From Candidatus Saganbacteria bacterium (GTDB lineage: Bacteria > Margulisbacteria > WOR-1 > XYC2-FULL-46-14 > WPAF01), in NCBI GenBank assembly GCA_016223205.1, contig JACRPM010000006.1, positions 1 to 64,000 of the forward strand: a stretch of DNA of 64,000 nt, given 5' to 3'. Position 1 is the first letter of the stretch. Every line of letters begins with the position of its first letter. Below the pieces are notes generated by a model. That model ran no database searches. It was not told where the DNA came from and worked only from the letters and a program-made list of their open reading frames with translations. This document shows, piece by piece, positions 1 to 64,000 of the stretch. Both the position numbers and the translations under genes were made by a program.

Positions 1-65
1 CCTTCCCTAAGTGCCTCAAGCGCCACCCGGGACTTAAAATCCGCGTCAAATTTCTTGCGCATCAT
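1..65 (-). CDS. IS3-family transposase OrfA, N-terminal fragment
   Basis: The minus strand encodes MMRKKFDADFKSRVALEALR and continues past the left edge. This is the characteristic start of IS3/IS911 OrfA proteins (helix-turn-helix DNA-binding subunit, family pattern K(K/R)(F/Y)..(F)K..VALEA). Two adjacent ATGs (65 and 62) are possible; the ribosome binding site GGAGGG lies 7 to 13 bases upstream. Only about 21 residues are visible, so function is inferred from that segment and from the IS-like end just upstream. Confidence 0.65.
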   Translation of the reverse strand, partial: MMRKKFDADFKSRVALEALRE

Positions 66-134
66 AACTGTTCCCTCCTGATTAAAATTGTAGCAGTTTT
101 TACATCTTAACCAGTGGTCCAGTTTTTGGGGTCA
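1..134 (-). mobile_element. End of an IS3-family insertion sequence (cut by window edge)
   Basis: Read on the minus strand, the element begins TGACCCCAAAAACTGG at position 134, an IS3-type terminal sequence starting with TG. A short leader and a good ribosome binding site (GGAGGG) then precede an OrfA-like reading frame that runs off the left edge. To its right, at 135, IS110 transposase coding sequence begins abruptly, so the IS3 copy looks inserted in the IS110 gene. The other end and the target duplication lie outside the window. Confidence 0.7.
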
Positions 135-1172
135 ATTATAACGATCGTAATTATAGACGATCGGGGAGAGAAAATAAAAGAGGGGGTGGTAAAAACAGAC
201 GAAGATGAAATTAAAGGATTCTTTGCTCCATATAAGGAGAATGTGTCCGCGGTAGTGGAAACCTGTCTTAATTGGGTATTCGTCCACCGGACCTTGAGGG
301 GATATATCCGGGAAATCAAGGTAGCCCAGACCTACAAGTTGAGGATAATCGCCGAAGCGAAGGTGAAAACGGACAGCATAGACGCGAACACGTTAGCCCA
401 AATGCTGCGAATCGGGTATATTCCGGAGATTTACGTGCCGGATGATAAGACCTTGAAGCTGAGAGAGCTGATTAGGGCGAGGATCTATCTGGTCAGGTTG
501 AAGACCAGGTTAAAGAACAAGATTCACAGCGTTTTAGATAAAAATGGCTTCCGCAATCCTCCTGGAACAGATCTGTTCGGTAAGGCCGGGAGACAATTTC
601 TGCGGACCATGACTATCGGCAATCCGGAGGAAGGAATTATCGCCAGATATCTGGAGCTGATCGAGAAGCTTGAGGAGAACATCGAGGCCTTCGAGATTAT
701 TGTAGGGAACAATGTCGATGAGACGCCGGAGATCAAGTTGCTGCGCAGTATTCCCGGCATCGGCCGGATCAGTTCGCATTTGTTGCTGGCCGAGATCGGC
801 CCGATTGGAAGATTCAGAAACAAAGAGCGGCTATGTTCTTTCGCCGGGCTCTGCCCGAGGATTTACGCGTCCGGCGAAGTGGAGCGGCGCGGGCACATCA
901 GCAAGGCCGGCAATGCCTATATGCGCTGGATATTAACCGAATGCGCCCAGGTGGCCAGCCGGCATTCTCCGGGATTGAGAAGAATCTTTTGTCGGATTCA
1001 AAGACGGCATGGCGGCAAAGTAGCCGTTATAGCCGTGGCCAGAAGAATGCTGGAGATTGTTTTTGCTGTCTTGTCCCGAAAAGAAGAATTCAGTGAAACC
1101 AAGGCGTTTCCCAAATTGTCCCGATACGCTTCTAAATTGTCTACCTCCAGGGAGAGGTCTTATATCGTTTAA
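114..1172 (+). pseudogene. IS110-family transposase, 5' truncated by IS3 insertion
   Basis: The protein has the IS110 architecture: a RuvC-like DEDD domain followed by a Transposase_20 helix-hairpin-helix region (LLRSIPGIGRISSHLL) and the conserved serine region (RRGHISKAGNAYMRW). Of the DEDD acidic residues, Glu49 (VVETC) and the Asp pair of KTDSIDAN (87 and 90) are present. The usual first segment with the first catalytic Asp (GIDxHK-like) is absent. The first seven codons, from GTG at 114, are read from the end of the IS3 element at 134, so this start is artificial. IS110 enzymes recombine DNA guided by a bridge RNA; this copy is very probably inactive. The rest of the frame is intact, suggesting a fairly recent disruption. 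Confidence 0.8.
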
Positions 1173-1324
1173 GCGATCGGGAATGAACCTTTAACATGCC
1201 CTGAAATAAGGGCGTATAGGCGTGTATTGAATGCCGTTGTTATTAAGGTTTAAAAGGAACCGCGACGTTTAGTCGCAGGTTCCTTGACTATTGCTTTCAT
1301 AGGCGTCAATTTTGGGGGAGGATT
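135..1324 (+). mobile_element. Remnant of an IS110-family element
   Basis: The truncated transposase gene is followed by about 150 noncoding bases (1173-1324) before the stop codon of the next gene. The left end and any upstream guide RNA region are cut off by the IS3 insertion. The right boundary cannot be fixed by eye. The noncoding tail contains a strong hairpin at 1254-1285. Confidence 0.55.
1254..1285 (+). terminator. Strong hairpin in the IS110 3' noncoding region
   Basis: Arms AAGGAACC (1254-1261) and GGTTCCTT (1278-1285) enclose a nested stem GCGAC-GTTTA-GTCGC. There is only a weak T tail, so it may be a terminator or part of a noncoding RNA of the element (IS1111-type elements carry guide RNA on the 3' side). 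Its function is not determined. Confidence 0.4.
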
Positions 1325-4300
1325 TCAGGTAATTCGGGGTTTAGGCTTAATATAACGTTGGAAGATCTCTCCGATTGGAAGGATGAAGAAATCCGCCCAG
1401 GTGATTGCGTGGAATTTTTGCCTTATCTCGCCCAGGATAGCCGGAGTTATAGTTACATTCGGATCAGCGGCGAACTTATAAAGGCTTTTAAGCTTGAAGC
1501 CAAAGGCCTCTTCCCTATTTATCCCGTCAAAGGATTCGTCAAATTCACCAATGAGCATGATGATCTCGTTGGCTCCCCGGTTGGGGATGGCCACGTAATA
1601 TTTTCCAGAAAAGGCCGCTCCTTTCGATTCATCTATTTTATCTATGAAGATCTTCAGGCCATCATTGGTTTCAATAAAAATGCCGGACTTATGGTCGGTA
1701 GCCCGTACGATCTGGTCGTCCGCCCGCGAGGGATAATGCACCGCGATCCCCCTTTTGGACCCTTTCCTGACCCGTAGATAGGGGTGCCTTTTTCCTCCTT
1801 CCGGCCGCTCCTCGATGTCATAAACAAGAGAACCCAAAACATTTTTAAATGCCCGGCGTAGAATGGCGACCTCGTGCTGGTGCTGTGGGTCCAAGCCGGC
1901 GACCAGGCCGGGGACCTGCAGGAGGTGCTCAATATCAATTACCTGTTCAGGATGCTCTAAGCTATAAGCGGCTACGCTTAAAGGCGCAATGAAAGCCGGG
2001 TCGCTCTTTAACTCAAACAGGTCCAGGGTGTCTTCTTTTAAGTTTAATTCCACCTGGAATCTCCAGGAAGGCGCGGTGATCTTTTCCCGCAAGGTCTTGA
2101 AACCCCCAGAGGGCAGGGGAGCCAAAGTAACTTTTTCCCCGTCATTTACGGTCAGATCAAAATTACCATCGATCACGGTGCCCGGCTCCACAAAAAGCTC
2201 GCCGTTCCCTTTGATCACGATCCGGCAGTGCTCTTTTTCTTCAAATTCCCCCTGCCAGTTCTTATTCCTGTCCAACACTTTCTTGCGGCCGGCATTTCTC
2301 ACGGCCAGGTTATGGATACGGACTTTACCGGCGCGGCCGGGATCGGGTATGATCGCTCCCTGGTTGTCGGCCGCCAGCCGGCTGTCGCCGATCTCGTTCT
2401 CAACTACAACCTGCAGGTCTCCGGAAAGGTCCAAATTTCTAACTTCTGCGTGGAAACCGGACAAGTATAGGGTGCTGCCTTCCGCGACCCTGCCGCCCCT
2501 CACTTTTGACCTTAAGAGGTCTTCACGCAGGGAGAAAGCCGGGGTGAGCTCGATAACGCTTTCGGTCGATGGGAATTCTTTGCCGCCTAAATCCGGCTTC
2601 AATCGATGCTCCACCTTCACTCCGGCCGAAAGCAGCCAGGCCGCCGCCCGATCGGAATAATTTTGACGGCAGGTAGCGACGGTGTCGACGGGTTTTTCGG
2701 GCTCGTTTTTAAAAACATCGAAATGGCTGGAAGGATGGGAACCCCGCTGTCCGTTCATGACAAAAACCGGCAGTTCTTCAGGCCTGCTCGCGGTTATCAC
2801 TTCCGCCAGTCCCTGCATCTGCGCTTCTCCTCGGCCGCCCCTAACTTCTTTATGATCGGCGTGGGAGGTTTGCATTTTTCCAAGATTTATTATTTCTCCC
2901 GGGAAAGGATCTCTTTCAATTATCGGCCTGATCCGGCTGGAATCCGCAAAAAGAAAATTTAAATTGTTGGGATTGCGGGAATATCCGGTGTTTGGATCGG
3001 CATCATCTCGTATCCCAAAGCTATTCAATACCGGATATTCGATATTCCTGATCGAAAAGGAGCCGTCTCCGTTCTGCGCCAAAACCACCGATCCCTCCGG
3101 CGCTCCCGCTCTGCGGGGAGAGGTGGAGAATCCAAAAGCCGCATTTCTCATCATTCCCAGCCCGGCGAATTCGAGCAAGTGAGCAAAAAGGAACGGGTTG
3201 TTGCCCTGCAAGACCAGGGTGAATCTTTTCAAATCTTCCGCCAGCTCCGCCTGTGCGGCACTGCTAAAATACAGCCGCCAGAAGTCGCCGTGTCCATGGG
3301 GCTTGGTGTTCAGTTCGTAGGGGCCCTTCCGCAGCCATTTACCCTCTGCCGAAACCACGGGGATAAGCGGCTGGCTTACGCGGCTGACATTCTTTCTTCC
3401 CAGACCGTAATATCCGTGTGCTTCAAAATCTTCGGCAATCCTGGTATCCGTGAGGTGGCTGGTCATCATGAAGTAGGGAATTTGGACGCCCCGCTCGGCC
3501 GCGGCCTGGGTTAAATAGAACAGATTTTTAATGGCTAAAATTGAATCCGCATGAAGCCCGAAGATGTTCCGACGTGAAAGGGGCAGGAAAGGATAGGTCG
3601 CCTGGGGCAGGGGCCTGCCTTCGGCATCCATATATTTTAATCTTTCGGCGGCGCCGCCCACTACGGCGGCAAAAACCACCTCATCCAGCCGGGACAGGGC
3701 GGTAAGCAGGGCTTTCTTGATCAGAGGGATGTCTTCCGGCTTTACATCGCTGACTTCGGTTACGGGCGGGGCCTGCAGGGATTTTAATACCGGAGGCGCA
3801 ATTTTCCCTTCAGCGGTATCGATCAAAAGATTAACCCTTTGGCTGTATTCCTCGATCCCGATGAAATCATCCAGCTCCCGAAGTTGTTTGAGTAGCCCCT
3901 GTTTTTGCGGCAGATCCGCCTTTCCTGCGGTCCAGTCCCCAAAAACCGCCTCACCCTGGTTAATGGTCGTCAACCGGGAAATCAAGTTCCAGTCACTTTT
4001 GGATATAACACCGTCGAATAGATCTTTTAATAGCTCGATCTTCCAGGCCGGGGCGTCGATCTCGGTTCGGTTGGCGATCGCCCGCAAATCGGTATCGGCT
4101 GCCAGCCGCGCTTCGTAACCGCCAAAGAGTATGGATTCAAATAAATCCCGTTTCTGCTCGTAAAGAAAACAGTGTTCAATTAAGTAATCCAGAGTATCAC
4201 GATCAATGCCGCGGCGGACCTTGGCCGATTCGAGATACTGGTTGGTGGCCTGACGAATGGTGAGTTCGCCCCGGGTGAAGGCCACTGCGGATTGCTGAGT

Positions 4301-4423
4301 TCGGCGCAGCGCTTCACCGGCGCCCATTTGCCCCCGGGCAATCCTGAAAAGATTTTCCAAGGCATAGGCCGCAGTCCGGCGAGTGGTTCGAGTCAAAGTA
4401 GGATTTAAGATCGTGTATTTCAA
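1325..4423 (-). CDS. UDP-sugar pyrophosphorylase-like nucleotidyltransferase, long form
   Basis: The family transfers UMP from UTP to sugar-1-phosphates to make UDP-sugars. Recognition rests on the GG..ER..Y nucleotide-binding loop (256-264), an FMMTS motif near 318, KPHGHGD at 374-380 (matching the KPHGHGDV of plant UDP-sugar pyrophosphorylases), a TGYS-type segment, and a C-terminal left-handed beta-helix-like region around 650-720. At 1032 residues it is much longer than the usual ~600. The extra sequence is an alpha-helical N-terminal region of about 220 residues and a C-terminal extension of unknown function. No signal peptide is seen, so it is cytoplasmic. The start has a ribosome binding site (AGAAAGGA) and follows a sigma28-like promoter. 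It probably supplies UDP-sugars for glycan assembly. Confidence 0.7.
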   Translation of the reverse strand: MKYTILNPTLTRTTRRTAAYALENLFRIARGQMGAGEALRRTQQSAVAFTRGELTIRQATNQYLESAKVRRGIDRDTLDYLIEHCFLYEQKRDLFESILFGGYEARLAADTDLRAIANRTEIDAPAWKIELLKDLFDGVISKSDWNLISRLTTINQGEAVFGDWTAGKADLPQKQGLLKQLRELDDFIGIEEYSQRVNLLIDTAEGKIAPPVLKSLQAPPVTEVSDVKPEDIPLIKKALLTALSRLDEVVFAAVVGGAAERLKYMDAEGRPLPQATYPFLPLSRRNIFGLHADSILAIKNLFYLTQAAAERGVQIPYFMMTSHLTDTRIAEDFEAHGYYGLGRKNVSRVSQPLIPVVSAEGKWLRKGPYELNTKPHGHGDFWRLYFSSAAQAELAEDLKRFTLVLQGNNPFLFAHLLEFAGLGMMRNAAFGFSTSPRRAGAPEGSVVLAQNGDGSFSIRNIEYPVLNSFGIRDDADPNTGYSRNPNNLNFLFADSSRIRPIIERDPFPGEIINLGKMQTSHADHKEVRGGRGEAQMQGLAEVITASRPEELPVFVMNGQRGSHPSSHFDVFKNEPEKPVDTVATCRQNYSDRAAAWLLSAGVKVEHRLKPDLGGKEFPSTESVIELTPAFSLREDLLRSKVRGGRVAEGSTLYLSGFHAEVRNLDLSGDLQVVVENEIGDSRLAADNQGAIIPDPGRAGKVRIHNLAVRNAGRKKVLDRNKNWQGEFEEKEHCRIVIKGNGELFVEPGTVIDGNFDLTVNDGEKVTLAPLPSGGFKTLREKITAPSWRFQVELNLKEDTLDLFELKSDPAFIAPLSVAAYSLEHPEQVIDIEHLLQVPGLVAGLDPQHQHEVAILRRAFKNVLGSLVYDIEERPEGGKRHPYLRVRKGSKRGIAVHYPSRADDQIVRATDHKSGIFIETNDGLKIFIDKIDESKGAAFSGKYYVAIPNRGANEIIMLIGEFDESFDGINREEAFGFKLKSLYKFAADPNVTITPAILGEIRQKFHAITWADFFILPIGEIFQRYIKPKPRIT

Positions 4424-4444
4424 TGCATTTTATCCTTTCTAAAA

Positions 4445-4475
4445 TGTATTTCGACGAACCGCCTAAAAAATTTCA
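4445..4475 (-). promoter_or_regulatory. Sigma28-like promoter of the pyrophosphorylase gene
   Basis: On the minus strand TGAAA (4475-4471) is followed after exactly 16 bases by TC then GAAATACA. The spacing equals that of the other copies, and the -10 differs from CCGATATA by two bases. It lies just upstream of the 4423 start codon and its ribosome binding site, and begins at the stop of the upstream gene. Confidence 0.6.
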
Positions 4476-4961
4476 GCTAACTTTTGGTCGGATGCGGATC
4501 GGTAATATCCGCTGGGTGGCGAAATAAAAAACCAGGTCTTTACCATCGGGCGCGAACTTCAATTTTCTCCAAAAAGTCGGGGTGCGGGGCTGGATGATCT
4601 TCATGCCTAAAAGTCCCTTTCTTTTCCCCCAAGAAAGCGCCAAGGAGACCAGGCTGCTGCCGATCCCGCGGAGGTGGGCGCGCGATTGCTCTGCCACCTC
4701 TATGGCCGGACCTTTGGTGCAGGAGCTCCATTCGGATAAACTTTCAGCAGAGCTGAACTTCAAAGTCCCATAATGGACATACATCCATCGGCCCTCAAGG
4801 TTAAAATCAAAATGGCCGGCATAGTGGTTTCCCTGCCGAGCTTCGACATAATGCATGCCGGTCATGTGGTCTATTTGAACTCTAAAGCTAAAAGCGGGGA
4901 TTTTCCCGACGCGGGGCAAATTTCTTTTCGCCAACGGTCTTTCGGTCACTACCATTACCAT
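4473..4961 (-). CDS. GNAT-like acetyltransferase domain protein
   Basis: A protein of 162 residues. The C-terminal half carries RGIGSSLVSLALSWGKRKG, resembling the acetyl-CoA-binding R/Q-x-x-G-x-G/A motif of GNAT acetyltransferases, followed by a beta strand and FWRKLKF, similar to the FY.k.GF segment near the end of GNAT domains. The N-terminal half looks like the antiparallel beta strands of the fold. The substrate is unknown. No signal peptide is present. ATG 4961 lies 13 bases after the first base of the promoter -10 GATA-like element, with no ribosome binding site, suggesting a leaderless transcript; ATG 4955 is an alternative. Confidence 0.5.
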   Translation of the reverse strand: MVMVVTERPLAKRNLPRVGKIPAFSFRVQIDHMTGMHYVEARQGNHYAGHFDFNLEGRWMYVHYGTLKFSSAESLSEWSSCTKGPAIEVAEQSRAHLRGIGSSLVSLALSWGKRKGLLGMKIIQPRTPTFWRKLKFAPDGKDLVFYFATQRILPIRIRPKVS

Positions 4962-4966
4962 ATGCC

Positions 4967-4997
4967 TGGTTTTCGGCCTGATCGCCGTGAAATTTCA
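4967..4997 (-). promoter_or_regulatory. Sigma28-like promoter of the GNAT-like gene
   Basis: The minus strand shows TGAAATTT (from 4997), 16 bases after TGAAA, then CCGAAAAC. The -35 is perfect and the CCGA of the -10 is kept. It overlaps the 5' side of the convergent-free gap before the LacI gene's 3' end. Confidence 0.55.
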
Positions 4998-5009
4998 CCA
5001 AAAGCGAAA

Positions 5010-6026
5010 TTATTTCTTGGGCCCGGCCGTACTTTTTCTTTCTACCAGCTGGACCGGCAGGGTATGCCGGTAGGCGATGGCGCTGGGGTTCTCGATCACA
5101 TCCAGCAACACCTTCACTGCGGTCCTTCCTAAATTCTCCACATCGACATGGACGGTCGATATTTCCGGCAAGTAAGGGGCCACGTAGAAAGTGGAAGGAA
5201 GGTCGTCAAATCCCATGATAGAAATATCTTTTGGCACCTTAATTCCCTTTTTGATAAGGCGATCATAAGCGATATAAGCGATGGGGTCGCTGATACAGAG
5301 CAGGGCGGTGGGAGGATCATTGAGAGCCAGCAGCTTATCTACTGCGGAGCAGGAGGCCTCATATCTTATAAAATCGGCCTGGACAATATATTCTTTGGGA
5401 ATTTCCAGCCCGGCCTCGAACATAGCAAAGCGATAGCCCTCCAGGCGGTCGGCCACCACCGGGTCGAAGATCGGGCCGCCGGAGATAAAGGCGATTTTTT
5501 TATGGCCGAGGGAAATAAGATGTTTAGTAGCTTCATACATTCCCGCCCGGCCGTCGGGCATGACGGTATGGGTCTCAAGCCCCGGCACTGGATGACCACA
5601 GAGGACCAAAGGCAGGTTGCGCTGTTTGAGCATTAATATATGCTCGCGGGGGAGGGGGCCGAGGACCAGGATCCCGTCAATTATATTTTTAGATATTGCC
5701 CGGGGAAGTTCCTCCTGCTCTTTGGTAAAAGGTTCGAGGATCACATTAAAGCCCTGTTTTTGCGCTTCCTCTAGCACCCCAACACTTACCCGCCCGTAAA
5801 AATCGGTAAAGGGGATATAGCGGTCTAGGGCCAGAACCGCCAGGTTGAGATGCCTTTTGGTACTCGCCTTTTTATGGGCATATCCCAGCTCGGTGCAGAT
5901 CTCCAGTATCTTCTGCCTGGTCTTGCGGTTCACTTCGCGCGGATGGTTAAGGGCCTGCGAAACGGTAGCCAGTGAAACCCCGGCCTCTTTGGCAATATCT
6001 TCGATTAAAACCTTTTTCCTTTTCAT
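5010..6026 (-). CDS. LacI-family transcriptional regulator
   Basis: Residues 7-26 form the LacI helix-turn-helix (IEDIAKEAGVSLATVSQALN), followed by the hinge region and a periplasmic-binding-protein-like effector domain (FYGRVSVGVLEEA, the FI(S)GGP segment, ALLCISDPIAYIAYDRL, DISIMGFDDL). It is 338 residues, the usual length. These proteins bind palindromic operators and are released or tightened by a sugar effector. ATG 6026 is chosen because an AAGGTGAT ribosome binding site precedes it; an upstream in-frame ATG at 6044 lies inside the promoter -10. It sits among sugar-nucleotide, glycosidase and sugar-permease genes, so it probably controls some of them, though no operator was recognised with certainty. 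Confidence 0.92.
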   Translation of the reverse strand: MKRKKVLIEDIAKEAGVSLATVSQALNHPREVNRKTRQKILEICTELGYAHKKASTKRHLNLAVLALDRYIPFTDFYGRVSVGVLEEAQKQGFNVILEPFTKEQEELPRAISKNIIDGILVLGPLPREHILMLKQRNLPLVLCGHPVPGLETHTVMPDGRAGMYEATKHLISLGHKKIAFISGGPIFDPVVADRLEGYRFAMFEAGLEIPKEYIVQADFIRYEASCSAVDKLLALNDPPTALLCISDPIAYIAYDRLIKKGIKVPKDISIMGFDDLPSTFYVAPYLPEISTVHVDVENLGRTAVKVLLDVIENPSAIAYRHTLPVQLVERKSTAGPKK

Positions 6027-6043
6027 TATTCGATCACCTTGCA

Positions 6044-6074
6044 TATATATCGGAGGGTTTTATGGAAAATTTCA
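6044..6074 (-). promoter_or_regulatory. Sigma28-like promoter of the lacI-family gene
   Basis: The minus strand shows TGAAATTT (from 6074), exactly 16 bases after TGAAA, then CCGATATATATGC. This is one of the best matches in the window to the consensus TGAAA-N16-CCGATATATAT. Confidence 0.75.
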
Positions 6075-6191
6075 TATTATTTTAGATTTGGTTTTAGCTA
6101 ATTTTAGCCATTATTATAAACCATCGGCTTAATTATTTGCCGAGATAATGAAAAATATCAATGGTTGTCTATTTTGTCTCGCCCGGGCAGG

Positions 6192-6222
6192 TGAAATCGC
6201 CTGAAATATTTTAGGAAAATTA
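6192..6222 (+). promoter_or_regulatory. Possible weak sigma28-like promoter before the FGE-domain gene
   Basis: TGAAA at 6192 is followed after 16 bases by AGGAAAATTATG. Spacing is right but the -10 has GAAA in place of GATA. A second TGAAA at 6202 has no matching -10. The 79-base leader to the ATG at 6301 contains a good ribosome binding site. Confidence 0.35.
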
Positions 6223-6300
6223 TGTGGGAGCGCAAAGGAGGCGACGAGATCGTTAAGCTCCAAGAGGTCCCAGAGATCGGAATAAAAGGAGGAAAAGAGA

Positions 6301-7278
6301 ATGACAATCAGGAGAGTTCACTTAGTGTTTAACCCAAATAATAGAGTTGTGCCGGTTCGAGTAGAGGGAGGCAGGGTGAGGAGCGATGTAGTTTCTATAA
6401 ATACGAAACCAGATGAGAGATTGGCGGGGGTGATAGGACATTATCGAGGCAATTTAACTCCAGAAAGGGCTCACGAAATATTGCGAGATCGTGTTCAGGT
6501 GGATGGGTCGGCACGCGAATTCGATGGAGATTTATTAAGAATTGGCGTGGTTCAAAAGGCAATCCAATTCAATGTAGATTTAGGGATAAAGATGATAACG
6601 ATACCGGGCGACGAGTTTGTTTTCCAGGGTGTGCGAGGCGTCTATCATAAAGCATTTAGAATTGCCGAAACGGAAGTTACTAACGGCCATTTTAGGTTTC
6701 TATTAGAAAGGGAACCGAAAGGTTTAACAAGAATTCTAGGGAATCCGAAAGGACGATTAAAATACTCGTTATCAAAAGTTGACCCGCAATATAAGCATGA
6801 AGCCGAAGATTGCCCAATGGTGGGTTTGTGTCAAACAGAGTGGGCTGTAATAGCCGAATTGTTGGGAAAACGATTGGCCACCGAGCTGGAATGGGAAAGA
6901 GCTGCGGCCGGGAAGAAGGGGAGAGTATTTTCATTCGGTGATAAATTCGACAAAAATAAAGTAACTTTTAACGGCGAAGGGACAAGAAGCGTATACGCTC
7001 ATCGAGATGCGGCCACGCCGGAAGGAGTGCTTGATTTGTCCGGAAATGTCTGGGAATGGACGAGCTCAACTTGGGGCGACATAGATTTATCCGATCCTAA
7101 GAATCCCCGATTCTCCAAAATTGGTGAAGAAAAAGTTATACGCGGTGGTTCTTGGGGCGGCTTTCCAGACTTCTTAAAGGCCTCGTACCGGTTCAGACTT
7201 CCTGTCGAGGAGCTGGGATCTGCCATTGGCGCCCGTTTCGCCGAGGGAGGAGGCGGTCGTTATCCTTATATTAGATAA
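6301..7278 (+). CDS. SUMF1/FGE-sulfatase domain protein without the catalytic cysteines
   Basis: Residues 98-320 have the formylglycine-generating-enzyme fold signature: MITIPGDEF, a conserved ETEVTNGHFRFLL strand-helix, KRLATELEWERAA, DLSGNVWEWTSS and VIRGGSWGG...ARF near the end. True FGE enzymes carry two cysteines after the RGGS segment; here that stretch (GGFPDFLKASYRF) has none, so copper-dependent formylglycine formation is unlikely and a structural or ligand-binding role is more plausible. The N-terminal ~95 residues are unrecognised and no signal peptide is seen. Strong ribosome binding site (AGGAGG). Such domains often accompany Ser/Thr kinases, and two kinases occur later in this window. 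Confidence 0.8.
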   Translation: MTIRRVHLVFNPNNRVVPVRVEGGRVRSDVVSINTKPDERLAGVIGHYRGNLTPERAHEILRDRVQVDGSAREFDGDLLRIGVVQKAIQFNVDLGIKMITIPGDEFVFQGVRGVYHKAFRIAETEVTNGHFRFLLEREPKGLTRILGNPKGRLKYSLSKVDPQYKHEAEDCPMVGLCQTEWAVIAELLGKRLATELEWERAAAGKKGRVFSFGDKFDKNKVTFNGEGTRSVYAHRDAATPEGVLDLSGNVWEWTSSTWGDIDLSDPKNPRFSKIGEEKVIRGGSWGGFPDFLKASYRFRLPVEELGSAIGARFAEGGGGRYPYIR

Positions 7279-7285
7279 AATACAT

Positions 7286-7316
7286 TGAAATTTTCGTGAA
7301 TTGCGCAGGATAATTA
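7286..7316 (+). promoter_or_regulatory. Sigma28-like promoter of the 2H phosphoesterase gene
   Basis: TGAAATTT at 7286, 16 bases after TGAAA, then AGGATAATTA. The G of GATA (7309) is 14 bases before ATG 7323 and there is no ribosome binding site, so the transcript probably begins at or next to the start codon. Confidence 0.65.
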
Positions 7317-7322
7317 GTTGCC

Positions 7323-8105
7323 ATGGAACTGTGTTTAGATAGGGCCGCGATCCGCCGCCGGATAACCAGCAATTTGAGGTACTTGAACTCAAATGAGCGG
7401 TTGCACGGCTATTACGAGGGCCGCTATGTCCGCGACCGCGAAGAGCTGGCAGCCAACCGCGTAGCCAGGGACAAGGTGCTCGGCTTACCCACTCCCGGGA
7501 TGATATTGGCAGTGGGGCCGGATCAGTTTCGCGGCGAGGTTTTAGAGGGAATTGAGCGCGTACAGCAAGAACTGGCGGCAGAGCCCGCGGTTTTCAATTT
7601 TACGCCCGGCTTTTTCCATATGACGGTACAGGTCCTCAATCCTTCTTTTAATACCGACCTGGCGGGGGCCGAAGGGGAAAAAGCCCCCTATACCGGGCCG
7701 GACTTTTTACGGGGAGCTAACTTTTTAAGATATGACTCGGTCATTCGCAGGTTATTGGCCGGCATGAGGCCTTTTGAGATATATTTTCAGGGCTTGGGAA
7801 TGTCCCCGGCGGCCGGTTTTATCCAGGGTTATGACCGGGGCATCCTGAACTCCTTGAGGATCGACCTGTTGCAAACCCTGGAAGATGAAGGATTGGACTT
7901 TGCCGACAAACAACCGGAAATTGTCCATGGAACGATCTCCTCTTTCACCTCGCCGTTGAGCGATCCGGCAGGATTTACGGCTCGGATCGATGCCTTAAGG
8001 GATAGAGAATTAGGCGGTCTCACGGTAAGAAAGATTTCACTGATCGGGGTTAGGGAGATGGGGCGGTCGGTCGAAGTGCTGCAAGAGTTCAGATTGCAAG
8101 TTTGA
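7323..8105 (+). CDS. 2H phosphoesterase superfamily protein
   Basis: A protein of 260 residues with two histidine motifs spaced as in the 2H superfamily: HMT at 99-101 (FFHMTVQVL) and HGT at 202-204 (VHGTISSF). In LigT, cyclic phosphodiesterase and AKAP7-like members the two H-x-T/S motifs hydrolyse 2',3'-cyclic or 2',5' phosphodiester bonds. The actual substrate cannot be read from sequence. No signal peptide. The short upstream promoter makes a leaderless mRNA likely. It is followed 31 bases later by a separately promoted operon. Confidence 0.75.
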   Translation: MELCLDRAAIRRRITSNLRYLNSNERLHGYYEGRYVRDREELAANRVARDKVLGLPTPGMILAVGPDQFRGEVLEGIERVQQELAAEPAVFNFTPGFFHMTVQVLNPSFNTDLAGAEGEKAPYTGPDFLRGANFLRYDSVIRRLLAGMRPFEIYFQGLGMSPAAGFIQGYDRGILNSLRIDLLQTLEDEGLDFADKQPEIVHGTISSFTSPLSDPAGFTARIDALRDRELGGLTVRKISLIGVREMGRSVEVLQEFRLQV

Positions 8106-8130
8106 CTTAGATTACCTCATAAAGTAAAAT
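8102..8130 (+). promoter_or_regulatory. Sigma70-type promoter of the GH94 operon
   Basis: TTGACT (8102-8107), a 17-base spacer and TAAAAT (8125-8130). The ATG at 8137 is 7 bases after the -10 hexamer and has no ribosome binding site, implying a leaderless message. The -35 overlaps the stop codon region of the upstream gene. Confidence 0.65.
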
Positions 8131-8136
8131 CACCAC

Positions 8137-10590
8137 ATGCGCTTTGGCCATTATGATGGGGAAAAGCGGGAATACGTGATCACCCGCCCCGACACCCCTT
8201 TGCCCTGGATCAATTACCTGGGAGAATCCAAATATTGCGCTTTGATCTCCCAGACCGCCGGCGGCTACAGTTTCCTTTCCGATCCGCGCGATCAAAGGAT
8301 CACCCGCTACCGCTACGACAATATTCCCTTCGACCAGGGAGGTCGTTATCTTTATATCCGCGACGACGAGACCGGCGAATTCTTCTCTCCCAGCTGGGCT
8401 CCTACCTACGGAAGTCAAAATTCAAAAGGCAAAATTCAAAAATATGAGTGCAGGCATGGGATGGGGTATACCACCATATCTTCGGAGCATATGGGGATCT
8501 CCGCCAAAATAACTTACTTTGTGCCGTTGGGGGAGGACTTAGAAGTTTGGAGAGTTGAAATTCAAAATTTAAAAGTCAAAAGTCAAAATATTTCCTTATT
8601 CTCATTCGTCGAATTCTGCTTATGGAATGCGGTTGAGGACCAGACCAATTTTCAGCGGACCTGGTCGACCGGGTTGGCTCACTGCGAGGGATCCACGATC
8701 TTCCATACCACCCAATATGGCTACTGGAAGGATATTTTTGCTTATTTCTCGGTCTCGGAGAAGATCCACAGTTACGACTGCCAGCGGCGCGATTTTCTGG
8801 GGGATTTTGGCTATGGGACCTTGCAAAGGCCGAAGGCGGTGGTGGAGGGAAAGTGTTCCAATTCTAAAGCGATAGGATGGGCGCCGATCGGCGCGCACTG
8901 TCTTAAGCTCAAGCTTAAACCGGGAGAGAAGAAGACAATTATATTCGTGCTGGGGTGCGCGACAAAAGTTCAAAATTCAAAAGTCAAAATTCAAAAGTTT
9001 ACAAAGCCAAAGGTTGTTGATCAAGAGCTGAAAAAGCTGAAGGAATACTGGGAAGAGAATCTCTCCAAACTTCAAATAGAAACCCCGGACCCCGAGATGA
9101 ACGCACAGATCAATGTTTGGAACCAATACCAATGCATGCAGACCTTCAACTGGTCGCGCTACGCCAGCTATTACGAGGCGGGGATCGGGCGGGGGATGGG
9201 CTTCCGCGATTCAAATCAGGACACCTTGGGTTTTGTCCACATTCTACCCCAGCAGGTGAGAAAGAGGATACTCGATCTGGCGGCGGTGCAGTTTCCGGAT
9301 GGCGACACTTATCACCAGTATTCTCCTTTGACCGGGCTGGGAGCTCTTTACGGATACTCCGATGATCCGCTCTGGCTGGTGTTTTCGACCGTAAATTACA
9401 TAAGGGAAACCGGTGACTGGTCGATCCTTAAGGAAAAAGTGCCGTTTGCGGAGAAAAAATTAATGGTTCCTGTTCAACAAGGACACCATGAATTTGGATA
9501 CAGAACACGGAACACTGAACACAGAACACGGAGCATAGGGACCTTGTATGAACACCTAAAGCGGGCAGTCAACTTTGTGGCTAATAATCTGGGCCCACAC
9601 GGACTGCCCAGATCCGGCTTTGCGGACTGGAATGATTGCCTGAATATGTTGGGGCCGAAGGGAAAGGCGGAGTCGGTTTTGGTGGCGGAGATGCTGGTTT
9701 TGGCGGCAAGGGAGATGGAAGAGATCGTAGGGAATTGGAAAATAGAAAGTAGAAAATTGAAAATAGACAATAGGAAATATGGAAAGATAGCTGAAGAGAT
9801 GATAAAGAGGGTCAGCAAACACGGATGGGACGGCGCCTGGTTCCGCCGCGCATACGACGATTCCGGCAGGCCGGTCGGCTCTAAAGTGAACAAAGAAGCG
9901 CAGATCTTTCTCGAAACCCAGCCCTGGGCGGTCATTGCGGGCGCGACCGACGAAGAAAAAGCAAAAAAGTGCATGGATTCCGTCTATCAAAAGTTGTTCA
10001 CCCGGCACGGGATAAAATTATTAACTCCCGCTTTTACCCGTTTTTATCCCGAACTCGGCGAGATCTCCACTTATCCGCCGGGATTAAAAGAGAACGCTTC
10101 GATCTTCTGCCATCCCAATCCCTGGGCCATGATCGCGGAATGTGTTTTGGGCAGGGGGGAGCGGGCATACGATTATTACCGGGCTATCCTGCCGCTCGCG
10201 CATAATGATCAGGCGGAAGTTCGAAAAACCGAACCCTATGTTTATTGTCAGATGGTTGCAGGGCCGGATCATCCGGATTTTGGCGAAGGCAAGAATTCCT
10301 GGCTTACCGGTTCAGCCGCCTGGGCTCTGGTGGCCGCCTCGCAGTGGATATTGGGCATCCGTCCGGAATACGATGGATTACTGATCGATCCCTGCGTTCC
10401 GCGCAAATGGAAGCAGTTCAAGGTCAAGCGCGTCTTCCGCGGTTCCACTTACATTATAAATATCAAGAATCCCTACGGGGTTTCAAAAGGAGTGAAATTG
10501 GTCAAGGTGGATGGACGACAAATAGTAGGCAACCTGGTCCCGGCCATGAAGGCCAGAAAGGAATTTCATGTCGAAGTGGTTATGGGCTAG
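8137..10590 (+). CDS. GH94 cellobiose/chitobiose-phosphorylase-like enzyme
   Basis: GH94 enzymes split beta-linked disaccharides with phosphate to a sugar-1-phosphate and a free sugar. The N-terminal super-sandwich begins MRFGHYDGEKREYVITRPDT. The alpha6/alpha6 catalytic region holds NWSRYASYYEAGIGRGMGFR, QDTLGFVHILP, FPDGDTYHQYSPLTG and the acid residue Asp497 in FADWNDCLN. No signal peptide, so cytoplasmic, fitting use of oligosaccharides brought in by a transporter. Four or five short A-rich or GAACAC-rich degenerate repeats are embedded in frame (near 8412, 8555, 8968, 9495 and 9735) and encode peptides such as KVQNSKVKIQ. They look like neutral inserts in loops. Which disaccharide is used is not known. 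It overlaps the next gene by 23 bases. Confidence 0.85.
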   Translation: MRFGHYDGEKREYVITRPDTPLPWINYLGESKYCALISQTAGGYSFLSDPRDQRITRYRYDNIPFDQGGRYLYIRDDETGEFFSPSWAPTYGSQNSKGKIQKYECRHGMGYTTISSEHMGISAKITYFVPLGEDLEVWRVEIQNLKVKSQNISLFSFVEFCLWNAVEDQTNFQRTWSTGLAHCEGSTIFHTTQYGYWKDIFAYFSVSEKIHSYDCQRRDFLGDFGYGTLQRPKAVVEGKCSNSKAIGWAPIGAHCLKLKLKPGEKKTIIFVLGCATKVQNSKVKIQKFTKPKVVDQELKKLKEYWEENLSKLQIETPDPEMNAQINVWNQYQCMQTFNWSRYASYYEAGIGRGMGFRDSNQDTLGFVHILPQQVRKRILDLAAVQFPDGDTYHQYSPLTGLGALYGYSDDPLWLVFSTVNYIRETGDWSILKEKVPFAEKKLMVPVQQGHHEFGYRTRNTEHRTRSIGTLYEHLKRAVNFVANNLGPHGLPRSGFADWNDCLNMLGPKGKAESVLVAEMLVLAAREMEEIVGNWKIESRKLKIDNRKYGKIAEEMIKRVSKHGWDGAWFRRAYDDSGRPVGSKVNKEAQIFLETQPWAVIAGATDEEKAKKCMDSVYQKLFTRHGIKLLTPAFTRFYPELGEISTYPPGLKENASIFCHPNPWAMIAECVLGRGERAYDYYRAILPLAHNDQAEVRKTEPYVYCQMVAGPDHPDFGEGKNSWLTGSAAWALVAASQWILGIRPEYDGLLIDPCVPRKWKQFKVKRVFRGSTYIINIKNPYGVSKGVKLVKVDGRQIVGNLVPAMKARKEFHVEVVMG
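8405..9780 (+). repeat. In-frame degenerate microsatellites inside the GH94 gene
   Basis: Separate clusters of imperfect short-unit repeats: AAGTCAAAATTCAAAA types at 8410-8443, 8556-8590 and 8966-8997; a GAACACGG/GAACAC type at 9500-9535; an AAAATAGAAAGTAG type at 9730-9778. All keep the reading frame. The same style of repeat (AAATGACAAATTAC) forms the start of the pilQ-like gene at 61246. Confidence 0.7.
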
Positions 10591-13500
10591 TATTTTAACC
10601 GCGATCTTAAGTTCCGCGGTCCTCGGGCAAAATCTCCTGAAGAACGGCGATTTTGAGGGGGGATTGATGGGCCGCATTCCCCGCAACTGGGGGACCGAAT
10701 ACTATAATTCATCCCTGGTCCCGGGCGTTTCGGGAAAATCAGCCCTTAAGATCGAGAATAAGATCCCCATGATGTCGCTGGGGGCGCAAACCGTTCCCCT
10801 GGACTGGCGCAAATATCCCAAGGTCTCGTTTTCCGCTTTTATTAAATTAGAGGATGTCATACCCGGCCCCGAAACCTGGAACAAAGCCAATCTCCAGGTG
10901 TTGTTCTTCGATGCCAAGGGAAATCAGCTGGGCGGCTGGCCGGAGCTGGGGCCCTGGGCAGGCACTTTCGACTGGAGGAAGGTCGGGAAAAATCTTTATG
11001 TCCCGAAGGGGACGGTAAAAGCCAAAGTGGTCTTTGGGCTTTATAATGCCCGGGGAGTTGCCTACTTTGATAAGATCGAATTGAAGCCCCTCCTGCAGGG
11101 TGAAGCCGCCGATCCCTACAACCTGCTTTTTAACGGCGATTTCGAAGTGTGGGAGGGTTGGGCTTATGGGGGCAGCAACGACTGGGGCATCGTTTTTGAC
11201 GACGTAAAAGAGGGTAACGGCGCCCTGTGGATCAAGAACACCAAGCCGATCTGGTCTTTTGCTTCGCAATCGGTGACACTCGACGGCAAAAAAGTGAAGC
11301 GCATCAACGTCAGCGGCTATATCAGCGCCAAGGATGTGGAACCCGGGGTCAAGCCCTGGCAGCTGGCGCGCATCAATCTGGAATTCAAGGACGGCAAGGG
11401 CAAGCGCATCGGCGGCTGGCCTATTGTTGAGGCCTTTTCCGGCAAATTCGGCTGGAAGAAAATATCCCGCGATTTCGAAGTGCCCCCCAATACCCGCCGG
11501 GTCGATGTTTTTGCCGGGCTTTTGGAATGCACCGGCCAGGTGTGGTTCGACGGCCTTAAGCTTAAGGGTTTTACTGCCGACGGCAAGCGGGTAAAGCTCG
11601 GCGGGACGGTCTCGACCGATACCCGCGGCTGGTATGCCTTTACTCCCGCGCCGGAGGACTATGCCTCAAGGACCCCGGTTGACGTAAGTTTCTTACTGGA
11701 TGCGCCGGCCGGCAAACACGGCTTTATGCAGTCCAAGAACGGCCATTTCTATTTTGAGGACGGCACCCGGGCGCGGTTCTGGGGCACCAATATCTACGCG
11801 CCTTACGTGCTTCCCAGCAAGCTGGAAGCCGAAAGGATGGCCGCGCGGCTTTCCAAATACGGATGCAATCTGGTAAGGATCCACCATCTCGACGCTTTTT
11901 GGTCCGATCCCAATATTTTCGACAAGAACTTCGACGACACCCAGCACCTTTCTGCCGAAGCCCTGGAAAAGCTGGATTATCTTATCTACCAGCTAAAGCA
12001 AAAGGGCATCTACATCTTTATGGACCTTTTGGTGGACCGCGTCTTTAAAGAAGGGGACGGCGTGGCGGATTACCTAAACGTCGAACGCGGCGCCAAGATC
12101 TCGGGATTTTTCGATCCCAAGGTGATCACCCTGCAAAAGACCTATGCGCGCGACCTGTTGACCCACACCAATCCTTATACCGGCCTGCGCTACATAGACG
12201 ATCCGGCCATCGTTTCCGCCAAGCTCATCAACGAAGGGATGCTGTTCTATATCGGCACCCAGTTCGGGCTTTCAAATTATTACCTGGAAGAATTGGACCA
12301 TCTTTTCAACGAATGGCTGATCCGCAAATACAACGATCGCGGCGGGCTTTCCCGCGCCTGGACGGACAGATACGGCCGCGGAGATCTGGGGCCCGAGGAA
12401 GACCCCCGGAAATACAATGTAAAAAGGGCGGAGACCCCGCTCAAGTACCAGCGGGGCGGGGGAGAAAAACGCGAGCCCTTCCGCGTGGCGGACACTTTAA
12501 GGTTCTACGAAGAATTGCAGGTCGACTATTTTAAGGACATGGAGATGTACCTTAAAAGCATCGGCCTCAAGGTGCCGGTCTCGGGTTCCAACCACTGGGT
12601 CAACGTAGTGGCGGATGTCAAAGCCAACGCTACTCTCGATTATATCGACCGCCACCGCTATTACGATCATCCGCAATTCGGCTACGGGGTGCAGGTGGTC
12701 TTTGAGGACCAGCCCATGGTCTTAAACCCGGCCGACGGCCTGCCCAACAACTTTGCTTTCTATAAAGTCGCCGATATGCCCTTCGTGGTCTCGGAATGGA
12801 ACAATTGTTTCCCCAACGAATATCGGGTGGAAGGCCCCCTGATGATGGCGGCCTACGCCAACCTGCAAGATTGGGATGGGGTGTTGCAGTTCTCCTTCAA
12901 CCATGCCGGGTGGAAGACCCCCATGGAGGACAATTTCGATATTTCGGCCTGGCCCAACGTATGGAGCCAGTGGCCCGCGGCGGCCCTGCTGTTCCACCGG
13001 GGCGATGTTTCGACCGCGAAAAATCTTTATCAGCAAACCCTATCCGACCAGGACCTTTACGGGCCGATAGAAGAAGATAAACCCCTGGCCGATGAACCGT
13101 TATTGCCTCTTATAACCCGCACCCAGCTTGTGTTTGGGGCCGAATCCAGCGCTCCCGACACCAAATATTTCATGAGCAATTTCAATAAGCAGAAGACCGC
13201 CTCATCCGACACGGGGGAGCTTAAGTGGAATTACGGCAACGGGGTGTTCACGGTCAATACCCACAAGAGCCAGTCGGCGGTGGGATTTTTGGGCGGACGC
13301 AAGATTGACCTTACCGACGTAAGCTTCAACGCCAAAACCAAATTCTGTTCGCTGTCTTTGGTGAGCTTGGACGACCAGCCCATCTCGCAGTCGGCCCAGG
13401 CCCTGCTTACCGCAGCGGCGCGGATCGAGAATAAGGGGCAGAAATATAATGAGAGCAAGACCCAGCTTAAGGTGGTGGGGACGGGGCCGATATTGGTGGA

Positions 13501-13654
13501 AGGGGTGGAGGCGCGGGTTACCCTACAGCGCTCTCCCGCGGCGGTCTATGCCTTGGATATCGGCGGGAAACGTTTAAAAGAGATCAAGACCTCCGGCGGA
13601 AGCTTTGATATAAAAGGAACTGATAAGGCGTTCTTTTACGAGATAGTGTTTTAA
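10568..13654 (+). CDS. Secreted clan-A glycoside hydrolase with two CBM-like domains
   Basis: A signal peptide (about residues 1-20, MSKWLWASILTAILSSAVLG) is followed by two related beta-sandwich domains, each starting N(L)L.NGDFE (near 25 and 188), like CBM4/9 carbohydrate-binding modules. A TIM-barrel hydrolase follows: the NLVRIHHLDAFW segment, likely acid/base Glu556 in INEG and likely nucleophile Glu743 in VVSEWN, as in GH5-like clan-A enzymes. A beta-rich C-terminal domain completes 1028 residues. It is probably extracytoplasmic and releases oligosaccharides for the cytoplasmic GH94 enzyme encoded upstream; the 23-base overlap and AGAAAGGAA ribosome binding site support co-translation. 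Exact family and substrate are unsure. Its stop codon overlaps that of the convergent gene. Confidence 0.75.
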   Translation: MSKWLWASILTAILSSAVLGQNLLKNGDFEGGLMGRIPRNWGTEYYNSSLVPGVSGKSALKIENKIPMMSLGAQTVPLDWRKYPKVSFSAFIKLEDVIPGPETWNKANLQVLFFDAKGNQLGGWPELGPWAGTFDWRKVGKNLYVPKGTVKAKVVFGLYNARGVAYFDKIELKPLLQGEAADPYNLLFNGDFEVWEGWAYGGSNDWGIVFDDVKEGNGALWIKNTKPIWSFASQSVTLDGKKVKRINVSGYISAKDVEPGVKPWQLARINLEFKDGKGKRIGGWPIVEAFSGKFGWKKISRDFEVPPNTRRVDVFAGLLECTGQVWFDGLKLKGFTADGKRVKLGGTVSTDTRGWYAFTPAPEDYASRTPVDVSFLLDAPAGKHGFMQSKNGHFYFEDGTRARFWGTNIYAPYVLPSKLEAERMAARLSKYGCNLVRIHHLDAFWSDPNIFDKNFDDTQHLSAEALEKLDYLIYQLKQKGIYIFMDLLVDRVFKEGDGVADYLNVERGAKISGFFDPKVITLQKTYARDLLTHTNPYTGLRYIDDPAIVSAKLINEGMLFYIGTQFGLSNYYLEELDHLFNEWLIRKYNDRGGLSRAWTDRYGRGDLGPEEDPRKYNVKRAETPLKYQRGGGEKREPFRVADTLRFYEELQVDYFKDMEMYLKSIGLKVPVSGSNHWVNVVADVKANATLDYIDRHRYYDHPQFGYGVQVVFEDQPMVLNPADGLPNNFAFYKVADMPFVVSEWNNCFPNEYRVEGPLMMAAYANLQDWDGVLQFSFNHAGWKTPMEDNFDISAWPNVWSQWPAAALLFHRGDVSTAKNLYQQTLSDQDLYGPIEEDKPLADEPLLPLITRTQLVFGAESSAPDTKYFMSNFNKQKTASSDTGELKWNYGNGVFTVNTHKSQSAVGFLGGRKIDLTDVSFNAKTKFCSLSLVSLDDQPISQSAQALLTAAARIENKGQKYNESKTQLKVVGTGPILVEGVEARVTLQRSPAAVYALDIGGKRLKEIKTSGGSFDIKGTDKAFFYEIVF

Positions 13655-14952
13655 GGAGCAAGTTGGGTCAAAAGATAAAACATAATTTCCTCGGCCCGGG
13701 CTTCCTGTCCCAGTGAGTGGGCCTCAATGATTTTATTAATATCGGGAGGGATAACTTCCCTTATCCCGATCCTAACGGAAGCATCCTCGATGGTAAGCGG
13801 CAGACCGGCGGCCTTAAGTTTGGAAAAGAATTGTTGCGGCCCCTCGGGATAAAGTTCTTGCATAGCTAATAGGCGATCCGGTTCCACGCCCAGATCAAGG
13901 ACATAACCTTTTTCATTGATCATTTTTAACTTTCCCGATTTATCCACTAATAAGGTGTCGGCCAGCGCAATCAGGCCTTTTAGATTGGGAGTAAAAGTAA
14001 AAGTGCCGGTAAATAATTGGACAAGTTTATAATCTGCGTTTTGATAAATGGTTTTGGCTGAAAACGGATGGGCATTATTCAGCACTTGGAATTTACCGTT
14101 AGCGGCCAGGTAGTCCGATAAGTCCTGCTGCCCCTGGTCATTAAGTATAATATATTTGGAAGGATCCTCGGTGACCCCCACTCCCAAAGGGGTGGAATCC
14201 AGATAGAGCTCCCGGTCTTGACCTTCCACCTGGAGCGGGACTTTTACGATGAAATGATTGCAGTAAGTGCCGATATGTTCTTCCCGAACAAAAACCAGGA
14301 GCACCGTAGCGCGGGAGTGCACCCCATCGTCCCGAAGCACTTTGTTGGCCATAAGCATGGTGAGGAGCGCGGTCTGTGCGCAGAGCGTACCTTTAAGCTG
14401 GGACATCTCTTTGAGCGAGGCGGAATATTGGGGTAACCCATAAAATATTTCAGATAAATCCTCGAGTTGGACTTGATCAGGCCTTAAATCTTTAGCTGCC
14501 AGTAAGGTGGTCAGCGTCTCATCTGCTTTGCCTTTAAAATCCAACAGTCCGGTCTCCCTGACCTTACTGGTTTTAAGAATGGAATAGAGGCCGTAATTAT
14601 CCTCGGGGAAGGCCGATCCTATGGTTTGGAGTTTAACTTTAATTTCCTCAAATTCCCTTTGGGTCAGGTCGGTTTTTAGGGGCGGGGGAGAAGTTGAGGT
14701 TGTGCGGTCAATTGAGCTTAAAAGATAAAAACCTGTGCCGCCTATGGCCGCCGCCCCGGCGGATTTAATAACCATTTCCATAAAGGCCCGACGGCCAATT
14801 CTGGTCTGTTCTTCAATTTGGGGAGCCAGCCTTTTTTCAGCTTTTTTAAGAGATAATTGCCCAGCTTGTAGTTGAAGCCCCCTTACAGCCAGCCGAGCCT
14901 GCCGCCAACGGTAGTATGGGGCCGTAAAGAATCTTAGGGGCTTAGATGGCAT
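13651..14952 (-). CDS. Membrane-anchored transglutaminase-like protein
   Basis: A 433-residue protein of no clear named family. Residues 59-79 form one hydrophobic segment preceded by RR at 54-55 (GRRAFMEMV), which resembles a Tat-type or simple membrane anchor with an unusually long N-terminal tail. The following domain has a Cys-His-Asp order typical of transglutaminase-like cysteine enzymes: Cys191 (TLCAQTALL), His233 (TYCNHFIVKV) and Asp252 (LYLDSTP). Such domains act as peptidases or cross-linkers. It is last of a minus-strand operon with a GH116 enzyme and two lipoproteins. Neither promoter nor ribosome binding site was clear for its own start. Confidence 0.5.
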   Translation of the reverse strand: MPSKPLRFFTAPYYRWRQARLAVRGLQLQAGQLSLKKAEKRLAPQIEEQTRIGRRAFMEMVIKSAGAAAIGGTGFYLLSSIDRTTSTSPPPLKTDLTQREFEEIKVKLQTIGSAFPEDNYGLYSILKTSKVRETGLLDFKGKADETLTTLLAAKDLRPDQVQLEDLSEIFYGLPQYSASLKEMSQLKGTLCAQTALLTMLMANKVLRDDGVHSRATVLLVFVREEHIGTYCNHFIVKVPLQVEGQDRELYLDSTPLGVGVTEDPSKYIILNDQGQQDLSDYLAANGKFQVLNNAHPFSAKTIYQNADYKLVQLFTGTFTFTPNLKGLIALADTLLVDKSGKLKMINEKGYVLDLGVEPDRLLAMQELYPEGPQQFFSKLKAAGLPLTIEDASVRIGIREVIPPDINKIIEAHSLGQEARAEEIMFYLLTQLAP

Positions 14953-14996
14953 AGATGTTTTTTGATTTTACGGCCACTACAGGACCTTCTGATATC

Positions 14997-17168
14997 TTAA
15001 TTATCCAGCAGTAATTCATATAAAGAGAAAGCGATTCCCGCTTCGGCGTTATGAAAGCCGTAAGTGCCGTTATTTTCCGGGTCGGGATCGGTATAGGGAA
15101 AGCTGCCGTTTTGCGCCCGCTGAGTAAGCATAAAATCTAATAATTTTTCGGCTTCCTGACGCAATTGAGCATTGTCAACCTTGGCCGCAATTAAAATCAA
15201 CCCCTGGGCCATCAGCGCAAATTCATTGGGGCCGTAGCCCCGCCGGCGGATCGATCCGGTGTTTTGTTCCCCGTTCTCCAATTCCAAAGGTATGGAAACC
15301 TGGTCTTCGGCGATTCTGATATTCCTCTTGTACCAGGAAACAAATTTATCCAAAAGCTTTTTGGCATTCTCATCTCCGGTCAAATAATAATAATGAGCTA
15401 AATGAGCAAAAGTGCGGTATTGAAAACCCATCCAATGAGTGTTGGGGTCATCTCCTTCCCAGCCCCAATTCCCGTCTTTAAAGACCGGCATGAACGGCCC
15501 GTCCTGCCGATATAACCTTTTAAATTTCTTCTGGGCGTCGGCCAGGAATTTAACCATGTTCTGGGCCCATTCATGTCGGCCGAAGATCTCCCAGGCGGCG
15601 GGATTTTGATAGCCGGAATATAACTGGTAGGTGGTGCCGCGGAAAGCGAGAGCGGGGGCCTGGTCTTCTCCCCAAAAGATGGCAAAACGCATGGTGTTTG
15701 GATAGCTCTCGGCATCGGAAGGCGTTAATCCTTCACTTAACCCTCTTCTTAGATTCATCAAGAAGGTTGCGGCATCTCCCAACCCATATCTTTGAGCCCA
15801 GTAGGCCCCGTCAGCCAGCCATTGATCGGCATCCGGAGCGGAGGAGAAGGAAGCAGCATGTCGCCCCCCGCCGACTTGTCTTTGGGTTAAATCCACCTGC
15901 CCGCTAGCGTTATGCGCCACCGAAGCATAAGGTGGGGAAGCAGGGGTGGGGTCATACCTGTTATAGGTGGTATTCTCCCCGAACACTCCGCTGCCCGGAG
16001 TCCCATCCGGACAAGTACGCGCCTGGGCTTCACCCGATAGGTCGATCATCCAGTGCATGAGAACAGGATAATTATCGCCCGCGCCCAATCGCGAGTCGGG
16101 CAATTGCGGGCTTTCTGCGCCGTCGTGCGGCATCATAAAGTAGCGAAGATAGGCATAGGCCTCGCGGGCGCCCTCGGTGTTGCCGGTAAGAGCCGCGTAA
16201 AGCGTCATGAAGTTAAAGAATAATGCTTGGGTTTCGGAAGTGGTAGCTCCGCCATTGCAGAGGTGCGTGGCATTATCTTCATATAAATGATAGGCCGCTC
16301 GGGCCGCGATCCCGTTGATTTCCGTTCGGCGCGTGGCATTGGGCGGATTTCCCTGATTGTTCAGAAAATAATCACCCAGAGCTTGGACGGCTTGAAGATA
16401 ACGACCGCTTTGGCGGTGCCCGTCCACAGCGGTTACGGGCATCAGGGGATCAGCGTCAGAAACCGGAGGGGAGGAAGCCTCAGGCGTGGCTTCTTCCCCT
16501 GCAGTGAATTTAATATTATCGATACTTAGGTCAATGCTGGTTCCCGGTTGGGCTGTCCATTGCATTTTGCTGATCTGTCCGCTGACCGCTTCTAAACGGA
16601 TCTTCATATGATGGTTTTGCGGTATCGCTTCAAACCAGCTCTCAAAGCTATTTCCCGAAAAGTCGGTAAGTTCCACTTTCATCTTGCCGGAAAACGATCC
16701 GCGGATATCAAATTCCAGAAAGCGGCAGCCGGTGGCGTCAAAGGCTTCGCCGTTATTGCCGTTGCCGGTGTCCACCCCAAACCCCGACCAGGAAGAGGCC
16801 GTGCCTTTGACCCGCAAAGCTTCTTGCGTGCCGACCAGTTCGAATTCTCCAAAGGCATACCAGTAACGGGTATGGCCCCCGCTGAAATCCTCTTGTATCT
16901 GTCCGCAAAGGCCGCCTGCGCTTGCGGGAGGTGGTGCGGCCGCCGGGCTGATTTGAGGAAGAGGGACCCCGATATCGAAGATGTCATTGGGATTCCTATT
17001 CAGCTGGGTCGGGAGTTGGGATGCCGCAGATCCGGCGGTGGGGTGGGGCGGTATGGGATTTGATTCCTGGGCTCTGCCCTTGCCGCAAGCCCCCAGGGCT
17101 GCAAGCATTATCGTAGTTCTTAGTAGATTTGCGAACGGGCTGATTCTTCTTTCAACTCTTAAAGCCAT
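14997..17168 (-). CDS. Lipoprotein with CBM-like domain and alpha-toroid domain
   Basis: A lipoprotein signal ends LAALGAC with Cys28. After a Pro-rich linker, residues ~75-235 form a beta-sandwich like family 11/30-type carbohydrate-binding domains (EDFSGG..., FLEFDIRGSFSGKMKVELTDF, IDLSIDNIKF). The rest, ~250-723, is helical with repeated paired helices like an (alpha/alpha)6 toroid of glycosidases or polysaccharide lyases (QSGRYLQAVQALGDYF, YHLYEDNATHL, NEFALMAQGLILIA, LDFMLTQRAQNGSFPY). I do not recognise the enzyme family. It overlaps the GH116 gene by one base (TAATG), so the two are co-translated and likely act on the same polymer outside the cytoplasmic membrane. Confidence 0.6.
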   Translation of the reverse strand: MALRVERRISPFANLLRTTIMLAALGACGKGRAQESNPIPPHPTAGSAASQLPTQLNRNPNDIFDIGVPLPQISPAAAPPPASAGGLCGQIQEDFSGGHTRYWYAFGEFELVGTQEALRVKGTASSWSGFGVDTGNGNNGEAFDATGCRFLEFDIRGSFSGKMKVELTDFSGNSFESWFEAIPQNHHMKIRLEAVSGQISKMQWTAQPGTSIDLSIDNIKFTAGEEATPEASSPPVSDADPLMPVTAVDGHRQSGRYLQAVQALGDYFLNNQGNPPNATRRTEINGIAARAAYHLYEDNATHLCNGGATTSETQALFFNFMTLYAALTGNTEGAREAYAYLRYFMMPHDGAESPQLPDSRLGAGDNYPVLMHWMIDLSGEAQARTCPDGTPGSGVFGENTTYNRYDPTPASPPYASVAHNASGQVDLTQRQVGGGRHAASFSSAPDADQWLADGAYWAQRYGLGDAATFLMNLRRGLSEGLTPSDAESYPNTMRFAIFWGEDQAPALAFRGTTYQLYSGYQNPAAWEIFGRHEWAQNMVKFLADAQKKFKRLYRQDGPFMPVFKDGNWGWEGDDPNTHWMGFQYRTFAHLAHYYYLTGDENAKKLLDKFVSWYKRNIRIAEDQVSIPLELENGEQNTGSIRRRGYGPNEFALMAQGLILIAAKVDNAQLRQEAEKLLDFMLTQRAQNGSFPYTDPDPENNGTYGFHNAEAGIAFSLYELLLDN

Positions 17169-19837
17169 TATTGATTTACCAGCCAGAGATTCCAGATGGA
17201 TAGCGGCCGGTAATAAGTACCGCAGCGAAAACCGACCATAGAATCTGAACTCCCATCCCCCGAATCGAGAGTGATGGCTTCCGGAGTTCTAAAGGCCAGT
17301 CCGTAATTGTAAGTGGCATTGTAAGTGCCGTAGGCAGTTCTCCATCCTTCTTCTTTCAATCCCAGAGAGATCATGGTTGCGGCGGCGGCGTAGCTGGTAC
17401 CGATCCACATTTCCCTTTCCTGCTCGCCTTCGATGACCTCTCCATCCCGGGTCCCGGTCACCATTCCCATATAGCCGTTCCCGAAGCCCAAAACATTATC
17501 CTCATAGACCGTGCGCAGGGCCGAAAGGGCCTGATCTTCAGGTATGGGGGCAGGAAGATTGGAAATCTCGGTATATAAAAGTCCCAGATAATCGCCGAAT
17601 ACGTCCGGATTGCCGTCATGAATGTCGTAATATTCCCCATTCCATAATCTTTGGTTGAAGCTGGCCTGGGCGGTATCATAAACATACTGCAATCTATCGG
17701 CGGTTTGCAGATCACCTTGCATTTCGGCCATTTCACGGGTGGCGGAAACCGCCGCCAGGAAGCGAAGGCCTTCGTATAGGGTCATGCCGGCCACTTTCCA
17801 ATTATCGTAGGTCCAGTCCGAGACGTTGCCACGGTGGTCGGGTATAAAATCCCCATCCCGGTCCATCTGTTCCAAATAACTAAAATTCGCTAAAACCGCC
17901 GGGTAAGAATCGGAAATCAAACCCGAATTAAGTTCTCCGCTTAAGACATAATCCCGATAGATCCTTAAGGCCAGCCCGGTTTGCAATCCCGGCCAGATAT
18001 TAGGATTCTGCCAATTATAGGTGTTTAATGAATAAAGCGGGTCTTCATTAAAAGCGCCGATATCGTGGGGAACGGCATATAAGCTTTTTCTTTCGGCGAA
18101 ATAGACATCTCTCACCTCTTCAGGAATGGGGGAGGTCCATTGGTAAATATTATATAATCTTTCGTTAGGGTCTTGTATGAATACCGTTTCGGCCAGATGT
18201 TCTACCATGCGCTGCTCAATTTCCGGCCATAATATTGCGGTAGCGGGAGAATAGGATGCGACATCGGTGGTTTCGCTGTGCACATAATCCCTTTCGCTTT
18301 CGGGCACGGCAAATAGGCCGGATTCGGCGTCCCATACCAGGGAAGCCGCACTTAAGTAATAGAGTTCATTAAGCATGGCGCCTCGCGCCCAACTGGGTAT
18401 ATTCTGATTGTTTAAAACCGGTTCCTGCCAGGCGGCTATTTGCCGATCCCATTCCTCATGGTTTTGCAGCGCTTCACGTGCGATATCAAAAGAATGTCCG
18501 CCATCATTTCCAAAATAACGGGTGTAATACCGATCATAAACGATGTCTTCGCCGTATTCGGTCTGCGGAAAGTCCCAAGAAAGAACGATCGGAAATTCTT
18601 TTCTCTCTCCAGGAGCCAGACGGACCGTAACCGCGATAGCAGCGCCGATATTTTGCCCTTCTTGAGCGACAGTGTGATCATCCGTGTTGGGAAGCCTTCC
18701 GGTCAGCGAAAAGGGAGTCCAAGCTTGGGAGCCGTCCCCATCCGTATTGAAATTTGTGAAATAAGATATTTCGACCCCCGGTTGACGCTGGGTGGCCAGG
18801 CAAAATTCTCCATTGGTTGAGATATTATCCGGACGGTTACCGGTCAAGATGACGGCTTCCATATCTCCTTCCATGCGGTGGTAATTGAAATTGCCGGCGC
18901 TTTCCATGTTCCAGCCGGTCTGATACACTTTGGCTTGCTCGCCTCCAACCACGCGGATGCCCGGCATTTCGGTTTGCTCCACTACCTCTTGAGGGATCCA
19001 GCCAGTCATGTTCTGCCAGGTCAACATCACCGAAAAGACCACTTCTTTGTCGGTGGGATTTTCCGCTACCCATTCGAAAACCGAGACCGGTAGAGAGGTT
19101 TCGCGATAATTGCCGGCGATGATGGGGGAGAATTGCTCCACCGCAAAACGGGCGGGCATTTCAGGATGATCGTATTCGTACCAGGCGCGAGGGTACAGGG
19201 CATGGTAAGTCCCGGCATTGTCGGGATAATCGAAATTCCAGGAAGCCAACCGGTCGCCTTCGGGATGTCCGGCCCACAGAGTTTGGGCGTAAGAGACCCC
19301 TTCTTCGGGGATGCCTTGATAAACATGGAACTGGCAGGCGGCGGTATCATTATCATTGTAGACATGACGTCCAGGGACGATATCGACTACCGGGAAATTG
19401 CCGTTGTAAGTTCTTTCAATCCCGCCGGCAGATCCGAATCCTCCCAAGGGAAGGCCCTGGATGGGGCCGTCGTCGGTCATGGGCATATAGCCGATGCGGG
19501 TATGGGCGGTCTCGCTCCACGAATAATCGTCTCCAATGCTTCGGTCATAGGCTTCACCGGGTATGTAATAAAGCGGTTCATTTGGAACTCCCAGACGATT
19601 TGCGATCTCTTCATCGCTAAGATAAGTCAATCCAACCAACCGTTGTTCATCAATTACTTCACCATCGGGAGCCACGATACCTTTTTCCACCAGCTGTTCC
19701 CGGTGTTCGGCAATTACCCTTTCTTGGTTGGCCTGGATAGTTTCATCGGAACAGATTTCCGTCGGTTCGTTTCCTGCATGGGAATAATAATAGTTATTGT
19801 TGCTGGAATAATACGAAACCGGCGCAAATTCAGCCAT
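17168..19837 (-). CDS. GH116-family glycosidase (GBA2-like)
   Basis: The family comprises retaining beta-glucosidase, xylosidase and glucosylceramidase-like enzymes. Evidence: the N-terminal GLPLGGFGSAGGIERTYNG loop, beta-sandwich domain, nucleophile region LNELYYLS (Glu491) as in other GH116 enzymes, acid/base Asp678 in DWTYDNWKVAG, and the terminal FRCGTYYRPLSIWNLW matching the conserved YRPL.IW end. It is 889 residues. There is no Sec signal; the N-terminus is Tyr/Ser/Asn rich (SYYSSNNNYYYSH), similar in composition to the start of the propeller protein at 27881. Ribosome binding site AAGGAA. It sits 11 bases after a lipoprotein gene and overlaps the next gene. Whether it stays cytoplasmic or uses an unusual export signal is open. 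Confidence 0.85.
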   Translation of the reverse strand: MAEFAPVSYYSSNNNYYYSHAGNEPTEICSDETIQANQERVIAEHREQLVEKGIVAPDGEVIDEQRLVGLTYLSDEEIANRLGVPNEPLYYIPGEAYDRSIGDDYSWSETAHTRIGYMPMTDDGPIQGLPLGGFGSAGGIERTYNGNFPVVDIVPGRHVYNDNDTAACQFHVYQGIPEEGVSYAQTLWAGHPEGDRLASWNFDYPDNAGTYHALYPRAWYEYDHPEMPARFAVEQFSPIIAGNYRETSLPVSVFEWVAENPTDKEVVFSVMLTWQNMTGWIPQEVVEQTEMPGIRVVGGEQAKVYQTGWNMESAGNFNYHRMEGDMEAVILTGNRPDNISTNGEFCLATQRQPGVEISYFTNFNTDGDGSQAWTPFSLTGRLPNTDDHTVAQEGQNIGAAIAVTVRLAPGERKEFPIVLSWDFPQTEYGEDIVYDRYYTRYFGNDGGHSFDIAREALQNHEEWDRQIAAWQEPVLNNQNIPSWARGAMLNELYYLSAASLVWDAESGLFAVPESERDYVHSETTDVASYSPATAILWPEIEQRMVEHLAETVFIQDPNERLYNIYQWTSPIPEEVRDVYFAERKSLYAVPHDIGAFNEDPLYSLNTYNWQNPNIWPGLQTGLALRIYRDYVLSGELNSGLISDSYPAVLANFSYLEQMDRDGDFIPDHRGNVSDWTYDNWKVAGMTLYEGLRFLAAVSATREMAEMQGDLQTADRLQYVYDTAQASFNQRLWNGEYYDIHDGNPDVFGDYLGLLYTEISNLPAPIPEDQALSALRTVYEDNVLGFGNGYMGMVTGTRDGEVIEGEQEREMWIGTSYAAAATMISLGLKEEGWRTAYGTYNATYNYGLAFRTPEAITLDSGDGSSDSMVGFRCGTYYRPLSIWNLWLVNQ

Positions 19838-19848
19838 GATCTTGTTCC

Positions 19849-20499
19849 TTATCCCTCACTAGTGGGGCTCAATCTTAAATTACGAAGGGTCAAATCTATG
19901 TTCGTACCGGCAAAAGTTGTAATAAATAATGAGCGTACTTCGTTTATGCGCAAGCCGACTAGATCAAAGACCAAAGCACCGCTTCCCGCTTCCATAAATC
20001 CATCGACATTATGGGTCCGATTGATTGGTGCAACTCGTGTACCGTTCAGATCAAGGGCAAACATATAGTTGCCCCCCCAACTCCCGCCCCAAGAGCCGGT
20101 CCCATCCTCAATGTCAATCCATAAATATGGATGAGTCGTCGGTACGTCAACGATCATATCCCAACCATAGCCCTGCGAATCATTTTCCAGGGTTCCTCGA
20201 ATGCGGACGCCGTCGGATAAAACCTCTAAGTTTATCCCGGGCTTATGCCAGTCGGTCGAGGGCAACCCTAAAGGGATGGGGATACTTCTGCTGCCGGTTT
20301 CTTCGGTTGCATCTGCCTCAACTCTATCGGTAGAGTCAAGACAGCTGGAAAGCCCCAATCCGGAAAATAATAATGCTAAGCTTGAAACCGTTCTTCTTTT
20401 CTCGGGATCAAAAGTAATCCTGGGACTGTATTCTCTAGCGGGACCAGCTAAATATCGAGTCACTTTCTTTGCGGTACTTATAATCCTATCAATAACCAT
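19849..20499 (-). CDS. Small secreted lipoprotein, beta-sandwich
   Basis: 216 residues. A 37-residue basic N-terminal region precedes a hydrophobic stretch and lipobox GLGLSSC (Cys53). The mature part is beta-rich with a GSWGGSWGGNY loop and an ending, NIDLTLRNLRL, like the final strand of the CBM-like domains in this window (compare SIDLSIDNIKF in the alpha-toroid lipoprotein). Probably a carbohydrate-binding or accessory lipoprotein. First gene of the minus-strand operon running to 13651, with its own sigma28-like promoter and a GGGGGG ribosome binding site. The family is not recognised. Confidence 0.6.
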   Translation of the reverse strand: MVIDRIISTAKKVTRYLAGPAREYSPRITFDPEKRRTVSSLALLFSGLGLSSCLDSTDRVEADATEETGSRSIPIPLGLPSTDWHKPGINLEVLSDGVRIRGTLENDSQGYGWDMIVDVPTTHPYLWIDIEDGTGSWGGSWGGNYMFALDLNGTRVAPINRTHNVDGFMEAGSGALVFDLVGLRINEVRSLFITTFAGTNIDLTLRNLRLSPTSEG

Positions 20500-20517
20500 A
20501 TCATTACCCCCCTATAT

Positions 20518-20548
20518 CTATATTCGATACCTAATCAGGAAAATTTCA
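20518..20548 (-). promoter_or_regulatory. Sigma28-like promoter of the GH116/lipoprotein operon
   Basis: The minus strand shows TGAAATTT (from 20548), 16 bases after TGAAA, then TCGAATATAGATATAG. Spacing agrees; the -10 has one transposed pair relative to GATA. It drives the 20499-13651 operon. Confidence 0.55.
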
Positions 20549-20589
20549 CTTTATTTACGGCCGCCAGCGGGCTTTGGCGCCGAGCCGGA

Positions 20590-21186
20590 TCAGACAGATC
20601 GCGCTAAAAGATTGCGGACGTTTTTAGGGTATTTTTGGGCGGCCATTTTTAATCTTTTCTTGTTTAATCGGCTTAAATTAAACTCATCCAGGGAAGGAAT
20701 ATATTTATCTTTTTTCAATTTAATATATAAATAATCCAGCAGGGCCTTCTCGGCGGTTGCCCGGAGAATCCCCCTGTCATTTTCGAAACCATTGAATAAG
20801 CGGGGCTGGAGGTGATGGAAAACTATTTCTCCCAGCGGCGTTTTTAAATTCTTAAGCTTCCGCGTGGTCGCGCAGGTAAGCATAAGCGGCGCCTGGGAAA
20901 CGATACCCCGGTCTTCGAGCGCGCTCTCAAAAGAAATATAACAGGGCTTGCCGTAAAACATGGCCACTTCTTCGAGTGAGGGGAGGGAAAATTTGTTGGC
21001 GTAAGTGTTTTTGTAAATCTTGACCAGGTAGCTGCGCCCGACCAAGCGCTGAACGGCTTTTGCCGCCGCTTCCCGATTCAATCTGCTGGCTCTCTGTAAG
21101 GTCTGGGGGGAGAGAATATTTTGTTTTTCCTTACCCAGCTTCTGGAGAAGCTCCAACCAGGAGGATAAAGTAAAATATTTCTTCAC
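20590..21186 (-). CDS. AbiEi-like antitoxin / winged-helix regulator
   Basis: 198 residues with an N-terminal winged-helix-like region (SRLNREAAAKAVQRLVGRSYLVKIYKNTY), followed by an AbiEi-type domain (YISFESALEDRGIVSQAP, ATAEKALLDYLYIK). AbiEi antitoxins neutralise the nucleotidyltransferase toxin and repress their own operon. It overlaps the preceding toxin gene by 4 bases (ATGA). The gene order toxin-antitoxin is the reverse of the classical abiEi-abiEii. Defence against phage or stabilisation of the locus is the likely role. Confidence 0.75.
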   Translation of the reverse strand: MKKYFTLSSWLELLQKLGKEKQNILSPQTLQRASRLNREAAAKAVQRLVGRSYLVKIYKNTYANKFSLPSLEEVAMFYGKPCYISFESALEDRGIVSQAPLMLTCATTRKLKNLKTPLGEIVFHHLQPRLFNGFENDRGILRATAEKALLDYLYIKLKKDKYIPSLDEFNLSRLNKKRLKMAAQKYPKNVRNLLARSV

Positions 21187-21983
21187 AACGCCTTCATTCC
21201 TTCTTCAATCAAGGTTTGGGCCTCTTTCAGCATGCCGGCATAACCGTCGGTCTCAAATTGCCGACGGTAGCGAAGAGGCAAGAATCTTTCCATTTCATTA
21301 TTAAGATTTTCCGCCGAAGCGAGCTTCAGGCCGCGGGCCAGATTTGCGGGGGATATGGAATAGTCCTTAAATTTTTTCTTTAAAAGGTCGGCGTCAAGAT
21401 TGATTCCTTTTTGCTTTAACAGCCAGAGATCGAAATAGTCCCGTCCTTTGCAAAACGGGCGGCCGGCAATGGCGCCCAACTTATCAGCCAGAATTTCTTC
21501 CAGCCTTTCTGCGCGTACTAAGGTGAGCGGCAGTCCCGGAAGTTCTTTTTGCGGCCGCAGGGGCGCGACATTTAAAGTATAGGCCGGGTAGCGGCCAAAC
21601 TCCACGCTTACGAAGAACGAATCGCGATAATTTTCTTTCTCATTGTGAATTCGGTAGCGAAAAAAAGTCGGGGACTCCTTTTGTTTTTTGACGATAAATT
21701 CCCCGCCAAAGAGCGGCTCCAGCCGGGCGAGCGCCTTGGTTAAGCCATCGATGATTCGATCAATTTGGTTATCGTCGGCGGTGGTCACAAAATCGAGGTC
21801 CTCGGAGTAGCGCACCCCATCGTAGACCAGCCGCAGACAGGTGCCGCCCTGAAAAGTAAGCTGGGTGGATTCGGGCAGAGCGAACAGCTCGCTCAAAATA
21901 TAAATTTGCAGGGCCTCTTTTTCAATAATCTTCAAGGGGAGCCCTTCCTCATGAGACCTGGCAATTAAATCGTCTTTAAGCAT
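21183..21983 (-). CDS. AbiEii-like nucleotidyltransferase toxin
   Basis: The minimal nucleotidyltransferase signature is present: GGTCLR at 46-51 and DLDF at 62-65 (metal-binding Asp pair), with the C-terminal DKLGAIAGRPFCKGRDYFDLWLL typical of AbiEii/AbiGii proteins. In the family the toxin adds nucleotides to tRNA acceptor ends or other targets, blocking translation. It is 266 residues from ATG 21983, chosen because GGGAGAT precedes it; the upstream TTG at 22001 would overlap a candidate operator. It is cut off from its neighbours by lack of the sigma28-like promoter, consistent with an acquired module. Confidence 0.85.
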   Translation of the reverse strand: MLKDDLIARSHEEGLPLKIIEKEALQIYILSELFALPESTQLTFQGGTCLRLVYDGVRYSEDLDFVTTADDNQIDRIIDGLTKALARLEPLFGGEFIVKKQKESPTFFRYRIHNEKENYRDSFFVSVEFGRYPAYTLNVAPLRPQKELPGLPLTLVRAERLEEILADKLGAIAGRPFCKGRDYFDLWLLKQKGINLDADLLKKKFKDYSISPANLARGLKLASAENLNNEMERFLPLRYRRQFETDGYAGMLKEAQTLIEEGMKAL

Positions 21984-22001
21984 AACGTATCTCCCAAACA
22001 A

Positions 22002-22013
22002 GACAATATCGTC
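22002..22013 (-). promoter_or_regulatory. Candidate operator dyad upstream of the toxin-antitoxin operon
   Basis: GACAATATCGTC is a near-palindrome (GAC-N-ATAT-N-GTC) 19 bases before the toxin start codon. AbiEi proteins repress their own operons through inverted repeats, so this is a plausible site. No second copy was noticed. Confidence 0.3.
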
Positions 22014-22079
22014 CTATTTGGTAGATGTATATTAGCGGAACAGATCAGGAATGTCAAGTTCAATAGGGGTGATTTAAGA

Positions 22080-22988
22080 TCACGGCCACCATCTGGCTTC
22101 GGTGCCGAATTTGGTCTTTAAAATAAGACCCCCCACCACATCCCGCACATCGTCCAGCGTTCTGGTATTTAAATAAAGCATGATCTCCGAGAAAGCGCTG
22201 TCCGAGTGGACGAACCCGGTCCAGAAGAACAATCCCGGTCCGGGATATTCTTCGATCATGGCCTCATGGGTAGGGATGGGGACAAAGAGCTGGACATTCC
22301 AGCCCCACCAGGGATCGGGGCGGATGGTGCCGTCGAGTTTGCCCAAGATCGTAACCGCCTGATCGGCCCCGGCGCCGTTGGCGTATTCGATCCCAATTCG
22401 AACATTCAAGCGATCGTTTTCCAGTATGGGGAAACGGGCATAAAGCTGTTCGGACACCCGCGTTTCGTCACCGAAAGTTTGGACCAGGCCTCTCATGATG
22501 AACTTTTCCGCCAACTCCGCGTAAGTAAATTCGATAGCGGAATCCCGGTGCGTTCCATCGGCCGTTTCCCGGTCAGCTATCTGCAAGCGGCCGTAGAGCG
22601 AACCCCCGCTGGGTTGGAACCACCTGAATTGCAATCCTCCGCCGTAAGTGGTCGCGTATCTTTCCGGATAATAGAACTGCGAGGGGTCCGCGGGCGGGGC
22701 GGAATTGTTGACCTGAAAATATCTAAGCAGGAGCTGAAAATTGGGTTCCAAGACCGGCAGATATCCGCCTTCCATAATATTTTCTCCATAGCACTGGGTG
22801 GAGGCCAGGTATACCAGTGAATAATCTCTGCCCTCTTCCGCGGGAGTTATTTCTGCCGGCTGCAGAGGCCCTAAAATAGGGAGAGAATAATTCCCAGCGA
22901 CTGGTGTTAAGGCCTGGTCTTCCTCCGTCCCAAGCTCCAGTTGCAGCGGAGGAAGGTTGAAGCCGTATTTGATAGGGTTGATGTCCAT
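22080..22988 (-). CDS. Unrecognised beta-rich, barrel-like protein
   Basis: 302 residues with alternating polar and aromatic strands (LQLLLRYFQV-like, GGGLQFRWFQP, GSLYGRLQIADR, NVRIGIEYANG, GWNVQLFVPIP, GLFFWTGFVHS), as in small outer-membrane or lipocalin-like barrels. Yet it has no Sec signal: it begins MDINPIKYGFNLPPLQLEL. The first residues resemble those of other regulon proteins (MTRIDPIGR, MIRANPIGR). It is monocistronic with a perfect sigma28-like promoter and the ATG lies 11 bases after the -10 start, implying a leaderless mRNA. Family and function unknown. Confidence 0.6.
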   Translation of the reverse strand: MDINPIKYGFNLPPLQLELGTEEDQALTPVAGNYSLPILGPLQPAEITPAEEGRDYSLVYLASTQCYGENIMEGGYLPVLEPNFQLLLRYFQVNNSAPPADPSQFYYPERYATTYGGGLQFRWFQPSGGSLYGRLQIADRETADGTHRDSAIEFTYAELAEKFIMRGLVQTFGDETRVSEQLYARFPILENDRLNVRIGIEYANGAGADQAVTILGKLDGTIRPDPWWGWNVQLFVPIPTHEAMIEEYPGPGLFFWTGFVHSDSAFSEIMLYLNTRTLDDVRDVVGGLILKTKFGTEARWWP

Positions 22989-22991
22989 GCC

Positions 22992-23022
22992 AAGTTATCG
23001 GATGGTTATTTTGAGAATTTCA
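22992..23022 (-). promoter_or_regulatory. Sigma28-like promoter of the barrel-like gene
   Basis: The minus strand shows TGAAATT (from 23022), 16 bases after TGAAA, then CCGATAACTT. The -10 agrees fully with the FliA consensus CCGATAA. The -35 abuts a 30-base perfect palindrome. Confidence 0.75.
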
Positions 23023-23051
23023 TTTAACGGAGAATTAATTCTCCGTTAAAT
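23022..23051. promoter_or_regulatory. 30-base perfect palindrome between divergent promoters
   Basis: The sequence from ATTTAACGGAGAATT to its exact reverse complement spans 23022-23051 with no spacer. It touches the -35 of the leftward promoter and ends 11 bases before the -35 of the rightward permease promoter. It could be an operator controlling both genes or a cruciform/terminator; there is no U tract after the stem beyond AAATAATT. Confidence 0.55.
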
Positions 23052-23062
23052 AATTGCGGCTC

Positions 23063-23091
23063 TTGCTTTTGCCCCCAAAAAATCATAAAAT
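23063..23091 (+). promoter_or_regulatory. Sigma70-type promoter of the permease operon
   Basis: TTGCTT (23063-23068), 17-base spacer, TAAAAT (23086-23091). ATG 23100 is 9 bases after the -10, with no ribosome binding site, so a nearly leaderless transcript is expected. Confidence 0.6.
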
Positions 23092-23099
23092 GATGATCG

Positions 23100-24038
23100 A
23101 TGTTCAAAAAATGGTGGAAACGGGCAGTCAAATACCGGGTTGCCTACCTTTTCATCCTGCCGACGATTATCGGCATGCTCATTTTGCACGTCACTCCCAT
23201 CTTCCAGGGAATCTATATGTCTTTCCTGGATCTCTCGCAGTTCACCCTCAACCAGTACCTGGCCGCGCCCTTTGTTTGGTTCCAAAATTATTACGATGTC
23301 CTGATCAATCCTAACAGCCCGGTGCGCATCGGTCTCTTCGAGGCAGCGCGCAATACCGCCATCTACACCATCGTGGTCACCTTTGGCACCTTGTGGATCG
23401 GGCTTCTGGCGGCCTTAATGGTCAACCGCGAATTCAAAGGCAAGGGGCTGGTCCGCACCCTTTTCCTTTTCCCCTGGGTGGTGCCCACCTACGTCACCGG
23501 TATACTGTGGGGCTTTATGTGGCAAAAGGAAGTTGGCATAATCAATATTTTATTGAAAGATGTTTTCCATATCGTGGCGGAAAAACCCTTCTGGCTGATC
23601 GGTCCCAACACTCTCTGGGCCATCATCATTCCCACCATCTGGCGCTACTGGCCATTTTCCATGCTCCTGCTTCTGGCCGGCCTCCAACAGATACCCGAAG
23701 AGCTTTATGAGGCGGCCGATATCGACGGCGCTTCCCCCTGGAGAAAGTTCTGGATGATCACCTGGCCTTTGCTTAAGCCGGTGTGGGCCATTCTCATTCT
23801 CTTCGGCCTTATATATAATGTATACGCTTTCAACATCGTTATCATGATGTTCGGCTTCGGCGCCGGGTTCCCGGGAGAGTGGGGGGACCTCTTGATGACC
23901 AACATCTTCCGTAATTCCTTTATGCAGTGGAACTTCGGGGTGGGCACGGCCATCTCGGTATTGCTTATGATCACCATGATCATCATCGTAAATGTCTGGT
24001 TCATCTATTACCGAAAAGCCGAGGAATCAACTAAGTGA
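23100..24038 (+). CDS. ABC sugar transporter permease, MalF/UgpA type
   Basis: 312 residues with six predicted membrane segments and the permease EAA loop (EAADIDGASPWRKFWMITWPLLKP) that docks the ATPase. The ending IYYRKAEESTK and LFPWVVPTYVTGILWGFMWQ segments match MalF-type permeases for oligosaccharide import. Neither the ATPase nor a solute-binding protein is encoded here, so they must be elsewhere or shared (MsmX-like ATPases are often shared). It sits directly downstream of a divergent palindrome and in the neighbourhood of a LacI regulator and glycosidases. The substrate is not known. Confidence 0.9.
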   Translation: MFKKWWKRAVKYRVAYLFILPTIIGMLILHVTPIFQGIYMSFLDLSQFTLNQYLAAPFVWFQNYYDVLINPNSPVRIGLFEAARNTAIYTIVVTFGTLWIGLLAALMVNREFKGKGLVRTLFLFPWVVPTYVTGILWGFMWQKEVGIINILLKDVFHIVAEKPFWLIGPNTLWAIIIPTIWRYWPFSMLLLLAGLQQIPEELYEAADIDGASPWRKFWMITWPLLKPVWAILILFGLIYNVYAFNIVIMMFGFGAGFPGEWGDLLMTNIFRNSFMQWNFGVGTAISVLLMITMIIIVNVWFIYYRKAEESTK

Positions 24039-24041
24039 GCG

Positions 24042-24195
24042 CCTCACCCCTTCGCTTCGCTCTTCCCCTCTCCATCAGAGATGGAGAGGGGTTATCAATA
24101 ATAGAACAGCCGACAGCTTTGAAATCACGACCGTATATAAGTAGAGCCCCTCTCCACAAAGTGGAGAGGGGAAAGCCCGAAGGGCAGGGGTGAGG
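24042..24195. repeat. REP-like palindromic intergenic element
   Basis: Outer inverted repeat CCTCACCCC (24042-24050) and GGGGTGAGG (24187-24195) flank two hairpins, CCCCTCTCCAT/ATGGAGAGGGG (24065-24091) and CCCCTCTCCAC/GTGGAGAGGGG (24147-24171). The same type recurs at 26002-26127. It fills most of the gap between the two permease genes; its last bases supply GGTGAGGT as ribosome binding site for the next gene. Confidence 0.75.
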
Positions 24196-24197
24196 TA

Positions 24198-25985
24198 ATG
24201 CCTTATTATCTTAAGAAGCGCATCATCGATTGGATCATTCATATGTTCATGTTCGGTCTGTTGGCGGTAACGCTTTTGCCCATCGGCTGGATGATCTATT
24301 CTTCGCTTAAAGAAAATACCGATATCCTGATCGGCAAGATACCTCTAAGCAACGCCCGCAATAACGTGTATGAGATCATGCTGGACGGTCCAGATCTATG
24401 GGTCTTAACCTCGGACGGCGGAATAAATAAATGGGACAAGAACACGCTTAAAGAAGAAGACCACGCCACCGCCCAGACCATGACCACCCACTTTTTGCTG
24501 GACAAACAACATGTTTGGGTTTCTTCCGCCAACAAGCACCTGCAGAAGTTCGATAAGGACGACCTGAAAAAGTCCAAACAATTCAACCTGCCTTTGCCGG
24601 ATTTTGACAAGGCCAAAGTGGTCAACTCTACAATAGTTTCCAGGCAGGGCAAGATCTATTTCACCATGGGCTATAAGGGCTTTGAAGAACTGCTGGAATT
24701 CGATCCCGTCCAGGAAAAGGTCACCCGCAGGTTCAGCTTAAAGAACAAATTATCGCCTACCCAGATCCGCTCCCTTTTGCCTTATAAAGACAAAATGCTG
24801 GTGGGCCTGGATAAGGGCCTGCTCAAGCTGGACCTTAAGTCCGGCAAGGTGGAAGCGGTCTACAATCTGGTGCAATATCTGCCTATCGGCATAGCCCGCC
24901 TGCGCGCCATCAACGGCAAGATCGTGGTCTCGGGCAATACCGGCGCTTTTCTCTTTGACACCGAAAAAGGCAAGGTGACCAAGACCCTCTATACCGGGAA
25001 CGCATTGGGGCTTAGGGTGCATGGCGATAAGGTCTATGTGGGGACCAACCGCGGATTTAAGCTCTATGACCTCAAGACCGGCAAAATGCAAGATCATGCC
25101 CAGCTTTTCCGCCAGGTGCGGGTGGACGGCACGGTGATCAAGGACTCGGAATTCGCCCCGGCGGAAGTGGCGACCCTGGCCTTTAACGGCGACCGCCTCT
25201 ACCTGGGTTCCACCTACGGACGCGTCTCTATATATAATGTAAAGGACCAACGGGTGGTAGGCGAGGGGGCGGCGCGCATGGGGCACCTGGTCATCTCGTG
25301 GGTCAACTATATCGACATGTGGCGCAATGTGGATTTCGGCCTGTACCTGCGCAACTCCTTCTTTATCTGCGGGTTGGCCATGGTCTTTGCCATGGTGTTT
25401 GCCACCCTGGCGGCCTATGCGCTTTCCCGCTTCGATTTTCCCGGAAGTAAGAGCTTTTCCATGATCATCCTGGCAACCCAGATGGTGCCGGGCATCATGT
25501 TCCTGATCCCCACTTACTCTAACTTCGTCAAACTGACGGAGATGACCGGTTTTCCGATCAAAGGCACTTATTATGGCATCGTCTTCGTGTATTCGGCTTT
25601 CTTTGTTCCCTTCTCCATCTGGATATTGCGCGGGTTCTTTGCCGCGATACCGGTGGAGCTGGAAGAGGCGGCGCGCATCGACGGCTGTTCCCCCTTGCAG
25701 GTCTTCTGGCATGTAGCCCTGCCTTTAGCCATACCGGGCATTATCGCCACCGGCATTTACGTGTTCCTGCAGGCCTGGGACGAATTGGTCTTTGCCTGGG
25801 TCTTGACCTCGGCCGATACCATGACCATCCCGGTGGGCATCCGCAACTTTGTGGGCAATTACCAGAACCGTTTCGACCTCATCATGGCGGCGGCCACCGT
25901 GGCCACCATCCCGGTTATGATATTATTCTTCATGCTGCAGAAGTATATAGTTAAAGGTCTCACCGCGGGCGCGGTGAAAGGTTAA
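24198..25985 (+). CDS. MalG-type ABC permease with an inserted seven-bladed beta-propeller
   Basis: Residues 12-35 form the first membrane segment and the C-terminal ~230 residues are a normal MalG permease (FGLYLRNSFFICGLAMV, EAARIDGCSPLQVFWHVALPLAIPG loop, end VKGLTAGAVKG). Between them, about residues 45-365, is a soluble domain of seven repeats of the type (L/V)W/Y-V-x-S/G-x-x-G-L-x-K-F/Y-D/N-x-K-x-G-K-V, such as KMLVGLDKGLLKLDLKSGKV and DKVYVGTNRGFKLYDLKTGKM. The total of 595 residues is twice the usual length. By topology the insertion lies in the periplasmic loop after TM1 (P1), where MalG/MalF contact the binding protein, so it may sense or bind the substrate. Such a fusion is unusual. 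Confidence 0.85.
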   Translation: MPYYLKKRIIDWIIHMFMFGLLAVTLLPIGWMIYSSLKENTDILIGKIPLSNARNNVYEIMLDGPDLWVLTSDGGINKWDKNTLKEEDHATAQTMTTHFLLDKQHVWVSSANKHLQKFDKDDLKKSKQFNLPLPDFDKAKVVNSTIVSRQGKIYFTMGYKGFEELLEFDPVQEKVTRRFSLKNKLSPTQIRSLLPYKDKMLVGLDKGLLKLDLKSGKVEAVYNLVQYLPIGIARLRAINGKIVVSGNTGAFLFDTEKGKVTKTLYTGNALGLRVHGDKVYVGTNRGFKLYDLKTGKMQDHAQLFRQVRVDGTVIKDSEFAPAEVATLAFNGDRLYLGSTYGRVSIYNVKDQRVVGEGAARMGHLVISWVNYIDMWRNVDFGLYLRNSFFICGLAMVFAMVFATLAAYALSRFDFPGSKSFSMIILATQMVPGIMFLIPTYSNFVKLTEMTGFPIKGTYYGIVFVYSAFFVPFSIWILRGFFAAIPVELEEAARIDGCSPLQVFWHVALPLAIPGIIATGIYVFLQAWDELVFAWVLTSADTMTIPVGIRNFVGNYQNRFDLIMAAATVATIPVMILFFMLQKYIVKGLTAGAVKG

Positions 25986-26001
25986 GTGGGCGGGGGGAAT
26001 A

Positions 26002-26127
26002 AAAGCCCTCACCCCCTTTCCCCCTCTCCCAGAGGGAGAGGGGGAGCATGTTGAGTTTGCCCTCGCCCCCTGGGAGAGGGCCTTTAATCGACAGGGTGTC
26101 AATTATTGGTTAGTGGGTGAGGGCTTT
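26002..26127. repeat. REP-like palindromic intergenic element
   Basis: AAAGCCCTCACCC (from 26002) is repeated inverted as GGGTGAGGGCTTT (26115-26127). Inside lies the hairpin CCCCCTCTCCC-AGA-GGGAGAGGGGG (26020-26044), and another CCCTCGCCCCC...GGGAGAGGGC arrangement follows. Related to the element at 24042-24195. Confidence 0.7.
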
Positions 26128-26148
26128 GTGATCAGTAAGAAGGTTAAG

Positions 26149-26179
26149 TGAAATTTCCCGGAAACCTGTAAGATAAAGA
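26149..26179 (+). promoter_or_regulatory. Sigma28-like promoter of the CBM11-like gene
   Basis: TGAAATTT at 26149, 16 bases after TGAAA, then AAGATAAAGA. It is followed by GAGAGGT ribosome binding site and ATG 26198. Confidence 0.6.
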
Positions 26180-26197
26180 GAAAGAGAGGTGAATGAC

Positions 26198-26875
26198 ATG
26201 AAAAAGATTGTTTTGGGTTTGTTGATCATTTTACTTTCGGGCTCGATGGTTTTGGCGTTCGGCGGCCCGGCTCCGGAGGCGCCCGCCAAAGCGGCTTATC
26301 CTTACCTCATCGATAACTTTGAGGACGGCACCTACACCAAGGATCCGGAATGGTTCTCGTTCGACGGCATTGTTCCCAGCATCGTTAAGACCTCCACTTT
26401 AAGAGAAGGCGATCCCAAGGTGGTAAGCTTGATCGGCCAATATGCTTTAAATCTCACCGGCAGCGCCCGCGATTGGTATGTGGGCGGCCTGGGCACGGTT
26501 TTGGGCATAGACGCCTCGGGCTATTCCACCTTTGAAATTGACGTGTATGGGTACGGCGAGCAGAGCGGAAAGCTTAAGATCGAGCTTTACGACGATGACA
26601 ACGGCAACGCCGACATCGAAGTGGACAAGAGCTTTAAGCCGCTTTATGACGATCTGTTCAGCAAGGAGATCGACGTGAACTGGACCGGATGGAAGCATCT
26701 TTCCATTCCCATCTCCGAGTTCACGATCGAGGGCAGAGGCGGCAAGAAGTGGGATCCAACGCTTGCCAATGGCTCGGGAGGATTAGTCAAGATCCAGCTC
26801 ATCTCGGTTGCCAATTCCCAGACCGGTTCCATCAATTACACGGTTGATAATCTCGAACTAGGCCTCGCTAAGTAG
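26198..26875 (+). CDS. Secreted CBM11-like carbohydrate-binding protein
   Basis: A clear signal peptide (MKKIVLGLLIILLSGSMVLA) is followed by one beta-sandwich domain: LIDNFEDGTYTKDPEWFS, SGYSTFEIDVYGYGEQSGKLKIEL, WTGWKHLSIPISEF, GSINYTVDNLELG. This is the layout of family 11 carbohydrate-binding modules and related complex I intermediate-associated domains. ATG 26198 is preferred over the GTG at 26189 because GAGAGGT precedes it. It has no catalytic domain; it probably binds a glycan in the periplasm or at the surface and may stand in for a transport-associated binding protein next to the permeases. Confidence 0.75.
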   Translation: MKKIVLGLLIILLSGSMVLAFGGPAPEAPAKAAYPYLIDNFEDGTYTKDPEWFSFDGIVPSIVKTSTLREGDPKVVSLIGQYALNLTGSARDWYVGGLGTVLGIDASGYSTFEIDVYGYGEQSGKLKIELYDDDNGNADIEVDKSFKPLYDDLFSKEIDVNWTGWKHLSIPISEFTIEGRGGKKWDPTLANGSGGLVKIQLISVANSQTGSINYTVDNLELGLAK

Positions 26876-26882
26876 TTAATTG

Positions 26883-26921
26883 GTAGGGAACCGCCCCGGC
26901 AGGCCGGGGCCGGTTCCCTAC
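26883..26921 (+). terminator. Long GC-rich hairpin after the CBM11-like gene
   Basis: GTAGGGAACCGCCCCGGC pairs with GCCGGGG-C-CGGTTCCCTAC across a two-base loop and one bulge. It starts 8 bases after the stop codon. No T tract follows, so it may be a Rho-independent variant or a mRNA-stabilising hairpin. Confidence 0.5.
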
Positions 26922-26973
26922 TGATCCTCCAAACCGGCGGCTGAACGCCGCGGTTAAATTTCCCCAATTCGCC

Positions 26974-27004
26974 TGAAATTATTCCCGCATTTTGAAGATA
27001 TATA
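26974..27004 (+). promoter_or_regulatory. Sigma28-like promoter of cassette 1 anchor gene
   Basis: TGAAATTA at 26974, 16 bases after TGAAA, then AAGATATATATGC. The G of GATA (26997) is 12 bases before ATG 27009, implying a leaderless transcript if that start is used. Confidence 0.65.
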
Positions 27005-27008
27005 TGCA

Positions 27009-27800
27009 ATGGGAATTAGCATTGATAGGCCTACAGGCGCACGCGTTAACCCTCCTCCGCGCAAACCGATGAATATCGGGAAGAAAATCCTGTTAGTTGT
27101 CGGCACTTGGATGGGATTGGGGGCGATGGTGGGGGCCTGGGCCGCTCATGAAAAAAATGTTGAGTGGAACACCCGACCGGAGATCGAGGTTACCGGAGGG
27201 AACAGCGGGAACGGATTCGTACTCAATGTCAGGGGCAAAGACCGGGACATCACCGGTTTGGATGTTGAGATGATGCTCCAGCGGTCCCGCGAAACCAAAG
27301 TGGTTCCCGGTGAGCCGGAAAAATGGACCGGGGAACCCTGTTGGGAGGGGGAAGAGAATCCCGTTAGCGGAGGGGCTATCGTTGGCGATGCCGTCAAGTT
27401 TAATATTAATGAAGACCGAATCGTGAACACTTGTGACGTTCGAGTAGTGCTGGGAGGACAAAGCTATCCTTACACTTATGATGCAATGCTCATGCCGACG
27501 GTGGTCGGAGAAAAGCCGGGTTGGCCGACGATCACAGTTACGCCCAAAAAAACGGGACCGGGGCGTTATCTGCTGACGGTAGAGGGGCTGGCCAGAGGAT
27601 ATAAATGGAGGGTGGGTGTGGAGCGTGAAAGCGGAGCCCGCCGATTGGGCGGAGGAAGGTCTCTGGGCCGCGGCCGGTTTGAATATGACATAGATTCCAG
27701 CGGGATGCCCCGGGGAAGCTTGGCCAATGTCAACGTCCAGCTGACCCGCAGTGACGGTGAGGTCGAGAACTATTCATTTATCGATCTTTTCGGTCCCTAA
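27009..27800 (+). CDS. Membrane-anchored protein with NVRG-type beta domain (cassette 1)
   Basis: 263 residues. A 25-residue basic tail containing NPPPRKP precedes one hydrophobic helix (ILLVVGTWMGLGAMVGAW). The outside part begins with a beta domain including LNVRGKDRDITGLDVEM and continues into a second beta-rich region. The protein at 29450 is a clear paralogue (ILLALGAWMGLGAMAG, LNVRGLDRDIANSNVRM), and the protein at 49194 has a similar INVRGQDVTADSDIEVV segment. ATG 27009 gives a leaderless message; ATG 27069, just before the helix, lacks a ribosome binding site. Function unknown; it is followed by its own propeller partner. Confidence 0.6.
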   Translation: MGISIDRPTGARVNPPPRKPMNIGKKILLVVGTWMGLGAMVGAWAAHEKNVEWNTRPEIEVTGGNSGNGFVLNVRGKDRDITGLDVEMMLQRSRETKVVPGEPEKWTGEPCWEGEENPVSGGAIVGDAVKFNINEDRIVNTCDVRVVLGGQSYPYTYDAMLMPTVVGEKPGWPTITVTPKKTGPGRYLLTVEGLARGYKWRVGVERESGARRLGGGRSLGRGRFEYDIDSSGMPRGSLANVNVQLTRSDGEVENYSFIDLFGP

Positions 27801-27830
27801 AAAAACTTTCTATTAATTCTCCAACTTAAC

Positions 27831-27861
27831 TGAAATTATCCCCTCTGCTTTCCGATATATA
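27831..27861 (+). promoter_or_regulatory. Sigma28-like promoter of the propeller protein gene
   Basis: TGAAATTA at 27831, exactly 16 bases after TGAAA, then CCGATATATATACG. One of the perfect consensus copies. Confidence 0.75.
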
Positions 27862-27880
27862 TACGTTGGAGGTAAATATT

Positions 27881-29359
27881 ATGACAGAAGGAATATCAGG
27901 AAGTTATTCAACAGCTTATTCGTATTATTATCCGTCTAATAATGGGCAGATGTGCTATGTGGAGGAACAGTATTATACTCCTCAACCGCCGCAGAGATCT
28001 GATGCGCCAACCTCGCCAATTCGTGTCGATTTTTCACAGACAGAAGAAACCTCTCCTCCGCCTTCCTTGGCCCAAGGAACGCTGGGTGGGGCTTTTTCTT
28101 TTACCTCCGCGGCTTGTGATTGCCATGGAATTACTTTATTGGGTGATGAGGATGCATATGATTTTGTAGATGTGGAAATAGAAACGCCGGTTGATGCAGA
28201 CGGCGATTCGCTGCCGGACCTGTCCGACGAAGTCCCGATGGATATCGGGACGGAGTCGGATGAAGTTGACAGTGAAACAACCGAATGTGAATGGGGATTG
28301 CTAGGAGATCCAGTGAGAGTTACTGATAATATTAATAGGGCTGAAGAATCAATCCCTTTTGTTTGGACCGGGTCAGAATATGGTGTGAGCTGGGGCAATA
28401 ATTCCGAAACAAATCCAGAAATATATTTTACTAGATTAGATAATATGGGAGATAAAATAGGAGTTGATATAAGCGTTTCAAGAGTTAGCGACATTCATCC
28501 CGCCCCAGCGTCCTTGATATGGACGGGATCTGAATATGGCTTATTTGTTACCTACCCCGACAGATTTCTTGTCAGATTAGATGGGGAAGGTGATAGTTCC
28601 CCTAGGATGCCTAGCCAAACCACAATTGTTTGGTCAGGTTCCGAATATGGCTTCACATGGAACGACTCGCGTAGCCCTGATAGTTATGGAATATATTTTG
28701 GCAGGTTAGATAGTGAAGGCAATTTAATCGGAGAAAATACAAGGGTAGCATCTACATATTCATATCACCCCTCTCTTGCCTGGACAGGATCAGGATATGG
28801 CGTTTGTTGGGCAGATGAACGCGATTCTCTTGGTGATCCCGAGATATACTTTGCTAGATTGGACAGAGAGGGCAATAAAATAGCAGATGACGTACGAGTA
28901 ACAAACGCTCCACGACAATCATATAATCCCAATATTGTTTGGACAGGATCTGAATATGCTATTGTTTGGGGCGATACTAGAGTTGGCATGGGTGCTGAAT
29001 ATGCAGAAATATATTTTACAAGACTGGATAATCTGGGCAATAAAATTGGTGAAGACATAAGATTAACTAATGATACTGTTCCTGTGCTTTCATGGGGTGG
29101 CAATCTTTCTTGGACAGGGCACGATTATGGTTTTGTTTGGAATGATATTGTGGATATTGATACCGTTGGCCTTCATTTTGAAAGACTTGATAATTCAGGC
29201 AATGGATTGGAAAGCGATTTATTAATATCTAGTTTTCCCGGGGGTACTTCTCGTGCATCGTTATCCTGGACTGGAACAGAATTTGGAATGATATGGAGGG
29301 AAGAAAATAACTTATATTTTAATAGGGTGGGATGTGTTTCAGGCGGGAGCGCAGATTGA
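27881..29359 (+). CDS. Seven-repeat beta-propeller surface protein (cassette 1)
   Basis: 492 residues from ATG 27881, preferred to TTG 27866 because GGAGG ends 8 bases before it. The body has seven repeats of about 45 residues with the pattern VWTGSEYG..W.D......IYF.RLD..GNKIG.D.RVT, matching a seven-bladed propeller. The N-terminal ~75 residues are Tyr/Ser/Asn rich, then carry VDFSQTEETS-PPSLAQGTLGGAF followed by a Cys-rich spot (SAACDC), very similar to the start of the protein at 29932 (PPSVAQGVLGGAF). An acidic stretch with DADGDSLPDLSDEVP resembles a calcium-binding thrombospondin type-3 repeat. No classical signal peptide. Probably surface-exposed; ligand unknown. Confidence 0.65.
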   Translation: MTEGISGSYSTAYSYYYPSNNGQMCYVEEQYYTPQPPQRSDAPTSPIRVDFSQTEETSPPPSLAQGTLGGAFSFTSAACDCHGITLLGDEDAYDFVDVEIETPVDADGDSLPDLSDEVPMDIGTESDEVDSETTECEWGLLGDPVRVTDNINRAEESIPFVWTGSEYGVSWGNNSETNPEIYFTRLDNMGDKIGVDISVSRVSDIHPAPASLIWTGSEYGLFVTYPDRFLVRLDGEGDSSPRMPSQTTIVWSGSEYGFTWNDSRSPDSYGIYFGRLDSEGNLIGENTRVASTYSYHPSLAWTGSGYGVCWADERDSLGDPEIYFARLDREGNKIADDVRVTNAPRQSYNPNIVWTGSEYAIVWGDTRVGMGAEYAEIYFTRLDNLGNKIGEDIRLTNDTVPVLSWGGNLSWTGHDYGFVWNDIVDIDTVGLHFERLDNSGNGLESDLLISSFPGGTSRASLSWTGTEFGMIWREENNLYFNRVGCVSGGSAD

Positions 29360-29385
29360 GGCCCCTTAAAATCTTTCATTTCATG

Positions 29386-29416
29386 TGAAATTTTTGGATA
29401 GGATGGCCGATATATA
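29386..29416 (+). promoter_or_regulatory. Sigma28-like promoter of cassette 2
   Basis: TGAAATTT at 29386, exactly 16 bases after TGAAA, then CCGATATATATACG. Perfect consensus, 34 bases before the TTG start codon. Confidence 0.75.
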
Positions 29417-29449
29417 TACGGATAAGAGTGTCATAGGAGGAAAACACAG

Positions 29450-29920
29450 TTGATTAGAGCGAATCCGATAGGAAGATTTTATCGGGCAGTAACCTTCGCC
29501 CAGGACCGCTCCATTTGGCGGCAATTAAAAGGCGAAGTGCCTCCGCGGCGGGCAATGGGCACCGGCAGAAAGATCCTTTTGGCATTGGGTGCCTGGATGG
29601 GTTTGGGGGCGATGGCCGGGATGTATAGCGCCCAGCAGAGCATTGAGCAATATCAAGCCCGGCCGAAGATCGCTGTTGAGCCGATAGTGGAAAGTGAAAA
29701 TATCATTAGGTTAAATGTTCGCGGATTGGACAGGGATATCGCGAATTCTAACGTAAGAATGGGTCTGGAGAAGGGTTGCGGAGCAAAAATGCTGGGTAAA
29801 AGGATGGTCGATGAAATGGTCCAGTTCCGGGTGGATTTAAGCGGGATGGTTTCATCCTGCGACGTCCGTCTGATGGTGGATGGTCAGCCTTTTACTTATA
29901 AGAACGCCTTTACGAGGTAA
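29450..29920 (+). CDS. Membrane-anchored protein with NVRG-type beta domain (cassette 2)
   Basis: 156 residues, paralogue of the 27009 product. A 43-residue tail ending GEVPPRRAMGTGRK leads into one hydrophobic helix (ILLALGAWMGLGAMAGMY), then a single beta domain with LNVRGLDRDIANSNVRMG and SSCDVRLMVDGQPFTY (compare NTCDVRVVLGGQSYPYTY in the paralogue). TTG 29450 is used with an AGGAGG ribosome binding site. The start MIRANPIGR resembles MTRIDPIGR of the protein at 51613. It is 11 bases upstream of the 29932 gene. Function unknown. Confidence 0.6.
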   Translation: MIRANPIGRFYRAVTFAQDRSIWRQLKGEVPPRRAMGTGRKILLALGAWMGLGAMAGMYSAQQSIEQYQARPKIAVEPIVESENIIRLNVRGLDRDIANSNVRMGLEKGCGAKMLGKRMVDEMVQFRVDLSGMVSSCDVRLMVDGQPFTYKNAFTR

Positions 29921-29931
29921 GGAGGAAAAAG

Positions 29932-31317
29932 ATGTTTCAAATTTCTAAGGTTGGATCGGTACAAGCAAATAAGATCACGGTGAATTTTGATCAAGCCGAA
30001 GAAGATTCAAATTCCCCGCCTTCTGTTGCGCAAGGTGTTTTGGGTGGCGCGTTCGGCGCGGTGGGCGTGGGTTGCGGCAATGTGGGCGGCGGAGAATCCG
30101 TTGCTTGCACCGACGAGATCCCTCTTTATGCCACCGACGAAGATCTGCAAAGACAATCTACCCAGGCCGTACAGGGATTGCGGGAAGGCGCACCGGTGGT
30201 CGAGACCACGGTCAGCGTTCCCGGAAGCGGCACGGGCTATGTGGAAGTATTAACTCACAACGGTGTTCAGCTCCAGATCCAGGCCACTCAAGACAATGGC
30301 CGCATCGTGGCCAATGAGAACGGCTCGTTTGCCGACGAGCAGGGTGTGGTGCAATTTGCGGATACGGAAGGGACGGCCTGCACGGAAACCGTGGCCAGTT
30401 GTTCGCCTTATACCAATGTAGACAACTCGGTTGTTCCTCTGGGATATGTACGATTGAATGTCAACGGCATGGTCATACTGCAAAGGGTTAGCGACGGAAA
30501 ACTGGTGGCTTACGGTCGCCTGCGCGATAAATTCTGGAGTGAGCCGGTTCAGCGGCTCAATTATGACCAGAATGGAGATGGAACACCTGAAGAACATTTT
30601 GTGGTGGGACATCAGGTGGGCAGGTGCGGGCCGGATTGTGAGCCCGAAACCTTGTATTTTGAGACCACCCGGGACGGCATATTGTTGCAGGATGACGGCA
30701 TCACGCTCGTTGCAACTCTAGAAGATGCTAATAACCGCCTGCCGGTTTATAACGAAGCAACCGGAGAATGGGCTACCCCGGCTACCGGCGGATTAAGAGA
30801 TGTAACTGTTCAGGTAAGGATCGCAGGCGGAGCGACTGCCCTGCACCCGGCACATTCTTATTACGAAGTGACCGGCAGCATTGATGAAGTGAGTTCTACT
30901 CCTATTGCTGCCGCGGAACAGCCCTGGAACCAGGATTATATCTTCCTGGTCGATCCCGGCCGGCCTCTTAGCGCTAATTTTACCCCTGCCCAGTTGAGGA
31001 GTATGGCCATCCCAATTGAGAACCAGTTTACCATCGCCGATATAAGCGGACGGAATTACGAGTCGCAAACGGTGGGAGCGGATGGAATTATCGATCGGAG
31101 ATTTTACAGTACTGACGGGTCTTTTTCCCTTAACATCACCCGCCGGGTTTCGATGGGCGGATCGTTGGATGATATTTTAGATAGTCCCGAACCGCAGAAC
31201 GAGATCGTCTACGGCTCGGCTGACAACGTGGGATTGGGTTTGGTGTGCGGGGAAGAGGCCGGGGAAGATGCGGGATTTGATTACGGTGATGCTAATGATG
31301 GAGATGCCGGTGAATAA
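29932..31317 (+). CDS. Unrecognised exported-type protein with PPSxAQG N-terminal motif (cassette 2)
   Basis: 461 residues, ribosome binding site AGGAGG. The N-terminus carries ITVNFDQAEEDS-NSPPSVAQGVLGGAF followed by VGVGCGN, matching the start of the propeller protein at 27881. The rest is beta-rich with no family I can name; segments include VSVPGSGTGYVEVLTHNG and YVRLNVNGMVILQRVSDGKL. The C-terminus is very acidic (GEDAGFDYGDANDGDAGE). Shared N-termini in two otherwise different proteins suggest a common sorting signal. It is co-transcribed with the paralogous anchor at 29450. Confidence 0.55.
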   Translation: MFQISKVGSVQANKITVNFDQAEEDSNSPPSVAQGVLGGAFGAVGVGCGNVGGGESVACTDEIPLYATDEDLQRQSTQAVQGLREGAPVVETTVSVPGSGTGYVEVLTHNGVQLQIQATQDNGRIVANENGSFADEQGVVQFADTEGTACTETVASCSPYTNVDNSVVPLGYVRLNVNGMVILQRVSDGKLVAYGRLRDKFWSEPVQRLNYDQNGDGTPEEHFVVGHQVGRCGPDCEPETLYFETTRDGILLQDDGITLVATLEDANNRLPVYNEATGEWATPATGGLRDVTVQVRIAGGATALHPAHSYYEVTGSIDEVSSTPIAAAEQPWNQDYIFLVDPGRPLSANFTPAQLRSMAIPIENQFTIADISGRNYESQTVGADGIIDRRFYSTDGSFSLNITRRVSMGGSLDDILDSPEPQNEIVYGSADNVGLGLVCGEEAGEDAGFDYGDANDGDAGE

Positions 31318-31321
31318 GTCC

Positions 31322-31346
31322 CTCGACTCACTACGCTCGCTCGGGA
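31322..31346. repeat. Short inverted-repeat element
   Basis: TCCCTCGACTCACTACGCTCGC followed by TCGGGA forms a small dyad (GTCCC/GGGAC ends at 31318-31346). A related CCCTCGTCTCACTCGCTCCGC string lies in coding sequence near 45948. It looks like a dispersed genomic mini-repeat. Confidence 0.4.
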
Positions 31347-31355
31347 CAAGGAGGG

Positions 31356-31384
31356 TTGATAAAATGGCCGGAAAGTGCTATAAT
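31356..31384 (+). promoter_or_regulatory. Sigma70-type promoter of the surface-protein operon
   Basis: TTGATA (31356-31361), a 17-base spacer and TATAAT (31379-31384), the classical housekeeping pattern, 23 bases upstream of ATG 31407, which has a GGGAGG ribosome binding site. Confidence 0.75.
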
Positions 31385-31406
31385 TCAAGGGTTTCCGGGA
31401 GGTCTA

Positions 31407-34400
31407 TGTTCAAGAAACTGCTCTATGCTTCCGTGTTTGTTTTGGTCTTGGGAGCGGCGTCCTTTGCGGCGGTAACCTATCCTGTCCAGAGCGCCATCAG
31501 CCCCAAGGATATGTTTCCTGGCACAGACCGTGCCGTGGGATATCTATTCATTCCGGACACCCTCGATGGGTCCAGCCGCCTGATAATCAAAAAGGTTTTT
31601 AGCGACACCACCCCCGCCGAAACCGCGGCCACCATTTCTCTGCCCGGCAAGCCCTTTGGCATAGCGGTAAGTCCGGACGGAAAGAAAACCTATGTTGCAG
31701 TATCCGGTGCTACTCAAAGTATTAAGGTATATTTATTGAATGAAACTACTGGGACTTGGAGTGAAAGTACTCCTGCTATAACTTTCAGTGGTTTTCTCGG
31801 ATTGCGCGGATTGGCGGTGGCTCCAGACGGCAAGCGGCTATACGCGGCCGATGCTCTGGCCAATAAGGTGCATGTAATAGATATAGGCCCTATGGGAAGT
31901 AGAACCGTAATTGCCAGCATCGATGTGCCCGTGGTCTCCGATGTCTACGGCGTGGCGGTCAGCCCCGACAACGCCCTTTTGGCAGTTACCCGCAAGACCA
32001 CTTCCGGTTCGCTTTTTGTCTATCGCATCGAGCGCGAACTGGACGGCACCATCTCTTATCCCCAGCTCTGGAGCCAGAGCGGGCTTTATTATCCGAATTA
32101 TCCCATTTTCTCTCCCGACAGCAAACGCCTGTACGTGAGGGTGCATGAGTTAAGCGGAAGCTACAACGATGTTAACATTTACGAAAATCCCAATCGCCTT
32201 ACGGCCCCAACTCCGCTTGCCTTCCGGGTGCCTTATGATATAGCTACTTCCGAGGCCTACACCGGAAACAATCGCGGCGGCGAGGCCCTGACGCTTTCCA
32301 GTAACGGCCAATACCTGTATCTTATCCATTATAGAGTTTATACTTCGCCCACCAGGCCGGTTGAGGCCCGTTTTTACCGGGTGAGCAACTTGAACCGGGA
32401 CGGTTCGGCGCGCACCAATTACAGTGATTACCCCAGGGTTGGAGGAGCTGATGAGCTCAACGAAGGGCTGATGTATGCCACCTCGCCCGGCACGCCAACG
32501 CCTTACGACGGCCTGGTTGCGACCCCGGATGGAGCGCGGGTCTGGATGACCTGTTCCGAAGGGGGATATTCCGGATATGTGCGTTACACCGGCTTTACCG
32601 AGTATCCCAGTGGGGTTTTGACCAATGCCGTCCCCGGAGAGCCGGGCATCGTGCATCCGGCCTCCGCCAGCGGAGATAATTTAAACAACTATACGACCGG
32701 GGCAGTGCAATGGACCGATGGGGTGGACGACAGCCCGACTATCAACTATCACTTTGAAGTCAGCTACAAGAGGACCAGCTCTTCCACCTGGACGACACCA
32801 ACGGATTTTGCCTGGTTGCCCAGCACTACCCATAACGTCACTTTACCCACCAGCCTCTCTTACAACCAATGGTATGTGGTGCAGGTGAGGATGCACGACG
32901 GCACCTACTGGAGCGATCCGGCGTACTCCGAACCCTTTAAGAAATCCTTTCCGACCATAGCCTCGATCGAGGTGGATGCCAACGGGGATCCTACAGTAAG
33001 CGACTGGCGGACATACGATTATGGTGACAATATCGGCCACATTTACGATACCGTCAGGATCCGGGGCTCCGGCTTCGGGACGGTAAGCTCGCCCTGGACC
33101 AGCGGTGACGGCGACCATAGCCAGATCCAATTCGGTGTTGCCGATAAATTTGGCAATTATTACTATTATGTGATGCCGGGCCAGGAAGGAGCCGACCGCC
33201 GCATCCTTTCCTGGGAGGACAGCGAGATCATCATGATGGTCCCGCGCGCCTTTAAGGACGGCACCATCGTGAAGGCCAACAATGTGAGGGTCAAGGTAAA
33301 ATCCAACGACCTTACCAGCTCCTACAAGCAATTCCGGGTGGGCCCCGTCATCACCGAAATGACGCCCCGCAACGGGCTGGCCGGGGATGCTTCGGTCACC
33401 ATCACCGGCGCGGGCTTCAGCGGAAGCGCACTGATGGATGAGGTATATTTCTTCAATAACCAACTGGCTTCCATAACTTCGCGCACCAGCACGGCCAATT
33501 ACGATCAATTAGTGGTCTCGGTGCCTTCAACCGCCACCACCGGCCGGGTCATAGTCAGGAACAACAGCATCGACAGCGCTGCCGAATACCAGGGCAACCC
33601 ACACGGCACTTATAATGAACCGGTCGTCTTTACGGTTGATGGAGTGGCGGTGCAGAACGTGGCGGTTACTTCGCCCAACGGTGGAGAAACCTTAACTGCC
33701 GGTTCAACCGCCAATATCACCTGGACCTCGTCCGGCATTACCAATGTGAGGATCCGTTATTCCACCAACGGTGGAACCAGCTGGGGAACAGTGATCGCTT
33801 CCACCCCGGCCGCAGCCGGCACCTATGCCTGGGTAGTGCCTAATTCGCCTACTACTCAAGGCCGGATAGAGATCAGCGACGCGGGTGACAACACTCCGCT
33901 CGATACTTCCGATGCCAATTTTACTATTCAGACGGGCGGGACCACGCAGGTATTGATCGATGATTTTGAGGGTGGCACGGTGGATCCGACTACCGGCTAT
34001 TTTGCTCCGTTCGGCACCAATCCAGTCACCCGCACTCGCCAGAGCACAACGGTAGATAGCGGTTCTTATGCCATGCAGGCCCTCTATTCCTGGACCGGTG
34101 GGGATCCCGAGGTAAATTGGGGTGGGGGCTGGGGCGGAAGTTTAAGGACCAATCAAAATATAGGGATTACCGGGCTCGATCGCGTTAAATTCCGCGTCCG
34201 CGGTGATACCGGATTGAACGTCACCACCTATTTTATCCAGGTGACGACCACGGATGACAAAGCTTATCGTTCGGTCACCAAGACACTGCCGGCTACCACT
34301 GCTTGGACGACCGAAGAGGCCATGTACACCCAGATGTGGAACGAGATGGGTGCCACTCCTAACGGCGCGCCGGATCCCGGGGAAGAGCTATTCTCCGCGC

Positions 34401-35476
34401 GGACCGACAAGACCATAAAGAGCTATTCCATCGTGTATAATGGGCATAATACTACGCCCATTACAGCTAACCATTACATAGATAACATCGTGGCGGCCTC
34501 TTCCGGGGCGCAGCCGAGCTCCATTTCCACCGCGATCGCCCGCGCGGGCGACACCGTGGGATCGGGCATTAACTTGAGCTGGACCGTCAGCGACGGGTAC
34601 GCCGGCACTTATAATATTTATAGAAAAACCGGGGCCTGGGATGCGGCGGATGGGGTGTTCAACACCACAGCTGCCAGTTGGGGCACTCCGTGGAGGTCCA
34701 GCGTGATGAGCCCGGTAACCGATGACACGCAGGTTGGGCAGGGCACCCAGACCTATTACAAGGTAGTGAAAAGCGCCGAAACCTTGTCCGATGCCATGTT
34801 GCTTACCGATGTGGTCGGTAAGTTCGACCTGGCGGTCGGCCCTTCAGATACTCAGCCGGAGAAATTCTTCATTTCCGTGCCCTTGGTGCCAATCGCGCCT
34901 CTTACCGATTTCCTGACCGATGCTTTCGGCGCGCAGATCGGCGAGGGAGACGGCATCCTTACCTTTAACATGAACAAGGATGTCTTGACCGGCTCGCTTT
35001 ATTCCGGAGGGGCCTGGTCGGCTTTCCCGGGAGCAACCGCGATCACCAATGTTAGTTGGGGACGGTCTTATGGGTACCTGACCATGACGGAAAAATATCT
35101 GACCGTGGTGGGCAAGGTGCCGGAAAGCCCCAACCTGCTCTCCTTGACCGGCGGTTGGGATGGGACGCACGATTATGCCGCGGTCGCGGAATGGATCGCC
35201 AATTCATATCCCGTGCCGGTGACCATTACAACCTCTGCTCTGGGGAGCTCGACTTCCCGGGGCACCAGCCCGCTGGATGGCGGAACGGTCTATCAGTTCA
35301 ATGCCAACGCCGACTTAATGGGTGGCGTGGACGGCATGGCCGTGAATACCGCCGCTGGATGGGTCAGCGGGACCTTGACCGATCCCTCGACCCTAAGGCT
35401 TGTTCCCGGCAGAGGATACATGTTGAACGAACCGGTAAACAGCGCGTTTACCTGGGCGCAACCGAAGCCGTATTAA
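31407..35476 (+). CDS. Large secreted multidomain surface protein
   Basis: 1356 residues with signal peptide MFKKLLYASVFVLVLGAASF. Order of domains: a YncE-like propeller of repeats such as GIAVSPDGKKTYVAV and GLAVAPDGKRLYAAD (~60-420); a fibronectin-like region; two IPT/TIG domains (TVRIRGSGFG and ASVTITGAGFSG); a Kre9/Knh1-like domain (VTSPNGGETLTAGSTANITW); a CBM-like domain (VLIDDFEGGTVDPTTGYF); another fibronectin-like domain; and a C-terminal domain ending FTWAQPKPY. ATG 31407 is chosen for its ribosome binding site and signal peptide. First gene of an operon with two other surface proteins; role in adhesion or glycan binding inferred. Confidence 0.75.
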
Positions 35477-35489
35477 GGAGGAGGAAAAA

Positions 35490-37763
35490 ATGACCATGAG
35501 AAGCAGAATTTCAAAAGCGATAGGAGGGATGATCGTAGGGCTGATGCTCGTGATGTCGTTTAGCACCGCCGCTTATGCGGTGGCCGTGACGATCTCCTCA
35601 AGCGGTACCAATGTCCCGCCCAACCAGATCTATAATAATACGGGTGTGGGCGGTACTTTACTGGCCACGGGCGCTTTTGTCCAAATTATTCAATCTCCCG
35701 ACGGGACGGCCGGCGATCCGGACCCGACCACCGGCGCTCCGGCGGGGGATACGATCATTACCCCGACTGGAACGCTATCTGCCCCTGGTACTTTTTCCGC
35801 TTCCCGGAATATTGCCGCATCCAATTATGTGTATATCCGTGCCTGGGAGACCTGGAACGGGGTCGGGGTCCCCTCTGGTCGTTGGGGAACTTCCACTCCC
35901 GCCAGTGTCGGGACCGGATTTGCATTTACTTATAGGCCGGCTAGCTTTGCTACCACGGTAACTTGGGCACCCCCGTCTGCCGGCACGCTCCAATTCAGCG
36001 CCGCCACTTACAGTGTAGTTGAAAATGTTGCGACCGCCACCATCACCGTTACCCGCACGGGTGGAAGCAGTGGGGCAGTGGGCGTAAGCTATGCTTCAAG
36101 CAACGGCACCGCTACAGCCGGATCCGACTATACCGCGGCCAGCGGAACCTTAAGCTGGGCCAGCGGGGATTCAGCCAGCAAAACCTTTACGGTTGCAATC
36201 ACACCAGATACTATCGATGAACTTAACGAGACCGTGATCTTGACTTTGAGCGCTCCCACTGGTGGAGCTACCCTAGGTTCTCCTAACCCGGCAACACTTA
36301 CTATTACTGACGATGATCCAACACCTCCGGGAGATTCAGTGACGGTAAACACTCCTAACGGCGGTGAGACCTTGGATGTCGGCGCTACATATAACATAAC
36401 CTGGACATCATCCGGGATAACCAATGCCCGCATTCGTTATTCCACCGATGGTGGGGCTACTTGGACGGTAGTCATTGCCTCTACCCCGGCTGCAGCGGGA
36501 ACCTATGCCTGGACGGTTCCTAATACTCCTACCACACAGGGTAGGGTGGAAATAGCAGACGCGGCGGATAGCACTCCGATTGATACATCTAATGCGAACT
36601 TTACTATTCAGACCGTAACTCCCGCTACCTCGGTGCTCATCGACGACTACGAGGGAACGGCGGTTAATCCGCTCACCGGCTACTACAATGCCGGTTTTTC
36701 AGGGGTTGGCACGCCCGTGCCCACCATGACCAGGGTGACCGGCGCCGCAAATGTACACGAGGGTACCTATGGCATGAATACAGTTTATGCGGCAGGGGCG
36801 GCCTCGCCCAACGATTGGAGAGGCTGGGGTGGTGTTCTGACATCAGCCAAGAACATTTCCGCCACCAATACCATCTCCTTCTGGCTTAAGGGCGACGGCT
36901 CCGCCAATAAGGTGAAGATCCAATTCAAAGATGCCGACGGCAGCAATTACGGCGTGACAGACGCCGATGCCGTATCTCTAACTGATACCACCTGGAAGGA
37001 ATACAAGATCCCGGTGAACCGCGTGACCAACCAGATCACGGCCGGGACCACTGCCGGGCTTGACTTGGCCAATATCATTGAATACCAGTTCGTGTTCTCC
37101 GGCACCGCCGCCTCCAGCGGGGTGCTGATAGATTATGTGGTGGCTACCACTGAAATAGCTTCCACCAACCCGCAGATCATAAGCATTACGCCGGCTACTG
37201 CGGCAGTGGGAGATACCATAACCATCGCTGGCGCCAACCTGGATGTTGCCGGCACGGTGCAATTTATAACCGAGGGCGGAGTGATCACCGCGGTCAATTC
37301 CACTGCTACCAATACGCCTATCACCGCTTGGAGCGCCGCCTCGGTAACGATGCGCGTACCCAGCATGGGACCGGGTGCCAAGTCCGTTAAGATAGTCCGG
37401 TCTTCGGATCTTCTGGAGAGCAATGAGGTGTCCTTTGAGGTCACCGCCACTGCGGCTCCGGCCGACTCGGCCACCAACGCTTATCCCAATCCGTTCAATC
37501 CTTTGGGCGGCGAGACCACCAAGATCGTCTTCTCGCCGGGATCGGCAGCCAAGGCCGATATCTACATCTTCGATATGACGGCCAAGCTGGTCCAGAAACT
37601 CAACTGGCCGACCACGGGCTCCACCCGTCCGGACGGACGCGTGGAAGTCACCTGGGACGGCAAGAACTCCTACGGCGAGATCGTAGGGGACGGCGTCTAC
37701 CTCTACCGTGTAGTCGACGGTGGAGTCCGCAAGGGCAAGATCCTTGTGGTCAACAAGAAGTAA
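35490..37763 (+). CDS. Secreted Calx-beta/IPT protein with FlgD-Ig-like C-terminal domain
   Basis: 757 residues with a signal peptide (ending around SFSTAAYAVA). Domains: N-terminal beta region; Calx-beta (ATITVTRTGGSSGAVGVSY, TITDDDPTPP; ~165-270); Kre9/Knh1-like (VNTPNGGETLDVGATYNITW); CBM-like (LIDDYEGTAVNPLTGYY); IPT/TIG (ISITPATAAVGDTITIAGA); and a C-terminal FlgD-Ig-like domain (AYPNPFNPLGG, DIYIFDMTAKLVQKL, VYLYRVVDGG). That last type is common at the C-terminus of surface and T9SS-like cargo proteins. The Kre9-CBM pair is shared with the upstream gene, pointing to duplication. Ribosome binding site GGAGGAGG. Confidence 0.75.
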   Translation: MTMRSRISKAIGGMIVGLMLVMSFSTAAYAVAVTISSSGTNVPPNQIYNNTGVGGTLLATGAFVQIIQSPDGTAGDPDPTTGAPAGDTIITPTGTLSAPGTFSASRNIAASNYVYIRAWETWNGVGVPSGRWGTSTPASVGTGFAFTYRPASFATTVTWAPPSAGTLQFSAATYSVVENVATATITVTRTGGSSGAVGVSYASSNGTATAGSDYTAASGTLSWASGDSASKTFTVAITPDTIDELNETVILTLSAPTGGATLGSPNPATLTITDDDPTPPGDSVTVNTPNGGETLDVGATYNITWTSSGITNARIRYSTDGGATWTVVIASTPAAAGTYAWTVPNTPTTQGRVEIADAADSTPIDTSNANFTIQTVTPATSVLIDDYEGTAVNPLTGYYNAGFSGVGTPVPTMTRVTGAANVHEGTYGMNTVYAAGAASPNDWRGWGGVLTSAKNISATNTISFWLKGDGSANKVKIQFKDADGSNYGVTDADAVSLTDTTWKEYKIPVNRVTNQITAGTTAGLDLANIIEYQFVFSGTAASSGVLIDYVVATTEIASTNPQIISITPATAAVGDTITIAGANLDVAGTVQFITEGGVITAVNSTATNTPITAWSAASVTMRVPSMGPGAKSVKIVRSSDLLESNEVSFEVTATAAPADSATNAYPNPFNPLGGETTKIVFSPGSAAKADIYIFDMTAKLVQKLNWPTTGSTRPDGRVEVTWDGKNSYGEIVGDGVYLYRVVDGGVRKGKILVVNKK

Positions 37764-37775
37764 GGAGTGAATGCC

Positions 37776-39620
37776 ATGAGAAACATCATGAAAAAGAGCA
37801 TCGCGATCCTGGGAGTGATAGGACTGCTGGCCGGGGTTTCGCTGGCAGCCGATAATTTATTGATAACCGATCCTACCTACATAGGCACCGGCGCTCGGCC
37901 GCTGGGCATGGGTAAGGCGTACGTGGCGCTGGCCGAGGACGCCGACGGGATATTCATCAATCCCGCCGCGCTCGGCAAAGTGGACCAGCCCAAGCTTACC
38001 TCCATGTACTCGAACGTCCTGGGAGATGTGAACTATGTGGTGCTCGGCGGGGCGTATCCGGTCGGCCTCAATTCCGCCATCGGAGCCGGTATTGTCCGCT
38101 CCGGAGTGGACGGCATTGGTCTTTATGACAATTTGGGAACCAGTTTAGGATCGGGCAGCTGGGGCAATTCCGTCGCTTTCCTTTCTTACGGACAGAACTT
38201 CGCCGACGGCAAGCTGTCTTTGGGCGCCAGCATGAAATATTATAACCAGGGCGGCACCGGCACCGCGACCATCGAATCCGCTTCGGCCTCGGGCCTGGGA
38301 TTCGATCTCGGCGCCATCTATTCGCCGACCGAAATGCTTTCTTTGGGTATTTCGGCGCAGAACCCGTTGGGCACGCGGCTTGAGAACGGCCTGGGAGCGG
38401 AAAACAAGATCCAGAGCATCGTGAAATTGGGCGCCAACGTGAAACTGGAGCCCTTCGGCACGCAAAAGATGAACGTGGCGATCGACGCGGACCTTTCGGC
38501 CCGCCGTCCCACCACCTATCACGCCGGTATCGAATATATGCCGGTCAACAACATCGCCCTGCGGGTCGGTTTGGACCAAGATCCGGGGGTGGGGGGGTTA
38601 GTTGAAACCAATCCTACCGCGGGTGTGGGACTAAAAGTGGGCGGGATGCAGGTCAATTACGCGTATCACCCGTATAGCGGCATTGCCGATAATGCTACTC
38701 ACTATATCTCGCTTGCTTATGTGGGCCCCGACAAGCCGGTGGAAGAGGACATCATCGAGATATCGCTTAGCAAGCCGATAGATAAATCCGTGATCTACGC
38801 CGACAATGTAGAAGTGGCGGGATCGGTGAAGAGCAAATCCGCGGTCTTTCCGCTCAAGGTCAACGGCGTTTCCGTACCGGTTGATCCCACCGGCAAGTTC
38901 TCCTTTAATGTGCCGGTAGATAAGGTGGGCAAAAAACTGGTGCTGGTCGAGGCCTCTACCAAGGACGGCCGCCAGATCAGAGAATCTCGCCGGGTACTGC
39001 GCCTGGTGCAGTTCACCGATGTGGGCGAGAGCTACTGGGCTCGCAAACCCATCGAGTACACCGGCACCGTAGGCCTGGTGCAGGGCTATCCGGACGGCAA
39101 GTTCAAGCCCGAAGCGTCCTTAACCCGCGCCGAAATGGCAACTCTCTTGGTGCGCGCCGAAGGGATGAAACTGCCCTACAAGCCGCGCCAGGTATTTAAG
39201 GACGTCAAAACCTCCCACTGGGCCGCCAACTATATCGAAATGGCGGTGAGGATGGGATTGGTCAAGGGTTATCCGGACGGCAAGTTCCGTCCCAACAACA
39301 AGATCAACAAGGCCGAAACCGTGGCGGTGCTGGCGCGTTACGACAAACTGGCGCTCAACCCCGTGGAGGTCAAGCCCTACAGCGATATCAAGGCAACGCA
39401 CTGGGCGGCCAAATATATCCAGGCGGCCAAGGGGTCGGGGATGCTGGGCTACATCGAAGGGACCCGCTTAAGGCCCGCCGAGGAGGTCAACCGCGCCGAA
39501 GCGGTGGAGATGTTGAGCAAGACCAATATGGCCAGCAAGGCCGTCAACGACCTGCTCTCCTGGGACAAGGGCTACGAGTTCGAAATATCCAGGCCGACCA
39601 TCAGGGCCAGTATTTACTAA
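37776..39620 (+). CDS. PorV-like outer membrane barrel fused to three SLH domains
   Basis: A signal peptide (from MRNIMKKSIAILGVIG) precedes a PorV/UPF0164-like barrel (TGARPLGMGKAYVALAEDADGIFINPAAL, later LGAIYSPTEMLSLGISAQNPLG). A short beta domain follows, then three SLH repeats (DVGESYWARKPIE...GYPDGKFKPEASLTRAEMA; SHWAANYIEM...GYPDGKFRPNNKINKAE; THWAAKYIQA...NRAEAVEML), roughly 415-600. SLH domains bind peptidoglycan-linked polymers, so this protein would tie the outer membrane to the wall, as OmpM-type porins do. ATG 37776 is preferred to GTG 37767 because of GGAG spacing. It follows FlgD-Ig cargo genes and may be their export partner, as PorV is in T9SS. Confidence 0.8.
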   Translation: MRNIMKKSIAILGVIGLLAGVSLAADNLLITDPTYIGTGARPLGMGKAYVALAEDADGIFINPAALGKVDQPKLTSMYSNVLGDVNYVVLGGAYPVGLNSAIGAGIVRSGVDGIGLYDNLGTSLGSGSWGNSVAFLSYGQNFADGKLSLGASMKYYNQGGTGTATIESASASGLGFDLGAIYSPTEMLSLGISAQNPLGTRLENGLGAENKIQSIVKLGANVKLEPFGTQKMNVAIDADLSARRPTTYHAGIEYMPVNNIALRVGLDQDPGVGGLVETNPTAGVGLKVGGMQVNYAYHPYSGIADNATHYISLAYVGPDKPVEEDIIEISLSKPIDKSVIYADNVEVAGSVKSKSAVFPLKVNGVSVPVDPTGKFSFNVPVDKVGKKLVLVEASTKDGRQIRESRRVLRLVQFTDVGESYWARKPIEYTGTVGLVQGYPDGKFKPEASLTRAEMATLLVRAEGMKLPYKPRQVFKDVKTSHWAANYIEMAVRMGLVKGYPDGKFRPNNKINKAETVAVLARYDKLALNPVEVKPYSDIKATHWAAKYIQAAKGSGMLGYIEGTRLRPAEEVNRAEAVEMLSKTNMASKAVNDLLSWDKGYEFEISRPTIRASIY

Positions 39621-39642
39621 GCCACAGTACAGTTTAACGGTG

Positions 39643-39676
39643 AAACCCCCCGGTGAACCCGGGGGGTTTTTCTTTT
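39643..39676 (+). terminator. Intrinsic terminator of the surface-protein operon
   Basis: Stem AAACCCCCCGG (39643-39653) and CCGGGGGGTTT (39659-39669), loop TGAAC, then a T-rich tail. It separates the sigma70-driven surface operon from the kinase region and precedes the next sigma28-like -35 by 8 bases. Confidence 0.9.
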
Positions 39677-39683
39677 ATTAGGG

Positions 39684-39714
39684 TGAAATTTTCCTCATAA
39701 ACCGCGGATAATCA
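39684..39714 (+). promoter_or_regulatory. Sigma28-like promoter of kinase gene 1
   Basis: TGAAATTT at 39684, 16 bases after TGAAA, then CGGATAATCATACG. Good match, directly after the terminator of the previous operon. Confidence 0.65.
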
Positions 39715-39729
39715 TACGGGTGAAAATGA

Positions 39730-41034
39730 GTGCCAGCAACGCGCCGGACCTTAAATATTCTTCCTTATAAAAGACAGCAGATCGCGCATGAATTGTCGCG
39801 TCCAGTGCGTGGATTGCCGGTTCGAGGACCAAAACACGAAATAAATCCTGAAGCCGGTTCCATTAAATTGGCTGCGCTTATCTTTGTAGCCGCCGGCGCT
39901 TTGGGAGCGGGAGCGGGGGAATATTATTTTGCCTACCACAAGGTTAATGGCGCCACAGATCTGGAAAGGGTAGGTACGCACCTGCTCGAGATGTCCGCCT
40001 GGAAGCGCCAATATCACCGTATGGTTCCCGGGGCGATGGGCTTTGCCGCCGCCGAGGCCTTGACATTGATCTGCTGGGCGGCCTACCGCCTGATCTGCTC
40101 TCCCTTGGGAGGCAGGCCTAAGATAGAAGATCCAAACCTAAAGGATTATATTCTTGAAAAGAGTTTGGGAGCGGGGGGCATGGGGGAGGTCTTTGAGGCC
40201 CGTCACAAGAAGACAAAGGAAAAAGTGGCCATTAAGAAACAGCCGATCGTGGATGAGCGTTGCCGAGAGCGATTCCGCAGGGAAGCCAGGATCCTACAGC
40301 AGATCGAGCATCCCGGGGTGGTCGGCTATAAAGGTTTCATTGATACCCTCGGCGCCGATCATGGTTATCTCATTATGGAATATCTGGAAGGGAAGGAAAT
40401 AGATGTATTTTTCAGTGAAGAAGAATTAATTGTCGGCAAAAGCCCCCATCAAACGTTGCGGTTTAAGCTCGGACTCATAGAGCAGGTAAACCAGGCCCTG
40501 GGGTACGTGCACCAAACCCAACAGATAATTCATCGCGATCTCAAGTGTGCGAATGTCTTTGTGGTCAGGGGAGCCGACGGCCGGCTCCGCGCCAAACTTT
40601 TGGATTTCGGCATCGCCAAAGATCTGGCCGAAAATATGTCGTGCGCCGGCAAACTGACCTTGGACCGAACTTTTCTGGGAACGCTGCTTTATGCCGCTCC
40701 GGAGATGTTTTGGGGCTGGATGGGCAACGATCCGGAGGGAAGGTCCTTCGAATGCAAGCTCATCGACCACCGGGCGGACATCTATTCTCTGGGTGTGATC
40801 TTATACAAACTGCTGGTCGGCCGGGAGCCGTATGGGCAGGATGAGGTAACCAAAGCTCATATGGCGAAAAGGCCGACTCAAATATCCTTACCCCGGGACC
40901 TGCCTCCCCAAACGCAGGCGCTGGTCCTTAAGTTGCTTTCCCGCTATCCATCCGAAAGGCCCCAGAACTCGGTTGAAGTGCAGGCCTTAATTTCTTTGGC
41001 AAAGAGTGAAATTTCGGGGATTGGGAGCCGATAA
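39730..41034 (+). CDS. Membrane-anchored Hanks-type Ser/Thr kinase 1
   Basis: 434 residues. A short basic tail and two hydrophobic stretches (AALIFVAAGALGAGAGEYYF and the region near 100-120) lead to a kinase domain at about 141-425: nucleotide loop SLGAGGMGEVFEAR, lysine VAIKK, HRDLKCANV (near 267), DFGIAKD (near 291), AAPEMF and the DIYSLGVILYKLL segment. All residues needed for phosphotransfer are present. The segment KVNGATDLERVGTHL is repeated in kinase 2 (KVNGATQLERVQSHL), so the two arose by duplication. GTG 39730 is the best in-frame start. Inferred to phosphorylate proteins of the same cluster, reversed by the PP2C at 45779. Confidence 0.85.
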   Translation: MPATRRTLNILPYKRQQIAHELSRPVRGLPVRGPKHEINPEAGSIKLAALIFVAAGALGAGAGEYYFAYHKVNGATDLERVGTHLLEMSAWKRQYHRMVPGAMGFAAAEALTLICWAAYRLICSPLGGRPKIEDPNLKDYILEKSLGAGGMGEVFEARHKKTKEKVAIKKQPIVDERCRERFRREARILQQIEHPGVVGYKGFIDTLGADHGYLIMEYLEGKEIDVFFSEEELIVGKSPHQTLRFKLGLIEQVNQALGYVHQTQQIIHRDLKCANVFVVRGADGRLRAKLLDFGIAKDLAENMSCAGKLTLDRTFLGTLLYAAPEMFWGWMGNDPEGRSFECKLIDHRADIYSLGVILYKLLVGREPYGQDEVTKAHMAKRPTQISLPRDLPPQTQALVLKLLSRYPSERPQNSVEVQALISLAKSEISGIGSR

Positions 41035-41037
41035 TAA
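41007..41037 (+). promoter_or_regulatory. Sigma28-like promoter inside the end of kinase gene 1
   Basis: TGAAATTT at 41007, exactly 16 bases after TGAAA, then CCGATAATAAAATACG. Perfect FliA-type -10. It overlaps the last nine codons of the kinase gene and drives the 41061 gene. Confidence 0.7.
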
Positions 41038-41060
41038 AATACGCGAGGAGGTGAATCTAA

Positions 41061-41543
41061 ATGAGAATGGGTCATTCTGGTTTTGTGAATGCAGAAAGAA
41101 ATCAATTTGTTAGAGATGGCATGAAATACGCCAATAATCGGGTTTTTATCCGCGGCGGAGGCCATAGGAATTCCATATTGAGATATGTGATACTACCGGG
41201 CCTAGTGGCCGGCGTTTTGGCGGCGGTGGCCGGTCCCGCATTGGCAGCGGTGGCGTTGGGCGTGGGTTTGGCCGGATTGGGCGGCAAAGCGATCGCCTCC
41301 AAGAGCAGGCTCAATAGCGTTACTCTGCGCGGCACCGGACAGGTAAGCGAAGGCGGACCGCAGATCACATCTTTCTTGAAGTCGTTGAGACAAAGCGATC
41401 CTATTGCGTACCATCGTATCAGAGAGGCGCTTTATACTGATCCTACCCGACGGAAAGGGGTGCTCACCAACGTCCTGTTTGCCGGTCCCCAGGACGGCAC
41501 CCGGACGATCGCTGATTTTGTCAGCAGTCAGATCGACCAATAA
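41061..41543 (+). CDS. Small membrane protein of unknown family
   Basis: 160 residues. A basic N-terminus (MRMGHSGFVNAERNQFVRDG) precedes a 40-residue Ala/Gly/Val-rich hydrophobic stretch (LPGLVAGVLAAVAGPALAAV and following) that may form a hairpin of two short helices. A soluble basic tail follows (TSFLKSLRQSDPIAYHRIREAL). Ribosome binding site GGAGG. It has its own promoter and a terminator after it, so it is monocistronic. Nothing identifies its function; its place between two kinases suggests a partner or substrate. Confidence 0.55.
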   Translation: MRMGHSGFVNAERNQFVRDGMKYANNRVFIRGGGHRNSILRYVILPGLVAGVLAAVAGPALAAVALGVGLAGLGGKAIASKSRLNSVTLRGTGQVSEGGPQITSFLKSLRQSDPIAYHRIREALYTDPTRRKGVLTNVLFAGPQDGTRTIADFVSSQIDQ

Positions 41544-41560
41544 TTGTCTGTTTTCCCTAC

Positions 41561-41592
41561 GGGCGCTAACTAGAGTCATTTAGTTAGCGCCC
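41561..41592 (+). terminator. Intrinsic terminator after the small membrane protein gene
   Basis: GGGCGCTAACTA (41561-41572) pairs perfectly with TAGTTAGCGCCC (41581-41592), followed by ATTTCTTATATT. It lies 15 bases before the next sigma28-like promoter. Confidence 0.8.
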
Positions 41593-41607
41593 ATTTCTTA
41601 TATTAAC

Positions 41608-41638
41608 TGAAATTTTTTTCGGCATTTATCGATAATGA
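41608..41638 (+). promoter_or_regulatory. Sigma28-like promoter of kinase gene 2
   Basis: TGAAATTT at 41608, exactly 16 bases after TGAAA, then TCGATAATGATACG, followed at once by the GGAGG ribosome binding site of the kinase gene. Confidence 0.7.
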
Positions 41639-41655
41639 TACGGAGGAATAACAGC

Positions 41656-43083
41656 TTGTCAGGTTTTAGGGTAAATCGAGTTCAACAAATCGATGCGCGG
41701 CGAATAAGAGCACAGCGGGGCTCGGCCACGCCCAAAATTTTGGGCGGAGTTCTCCTGGGAGCGGCGGGAGCCGCCGCGGGCGAAGCTCTTTTTGCCCATC
41801 GCAAGGTCAACGGCGCCACCCAGTTGGAAAGGGTGCAATCCCATCTTTCAACCTTGAGCGAGATAGCTTATGCTTGGAATCGCGGCTTGCCCGCACTTGA
41901 AGGTTTTACCGCCTTGGAGTTGCCGTTTTTGGCAGTTTTGGGCTTGAAGAGGCTGTTCCGCGGCGGGCGAAAGGCCGCGACCCCAGGAAGCGCACCTCTT
42001 CCGCATATCTTACAGCGAATAACCGGTCCCCATTCGATCGCGGCCGTCAGTATACAGCAGGCAGTTCCCAAGCCCTCGGACGGCAATCTTAAAATAGGCA
42101 GTGAGGTCAAACTGGATTCCGTGGTGTATGTTATAGAGAAACAGTTGGGAGCGGGCGGCATGGGTACGGTGTGGAAGGCGCGCAATAATAAGGGGGAACC
42201 CGTCGCCGTCAAGCAATTGAAAATCGATAATCCGGATGCGCGGGCGCGTTTCAGAAGAGAAGCCGAAATTATTGAGGGCATTGGGAAGCTGCCGCGGAGG
42301 CAGGATGGAGAGTGGGATCCCAAGGATGGAGTGGTGGGCTATAAAGGGTTCGAAGAAGTGGAGGGCACCAACAAAGGTAATCTCTTTATGGAATATGTCG
42401 ACGGCAAGCCGTTAGGGGAGTTCTGCGAAGAGCTTAGGAAGGCCTATATACAGGAACTGGCCATGGAAACCGGAGCCAAACTCCGCCAGGTTCAGCTGGC
42501 GATAGTAACCCTCTTTCATTACATAGGTTTATCCCTGCAGGAAGCATTCCTCCAAAAAAATATAATTCATCGCGACCTCAAATTGGATAATGTCCTGGTA
42601 GCCATAGATCGAAAAAGGATCGCCCGGCCTAAGATATTGGATTGGGGATTAGCCAAGGATGTGACCGAGTATTTTGCGCAGGCCGGCCAGGCGGGATTGA
42701 CCCAGGACGGCAGCTTTTTGGGGACCATGTCTTTCGCCGCGCCCGAGGTGTTCTGGGCCTACCGCGGTTTAACGCCGAAAGATAAGACGTTTAAGCGCAG
42801 CGATGTCACCATTCAGGCGGATATGTATTCGCTGGGGGTTATGCTTTATAGCGTGCTGGTAGGCAAGCATCCCTTTAAAGAGCAGAACCAAGTTGTTGAT
42901 TTCTATCAATTACATACCGACAGCCAGGAGCCCCAGCTTATAATTCCCGAGATCGTTCCTCCGAAAACCGGCGAGCTGCTGCGTCGGCTTTTGGCTCGCT
43001 ATCCGCAAGACCGGCCTCAAGATTACGCCGAGTTTATCGCGCTGATAGAGGCCGCCGAAAGTGAAATTCTCGGCCTAAATTGA
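41656..43083 (+). CDS. Membrane-anchored Hanks-type Ser/Thr kinase 2 (DWG variant)
   Basis: 475 residues from TTG 41656, which GGAGG precedes. A basic tail, a hydrophobic segment (PKILGGVLLGAAGAAAGEAL) and KVNGATQLERVQSHL parallel kinase 1. The kinase domain starts near 160: LGAGGMGTVWKAR, VAVKQL, HRDLKLDNVL (near 304), then ILDWGLAKD, with Trp in place of the usual Phe of DFG (the metal-binding Asp is kept), SFAAPEVFW and DMYSLGVMLYSVLVG. The DWG form is tolerated in some active kinases. It presumably acts with kinase 1 in one phosphorylation circuit opposite the FHA-PP2C phosphatase. Confidence 0.85.
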   Translation: MSGFRVNRVQQIDARRIRAQRGSATPKILGGVLLGAAGAAAGEALFAHRKVNGATQLERVQSHLSTLSEIAYAWNRGLPALEGFTALELPFLAVLGLKRLFRGGRKAATPGSAPLPHILQRITGPHSIAAVSIQQAVPKPSDGNLKIGSEVKLDSVVYVIEKQLGAGGMGTVWKARNNKGEPVAVKQLKIDNPDARARFRREAEIIEGIGKLPRRQDGEWDPKDGVVGYKGFEEVEGTNKGNLFMEYVDGKPLGEFCEELRKAYIQELAMETGAKLRQVQLAIVTLFHYIGLSLQEAFLQKNIIHRDLKLDNVLVAIDRKRIARPKILDWGLAKDVTEYFAQAGQAGLTQDGSFLGTMSFAAPEVFWAYRGLTPKDKTFKRSDVTIQADMYSLGVMLYSVLVGKHPFKEQNQVVDFYQLHTDSQEPQLIIPEIVPPKTGELLRRLLARYPQDRPQDYAEFIALIEAAESEILGLN

Positions 43084-43092
43084 CGATATATA
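43062..43092 (+). promoter_or_regulatory. Sigma28-like promoter inside the end of kinase gene 2
   Basis: TGAAATTC at 43062, exactly 16 bases after TGAAA, then ACGATATATATG. It spans the stop codon of the kinase gene and drives the 43185-49159 operon. Confidence 0.7.
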
Positions 43093-43184
43093 TGTAGGGA
43101 GAGGATATCGGATGATCAGGGGATCAGGATATCCGGAAAGAAAGGGGTAAGGAATTGTTAAAAAGATTAAAGGGGATGATCGAT

Positions 43185-44150
43185 ATGGCCAGAATAGAGC
43201 CGAATTATGGAAGCAATTACTGGGCGAGACGGACGATCAGAAACATCGGCCGTGGAGTTTCTGGAAGAATAGGACAAACGGTGGTTCGCCCCGGCGGCAC
43301 CGTGGCCGCGATGGGTACGGCAGTATATTACCTGGAAAAACGCTACGATGTCATCCCGGAAGGGCACCGCTATCGGAATTTAGCTATTTGCGCGGCGGGC
43401 GCAGTTGCCGCGGGCGCTGCGGTCCTTCATGTCCTGGCCCCGGCCATCCTCTGGCTGGCGGGAAAAATGGAAAATGTAGAGGTGCCCCCGAGTATACGCG
43501 ATATCCGCCTTTTGAGAAAGGCGTTTAAAGGCTTAAGCCGCGATCTCGGAGATCTCCATCAATTCCGCACCGATCTGGAAATGGCAGCTACCAGGACACC
43601 CGGATTGGCACATACCGCCGCTTTGTTGAGTGCGGCGATAGCGGGCGGAAATTACTTAGAGGCCAGGGATATTCTTAATACCAACCTTACTCCCGCGGAT
43701 GTTGAGACACATAATCGATCCCTTGCGGGGGACCTGGCTAAAGAAAGTTACGGCTTGGATCCCAAACGTTATTACCGCGCGCTTTATCTGTCCACTTTAA
43801 AATCGGCTAGCGTTAGTATCTGTCATGATCTTGGCAGAAATAATTCGCATATCGGGACGGTTTTGGATGAAACCCTGGCTATATTAGACAAAAAAGAATT
43901 GAATGGAATTGTCAACTTTAGCGGAAGATTTAGGGCATTGATGGGCCGCGCTACCGAAGCGGCCTGGGGACTTTCGAGGGTTGCGGCCACGCCGGCTGCC
44001 GTTGTCGCACCTGCCGCTGCAACACCGACAACGCCATCAACCCCACCGCCAACCGCAACGCCTCCGGGAGTTCCCTCGGTCCCTCCTCCACCGGCGCCGC
44101 CTGCGCCGGCGCCATTTCCGTCCAGATTTGGTAGGAGAGGGGGGCCTTAA
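43185..44150 (+). CDS. Membrane protein with proline-rich C-terminus, unknown family
   Basis: 321 residues from ATG 43185 (GGGG nine bases upstream); TTG 43155 and ATG 43176 are alternatives. ATG 43185 gives MARIEPNYG, like MTRIDPIGR and MIRANPIGR of other regulon proteins. Hydrophobic stretches near 35-50 and 65-95 (AICAAGAVAAGAAVLHVLAP) suggest two membrane segments. The middle is helical and may bind partners. The last 50 residues are Pro/Ala/Thr rich (PTTPSTPPPTATPPGVP). It is directly followed by the next gene (TAA-ATG), so translation is coupled. A possible phosphorylation scaffold; function unknown. Confidence 0.55.
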   Translation: MARIEPNYGSNYWARRTIRNIGRGVSGRIGQTVVRPGGTVAAMGTAVYYLEKRYDVIPEGHRYRNLAICAAGAVAAGAAVLHVLAPAILWLAGKMENVEVPPSIRDIRLLRKAFKGLSRDLGDLHQFRTDLEMAATRTPGLAHTAALLSAAIAGGNYLEARDILNTNLTPADVETHNRSLAGDLAKESYGLDPKRYYRALYLSTLKSASVSICHDLGRNNSHIGTVLDETLAILDKKELNGIVNFSGRFRALMGRATEAAWGLSRVAATPAAVVAPAAATPTTPSTPPPTATPPGVPSVPPPPAPPAPAPFPSRFGRRGGP

Positions 44151-45779
44151 ATGCCCGGCGCGCCGGAAGCCGTTCGCGGCCATTACACCCGCAGGTTTTT
44201 CCGCGGCATCGCCCGCGCGATAAGCAACCATCGGGTGGTATCGCATGGTTTGATCCCAAGCGCTGTCACCGGGGCGATTTCTACACTAAAATTCATTGAG
44301 GTCCAGCATGCCAATGTATTCCGCGACGCTTTCTCTGCCGAAACTCTTATGGGTCTGCCGCCTTCGATCCACCTGGCGATAATTTCAACTGCCAAGCTTG
44401 GGGCCATCGTCTTGGTTGGGATGGAGCTGCTGACCACCGCTTTAGGGATTAGGCGATTAAGAGAGCTTGATATCCCATCTTCGTCGCCCGCATTGGGAAT
44501 TGACCTGCGCGGTCCGATATTGCAAGCCATCGGAATGGAGACAGATTTTTTAGCCAGACCGTTGGCCGAAAAAAAGATCTCCCTGAATGGGCTGATCGAT
44601 CAAATTAAAAACGGCTGGGAGCGCCTTGCAGTGGATGAGCAGAATCTAGCTACGGCGTTTTTAGACCGTCTTGATCAAAATATCAATGAAGAAGAAGCTC
44701 AAGCCGCGGCAGCCGTGCCTCCTCCTCTTCCGGGCAGTCCTTTTGCCGGGATAGCGGGAGTTTCTGTGCCGCCGCCGCCGCCAAGTTTTAAACTAGCGCC
44801 GGGAGCTGATCCTACCATGCTATCATCTCCGCCTCCGAGAGCGACGGTAGTGCCGACCGCTCCCGGCCCGGCGGGGCCGCCGGTTGTCATGGTCCCACCT
44901 CCTCCGCCGTCGGCGCCTCCAGCGAAAGAACCGTCGGCTATAATTAGAGCAGGGCGAGCATTAGCTAGAGGAGCGGCCAGGTTGGTTGGTAGAGGGCCTA
45001 ATCTTCCGCCTCCGCCAGCCGGCGCCGGACAAGCCAGCGCGCCACTGCCGCCTCGGCGCAGGTTTCCCATTACCGATCCGGATTTTTATGCGGCTTTTCA
45101 GGCGATCCAGCAGGCGCAGGAGAAGGGTGGAGACAAAACTAAAGCCCTTCAAACCCTGGAAGCGCTCAAACAAACGAATAAACTTAGCCCTCAACAACTG
45201 AAAGATGTTGAGGAATATATTGCCAAGATAAATGAATACCTGCAATTAGAAAAAGATATGAAGACCACTCCCGACCCGGCCTTACAAGCGCGGCATAAAC
45301 TATACTTAATAAGGCTTAACGAGGCCGCCAAACTAAAAGGCGATGAGATCTCGGTGGCGATTTTGGCGGGGCAGGGGGGGATTTCTAAGGATGACGCGAC
45401 AGTATTTATCCAGGATGTGGACCAACAGATCCAGCAGAGATGGCAAGAATTGCAAATCCTTTTAGCCGGAGAATCCCAAGATTCGATCGACCAGACCAAG
45501 GCCGTCATGGCGGGCGAGCTTTGGGAATCGGCTCCCACGGTGAATGTCGATCAAAAGTTGGCCGGAGCTTTTAAAGCTTTTATTAAGAGGGCCAAAAAAG
45601 CAGATCCTTTCGCACTGGATTTGATCACCCGCTATTTTAATAATGGCCACTTTAAGACTCTGCTGAATCGTCTGAAACAAGAATCTGTGATAAAGAAGTT
45701 GGGGATTGTCGAAGATGATCGTTTTGAGGAACTTCTGCGATTATTGCGTAATTATACCGCCGGTTCGGGAGGGAACTAA
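44151..45779 (+). CDS. Membrane protein with proline-rich linker, unknown family
   Basis: 542 residues. One or two hydrophobic segments lie at roughly 20-90 (LAIISTAKLGAIVLVGMELL). A long Pro-rich linker (about 185-300, with VPPPLPGSPF and VVMVPPPPPSAPP) connects to a C-terminal helical domain rich in charged residues (KTTPDPALQARHKLYLIRL, DQQIQQRWQELQILLAGE). The preceding gene product has the same plan, so the pair may form one membrane complex. Its stop overlaps the start of the phosphatase gene (TAATG). No named family recognised. Confidence 0.55.
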   Translation: MPGAPEAVRGHYTRRFFRGIARAISNHRVVSHGLIPSAVTGAISTLKFIEVQHANVFRDAFSAETLMGLPPSIHLAIISTAKLGAIVLVGMELLTTALGIRRLRELDIPSSSPALGIDLRGPILQAIGMETDFLARPLAEKKISLNGLIDQIKNGWERLAVDEQNLATAFLDRLDQNINEEEAQAAAAVPPPLPGSPFAGIAGVSVPPPPPSFKLAPGADPTMLSSPPPRATVVPTAPGPAGPPVVMVPPPPPSAPPAKEPSAIIRAGRALARGAARLVGRGPNLPPPPAGAGQASAPLPPRRRFPITDPDFYAAFQAIQQAQEKGGDKTKALQTLEALKQTNKLSPQQLKDVEEYIAKINEYLQLEKDMKTTPDPALQARHKLYLIRLNEAAKLKGDEISVAILAGQGGISKDDATVFIQDVDQQIQQRWQELQILLAGESQDSIDQTKAVMAGELWESAPTVNVDQKLAGAFKAFIKRAKKADPFALDLITRYFNNGHFKTLLNRLKQESVIKKLGIVEDDRFEELLRLLRNYTAGSGGN

Positions 45780-48700
45780 TGCCTCCCGCCCGCATTGAGG
45801 CCTTTAGAGCGCATCTTTCCCAGATAAACGATTGCCGCCTCAACAGAACTGCCCGTCGGTTGCAACTGGAGGACCTCCATACTGATATTCAGCGTGGGTG
45901 GATCAATCTTCGGGGAGTGATTTCCAACCCACATTTACAAGAAGCCCTCGACCCTCGTCTCACTCGCTCCGCTCGTAAATTGGCCCTAAGTGAACTTTTT
46001 GAGACGGATCTAAATATTTTAACTGAATTAGAAAGAGATTCTATTAAGGCACTTACCCTGCCGGTTAAAGGCGAGGAGGGCATTTCCCAATTGGCTACTG
46101 CGATCATATCCCGGCTGGCTCCTTCTCCTTCAATTTTTTCAGATGATGCCTTTACGGTGCGCCATAGCCCTCCCAAACCTTCACCTCCTCCCCCCCGCCA
46201 GGATGACCTACGAGACCTGCAAGAACTGCAGGCGCTTTTGGCCAGAAAGCCGGAGATCAAGCAAAGAACGGAAAGATTGACCGCTGCCGCCCGATTAATT
46301 ATGCCTTATCTGGCGTGGGGAGCGGAAGTGGAGCATGCCCTTACGCAATTGAATCGAGAGTACGATGGGGCAGTGACCCTGGCCGATCGCGCGGCTGTTT
46401 TGCATGGAAAGACCTCCAAAAGCGCACCCGCGTATTTAACCGGGATCAAATTTTTCGAACTGCCCCAATTCCCGACGGCGGCACCTGGTCGCATAAGAAT
46501 AGATACGGAACTGCAGGAAAATGAAATAGCCGCAGTTCGAGCCAGGTTCAGGGAAATCATCATGCGTTTTAGTGAGATGAAAAGCGCGGTGGAAACTTAT
46601 GTGCTTAAGCTGGCGGCAGGGAGCGTTCCCAAGATAAATATAGACGAAGAAGTTAAATCCATGCAAACATTCCTCGAATCCTTGCGATCCCTGATCCAAT
46701 ACCTGGAAATTGATCGTTCATTTTTATCCAAACCCGAAAACAAATATCAATTAAAGGGAACGGCCAATTTAACCATTGCGGCTCAATTCTCCGCCCTCCA
46801 GGATTTGATATTTGAGATCGGCCAGGCCTATGGGGCGGCGGATCGCAACTATTCCGAAGCGCTTAACTTCAATAATTCGGCAAGGGGAAAAATGCTCCAG
46901 ATGCTTGAACAACTAAAAGCTTATTCCGATCTGAGCGGCATCAAAGAAGCGGTGGCGGCATTGGAAAAAACGGCCGAAAAAATGAATACCGATTACACGA
47001 ATGCCGGTCTCAAAAATGCCCAAGAGCACCGGCAGGCAATAGACCAGGTCAAAGCCGCCTTTAATACGGTTGTGCAATTGAGGCCGCAGGTGCAACCTCC
47101 GCAGCCCGTTCCGCCTCCCGCCCCGGCACCGTCTGGTGCGGGGCCCGCGCCGCCGGAGCCACCTAAGATATTGAATTATTATTTCAAGGCAATAGGACAT
47201 TGTGAGGAACTGACCAGGCTGCGTTCGACCTTGAGCGATACGGTCCGGGGCATCATTGAGGAATTTACCGCTGAACAGATAGCCGATATGAAGACGCAAG
47301 AACCCACGCAGGAAGATGCGATCCTGGTCGCCGATTGGGCCCTGTCGCGCCGCAACCAGGTGGGAACGCTTTCCAAAGAGGCCGTGGCGCTTTTGGAAAA
47401 GGTACAGCATTGCATGGAAAAATACCTGGCAGAGAACTTCAGCATATTAGTGATCGAACCGACGGTTGGTACCCAATATCACCGGATCCAAACTTTGGCC
47501 GACCAAGTTGGGCAGGAGATCGGCAAGTATGGCGAAGTATTGCGAGTGGAGTCACTGGGCTTTACCGATAAGGATAATAAGGTGGTCAAGAAAGCCAAGG
47601 TTGTCCTCGGCGACGGAACGGTATTTACCGATAGGGCCTTTGATACGACCGGATCTGCTGCGCCCGATTCCTGGTCCCGGGTACCGCCGCCGGCTTTAGT
47701 TGCTCCTTCTCCCGGCGCTACGTCAGCAACTTTGCCTTCTTCTCCACCTATGCCCGCCGTTCCCCGTCTTTCTCTCGGCAAGCGGGTCAGAGGGATTGGA
47801 CAAAGGATCTGGAAGGGCTGGCTAACGGTCAACGGGGCCGTGGCCCGTTTCCAAAACAGGGTAGTGAGAACCGTAGTAACAGTCGCTAAAAGAATAAATG
47901 AGCAAGTCAACCGCCTGGGTCGCTGGGAGGATTTGTTAGTGTGGTCGACCAAAGAGCTTCCTCAACCTCAAAACCTCCTCCAGATTGATGCCTTCTCCGG
48001 GAAAAAATGGGTCTCGTCCGACACCCGGATAATAAAAGAATCGAGGAAAAATAGGAGATTGGTCTGTCGGCTCTCCCCGGATGGTGACCGTCTGGCCGAA
48101 ATACGTAAAGTCGGCTCGGAGTATTTCCTCAAGGTTGTTGGCAAAAAAGACGTCTGGATCAATGGATCTCACGTTGCCAAGAGGCAAAAGATAAACAGCG
48201 GCGATGTGGTACTGTCGGGCGATCATTCTTTCGTTATCGATATCTTACCCATTGACCGCAGCTTTAAAAGGGCGGAAGGCGTGGAATGGGTGGCGGGCGG
48301 TGAGAATGGAGAGATTGTTGTCGAACATGGGGCCTTGCTATCCTATCGGGCCGGGCGCACTCACAACGAAGACGCAGCGGGCCATGCCTGGATAAATGAG
48401 GATGAGGAGTTGTTTATGATAGGGGATGGCATGGGAGGCCATGCGGCGGGAGAGATCGCCAGTTTACGCCTGATGGAAACTATGGTTGCCGAAATGAGAG
48501 GAAGCAGGGAGCTGTCTGGCGCCATTGAACGGGCTTCGGAAATAATATACCAAGAATCAAAAAGTAATCCCCTCCGAAAGGGAATGGGCACTACCGTGGT
48601 GGCCGCCCTGCTTAATCATAAAACCAAAAAACTCCAAATGGCCTGGGTGGGCGATTCGCGCGGGAAATATATACCGCAAGATGCCGCGCAGGAAGCCGCA

Positions 48701-49159
48701 CTTTTGACCCGTGATCATACCCCGTTCTGGACCAACCAGCACTTTGGAATAGAGCCCTTGGCAGAAAAATTACCCATTGAAGAATTGCGCCTCGAGGAGA
48801 TGACCAGACTCGAGAACGGGTTCGAAAATGACCCGATGTGGAAAAACTTCAATCATAGTATAACTAGTGTCGTGGGGCACCCCAAAAAACTTGTGATCCA
48901 TGTAGTGGAGATGCCCTTTTTGCCGGGTCCCCCGGTCAACTACTTACTTTTATCCAGTGATGGTTTGCGCAGAGGATTGACTGAAAGGTGGATAACCGAA
49001 TTGGTCCGTCAAGGCGGATCTCCTGCAGCCATTGCCAGGCGTTTGAAAGATGCCGCCCTTAAACTGGGTACCAATGACAACGTTTCTATAGCAGTCATCC
49101 CGGTGCCGGCACTGGATCTGGCCCAATTAACCGAACGAATATTCGACAATAATAAGTGA
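45779..49159 (+). CDS. FHA-PP2C protein phosphatase with long helical N-terminus
   Basis: 1126 residues. Residues 1-640 are mostly helical and Pro-linked, with coiled-coil-like stretches and no recognised domain. A forkhead-associated (phosphothreonine-binding) domain lies at about 735-820 (KVVGKKDVWINGSHV, INSGDVVLSGDHSFVI). A PP2C phosphatase follows at ~850-1120: RTHNEDAAGHAW, MIGDGMGGHAAGE, GMGTTVVAALL, AWVGDSRGKY, LLSSDGLRRGL and TNDNVSIAVI, with the metal-binding aspartates present. PP2C enzymes reverse Ser/Thr phosphorylation by Hanks kinases, and FHA recruits phosphoproteins. It closes the operon after two membrane proteins and two kinase genes, making a complete writer-reader-eraser set. 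Confidence 0.85.
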   Translation: MPPARIEAFRAHLSQINDCRLNRTARRLQLEDLHTDIQRGWINLRGVISNPHLQEALDPRLTRSARKLALSELFETDLNILTELERDSIKALTLPVKGEEGISQLATAIISRLAPSPSIFSDDAFTVRHSPPKPSPPPPRQDDLRDLQELQALLARKPEIKQRTERLTAAARLIMPYLAWGAEVEHALTQLNREYDGAVTLADRAAVLHGKTSKSAPAYLTGIKFFELPQFPTAAPGRIRIDTELQENEIAAVRARFREIIMRFSEMKSAVETYVLKLAAGSVPKINIDEEVKSMQTFLESLRSLIQYLEIDRSFLSKPENKYQLKGTANLTIAAQFSALQDLIFEIGQAYGAADRNYSEALNFNNSARGKMLQMLEQLKAYSDLSGIKEAVAALEKTAEKMNTDYTNAGLKNAQEHRQAIDQVKAAFNTVVQLRPQVQPPQPVPPPAPAPSGAGPAPPEPPKILNYYFKAIGHCEELTRLRSTLSDTVRGIIEEFTAEQIADMKTQEPTQEDAILVADWALSRRNQVGTLSKEAVALLEKVQHCMEKYLAENFSILVIEPTVGTQYHRIQTLADQVGQEIGKYGEVLRVESLGFTDKDNKVVKKAKVVLGDGTVFTDRAFDTTGSAAPDSWSRVPPPALVAPSPGATSATLPSSPPMPAVPRLSLGKRVRGIGQRIWKGWLTVNGAVARFQNRVVRTVVTVAKRINEQVNRLGRWEDLLVWSTKELPQPQNLLQIDAFSGKKWVSSDTRIIKESRKNRRLVCRLSPDGDRLAEIRKVGSEYFLKVVGKKDVWINGSHVAKRQKINSGDVVLSGDHSFVIDILPIDRSFKRAEGVEWVAGGENGEIVVEHGALLSYRAGRTHNEDAAGHAWINEDEELFMIGDGMGGHAAGEIASLRLMETMVAEMRGSRELSGAIERASEIIYQESKSNPLRKGMGTTVVAALLNHKTKKLQMAWVGDSRGKYIPQDAAQEAALLTRDHTPFWTNQHFGIEPLAEKLPIEELRLEEMTRLENGFENDPMWKNFNHSITSVVGHPKKLVIHVVEMPFLPGPPVNYLLLSSDGLRRGLTERWITELVRQGGSPAAIARRLKDAALKLGTNDNVSIAVIPVPALDLAQLTERIFDNNK

Positions 49160-49187
49160 AATTTCCTGGAATTAGTCACGATAAATA
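49157..49187 (+). promoter_or_regulatory. Sigma28-like promoter at the phosphatase stop codon
   Basis: TGAAATTT at 49157 starts at the TGA stop of the phosphatase gene; 16 bases after TGAAA come AC and GATAAATA. GATA starts 14 bases before ATG 49194, the same distance as at the 7323 gene, so the message is probably leaderless. Confidence 0.65.
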
Positions 49188-49193
49188 ACCAGT

Positions 49194-50027
49194 ATGAGCA
49201 TAAGCGGCATTTCAATATATAAATCGGTAATATTAGGCGGCTCTTGTGGAACGCAAAACGTCAGTTTTTCCTTGAATCCGACCGACTTGCAGGTTCTTAA
49301 CCAGCGCCTGCGGCAATTCGGGTTTAACGAATCCTTATCGCTTGACAATCTATCGGCCCAGGGCCTTTCCCGCGCTATTTTCGGCAATAATGACGGAGTG
49401 GTCATGATTACCCGCATCGCAAAGAACGCTGAAGATAGCATTTTTTCGATCTTTGGTTGGGATGGGGACTTGGCCTCTGCCGACATCACGCTGAAGCTCC
49501 CGGCCAACGCTTCGGCCGAACAGATCGATCGCTTAAGGGAAGTATTGAATGCTTTGCATTTACAGTGCAATTTGCCTGTGCCGCCGTCACCTCCGCCGCC
49601 TCCGACCCCTCCCACGCCTCCGGTGATAACTCCGCCGGTACAGCCGCCTCCGGTCCAACCGCGGGATGCCGGGACACAGCGCCCGGAACGGGATGCTGAA
49701 GTTGAAATTGAAGATAATGAACCACAGCTTGTTGCGCCCGGGATTTCTCTGGGAAATTCCAATTACGACCCCGATACCGGGAGAATGACGATAAACATCA
49801 ATGTCCGCGGGCAGGATGTGACTGCGGACAGTGATATCGAGGTCGTGATCTCTTCCCGGGCGGTCCGCATTATCGGATCCCCAGAGGGGGAGGATGGATC
49901 CGTAAGTTTATTGCTTGATACCGCCAACGCCGATCCGGGAAGCTCCTTCAATATATCGGTTACGATAGATGAGAACCGGCTCGGCTCGGTGAGAGTCCAG
50001 GTTCCCGAAGAATCGGAAAATCAGTAG
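49194..50027 (+). CDS. Protein with NVRG-type beta domain and proline-rich linker
   Basis: 277 residues in two parts. The N-terminal ~125 residues (MSISGISIYKSVILGGSCG, LRQFGFNESLSLDNL, LPANASAEQIDRLREVL) are unrecognised. A PPSPPPPPTPPTPP-type linker with PRDAGTQRPERDAEVE then leads to a C-terminal beta domain (MTININVRGQDVTADSDIEVVI) related to the outside domains of the proteins at 27009 and 29450. No Sec signal is seen. It is followed 9 bases later by a lipoprotein gene. Function unknown. Confidence 0.55.
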   Translation: MSISGISIYKSVILGGSCGTQNVSFSLNPTDLQVLNQRLRQFGFNESLSLDNLSAQGLSRAIFGNNDGVVMITRIAKNAEDSIFSIFGWDGDLASADITLKLPANASAEQIDRLREVLNALHLQCNLPVPPSPPPPPTPPTPPVITPPVQPPPVQPRDAGTQRPERDAEVEIEDNEPQLVAPGISLGNSNYDPDTGRMTININVRGQDVTADSDIEVVISSRAVRIIGSPEGEDGSVSLLLDTANADPGSSFNISVTIDENRLGSVRVQVPEESENQ

Positions 50028-50036
50028 GAGGAAAAA

Positions 50037-50759
50037 ATGGTGCGTTTTGTTGATAGATCTCGCGGTGTGGAAGGTCGGAGAATTCACCCCCCACGGGCGG
50101 GAATTAGGATTGCTTTGGGTTTGACAGCGACGGCACTGGGAGGCTGTGCGGAGAAGGCCCCACCCGTTCCCGACGCCCTGATCCGGATGGTTGACGCGGG
50201 CTTGCCCGATGTACCGGTTTCAATGGTGGATGCGGGCATGGCCGATATCGAGGCCGAGATCGCGGCCGCGACCGGCGCGCCTCCCGGGAAGATCTTTGAT
50301 CTGGGGAACCATGCCGAAGCCCTGCGCGTCAATCAAATTATGCAAATATCATTTACCCTGCCGTCGGAACTTAAAGCGCTGTTCGATAAGGTAAAATTTT
50401 GGGGAATAATTGGTCCGAGGGTCGACAGCGAAGGCCGCAGCCCTTTCGAACTTATGGATTTTATCCTAGACCGCGAGACCGGAGTGCTGAAGGCGGGGGT
50501 AAAACCTCTACCGGGGGCTTTTGTAGAAAACGAGCCGAATCTTTGGAAATTCATTGCCGAAGTAGGGGAAGGCGCGGAAACGAATTATTGCGCATACGGA
50601 TTGCCGGTAGCTGATGAGGGAAGAGAAATACCCGATGCCGGCACCAGAAGAGATACCGGGCGCAGAAGGGAAGATGCGGGCACCAGAACGCCGGATGTTT
50701 CGCCTCCATTACCAGATATCAGTGCTACAGCCGAAGCTAGGGTTAGGATACGGCCGTAA
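50037..50759 (+). CDS. Lipoprotein, paralogue 1, with DAG-rich tail
   Basis: 240 residues. A 25-residue basic region with IHPPRAG precedes the hydrophobic segment and lipobox ATALGGC (Cys37 or nearby). The mature protein has a PDAL..MVDAGLPDV linker and one beta domain (LRVNQIMQISFTLPSELKALFDKVKFWGIIG, LPGAFVENEPNLWKFIAEVGEG), then an Arg/Asp/Gly tail (DAGTRRDTGRRREDAGT) ending VRIRP. The protein at 50846 is a clear paralogue with the same ending. Ribosome binding site GGAGG. Family not recognised; DAG-type repeats occur in lipoproteins of myxobacteria. Confidence 0.65.
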   Translation: MVRFVDRSRGVEGRRIHPPRAGIRIALGLTATALGGCAEKAPPVPDALIRMVDAGLPDVPVSMVDAGMADIEAEIAAATGAPPGKIFDLGNHAEALRVNQIMQISFTLPSELKALFDKVKFWGIIGPRVDSEGRSPFELMDFILDRETGVLKAGVKPLPGAFVENEPNLWKFIAEVGEGAETNYCAYGLPVADEGREIPDAGTRRDTGRRREDAGTRTPDVSPPLPDISATAEARVRIRP

Positions 50760-50767
50760 AAAATAAG

Positions 50768-50798
50768 TGAAATTTCCGCCAGAAATTGACGATATATA
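50768..50798 (+). promoter_or_regulatory. Sigma28-like promoter of the second lipoprotein operon
   Basis: TGAAATTT at 50768, exactly 16 bases after TGAAA, then ACGATATATATG. The following 20 bases carry GCCTCTAGAGGC, a short palindrome, in the leader before ATG 50846. Confidence 0.7.
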
Positions 50799-50845
50799 TG
50801 TGGGAGAGATAAAGGCCTCTAGAGGCCTGGAAGGGGGGAATAAAA

Positions 50846-51586
50846 ATGTTAGATAGAGTAGGAGCGGTTGCAAGAAGAGTTGCAGAGAGGATGTTCAGGC
50901 GCGCTCCGCAGGTAGCGGGAGCAAGCGGGGGAAGCGTTCCTCCCCGCAGAACAGACTCCCACAGAATAGCATATGGTATAGCCGCCGGATTAGCAGCAAT
51001 GGCGGCTTGCAAAACCTATACCCCTCCGGATGTTATCTCCGATGTTCCGGCTTCCGTGGCAGATGCCGGTAGTTCCGATGCCGCGGTTACAGCGGCGGTC
51101 AGGGAATTGACCCATGCACCGGTTACCAGCATTTTTAAGGCCGGGGTTAACAGCACTCCGTTAAAGGTCAATCAGTCCACCGAAATTTCATTTGCTTTGC
51201 CCCAGGAGCTTAAGGATCTTTTTGGCAAGGTCAAATCTTTCGGGATCATCGGCACCCGGATGGACCAAAATAATCGCTCGCCTTTTTCGATCGACGGATT
51301 TAAAGAAGAAGATGGAACCGTATCAGCCTCGATCAAACCCCTGCGCGGCGCTTTTTCTTCGGCAGAGGATGCGGGCAACACCTGGCATCTGGTAGTAGGC
51401 CTGGGCGAAGGTGAAGAGGCCAAATATGCCTGGTATGAGTTCGTAGTAGCCGGAAGAACAACTTCCGATGATGCCGGCACTCGAGATGTTCGCAGAAGGG
51501 AAGATGCCGGAACGACAGAACGGGATATTCCTCGGCCCCCGAGAGAAGTAACTACTCGTGAAGCCGGAGTAAGGATCCGGCCGTAA
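50846..51586 (+). CDS. Lipoprotein, paralogue 2, with DAG-rich tail
   Basis: 246 residues. A 44-residue basic region (VARRVAERMFRRAP, SVPPRRTDSHR) precedes a hydrophobic stretch and lipobox LAAMAAC. The mature domain (LKVNQSTEISFALPQELKDLFGKVKSFGIIGTRMD, PLRGAFSSAEDAGNTWHLVVGLGEG) aligns well with the 50037 product, as does the tail (DAGTRDVRRREDAGT, ending VRIRP). Leads an operon with the giant barrel protein and the GH8 enzyme. The two lipoproteins, each behind a separate promoter, suggest duplication of a unit. Function unknown. Confidence 0.65.
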   Translation: MLDRVGAVARRVAERMFRRAPQVAGASGGSVPPRRTDSHRIAYGIAAGLAAMAACKTYTPPDVISDVPASVADAGSSDAAVTAAVRELTHAPVTSIFKAGVNSTPLKVNQSTEISFALPQELKDLFGKVKSFGIIGTRMDQNNRSPFSIDGFKEEDGTVSASIKPLRGAFSSAEDAGNTWHLVVGLGEGEEAKYAWYEFVVAGRTTSDDAGTRDVRRREDAGTTERDIPRPPREVTTREAGVRIRP

Positions 51587-51612
51587 TAAATGTTTTCCTG
51601 GAGGATGGTTAA

Positions 51613-54600
51613 ATGACAAGAATAGATCCGATTGGAAGAACCCTGCAGAATTATGCCGCGGCCGTGGCCGATTCGGATAATGTCGCCAGCGAAGAAGAAC
51701 TTAAAGAGAACGGATTGCCTGCTTCCCGGCAAATCCCCCAGAGCGACGACGATCGGGCGGTCAGTGCGGAGGAGCTGGAGGATTACCTTTTGGATCTGGC
51801 TTCCGCTCACGGCAGAACTATTACCATAGACAACCTGGATTACGCCGTGACCGATCCCGACAACACTATCACGGCCGCCTGCCAGACCTCGGCAGTCGAT
51901 ATTCAATCCATGCGGAGCGTGGTGGAGTTGCTGCAGATAATGATGTCCACCGGATCGTCAATTGGAGAAATCACCGGTTATTTAACTTATGAGGGAATGG
52001 AAGGGCATGACGATTCCTGCGGCGCCTTTTCTTTTATTGCCGCAAGCGGTCAGCTGATGAACGAATTGGCCGGATTCGAAGCTCCCGACAATCGGCCGGC
52101 TTTGGCGAATTTAATGATCAGGTCAATTGCCATCCGCATGGGAGGGCTTACCCGCGCTTTAAGAAACGGAATTCTGGGAACCCGCGGGAACGTGGCCGAT
52201 GATTCCTCTGCCAGAGAAAGTATCTTGCAGGGCATTCTATTGGACGTGGATTTATATCCTGTGATAGAGAATATTGATAATTTTATCTCAATTTTGAAAG
52301 ATAAAATTGAACAGCTAGAGCCCGGCAGCAGCATCTTGCCGGTTCTAAATGACCTCTATATTTTTGCTTTGATATTAAAGACGGCCGCCCATTTGGAAGA
52401 GGCCTTTATGGAAGTAGTGGGCGACGATCCGGAACGCAGTGGGAGGACCATAGATTTATATAGGAGGACCATCGGAAGTCTCATGTCGGCCTATATCGGA
52501 CAACGTCCGGAGTTGGCCGCGGTTTTATCGGATATGATAAAGAGCCTGTTGGAAGCTGTTTCTCAATTGGCGCCGGGCTGCCAAAACATACTTCCTCCCA
52601 TTCCCGAAATCCTTCCGGTGGACACTTCGGATGAAGAGCGGGTCGCACAGCTCGAAGCGGCATGGGGCGATTGGTTAATAAAAGCCAAAGCAGCATTAAT
52701 GGCCCAGGTGCGCACCACGCTGCCACCTATTGAGCAAGCGGAACAGGGGCCAACCACAACGGAAGTCACTTTTACCCCTATGTTCGTTGATGATATAAAC
52801 CTGATCACCAAAGATAAAGTCCAGGTCGTGGATTCTGCCACCGGCCAGCCCGTTGCCGGCATCGTTATAACGAACGTTAGGGCAGATGGGAACCGCTTGG
52901 TAGTTTCTTTAACTATTGATGAGGGCGTCCAGTTAGGAGATTATAGCGTCCACTTGATCGGTGTAGGATCTTGGCACAGCACGCAAATAACCGTTAGGCC
53001 TTCGATATCTGCGAATCTACCCCTTGATGGAGTAGATTTTTCCGTAACTGCGGAACACCAAGATATAGAAATTGCGGCCGTAAGCTTTGTAGAATCCAGC
53101 GGTGTTGAGGCTGCTCTTCTCCAGGCGGTGAGGGACCGCGCGGAACTGGTTCGCCTGGCCGAATCCACCGTCGAAGAACAATGGCTCGATCCCTTACAGG
53201 AAGATAACCTGGAATTCACCGCCCGCACTTACGGCACCTTTGCCGTCTCTCCCGATGTGGACCGCCAGGTGGCGGGCCAGCCGGACGGGGAAAAGGATAT
53301 TACCCTTGGCGGGGGAGTCGACGCCGCTTTCAGCGCCGGCTTTTTGACGGATAATTACCGCCTCCGGCTGGGTGTCCTCGGTCGCGGATTGTTCGAAGCC
53401 GCGCCCGGCGAAGGGCCCAATGCCGGAATGGCATCGTTGAGGGCTGGGTTCGCGGGAGCCAATCTCTATCCTTCTTTCATTCCTGAATTCAACCTGGGAT
53501 TCGGCTATCGCCACAGTTGGAGCGATGCCGATACCCCTTCGCATCCACAGGGAGACGCGCTTTCTTTCGACATCCAGGCAAGTGAGGTCTTTCCGCTTAC
53601 GTCGCGCTGGGGTCTGGGACTTACCACAGGATTTAGCGTGGATTACAGCGTCAACAGCGACACTTATGGTTGGGAGGAATGGCTGGTGCCGGCGGGAGCG
53701 CGCCTTCGGTATTCATCCGATGACGCGGCCCTGGACCTGGCCCTGGGATTCCTCTATAAATCCCGCGCGATGCGCGAGATGACCGGGATCGATTCCCATG
53801 CCAACGCACTCGAAAGCTACGGCTTTTTTGCCCAGGCGCGGGTCTATACCGGCCAGGGCGGGGGCAACTTCCTGCTTGATGCCGCATATCTCAATAATCC
53901 GGAAAGCGGCCGTGATTCCGCATCGGCCCGCCTGCAGTATATGTATCCTTTTGACAATTGGAGTTTAGGAGGCGGGGTGGATTTTGAACACCAGGATTAT
54001 CTGGGTCCCACGATCGACGACCTGCTCTTTAACCTAAAGGCGGAAGGAGAGGTATTGCCGGCATTCAATCTTTTCGGCCAGGTTTCCGCCGGACCCACCT
54101 GGATCGATTATCCTGAAGAAACATTAGAATCCCAATCCGGTGCGACCATTCAACTGACCCTGGGGGCAGCGATAGGCGGCAGTTCGTCCATAACCGATGA
54201 GCTCGAAGAGAGTTCACCCTCGGGTAATCCGATCCGGCTGACCGAAGAGCAATATTTAATGTCGGATACCGCCACCGGACGCGCCATCCTATTTGACGAT
54301 CCCTTTATCGCGCGGCTTTTTGGGATCGGGGCGCGCGACCTCAACAACGCCATTGCCCTGCGCTACCTGCTGGCCTTTAAGATGAACCTGCTTAAGGCGG
54401 ATTACACGCTCGATGAATCGCTTTTGCCGGCGGATATTTCCCGCGCCTTTACCGATGCCGATACCGAGGGTCCTTACGGCTATGGAGTAGGGGCGGCGGG
54501 GGGCGGAGAATTAATGCCTCCGCGGGGTGACGGCGTGTCCCTGGGAAGCGTGGCGCCGGTAGTCTGCTATTTGGGATATAATCCAGATCCGGAACACCAA

Positions 54601-55302
54601 GGCCTGGTCGACAACTATACACCTTATGATGCTCAATATAGGGATCGTTTTGAAGATGAGCTTTATATGTTCGAAGGACGCGGCGAGAAATTGCGCGTGC
54701 TCACCGTGGGGGCCAACCGCCGCTATGTGATAGAGCAAGAGGACCTGGCGGTCCGCCCGGTGCACGACGGCAATTCCATGACCGCGGATTTGATCGGCGC
54801 GGTGCTGGTGATGATCGAAGCCGACCAGCGTTTTGACCGGGTCTCGCTAGATATCTTCCTGGATAAGAAAGGGCTCGATAACCGCAGCCGCTGGGACCAC
54901 ATTTCCGAGTTCTTCGGCGGCACCCGGCGGGAATTTGTCAACCAATTGATGGCCGAACTCCAGGGTGAAGTAGTGGGCCAGGCCATGTGGGCCATAGTTA
55001 AATGGTCGCTCACCGAGCAAGGCAAACCTCTCGCAGAAGGAATAGAATCTATAGATGAAGATCAGGTGGAGCTGGTAATGCTCCAGGCCTACGATGAGCG
55101 CCTGCGCCAGATGCCAAGAAGGAGTGATGCCCAGCCTGTCCCGGCACCTACTCCAACCGCACCTGCGCCGGCACCCGCTCCGGTTGTACCCACGCTTCCA
55201 GCAGTTTCAGAGGAGCCAGATCTAGTTCCCGCGGTCTCACTCGCGGGCGGAGCTCCCGTCATTGAGACGGGAGCCGAACCTCCTGTCGGGAGGGTACTTT
55301 AA
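51613..55302 (+). CDS. Giant protein with beta-barrel-like middle region
   Basis: 1229 residues with no Sec signal: it starts MTRIDPIGRTLQNYAAAV. Residues 1-400 are helical and unrecognised. At ~385-540 comes a beta region. At ~555-880 it has repeated amphipathic strands like an outer-membrane barrel (YRLRLGVLGRGLFE, FNLGFGYRHSWSDAD, WGLGLTTGFSVDYSV, LDLALGFLYKS, YGFFAQARVYTG, FNLFGQVSAGPTW). The remainder is mixed, with a Pro-rich end (PVPAPTPTAPAPAPAPV). Ribosome binding site GGAGGATGG. A barrel in a protein without a signal peptide is odd and suggests either an internal assembly or a non-Sec signal. It overlaps the GH8 reading frame by 41 bases. Confidence 0.6.
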   Translation: MTRIDPIGRTLQNYAAAVADSDNVASEEELKENGLPASRQIPQSDDDRAVSAEELEDYLLDLASAHGRTITIDNLDYAVTDPDNTITAACQTSAVDIQSMRSVVELLQIMMSTGSSIGEITGYLTYEGMEGHDDSCGAFSFIAASGQLMNELAGFEAPDNRPALANLMIRSIAIRMGGLTRALRNGILGTRGNVADDSSARESILQGILLDVDLYPVIENIDNFISILKDKIEQLEPGSSILPVLNDLYIFALILKTAAHLEEAFMEVVGDDPERSGRTIDLYRRTIGSLMSAYIGQRPELAAVLSDMIKSLLEAVSQLAPGCQNILPPIPEILPVDTSDEERVAQLEAAWGDWLIKAKAALMAQVRTTLPPIEQAEQGPTTTEVTFTPMFVDDINLITKDKVQVVDSATGQPVAGIVITNVRADGNRLVVSLTIDEGVQLGDYSVHLIGVGSWHSTQITVRPSISANLPLDGVDFSVTAEHQDIEIAAVSFVESSGVEAALLQAVRDRAELVRLAESTVEEQWLDPLQEDNLEFTARTYGTFAVSPDVDRQVAGQPDGEKDITLGGGVDAAFSAGFLTDNYRLRLGVLGRGLFEAAPGEGPNAGMASLRAGFAGANLYPSFIPEFNLGFGYRHSWSDADTPSHPQGDALSFDIQASEVFPLTSRWGLGLTTGFSVDYSVNSDTYGWEEWLVPAGARLRYSSDDAALDLALGFLYKSRAMREMTGIDSHANALESYGFFAQARVYTGQGGGNFLLDAAYLNNPESGRDSASARLQYMYPFDNWSLGGGVDFEHQDYLGPTIDDLLFNLKAEGEVLPAFNLFGQVSAGPTWIDYPEETLESQSGATIQLTLGAAIGGSSSITDELEESSPSGNPIRLTEEQYLMSDTATGRAILFDDPFIARLFGIGARDLNNAIALRYLLAFKMNLLKADYTLDESLLPADISRAFTDADTEGPYGYGVGAAGGGELMPPRGDGVSLGSVAPVVCYLGYNPDPEHQGLVDNYTPYDAQYRDRFEDELYMFEGRGEKLRVLTVGANRRYVIEQEDLAVRPVHDGNSMTADLIGAVLVMIEADQRFDRVSLDIFLDKKGLDNRSRWDHISEFFGGTRREFVNQLMAELQGEVVGQAMWAIVKWSLTEQGKPLAEGIESIDEDQVELVMLQAYDERLRQMPRRSDAQPVPAPTPTAPAPAPAPVVPTLPAVSEEPDLVPAVSLAGGAPVIETGAEPPVGRVL

Positions 55303-56932
55303 CCCGGCCCAACTGCTGACGGTTTGGAGCGCGCTCTATACCAATAGATATCTGACCCCGGTCGGCTCGACCGGCGCCTTGCTCGTCACCGATCCTTCCA
55401 CTTCTGAATCCGAAATGACGCACCGCACCTCCGAGGGCCTCGGTTATGGGATGCTGATCTCCTCTCTTCTGGCTTCCACTCAAGATCAAGATCTGGCAAA
55501 ACTTCAGGAGCAATTCGACGGTATGCTTATAGCAGTTCGGGAAGCGATGCGCCTGGGGGAAGGATTGCCGGCCTGGTCGCTGGATATCCGCAACGGCGAA
55601 ATAGTTTTAAACGATGCCCACCCCGATTGGGGACCGCAGAACTCCGCCACTGACGCGGAACTGGATATCTGGTTCGCTTTAAAATTAGCCCTGGATCTGG
55701 TGGCGCAGGGAAAATGGCAAAGCAACCCGCAATATCAAGAGATCAAAGATAAGATCAAGGAATTGATCAAGGATCGCGCCGTTACCGATCTGGGAAACGA
55801 TCAGTTGGTGCTCGATCCTTCCGAAGATTGGGGTTCCCGGTCGGGACAGGTACACTTGAATCCTTCCTATTTGAGGATCGCTTATTTTAAAATGATGGCC
55901 GAGGAAAGCACCGGCGAAGAAAGAACTTTTTTCGAGGAACTGGCTCGCGACAGCTTAACGGTCTTGAACAACATCTATGACCGCTACGGCGACATCCCGG
56001 ATTGGGTGGAAGTCAGGGGCGGCGATTTAAGGGTATCAGATTCCGAGACCCCCGGCCATTTAACGGAACCGCGCTTTGATAGCTTGCGTTGGCCGATCGG
56101 AGTGGCCATGTCCGCGATCCTGTTTAACGATCAGGAAGCCAGGGAATTCTGCCGTAAAGTTTTGGAAAAAGCCGGCACTGATTCTTCCATTATCTGGCAG
56201 ACGAGCGGAACCGATCAGGCGGACAATGCTATGGCATACCTGGTGGCCTTAGGAAGCGGGGAGGAGAGATTGATCGAGGCCTATTCTGCGAAGGTGAAGG
56301 GGTACTTTAATTCAAATTCATTCGGGGAAGCCGAAAGATATTTCAATAATTCTTTGCCTCTAATAGCATTGCTTTTGGCCGAATACATGAGACGGCAGCC
56401 TCCAGCGGTCGTTCAGCCTGTCCCTACTCCCGCTCCGCTCATGGACCCCGCTTTGGCCGCGAGCATGCGCGAATCCGCGATGCATCCTACTGTTGGAACG
56501 GTCCATACCGGCAGGCCGATGGTTGGCGGACAAGCGGTCTCACAATCGAGCGACGTGGGCGAAGAGTTGACCGCCAAATTAGAAGCTATTGTTCAACCAT
56601 TGATTTCGTCCTCTAGCGAATTGCAGGCCGGACAGGTCATTCGTGTAAAAGTAAATGTCCATTTTCAACGGGACGAATCAGGTGAGTGGGTGAGCGGCCA
56701 GGTGACTTTTCCTGATGTGGTCACGGGAGAGGAAAGCCGGCGGCCGATCGACCGGTCGGTCCTGGATAGCATCCAAGCGGCGGTGAACGCGGCTAATATT
56801 TCATTGGCTCCGATCTCCGACCAGGATAAACAGGATCTTTACAAATTGTCCGGATTGGCCAACCTGACATCAGATTATCAACAGACCGGCGTCATCATCA
56901 ATTTTGATTTCCCTATTTTGGCCGATAATTGA
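55262..56932 (+). CDS. GH8-family glycosidase
   Basis: Residues ~10-380 form a GH8 (alpha/alpha)6 domain (endoglucanase, chitosanase, licheninase and reducing-end xylanase family): acid Glu58 in TSEGLGYGMLIS, Asp131/Asp135 in SATDAELDIWFAL (base region), LNPSYLRIAYF and WPIGVAMSAILF. A Pro-rich linker and a beta-type C-terminal domain (VIRVKVNVHFQRDESGEWVSGQVTF) follow. There is no signal peptide. The frame opens at 55226 and TTG 55262, in the last 41 bases of the upstream gene, is the first reasonable start, so translation is coupled or, less likely, the two frames are joined by a frameshift. Substrate is not known. Confidence 0.8.
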   Translation: MRREPNLLSGGYFNPAQLLTVWSALYTNRYLTPVGSTGALLVTDPSTSESEMTHRTSEGLGYGMLISSLLASTQDQDLAKLQEQFDGMLIAVREAMRLGEGLPAWSLDIRNGEIVLNDAHPDWGPQNSATDAELDIWFALKLALDLVAQGKWQSNPQYQEIKDKIKELIKDRAVTDLGNDQLVLDPSEDWGSRSGQVHLNPSYLRIAYFKMMAEESTGEERTFFEELARDSLTVLNNIYDRYGDIPDWVEVRGGDLRVSDSETPGHLTEPRFDSLRWPIGVAMSAILFNDQEAREFCRKVLEKAGTDSSIIWQTSGTDQADNAMAYLVALGSGEERLIEAYSAKVKGYFNSNSFGEAERYFNNSLPLIALLLAEYMRRQPPAVVQPVPTPAPLMDPALAASMRESAMHPTVGTVHTGRPMVGGQAVSQSSDVGEELTAKLEAIVQPLISSSSELQAGQVIRVKVNVHFQRDESGEWVSGQVTFPDVVTGEESRRPIDRSVLDSIQAAVNAANISLAPISDQDKQDLYKLSGLANLTSDYQQTGVIINFDFPILADN

Positions 56933-56938
56933 TATAAT
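56933..56938 (+). promoter_or_regulatory. TATAAT -10 box of smpB
   Basis: TGATATAATAG contains TATAAT at 56933-56938, 7 bases before GTG 56945. No convincing -35 was found. The spacing predicts that transcription begins at the GTG, so smpB would be leaderless. It overlaps the stop of the GH8 gene. Confidence 0.5.
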
Positions 56939-56944
56939 AGCTAA

Positions 56945-57412
56945 GTGTCGGGAAAGAAATACTTCAAGCTGATCGCGGAGAACCGCAAGGCCTTCTTCGA
57001 TTACCATATCCTCGAAACCTTCAAAGCGGGAATAGAACTTTTGGGCTCCGAAGTGAAATCCCTGCGCCTGGGACGGGTCAACCTCAAAGATAGTTTTGCC
57101 CGCCTGGAGAGCGGCCAGATATTGCTATATAATATGCACATCAGCCCTTATGAGAAAGCGAGGTCGGGGCTCGATCCTCTGCGCAAGCGGAAGCTGCTCT
57201 TGAACCGAGCAGAGATGAAGAAGCTCTACGGCAAGGTGGCGGAGAAGGGCTTGACCCTGGTGCCTTTGAAATTGTATTTTGAGGGGGATTGGGCTAAAAT
57301 AGACCTGGCGGTGGGGAAGGCCAAAAAGAAATTTGAAAAAAGAACGAAATTACGGAAAGAAGCTGTCGAAAAAGAAGTAGAGAGGGAATTCAAAGAGAAG
57401 TTGCTAAAATGA
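56945..57412 (+). CDS. smpB: SsrA-binding protein SmpB
   Basis: 155 residues, the usual length. It binds tmRNA and brings it to stalled ribosomes. Typical segments: KKYFKLIAENRKAFFDYHIL, FKAGIELLGSEVKSLRLGRVNLKDSFA, YNMHISPYEKA, LLLNRAEMKKLYGKV and LVPLKLYFEGDWAKIDLAVGKAKKKFEKR, with the basic C-terminal helix. The tmRNA gene lies 650 bases downstream in the same direction with two small genes between. GTG is the only in-frame start near TATAAT. It overlaps the next gene by 4 bases. Confidence 0.97.
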   Translation: MSGKKYFKLIAENRKAFFDYHILETFKAGIELLGSEVKSLRLGRVNLKDSFARLESGQILLYNMHISPYEKARSGLDPLRKRKLLLNRAEMKKLYGKVAEKGLTLVPLKLYFEGDWAKIDLAVGKAKKKFEKRTKLRKEAVEKEVEREFKEKLLK

Positions 57413-57603
57413 CGGAAATACAGAAAACACAAGGCAAGACCTATACCGCCAAGGATGTCCTGCTCGAGGCGCAGAAAGCCATGCGCCGGGAGCTCGAATC
57501 CATGCAGGGACGCCCCTTGACCAAAAAAGAGAACGAGCAATTGGAACGCGTGGCCCAGAGCTTGACGGTCGACACATTAAAGAACATGGGAATAAAGGTG
57601 TAA
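57409..57603 (+). CDS. Small conserved-type protein, unknown
   Basis: 64 residues overlapping the end of smpB by ATGA. It is helical and charged (AKDVLLEAQKAMRRELESMQ, LTKKENEQLERVAQSL) with no cysteines or membrane segment. It looks like a genuine coupled gene in the smpB-ssrA unit. Function unknown. Confidence 0.6.
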   Translation: MTEIQKTQGKTYTAKDVLLEAQKAMRRELESMQGRPLTKKENEQLERVAQSLTVDTLKNMGIKV

Positions 57604-57607
57604 TTAT

Positions 57608-58072
57608 ATGGTAAGAGTACCCGGACAGGGCCCGCACGTTCCGCCTCCTATCCCGCCCAAAGATATCAAGCCGGCCAAGGCGGCGGAAGAAGAAGTCCGC
57701 CCGCAGGCGCCCAAGGCCCCGCTTCCCGGAGAGCAGATAGGGAAGGGGCCGGAGCTCGACGCGCGGGCGATCGCGGTGCGCATGGCGGTTTTGGCGGCCG
57801 AAGCCAAGGAAAAGGAGCTTAAGTTCGAGGAGATCATCCAGCGGGTGATCGACGAGACGGGCATGACCAACCCGCAAGAAGCGCTCGAAGAAGCCAACCG
57901 CAAAATGCAAAAAGAGATCGAAGATGTTTTGGAAGAGATCAAGTCCAACAAAGACCTCATGGAAGAGGCCGAGGCCTGGGAGCTTTTCGGCCGCATCCTC
58001 GAGCACGAACTCAATCAGGAGCAGATCGAGAACTTTTTGGGGCTTATCAAGGAACACATCAAGGGGCTGTAA
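57608..58072 (+). CDS. Helical protein with proline-rich start, unknown
   Basis: 154 residues, four bases after the preceding stop. The first 50 residues are Pro/Lys rich (VRVPGQGPHVPPPIPPKDIK); the rest is alpha-helical and acidic (EANRKMQKEIEDVLEEIKSN, LNQEQIENFLGLIKEHIKGL). The 3' end, from 58063, overlaps the 5' acceptor arm of the tmRNA gene by 10 bases. Function unknown. Confidence 0.6.
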   Translation: MVRVPGQGPHVPPPIPPKDIKPAKAAEEEVRPQAPKAPLPGEQIGKGPELDARAIAVRMAVLAAEAKEKELKFEEIIQRVIDETGMTNPQEALEEANRKMQKEIEDVLEEIKSNKDLMEEAEAWELFGRILEHELNQEQIENFLGLIKEHIKGL

Positions 58073-58466
58073 GGGTTTTGACGGGGAGGTTTGGGGTACG
58101 GGCTGCGAGCCGAGGATGTCATCTAACCTCGTAAAATATGGTGGCAAAACAAATAAACGCAGACGTCAAGTCCGCACTCGCAGGGGTCGTGTGGATGAAA
58201 GATGCCACTCCGGCCTTTGCGATGGCTTCCTAATAAAATAGGTTAGCCGCGCTGGCCGGTTTTGCCGATAGGGTCGGATAACCAGCGTTATAATATCGGA
58301 TACCCGGCCGGATCTTTCTGCAGTTCGGCCGGGGAAAAAATATGCGGGATCACCTCCAAAAGTCCCCGCTTCGGGACAACCTGGAGGGACAACTAAATTG
58401 AAGCTACGCTCGTAGCGGCCTGTACAGCTGCCCCTCCGGACGCGGGTTCGACTCCCGCCAGCTCCA
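58063..58466 (+). ncRNA. ssrA: tmRNA (SsrA)
   Basis: tmRNA frees stalled ribosomes by adding a degradation tag. The 5' part GGGGCTG...TTTTGACGGGGAGG and the 3' part GACGCGGGTTCGACTCCCGCCAGCTCCA form the tRNA-like domain; acceptor strands GGGGCTG (58063) and CAGCTCC (58459-58465) pair, with A58466 as discriminator. CCA is not encoded. The GCCGAGGATG and CCTCGTAAAA region matches the pseudoknot region of other tmRNAs. A tag frame starting at GCA 58144 reads 29 codons to TAA 58231, just before a GGCTNCCTA/TAGG hairpin. The tag ends PAFAMAS rather than the usual ALAA. Promoter probably lies upstream within the smpB unit. Confidence 0.9.
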
Positions 58467-58536
58467 TTCTCCTTCGCTCCGATGCTTCGATCGGAGCTTC
58501 GGAGAATTAACCCTCCGAAGCTTCAGCGAAGGAGGG
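58467..58536 (+). terminator. Hairpin pair with alternative pairings after tmRNA
   Basis: TTCTCC...CTCCGAT pairs with ATCGGAG...GGAGAA (58467-58506), and CCCTCC pairs with GGAGGG (58511-58536). CTCCTTCGCT (58469-58478) can also pair perfectly with AGCGAAGGAG (58525-58534). It may terminate tmRNA or be a dispersed palindromic repeat; it ends just before the -35 of the pil promoter. Confidence 0.5.
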
Positions 58537-58537
58537 G

Positions 58538-58565
58538 TTGACTTCCCTTTTTTACCTCGTATAAT
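58538..58565 (+). promoter_or_regulatory. Sigma70-type promoter of the type IV pilus operon
   Basis: TTGACT (58538-58543), a 16-base spacer and TATAAT (58560-58565). ATG 58575 is 9 bases after the -10 and has no ribosome binding site, so the leader is at most a few bases. Confidence 0.75.
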
Positions 58566-58574
58566 ATACAGAAC

Positions 58575-60218
58575 ATGGCAGAAAACTCCATTCTGGGCAT
58601 AGACCTGCGCGTTACCTCGGTCAAAGTGGTCGAGATCAAGCGCGGCTCCAAAGGTTTTATCCTCAACAACTGGGGAATGGACGAGGTCCCCTTCGAACTT
58701 TTAGACAAACACCCCGATAAAGAAGCCGCCCAGGCCAAGATCATCCAGCGAATATTAGCCGTCAACCGCATCAAGACGCGGGAAGCGGTGGTACTGGTGG
58801 GAGGGTCGGACGTCTTAGTCCGGCAGATGTCGTTGCCGGCGCTTTCGCGCGGGGAATCCCGCGAAGCGATCAAATGGAAAATGAAAGATGAGATCGCTTA
58901 TCCGCTCGAAGAAGCGGTGGTGGATTTTATCCCGCTGGGCAAGCCCGCCGCGGGCAAGGCCGAGATAGATTTTTTGGCGGCGGCGGCGCATAAGGACACC
59001 ATCCATCGGGTGCTCGAGGTCGGCAAATTGTCCGGAGTTTCCATCCGTTCCATCATCCCGGTGCCCTTTGGCATAAAGGAGGTCTTCGGCAAGGAGATCG
59101 CCTCCGGCATCACCTGCCTGGTCTATATGGGCAGGCGCACTACCAATATCAGTTTTTTCCGCGAAGGCCTGCTGCAGCTCAACCGCGAGGTCCCCATCGG
59201 TGGAGAGGACATCACCAAAGCCATGACCTCGGTTTTGGTATCCGAAGAAGGGCGGCTGGAGCTTAAATACGACGAAGCCGAAAAGATAAAAAGGGAATAC
59301 GGCATCCCGGTGGACTTGGCCAGCTATCCCAAGCTGGGGGATATCCCCATTTCGCACCTGCAGGCGGTGGTGAGGCCGGCGCTCGAGAAGATCGAGGACG
59401 AACTGCTGCGCACCATAGAATATTACCGCGGCATTGCCGGCGACATCAAGATCGAAAAAGTGATCCTAACCGGCGGTTCTTCCCGCACCCCGCATCTATT
59501 GGAATTCTTAAGCTCCGGGCTGGGTATCAGCTTTGTGACCTTCGATCCCCTGCGGGAGATGATCATCGACACCCGCATCCGGGAAAAAGGCGCCTTGACC
59601 CTGGCCGCCCCGCAGATGACCGGGGCAATGGGTGCGGCGCTTTCGTATTTTACCCCCCGCAATATCAATCTCCTGCCCGAGGAGATCCGCGACCGCTGGA
59701 AGCTGTTCTTTAAAAAGCATGCCAATCCGCTGGAGCTTTCGATATTATTTGTCGTCTTTCTGGCCCTGGTCTACGGCCTGGTATTCGCGCAAGGGTATCT
59801 GGTCCGCTCCCAGATAGAATCGACCAAAAAATCCATTGCGGACCTCAAGCCCAAGCTGACGCGGCTCGAAGAGCTGGAAAAAGCGGTCAGGGAAGAAGAA
59901 GGCCGCATGGGCATCTTCAAGAGCATCGAACTCAATCGGGTGCAGCTCGATTCCGTGATGGAGGACCTAAGCTTGAACCTGCCGCCCTCGGTGCTATTGA
60001 CCAATATTAATTTTATCGAGGCCTCCCGCTCGGCCAATTTCTCGGGCATCGTCTTTGCCCGGGGGGATTCGGCCGAGAATATACTTTCCCGCTTCGTCCT
60101 GGACCTGTCCCGTGCGCCCAGTTTTGAGAAGATCGAGCTTAAACAGGCCAACCGGGTGGAGGGGTATCTGATGGAGTCCTTTACCTTTGAGATCGCCGCG
60201 CAGGTAAAAAGAAAATGA
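58575..60218 (+). CDS. PilM-PilN fusion, type IV pilus inner-membrane platform
   Basis: Residues 1-355 are PilM-like with an actin-fold ATP-binding pattern (LGIDLRVTSVKVVEI, LVYMGRRTTNISFF, VILTGGSSRTPHLLEF). Residues 356-547 are PilN-like: INLLPEEIRDR near the cytoplasmic end binds PilM in separate-protein systems, then a TM helix (LELSILFVVFLALVYGLVFA), a coiled coil and a ferredoxin-like region. In most bacteria these are two proteins. The fusion would fix the PilM-PilN contact. Followed by pilO, pilP-like and pilQ genes; assembles pili or a related secretion machine. The pilin and ATPases are not in the window. Confidence 0.9.
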   Translation: MAENSILGIDLRVTSVKVVEIKRGSKGFILNNWGMDEVPFELLDKHPDKEAAQAKIIQRILAVNRIKTREAVVLVGGSDVLVRQMSLPALSRGESREAIKWKMKDEIAYPLEEAVVDFIPLGKPAAGKAEIDFLAAAAHKDTIHRVLEVGKLSGVSIRSIIPVPFGIKEVFGKEIASGITCLVYMGRRTTNISFFREGLLQLNREVPIGGEDITKAMTSVLVSEEGRLELKYDEAEKIKREYGIPVDLASYPKLGDIPISHLQAVVRPALEKIEDELLRTIEYYRGIAGDIKIEKVILTGGSSRTPHLLEFLSSGLGISFVTFDPLREMIIDTRIREKGALTLAAPQMTGAMGAALSYFTPRNINLLPEEIRDRWKLFFKKHANPLELSILFVVFLALVYGLVFAQGYLVRSQIESTKKSIADLKPKLTRLEELEKAVREEEGRMGIFKSIELNRVQLDSVMEDLSLNLPPSVLLTNINFIEASRSANFSGIVFARGDSAENILSRFVLDLSRAPSFEKIELKQANRVEGYLMESFTFEIAAQVKRK

Positions 60219-60727
60219 AGCTCAAACTTTCGGACCGCGAACGCTGGCTTTTGTTCGGCACGGCGCTGGCGCTGGTATTCTATCTTTTCTATACTTTCCT
60301 GCTCAATCCCAAGCTTTCGGAGATCGATTCCCTGAACCAAAAAGCCCTTTCGTTGAACTTGGACCTTAAGGTCTCAAAAGAGAAAGTAAAGATATTACAA
60401 AGCCTGGAGCTCTTGCCCATGGAAAAGATCCGCGCCAAAAAGACCAAGGAAGAACAGACGCTCGAAGCCCTAAAATATATAACCGGTGAGATCAGCAAGC
60501 TGGACCTTAAGCTTTTATCCCTGCGGCCCCGGGCGGAGGAGCGCGCGGTGGGCTCGGCCAAGGCCATCTATTTTGACCTCACCTTTACCGGCAAGTACAA
60601 TACCATTTATAAATATATGCAGTCGCTCTCCAAACTGCCTATCCTGATCCTGGTGGATTCGCTCACTATGACGAAAAGTGAGGGGCCCGATCTGGGCGTG
60701 ACCATGGTGGTCTCGGTGTATTACTGA
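60215..60727 (+). CDS. pilO: PilO-like pilus assembly protein
   Basis: 170 residues with an N-terminal TM helix (WLLFGTALALVFYLFYTFLL), a coiled coil (LNQKALSLNLDLKVSKEKV) and a C-terminal ferredoxin-like domain (YFDLTFTGKYNTIYKYMQSLSKLP), as in PilO. It overlaps pilMN by 4 bases (ATGA). In the pilus machine PilO pairs with PilN in the inner membrane and periplasm. Confidence 0.8.
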   Translation: MKLKLSDRERWLLFGTALALVFYLFYTFLLNPKLSEIDSLNQKALSLNLDLKVSKEKVKILQSLELLPMEKIRAKKTKEEQTLEALKYITGEISKLDLKLLSLRPRAEERAVGSAKAIYFDLTFTGKYNTIYKYMQSLSKLPILILVDSLTMTKSEGPDLGVTMVVSVYY

Positions 60728-61242
60728 TGAGCAAAGCCGGCAATTATATAATGGCGGCAGGCGGGGTGTTGATCCTGGTGGTCTACATTCTGCTCTATAC
60801 TCCGCTCTACGATCTGCTGTTCAATGTGCGGGCGGCGCGGCCTAATTTGGCCATAACCCGGCCGGCCGCAACCAAACCGCTTTCTTTCACCTCTACCAGA
60901 GAAGCGGTGAATGAACCCGTAAAACCGCCGCTCCCGGTAGTTGAGCCGGCTCCCAAGTTCGTCGTTTTAAGGGATCCCTTTCAAGTGGATTTTAGCTTTG
61001 TAAAGGGGGAAGAAAAGCCGGTCGAGGGCGCGGCTCCCGCCGAAGCGCCCAAACCTATGCTGGTCTTACAGGGAATTTTCTTGAGCCCGGGGGTGGAAGC
61101 GGCTATAATAGACGACCAGGTGGTGAACGTGGGGACCCGGGTGGCCCTGGGATGGAAAGTGGCCGAGATCGGAACCGACCGGGTGATCCTCTCCCAGGGT
61201 GGGAAATGGAAAGTTCTTAAGATAAAATTGGGGGTAGAGTAA
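60727..61242 (+). CDS. PilP-like protein with N-terminal membrane helix
   Basis: 171 residues with a TM helix (IMAAGGVLILVVYILLYTPL), a Pro-rich linker (KPPLPVVEPAPKFVV, RDPFQVDF) and a C-terminal small beta domain (LQGIFLSPGVEAAIIDDQVV, VAEIGTDRVILSQGGKWKVL), the latter resembling the PilP/GspC homology region that links the inner-membrane complex to the secretin. Its start overlaps the pilO stop (TGATG). It has a TM helix where classical PilP is a lipoprotein. Confidence 0.7.
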   Translation: MSKAGNYIMAAGGVLILVVYILLYTPLYDLLFNVRAARPNLAITRPAATKPLSFTSTREAVNEPVKPPLPVVEPAPKFVVLRDPFQVDFSFVKGEEKPVEGAAPAEAPKPMLVLQGIFLSPGVEAAIIDDQVVNVGTRVALGWKVAEIGTDRVILSQGGKWKVLKIKLGVE

Positions 61243-61245
61243 TAA

Positions 61246-62532
61246 ATGACAAATGACAAATTACAAATGACAAATTGGAAATTGGGAATATTAATTTTTC
61301 TGGTGATGGTCATGCCGGCGGTGGGAGCACCGGCGGTCAAGGAGGAAACCCCCAAAGTAAGCAGCGCCGGTAATTTGTCTTTCCGCTTGAAAGACGCCGA
61401 CATCAAGAACGTGTTGCAGATCTTCGCGCGTCAGTTGGGGATCAACATAGTGGCCGGCGAAGGGGTTGCGGGTAAGGTTTCTTTTTCATTTACCAATGTG
61501 CGGCCGCGAGAGGGACTGGAATCGGTTTTGCGCGCCAAAGGATTTGATTGGTTCCAGGAAGGCGATACCTTGGTCGTGACCGCCAAGAAGACGGTGCGCA
61601 CCTATTTGCTGGAATATGCCAACGCCAAGGAAGTCAAAGAAGCTTTGGACCTGGTAGTGGAGGGCGGCGATTCGGTCTCGAATATCGATTCTTATAACGC
61701 ATTAATGGTGAAGGCCTCAACCGAGAACATCGCCCGCATCGAAAAAACCATCAAGGATATGGATATCCCGCCCAGCCAGGTGCTGATCGAGGCCAAGGTC
61801 ATCGAGGTCAAATGGAATGACGGGGGGCATGCCGGAGCAGACATCAATTATACTCGTCCCCAGAACGCCAACGACTATGCCCAGACCAAGAATCTGGCCG
61901 AACGGGTCACCGACACCGGCGCCCAGGGATTTTACGCGCATGCCATCACCACCAACGTGGAAGCGTTCGTTTCAGCGCTTGAGACCCAGACCGGGTTTAA
62001 CCTGGTGGCCTCTCCGCGCCTAACCGCCCTCAATCATAAAAAGGCCTCGATCTTGATCGGCTCCAAACTGGGCTATCGCACCGCGGTGATCACCGATACC
62101 GGCACCGTTTATCAGGTGAACTTCCTCACCACCGGAACGGAGCTTAAACTGACCCCCCATATTTCAGAGAGCGGCTATGTGCGCTTGGAGATAGAACCAA
62201 AGATCAGCGAAGGATCGGTGACCGCCGACCAGCCGGTGGAAAGCACTACCGAGACCAAGAACGAAGTGCTGGTGAAGGATGGCCAGACCGTGGTGATCGG
62301 CGGTCTTATCAAGAACTCGGAAACCCAGACCGATACAGGGGTCCCGATCTTGATGAACATCCCCCTGCTGGGGGGATTTTTCCGCAAAACCACCATCAGC
62401 AACGAAAAGCGCGAACTGATGGTGATCGTCACCCCTCATATTTTAACGCCGGAATATTTGAACGAAATGTCCAAAGACATCAAAACCCTGGACCAGAAAG
62501 AGAAAAGTCAGGGGGCGGGGTTCATTCACTAG
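61246..62532 (+). CDS. pilQ: Secretin, PilQ-like outer membrane pore (short form)
   Basis: 428 residues. A signal-peptide-like stretch (LGILIFLVMVMPAVGAPA) follows an odd repetitive start (MTNDKLQMTNWK) encoded by AAATGACAAATTAC repeats. Next come an STN/N0 domain (LSFRLKDADIKNVLQIFARQ), an N1 KH-like domain, and the secretin beta domain (NLVASPRLTALNHKKASILIG, VLVKDGQTVVIGGLI, VPILMNIPLLGGFFR, ELMVIVTPHIL). It lacks the N-terminal AMIN domains of classical PilQ, explaining its short length. It forms the outer-membrane channel of the type IV pilus machine. Its 3' end overlaps the convergent gpsA by 11 bases. Confidence 0.88.
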   Translation: MTNDKLQMTNWKLGILIFLVMVMPAVGAPAVKEETPKVSSAGNLSFRLKDADIKNVLQIFARQLGINIVAGEGVAGKVSFSFTNVRPREGLESVLRAKGFDWFQEGDTLVVTAKKTVRTYLLEYANAKEVKEALDLVVEGGDSVSNIDSYNALMVKASTENIARIEKTIKDMDIPPSQVLIEAKVIEVKWNDGGHAGADINYTRPQNANDYAQTKNLAERVTDTGAQGFYAHAITTNVEAFVSALETQTGFNLVASPRLTALNHKKASILIGSKLGYRTAVITDTGTVYQVNFLTTGTELKLTPHISESGYVRLEIEPKISEGSVTADQPVESTTETKNEVLVKDGQTVVIGGLIKNSETQTDTGVPILMNIPLLGGFFRKTTISNEKRELMVIVTPHILTPEYLNEMSKDIKTLDQKEKSQGAGFIH

Positions 62533-63484
62533 CGGGGGTGCGGGTCATAAGGCCGGCCAGGGCTTGATAGGGATCGAGCCCCTCGAAAAGCACCCGGTTC
62601 ACCTGCTCGGTGATGGGCATCACGATCTTGTTCTTCTTAGACAAGGCCAAAGCGGCCCGTGCGGTCGGGACCCCTTCGGCAACGTCTTTCATGGTATTTA
62701 CGATCTCGGCCAGCTTCTTCCCTTTGGCGATCTCAAAACCCACCCGATGATTTCTTGAAAGGACGCTTTCGCAGGTGGTGATAAGGTCTCCCATGCCGGA
62801 AAGCCCGAAGAAGGTCTCGGTTCGAGCTCCCAGGGCCACGCCCAAGCGCGTGATCTCGGCCAGGCCGCGCACCAACAGCGCGGATTTGGCGTTGTTGCCC
62901 AGGGCCAGGCCGTCGGCACAGCCCGAGGCTATCGCGATTATGTTCTTAAGCGCCCCTCCCAGTTCCACGCCCACCACATCCGTATTGGTATAAATGCGGA
63001 AGCGTTCGCGCATCAGGAATTTCCGCGCTCTCTCGGCGGTGACCACCGCGGCGGCGGGTTTGCCTTCGGCGATCTCACGGGCCAGATTGGGACCCGACAA
63101 TGCCGCTATATCACCTTTGAAATATTCGCCGATGATCTCGGTCGGCCTCTTTAAGGTTTTTTCTTCCAAACCTTTGGATGCGGATATTATCAGCGCCGCC
63201 GGATCGATCTTGGCGGCTTGGATCCGGCTTCGAAGATGTTGGGTGGGGACGGCCAGGATCACCAGTTCCGCCCCGTTTAATGATCTTTCGAGGGAACTTT
63301 CGATCTCGATGGTCTCGGGGAGGGGGAAACCGGACAGGTACTTTTTGTTTTCCCTAAATTTTACCATCTCGGGGACCAGGTCGGATTCGTACGACCAGAG
63401 GGTCACCTTATGCCCTCCCTCCGCTAAAAGGACCGAAAGGGTAGTGCCCCAGGCGCCGGCCCCGATCACCGCGCATTTGCTCAT
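62522..63484 (-). CDS. gpsA: Glycerol-3-phosphate dehydrogenase [NAD(P)+]
   Basis: 320 residues. Makes sn-glycerol 3-phosphate from dihydroxyacetone phosphate for phospholipid synthesis. The N-terminal nucleotide-binding loop VIGAGAWGTTLSVLLAEGG, the ALSGPNLAREIAEGKPAAAVV segment, catalytic-region Lys in ELGGALKNIIAIASGCADGL and FFGLSGMGDLITTCES, NHRVG are all standard GpsA features. It overlaps the upstream plsY gene by 4 bases, giving an operon for the first two steps of phosphatidic acid synthesis. Convergent with pilQ. Confidence 0.95.
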   Translation of the reverse strand: MSKCAVIGAGAWGTTLSVLLAEGGHKVTLWSYESDLVPEMVKFRENKKYLSGFPLPETIEIESSLERSLNGAELVILAVPTQHLRSRIQAAKIDPAALIISASKGLEEKTLKRPTEIIGEYFKGDIAALSGPNLAREIAEGKPAAAVVTAERARKFLMRERFRIYTNTDVVGVELGGALKNIIAIASGCADGLALGNNAKSALLVRGLAEITRLGVALGARTETFFGLSGMGDLITTCESVLSRNHRVGFEIAKGKKLAEIVNTMKDVAEGVPTARAALALSKKNKIVMPITEQVNRVLFEGLDPYQALAGLMTRTPASE

Positions 63485-64000
63485 ATTTTTCTCTCCGTGC
63501 CGGCCATCAGGCGTTTGATATTGGGGATGTGGCGGACCACGATCAAGGCCGCGGCCAGAAGGGAAACCATGGCATAGGGGAGGGGTTTGCCTAAAATGAA
63601 CATTAAAGTCGCTACCGTAACGGCGCCAAAGATCGAGCCCGCTGAAACATAGCGGGTGGTAAAAATCAGGATCACTACCAGGATCGCGGTGAAAGCCAAG
63701 ATGTCGGGAGCGATAACGGCGAGAACCCCTAGACCGGTCGCTGCGCCTTTGCCACCTTTTCCTTTTAAAAAGATCGAGAAAGAATGTCCAAGTATCGCCG
63801 CCAGGCCAACCAGTATCACTTGCAGGGGGTCATTAAGGTAAAATAAAGCGGCCAGGGTGGGGGCCAGGCCTTTAATAAAATCCAGCACAAAGACCAGTAT
63901 CCCGACGGCCGGCCCCAAAGTCCGGAAAATGTTGGTGGCGCCGATATTTCCACTGCCGGTTTTCCGGATATCGATGCCTTTTGCCTTCGCTATCAAATAA
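63481..64000 (-). CDS. plsY: Acyl-phosphate:glycerol-3-phosphate acyltransferase PlsY (5' end outside window)
   Basis: The visible part has the family's loop motif KGIDIRKTGSGNIGATNIFRTLG right at the edge, then GKGGKGAATGLGVL and the last motif PNIKRLMAGTE, with several membrane helices. PlsY acylates glycerol-3-phosphate with acyl-phosphate at the membrane. The first membrane helix, usually about 20 residues before this motif, lies beyond position 64000, so the TTG near 63996 is not the true start. Overlaps gpsA (ATGA), the enzyme that makes its substrate. Confidence 0.95.
   Translation of the reverse strand, partial: YLIAKAKGIDIRKTGSGNIGATNIFRTLGPAVGILVFVLDFIKGLAPTLAALFYLNDPLQVILVGLAAILGHSFSIFLKGKGGKGAATGLGVLAVIAPDILAFTAILVVILIFTTRYVSAGSIFGAVTVATLMFILGKPLPYAMVSLLAAALIVVRHIPNIKRLMAGTERKI

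Follow-up and report, generated by a model that had tools for sequence, protein, structure and literature searches.

Sigma28 serves a cell-state programme in Chlamydia (late genes) and in Bdellovibrio (attack phase). Promoters of ECF sigma factors carry an AAC box, and the SigW promoter of Bacillus subtilis has the form TGAAAC-N16-CGTA. Alternative-sigma promoters near the end of dnaG feed the gene of the main sigma factor, rpoD or sigA; PMC2824700 describes a heat-shock promoter of this kind in E. coli, sigmaH and sigmaB promoters in B. subtilis and a sigmaB promoter in S. epidermidis. The literature searched, with subscription journals mostly outside its reach, yielded nothing on sigma factors of Saganbacteria, and a term search in the main text of PMC6349859 gave no mention of flagella, motility, sigma, secretion system or type III. 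Here we characterize a promoter-like element in DNA of a Saganbacterium (WOR-1); the window is the whole stretch analysed, 64,000 nucleotides long.

Motif 1 in the window and at gene starts

A preliminary description had listed 17 genes of the window preceded by TGAAA and, after exactly 16 bases, NNGATA. All 17 places were recovered (Table 1), but NNGATA itself is strict in 13 only; four carry a degenerate -10 element, among them the one already called weak. TGAAA-N18-GATA matches 13 times in the window compared to 0.38 expected, a number reached by none of 100 shuffles. The extended form TGAAATT-N16-GATA, hereafter motif 1, likewise has 13 copies, and the spacing between its boxes is sharp: 13 at 16 bases and zero or one at each other spacing from 8 to 30. 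A 39-column profile, which was trained partly on these window sites and is therefore not independent for them, scores all 17 places at 18 bits or more. At a threshold of at least 12 bits, it gave 0–1 matches in each of six Markov shuffles of the window and none in the reversed window.

Table 1. Predicted motif-1 promoters of the window; d is the offset of the ATG from the G of GATA, and scores are those of the 39-column profile
Positions	Strand	Following gene	-10 element	Score (bits)	d and remarks
4449..4475	-	4423	degenerate, CGAAA	24.2	
4971..4997	-	4961	degenerate, CGAAA	22.9	13; leaderless candidate
6048..6074	-	LacI-type regulator (PF00356)	strict	36.1	
6192..6218	+	6301	degenerate, AGGAAA	21.9	weak
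7286..7312	+	7323 (260 aa, without Pfam family)	strict		14; leaderless candidate
20522..20548	-	20499	degenerate, CGAAT	18.5	
22996..23022	-	22988 (302 aa, without Pfam family)	strict		11; leaderless candidate
26149..26175	+	26198 (carbohydrate-binding-like; CBM_11 match under its cut-off)	strict		
26974..27000	+	27009 (263 aa, without Pfam family)	strict		12
27831..27857	+	27881 (without Pfam family)	strict		27; Shine-Dalgarno
29386..29412	+	29450 (156 aa, without Pfam family)	strict		
39684..39710	+	39730 (protein kinase, PF00069)	strict		
41007..41033	+	41061 (160 aa, without Pfam family)	strict		
41608..41634	+	41656 (protein kinase, PF00069)	strict		
43062..43088	+	43155/43185 (without Pfam family)	strict		
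49157..49183	+	49194 (277 aa, without Pfam family)	strict		14; leaderless candidate
50768..50794	+	50846 (246 aa, without Pfam family)	strict		

The whole genome (1.57 Mb, 16 contigs) holds 72 strict matches to TGAAATT-N16-GATA and one to the reversed pattern. Across 499 kb, in which 465 genes were called mechanically, motif 1 is the commonest two-box word pair at gene starts, with 37 genes compared to 0.38 per other spacing. Within these stretches the profile found 79 matches of at least 12 bits: 60 have a gene start within -60 to +100 of GATA, a range into which only 7.3% of positions fall, 8 lie inside a gene and 11 elsewhere, so that the motif is commoner before genes than within them. The window is a hot spot for motif-1 genes, which make up 16 of its 44 genes; the uninterrupted 100 kb that follows has 2 of 105, and the remaining stretches have 40 of 316. 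As most stretches were chosen around known sites, the resulting 58 of 465 is an inflated rate. Scaling by strict sites, 50 of 72 being within the 499 kb, leads to an estimate of ~84 motif-1 genes in 1,465 (5.7%). SigmaA-like boxes were found at 13 of the 465 genes with at most one mismatch (0 reversed; 0 of 58 motif genes), at 45 with at most two (10 reversed; 3 of 58) and at 145 with at most three (88 reversed; 26 of 58). Since the three mismatch levels disagree, mutual exclusion of motif 1 and sigmaA boxes was dropped.

The strict genome sites share a defined anatomy. A YR initiator stands exactly 11 bases past the G of GATA (Y in 63 and R in 65 of 72), the base after GATA is A or T in all 72, and C precedes GATA in 57. 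Offsets of the ATG peak at +11 (12 of 72) and +14 (10), with lesser peaks at +7 (7) and +9 (6), and Shine-Dalgarno-like tetramers number 0–1 per offset from +4 to +10 and 12 each at +11 to +13. By these sequence features motif 1 behaves as a promoter. A transcription-factor binding site or a repeat element could explain the strong conservation of the motif, which is the sole point in favour of such a reading; the orientation towards genes and the fixed distance to initiator, ATG and Shine-Dalgarno sequence make it extremely unlikely. The proposed membership in the sigma28 family holds for the -10 element CCGATA and for the spacing, GAAA-N16-CCGATA being the quoted FliA layout, but not for the -35 element, which is TGAAATT instead of TAAA. 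No TAAA version occurs among the listed word pairs at gene starts; GAAA occupies that register.

Pfam searches covered the first genes after 70 strict sites; of the other two among the 72, one had only a 36-codon frame and one was at a contig end. The longest frame within 230 bases was taken, and a few far ones (e.g. d=104, d=199) may be wrong. A family was assigned at E≤1e-3 in 26 of 70 cases, two of which (CBM_11 and Glucosaminidase) fall under the family cut-offs; the comparison set of ten other window genes, hand-chosen and mostly long, gave a family in nine. The putative targets comprise rpoD, kinases, an FHA protein, LacI regulators, a phosphofructokinase-like enzyme and many proteins without known family. 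As had been claimed for the window, none of those seen is flagellar, and the set now also includes rpoD.

Motif 1 before rpoD in the class genomes examined

Motif 1 was found in all 31 genomes of the class, with 17–224 matches each compared to 0–4 for the reversed pattern, and it also exceeds the control in three other families of the phylum (f14, f16 and f19). A site stands before rpoD in each of the 27 class genomes examined in this respect (of 31). It is exact in 25; in G005 it is one base longer and in G012 it reads TGAATTT. Outside the class, the exact motif was absent before rpoD in all 14 genomes searched, and looser look-alikes, one base longer, were seen in G035 and G055. In 13 of the 27 class genomes the long frame upstream of rpoD stops before the -10 element, so coding does not explain this element.

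Two sigma28-like factors and the probable reader of motif 1

The sigma28-family gene sought is present, and the genome encodes two such factors, P0001 and P0002. P0001 is short (193 aa, C1:12386-12967), with PF04542 at residues 28–99, PF04545 at 139–188 and 39 residues in between; region 3 (PF04539) gave no match at E 0.01. FliA/WhiG (TIGR02479) is still its best curated match, although the 72.4 bits lie under the curated cut-off of 189.6, and it scores 17.7 bits with PF08281 (Sigma70_r4_2), under the cut-off of 25.7. The recognition helix in region 4.2 is FliA-type, SESQVSRI compared to GESRVSQL in E. coli, and is identical in all 28 class copies read and nearly so outside the class. The P0001 family (family A) forms its own clade beside the FliA-like set with a support of 0.97 (all 50 rows, including a few duplicates). 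A P0001-like gene was found in 29 of 31 class genomes (one copy is fragmentary), and 25 of 26 other genomes of the phylum carry a clear homolog. P0002 is the FliA-like protein of a flagellar operon. It reaches 141 bits with TIGR02479, also under the cut-off, and has no PF04539 match either, but 100 residues separate its domains.

P0001 and P0002 are each missing from one or two incomplete class genomes, so their distribution does not discriminate between the two as readers. Against P0001 as the reader, no copy of it was found in G028 (69% complete) or, by protein or profile search, in G007 (90% complete, 224 strict sites), where the profile matched only a region-4-like part of a 673-codon frame. 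Two f13 genomes, moreover, carry a P0001-like factor, but motif 1 is not enriched in them (1 and 2 matches compared to 2 and 1 in the control).

In f14 and f11 the sequence itself links motif 1 with the sigma operon: the motif lies between flhA and this operon in 5/5 f14 genomes and 1/2 f11 genomes, and a PF00771 match identifies flhA in three of these six. The 20 other-class regions gave six profile matches of at least 10 bits; by genome these amount to five, one each in G037, G042, G045, G050 and G032, all from f14/f11 regions, and the sixth genome, G047, comes from a separate set. With 500-base flanks the sites were missed, as the promoter lies further upstream, and longer flanks revealed them. 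Under assumed base rates the f14 result has a chance probability of about 3e-10 to 3e-7. In the class, motif 1 precedes a pair of a small gene and P0001 in 5 of 28 loci (strict in G013, G025 and G027, degenerate in G022 and G019), for which chance is 0.02 at the estimated base rate and 0.27, not significant, at the inflated rate of 58/465. Of the 20 other-class regions, 14 (including f10, f12, f13 and f15–f20) have no motif before the factor, and none lies upstream of the P0001 gene of the window organism. As for a neighbouring anti-sigma gene, small genes precede P0001 in many loci, and seven of their proteins gave no match to any Pfam family over its cut-off.

A second promoter, GCAAGTT-N15-CGATA, precedes the flgF-type gene of the P0002 operon in the genome of the window organism, and a close form stands before a FliK-like gene upstream of this operon in 4 of 10 loci of relatives. 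It occurs in 31/31 class genomes; the genome has two kinds of promoter that share the -10 element and differ at -35. A reading of TGAAATT by P0002, either by itself or jointly with P0001, would fit the presence of P0002 in 30/31 class genomes including G007, its higher FliA score and the identical -10. The separate promoter at its own operon speaks against this. The P0002 helix, LSRPKVCRLL in most class copies, moreover differs from FliA and from the f16 counterpart, although f16 carries the same motif 1, and 40 P0002 loci (L116-L155) contain just two motif-1 sites with CGATA, both on the other strand. We therefore consider a role of P0002 at motif 1 rather unlikely: GCAAGTT-N15-CGATA would go with P0002, and motif 1 most likely with P0001. 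Flagellin promoters are unusable as a FliA test because none of the 31 class genomes gave a Flagellin_N match at E 1e-5.

An ECF factor is a very improbable reader, even though the layout resembles the SigW promoter and the genome contains an RpoE-like ECF gene, P0005. An ECF match at E 1e-15, a threshold that a more diverged gene could escape, was obtained in just 19/31 class genomes, and the 100% complete G004 has none, yet possesses motif 1 and the rpoD site; this patchy distribution argues against an ECF factor as general reader. The proposal of a sigma28-family reader was right in kind, given -10 element, spacing and the sigma28-like genes present, with the short P0001 rather than FliA as the most likely factor.

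A proposed P0001 regulon and its relation to known systems

Taken together, the 17 window sites are probably promoters of one large regulon read by P0001. RNA polymerase with P0001 would bind TGAAATT at -35 and CGATA(A/T) at -10, 11 bases before the transcription start, and the predicted transcripts would be leaderless, starting at the ATG or at most three bases off, or begin just before a Shine-Dalgarno sequence. As its own operon after flhA carries motif 1 in part of the phylum, P0001 is expected to switch itself on. It would further feed rpoD, the kinases, the FHA protein, the LacI regulators, the phosphofructokinase-like enzyme and the proteins without known family, and thereby a whole-cell programme; we infer P0001 as the reader, its timing and the role of this programme. 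More tentatively, and with considerable doubt, P0001 might represent a new sigma subfamily intermediate in build between sigma28 and ECF, which would be ancestral in the phylum and associated with the operon of the export-gate gene flhA. It would now act as a second master sigma that sets the rpoD level and starts a cell-state programme of mostly uncharacterized and in many cases leaderless genes, and this programme would be coupled to an export machine of flagellar type, for which the class genomes showed no flagellin.

For an uncultured group this would provide a readable regulatory code, in which one promoter word lists the regulon members of each genome. A flagellar-type sigma above the main sigma gene across a whole class would be an unusual wiring. 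With one -10 shared by two -35 words, and two sigma28-like factors, the system offers a natural test of box choice by region 4. Given the predicted leaders of 0–3 bases, any metatranscriptome could serve to test the start sites.

Compared with FliA, SigD and WhiG, the system shares the -10 element CCGATA, the 16 bases from (G/T)AAA to CCGATA, a region-4 helix close to that of FliA and a P0001 gene often located beside flhA. It differs in the -35 element TGAAATT, in a factor without detectable region 3 that scores 72 bits compared to a cut-off of 190, in targets that, as far as seen, are non-flagellar and include rpoD, and in its many leaderless candidates. P0001 resembles ECF sigma factors (group 4) in its two-domain build of regions 2 and 4 only and its ~200 aa; in contrast to them it has a PF04545-type region 4, FliA/WhiG is the best curated match and motif 1 has no AAC box. 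As in the described rpoD/sigA cases, a putative minor-sigma promoter lies directly before the main sigma gene, but here it is sigma28-like and present in every class genome examined. Unlike sigma28 of Chlamydia and Bdellovibrio, the candidate reader here is a second, shorter factor.

The promoter motif in the window and across the genome

In the window, TGAAA-N18-GATA occurs 13 times against 0.38 expected, a number reached in none of 100 shuffles. The spacing is sharp: TGAAATT precedes GATA 13 times at one distance and 0–1 times at each other spacing from 8 to 30. The preliminary description had placed a sigma28-like promoter at 17 places here, and a profile made from the genome's own sites recovered all 17 at 18 bits or more. 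The observation is confirmed, with 13 strict places (exact TGAAATT-N16-GATA, motif 1) and four that carry a degenerate −10 (CGAAA, CGAAA, AGGAAA and CGAAT), a point left unstated there. Three further matches exceed 12 bits and are weak or lie within genes; the one at 57345 is probably chance or an internal promoter. A transposase and a toxin-antitoxin protein also lie in the window (see table).

The assembly containing the window (1.57 Mb, 91.9% complete, 16 contigs) yields 72 strict matches and the reversed control one. Within 499 kb bearing 465 called genes, TGAAA-N17-CGATA was the commonest word pair in gene-start regions (37 genes versus 0.38 per other spacing). Motif 1 at 12 bits was found for 58/465 genes and 0/465 reversed regions, in a sample mostly chosen around known sites, so that 58/465 is not a genome-wide share; the scaled estimate is about 84 of 1,465 genes (5.7%). 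Rather than being as frequent inside genes, the 79 profile matches of this sample fall at gene starts in 60 cases, within genes in 8 and elsewhere in 11. The shares are uneven (16/44 genes in the window, 2/105 in the 100 kb directly following, C3:64001–164000, and 40/316 in other stretches); the regulon is therefore clustered, with the window among its dense parts.

A Pfam scan (E 1e-3) of 70 first genes behind strict sites left 44 without a family. The remainder include two LacI regulators, three protein kinases, FHA, a phosphofructokinase-like protein, PPDK_N twice, radical-SAM proteins, a metallophosphatase, an M48 peptidase, RpoD and the divergent sigma-like P0003. No single common pathway stands out among them; the regulon may serve a cell-state programme. 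An open-access literature search gave no account of it. The phosphofructokinase-like protein is extended at its N terminus by about 23 residues, ahead of its Pfam domain, and several regulon proteins, judged by eye, start Arg/Ser/Pro-rich.

Strict sites number 17–224 in each of the 31 class genomes analysed (reversed pattern 0–4). Elsewhere in the phylum, the CGATA form is strong in family f16 (69 and 29 versus 0 in the control), with 18, 19 and 21 versus 0–2 in three f14 genomes and 22 versus 1 in f19; the GATA form is slightly raised in f10 (1–8 versus 0–1) and shows no excess in f13 (1 and 2 versus 2 and 1 reversed).

Promoter anatomy and predicted start points

Columns left free by the search were counted over the 72 strict sites. 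GATA is preceded by C in 57 and followed by A or T in all 72; column 30 is A in 53, column 33 a pyrimidine in 63 and column 34 a purine in 65. By its sequence, the pair at columns 33–34 is a YR initiator, 11 bases past the G of GATA. Measured from that G, ATG distances peak at 11 in 12 sites and at 14 in 10, smaller peaks lie at 7 (7 sites) and 9 (6 sites), and Shine-Dalgarno-like tetramers begin at 11–14, hardly any nearer. The initiator, ATG and Shine-Dalgarno signals agree on a predicted +1 at about 11, inside the 10–14 bases after GATA proposed earlier. With ATG peaks at 11 and 14, leaderless transcripts would be expected for part of the regulon. Taking the longest frame, 24/71 sites with an open frame have a distance of 11–14; a few of these offer a second start further on, with a Shine-Dalgarno sequence.

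Sigma factors and a second promoter class

The genome encodes RpoD, a short sigma28-like factor (P0001; 193 aa, regions 2 and 4), a FliA-like factor behind a confirmed flgI (P0002; 235 aa), an ECF factor (P0005) and two divergent proteins, P0003 and P0004. The sigma28-family reading is supported in kind, but the factor most likely belongs to a distinct short sigma28-like subfamily and is not FliA. P0001-like genes occur in 29/31 class genomes, one as a fragment (missing in G007 and G028), and P0002-like genes in 30/31 (missing in G024). In G011, a single contig, four region-4 matches at E 0.001 correspond to RpoD, P0001-like, P0002-like and ECF proteins. The ECF factor matches at E 1e-15 in just 19/31 class genomes and is therefore hardly the general reader of motif 1. 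The P0001 family forms a single clade in a tree, and its region-4 helix is nearly constant across the phylum, f10 deviating (SESQTTRI); that of P0002 is not constant. Ten P0002 relatives (65–79% identity) come from entries labelled Saganbacteria, WOR-1 or Margulisiibacteriota, apart from a single 'uncultured bacterium'. P0003 (257 aa) has motif 1 as its own promoter, at a distance of 14.

Masking motif 1 revealed a second word pair, GCAAGTT-N14-CCGATA, found 4–25 times per genome in 31/31 class genomes and also in f10 and f15. In our genome it precedes the flgF-type operon containing P0002, an adjacent FliK-like gene (420 aa; Flg_hook 26.0 bits, under the 29.8 cut-off) and several long S/T/P-rich proteins, which by eye resemble type III secretion substrates. 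One −10 is thus common to two −35 words, as expected of two sigma28-like factors. The genome also has FlhA, FlhB, FlgI, FliF and an FlgF/G-type protein. Flagellin_N had no match at E 1e-5 in 31/31 class genomes; the flagellar-type genes perhaps encode a secretion machine resembling a flagellum, or a filament of unusual kind.

Gene order links motif 1 to P0001: in five f14 genomes (G037, G042, G045, G047, G050) and in G032, flhA is followed by motif 1, then a pair of small genes and the P0001-like sigma gene, flhA being checked by PF00771 in G047, G037 and G032; unlike G032, G039 does not have this order. The other families surveyed alongside had no motif-1 site before the P0001-like sigma. The intervening small genes, which match no Pfam family above its cut-off, are candidate anti-sigma factors. 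Within the class, motif 1 precedes the small gene–P0001 pair in 5/28 loci, strictly in three (probability 0.02 against the estimated base rate, 0.27 against the rate in chosen stretches); in G010 a strong site lies further up, before a different gene. Our FlhA matches the flank of 16/30 P0001 loci, and our flhA and P0001 are about 4 kb apart. Against P0001 as the reader count G007, where protein and profile searches found no P0001 and strict sites are the most numerous of the class (224 in 2.2 Mb; next 127), and f13, which has a P0001-like factor without motif 1. We take the absence from G007 for a gap in the assembly, though it may be real.

Locations of features
Feature	Location	Strand	Remark
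Extra motif-1 match	window 57345–57371	+	19.5 bits, within a gene
Extra motif-1 matches	window 206; 6160		
IS110-type transposase	window 114–1172		
AbiEii-type protein	window 21183–22001		
Second-motif sites	L085:3699; L085:5482		C3
Second-motif sites	L268; L269; L256; L272; L273		
Flagellar-type genes	C3:177–188 kb (L085); C1:16–20 kb (L084)		
P0003	C4:153.7 kb (L051)		
Phosphofructokinase-like protein	L078:1038		
Small genes between flhA and short sigma	L108:810–1082; L109:1716–1988; L349:1571–2270		

The site before rpoD

In front of our rpoD (L046) lies a strict site whose GATA is 21 bases from the GTG start. A motif-1 site lies directly before rpoD in 27/27 class genomes examined (our own, 20 and 6 others; RpoD-sized frames from a protein search, with G017, G026, G028 and G030 outside the count); 25 are exact, G005 is one base longer and G012 reads TGAATTT. 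Outside the class, 0/14 regions with RpoD-like matches of unchecked identity had the exact site; G035 and G055 carry look-alikes, one base longer and more upstream. The rpoD site reaches into the 3′ end of a long upstream frame (DnaG in our genome), which ends before the −10 in 13 of the 27, has its stop codon within it in 10 and is not clear in 4. Coding constraint therefore does not account for the conservation of the −10. Minor-sigma promoters are known at this place before the main sigma gene in E. coli, B. subtilis and S. epidermidis (PMC2824700).
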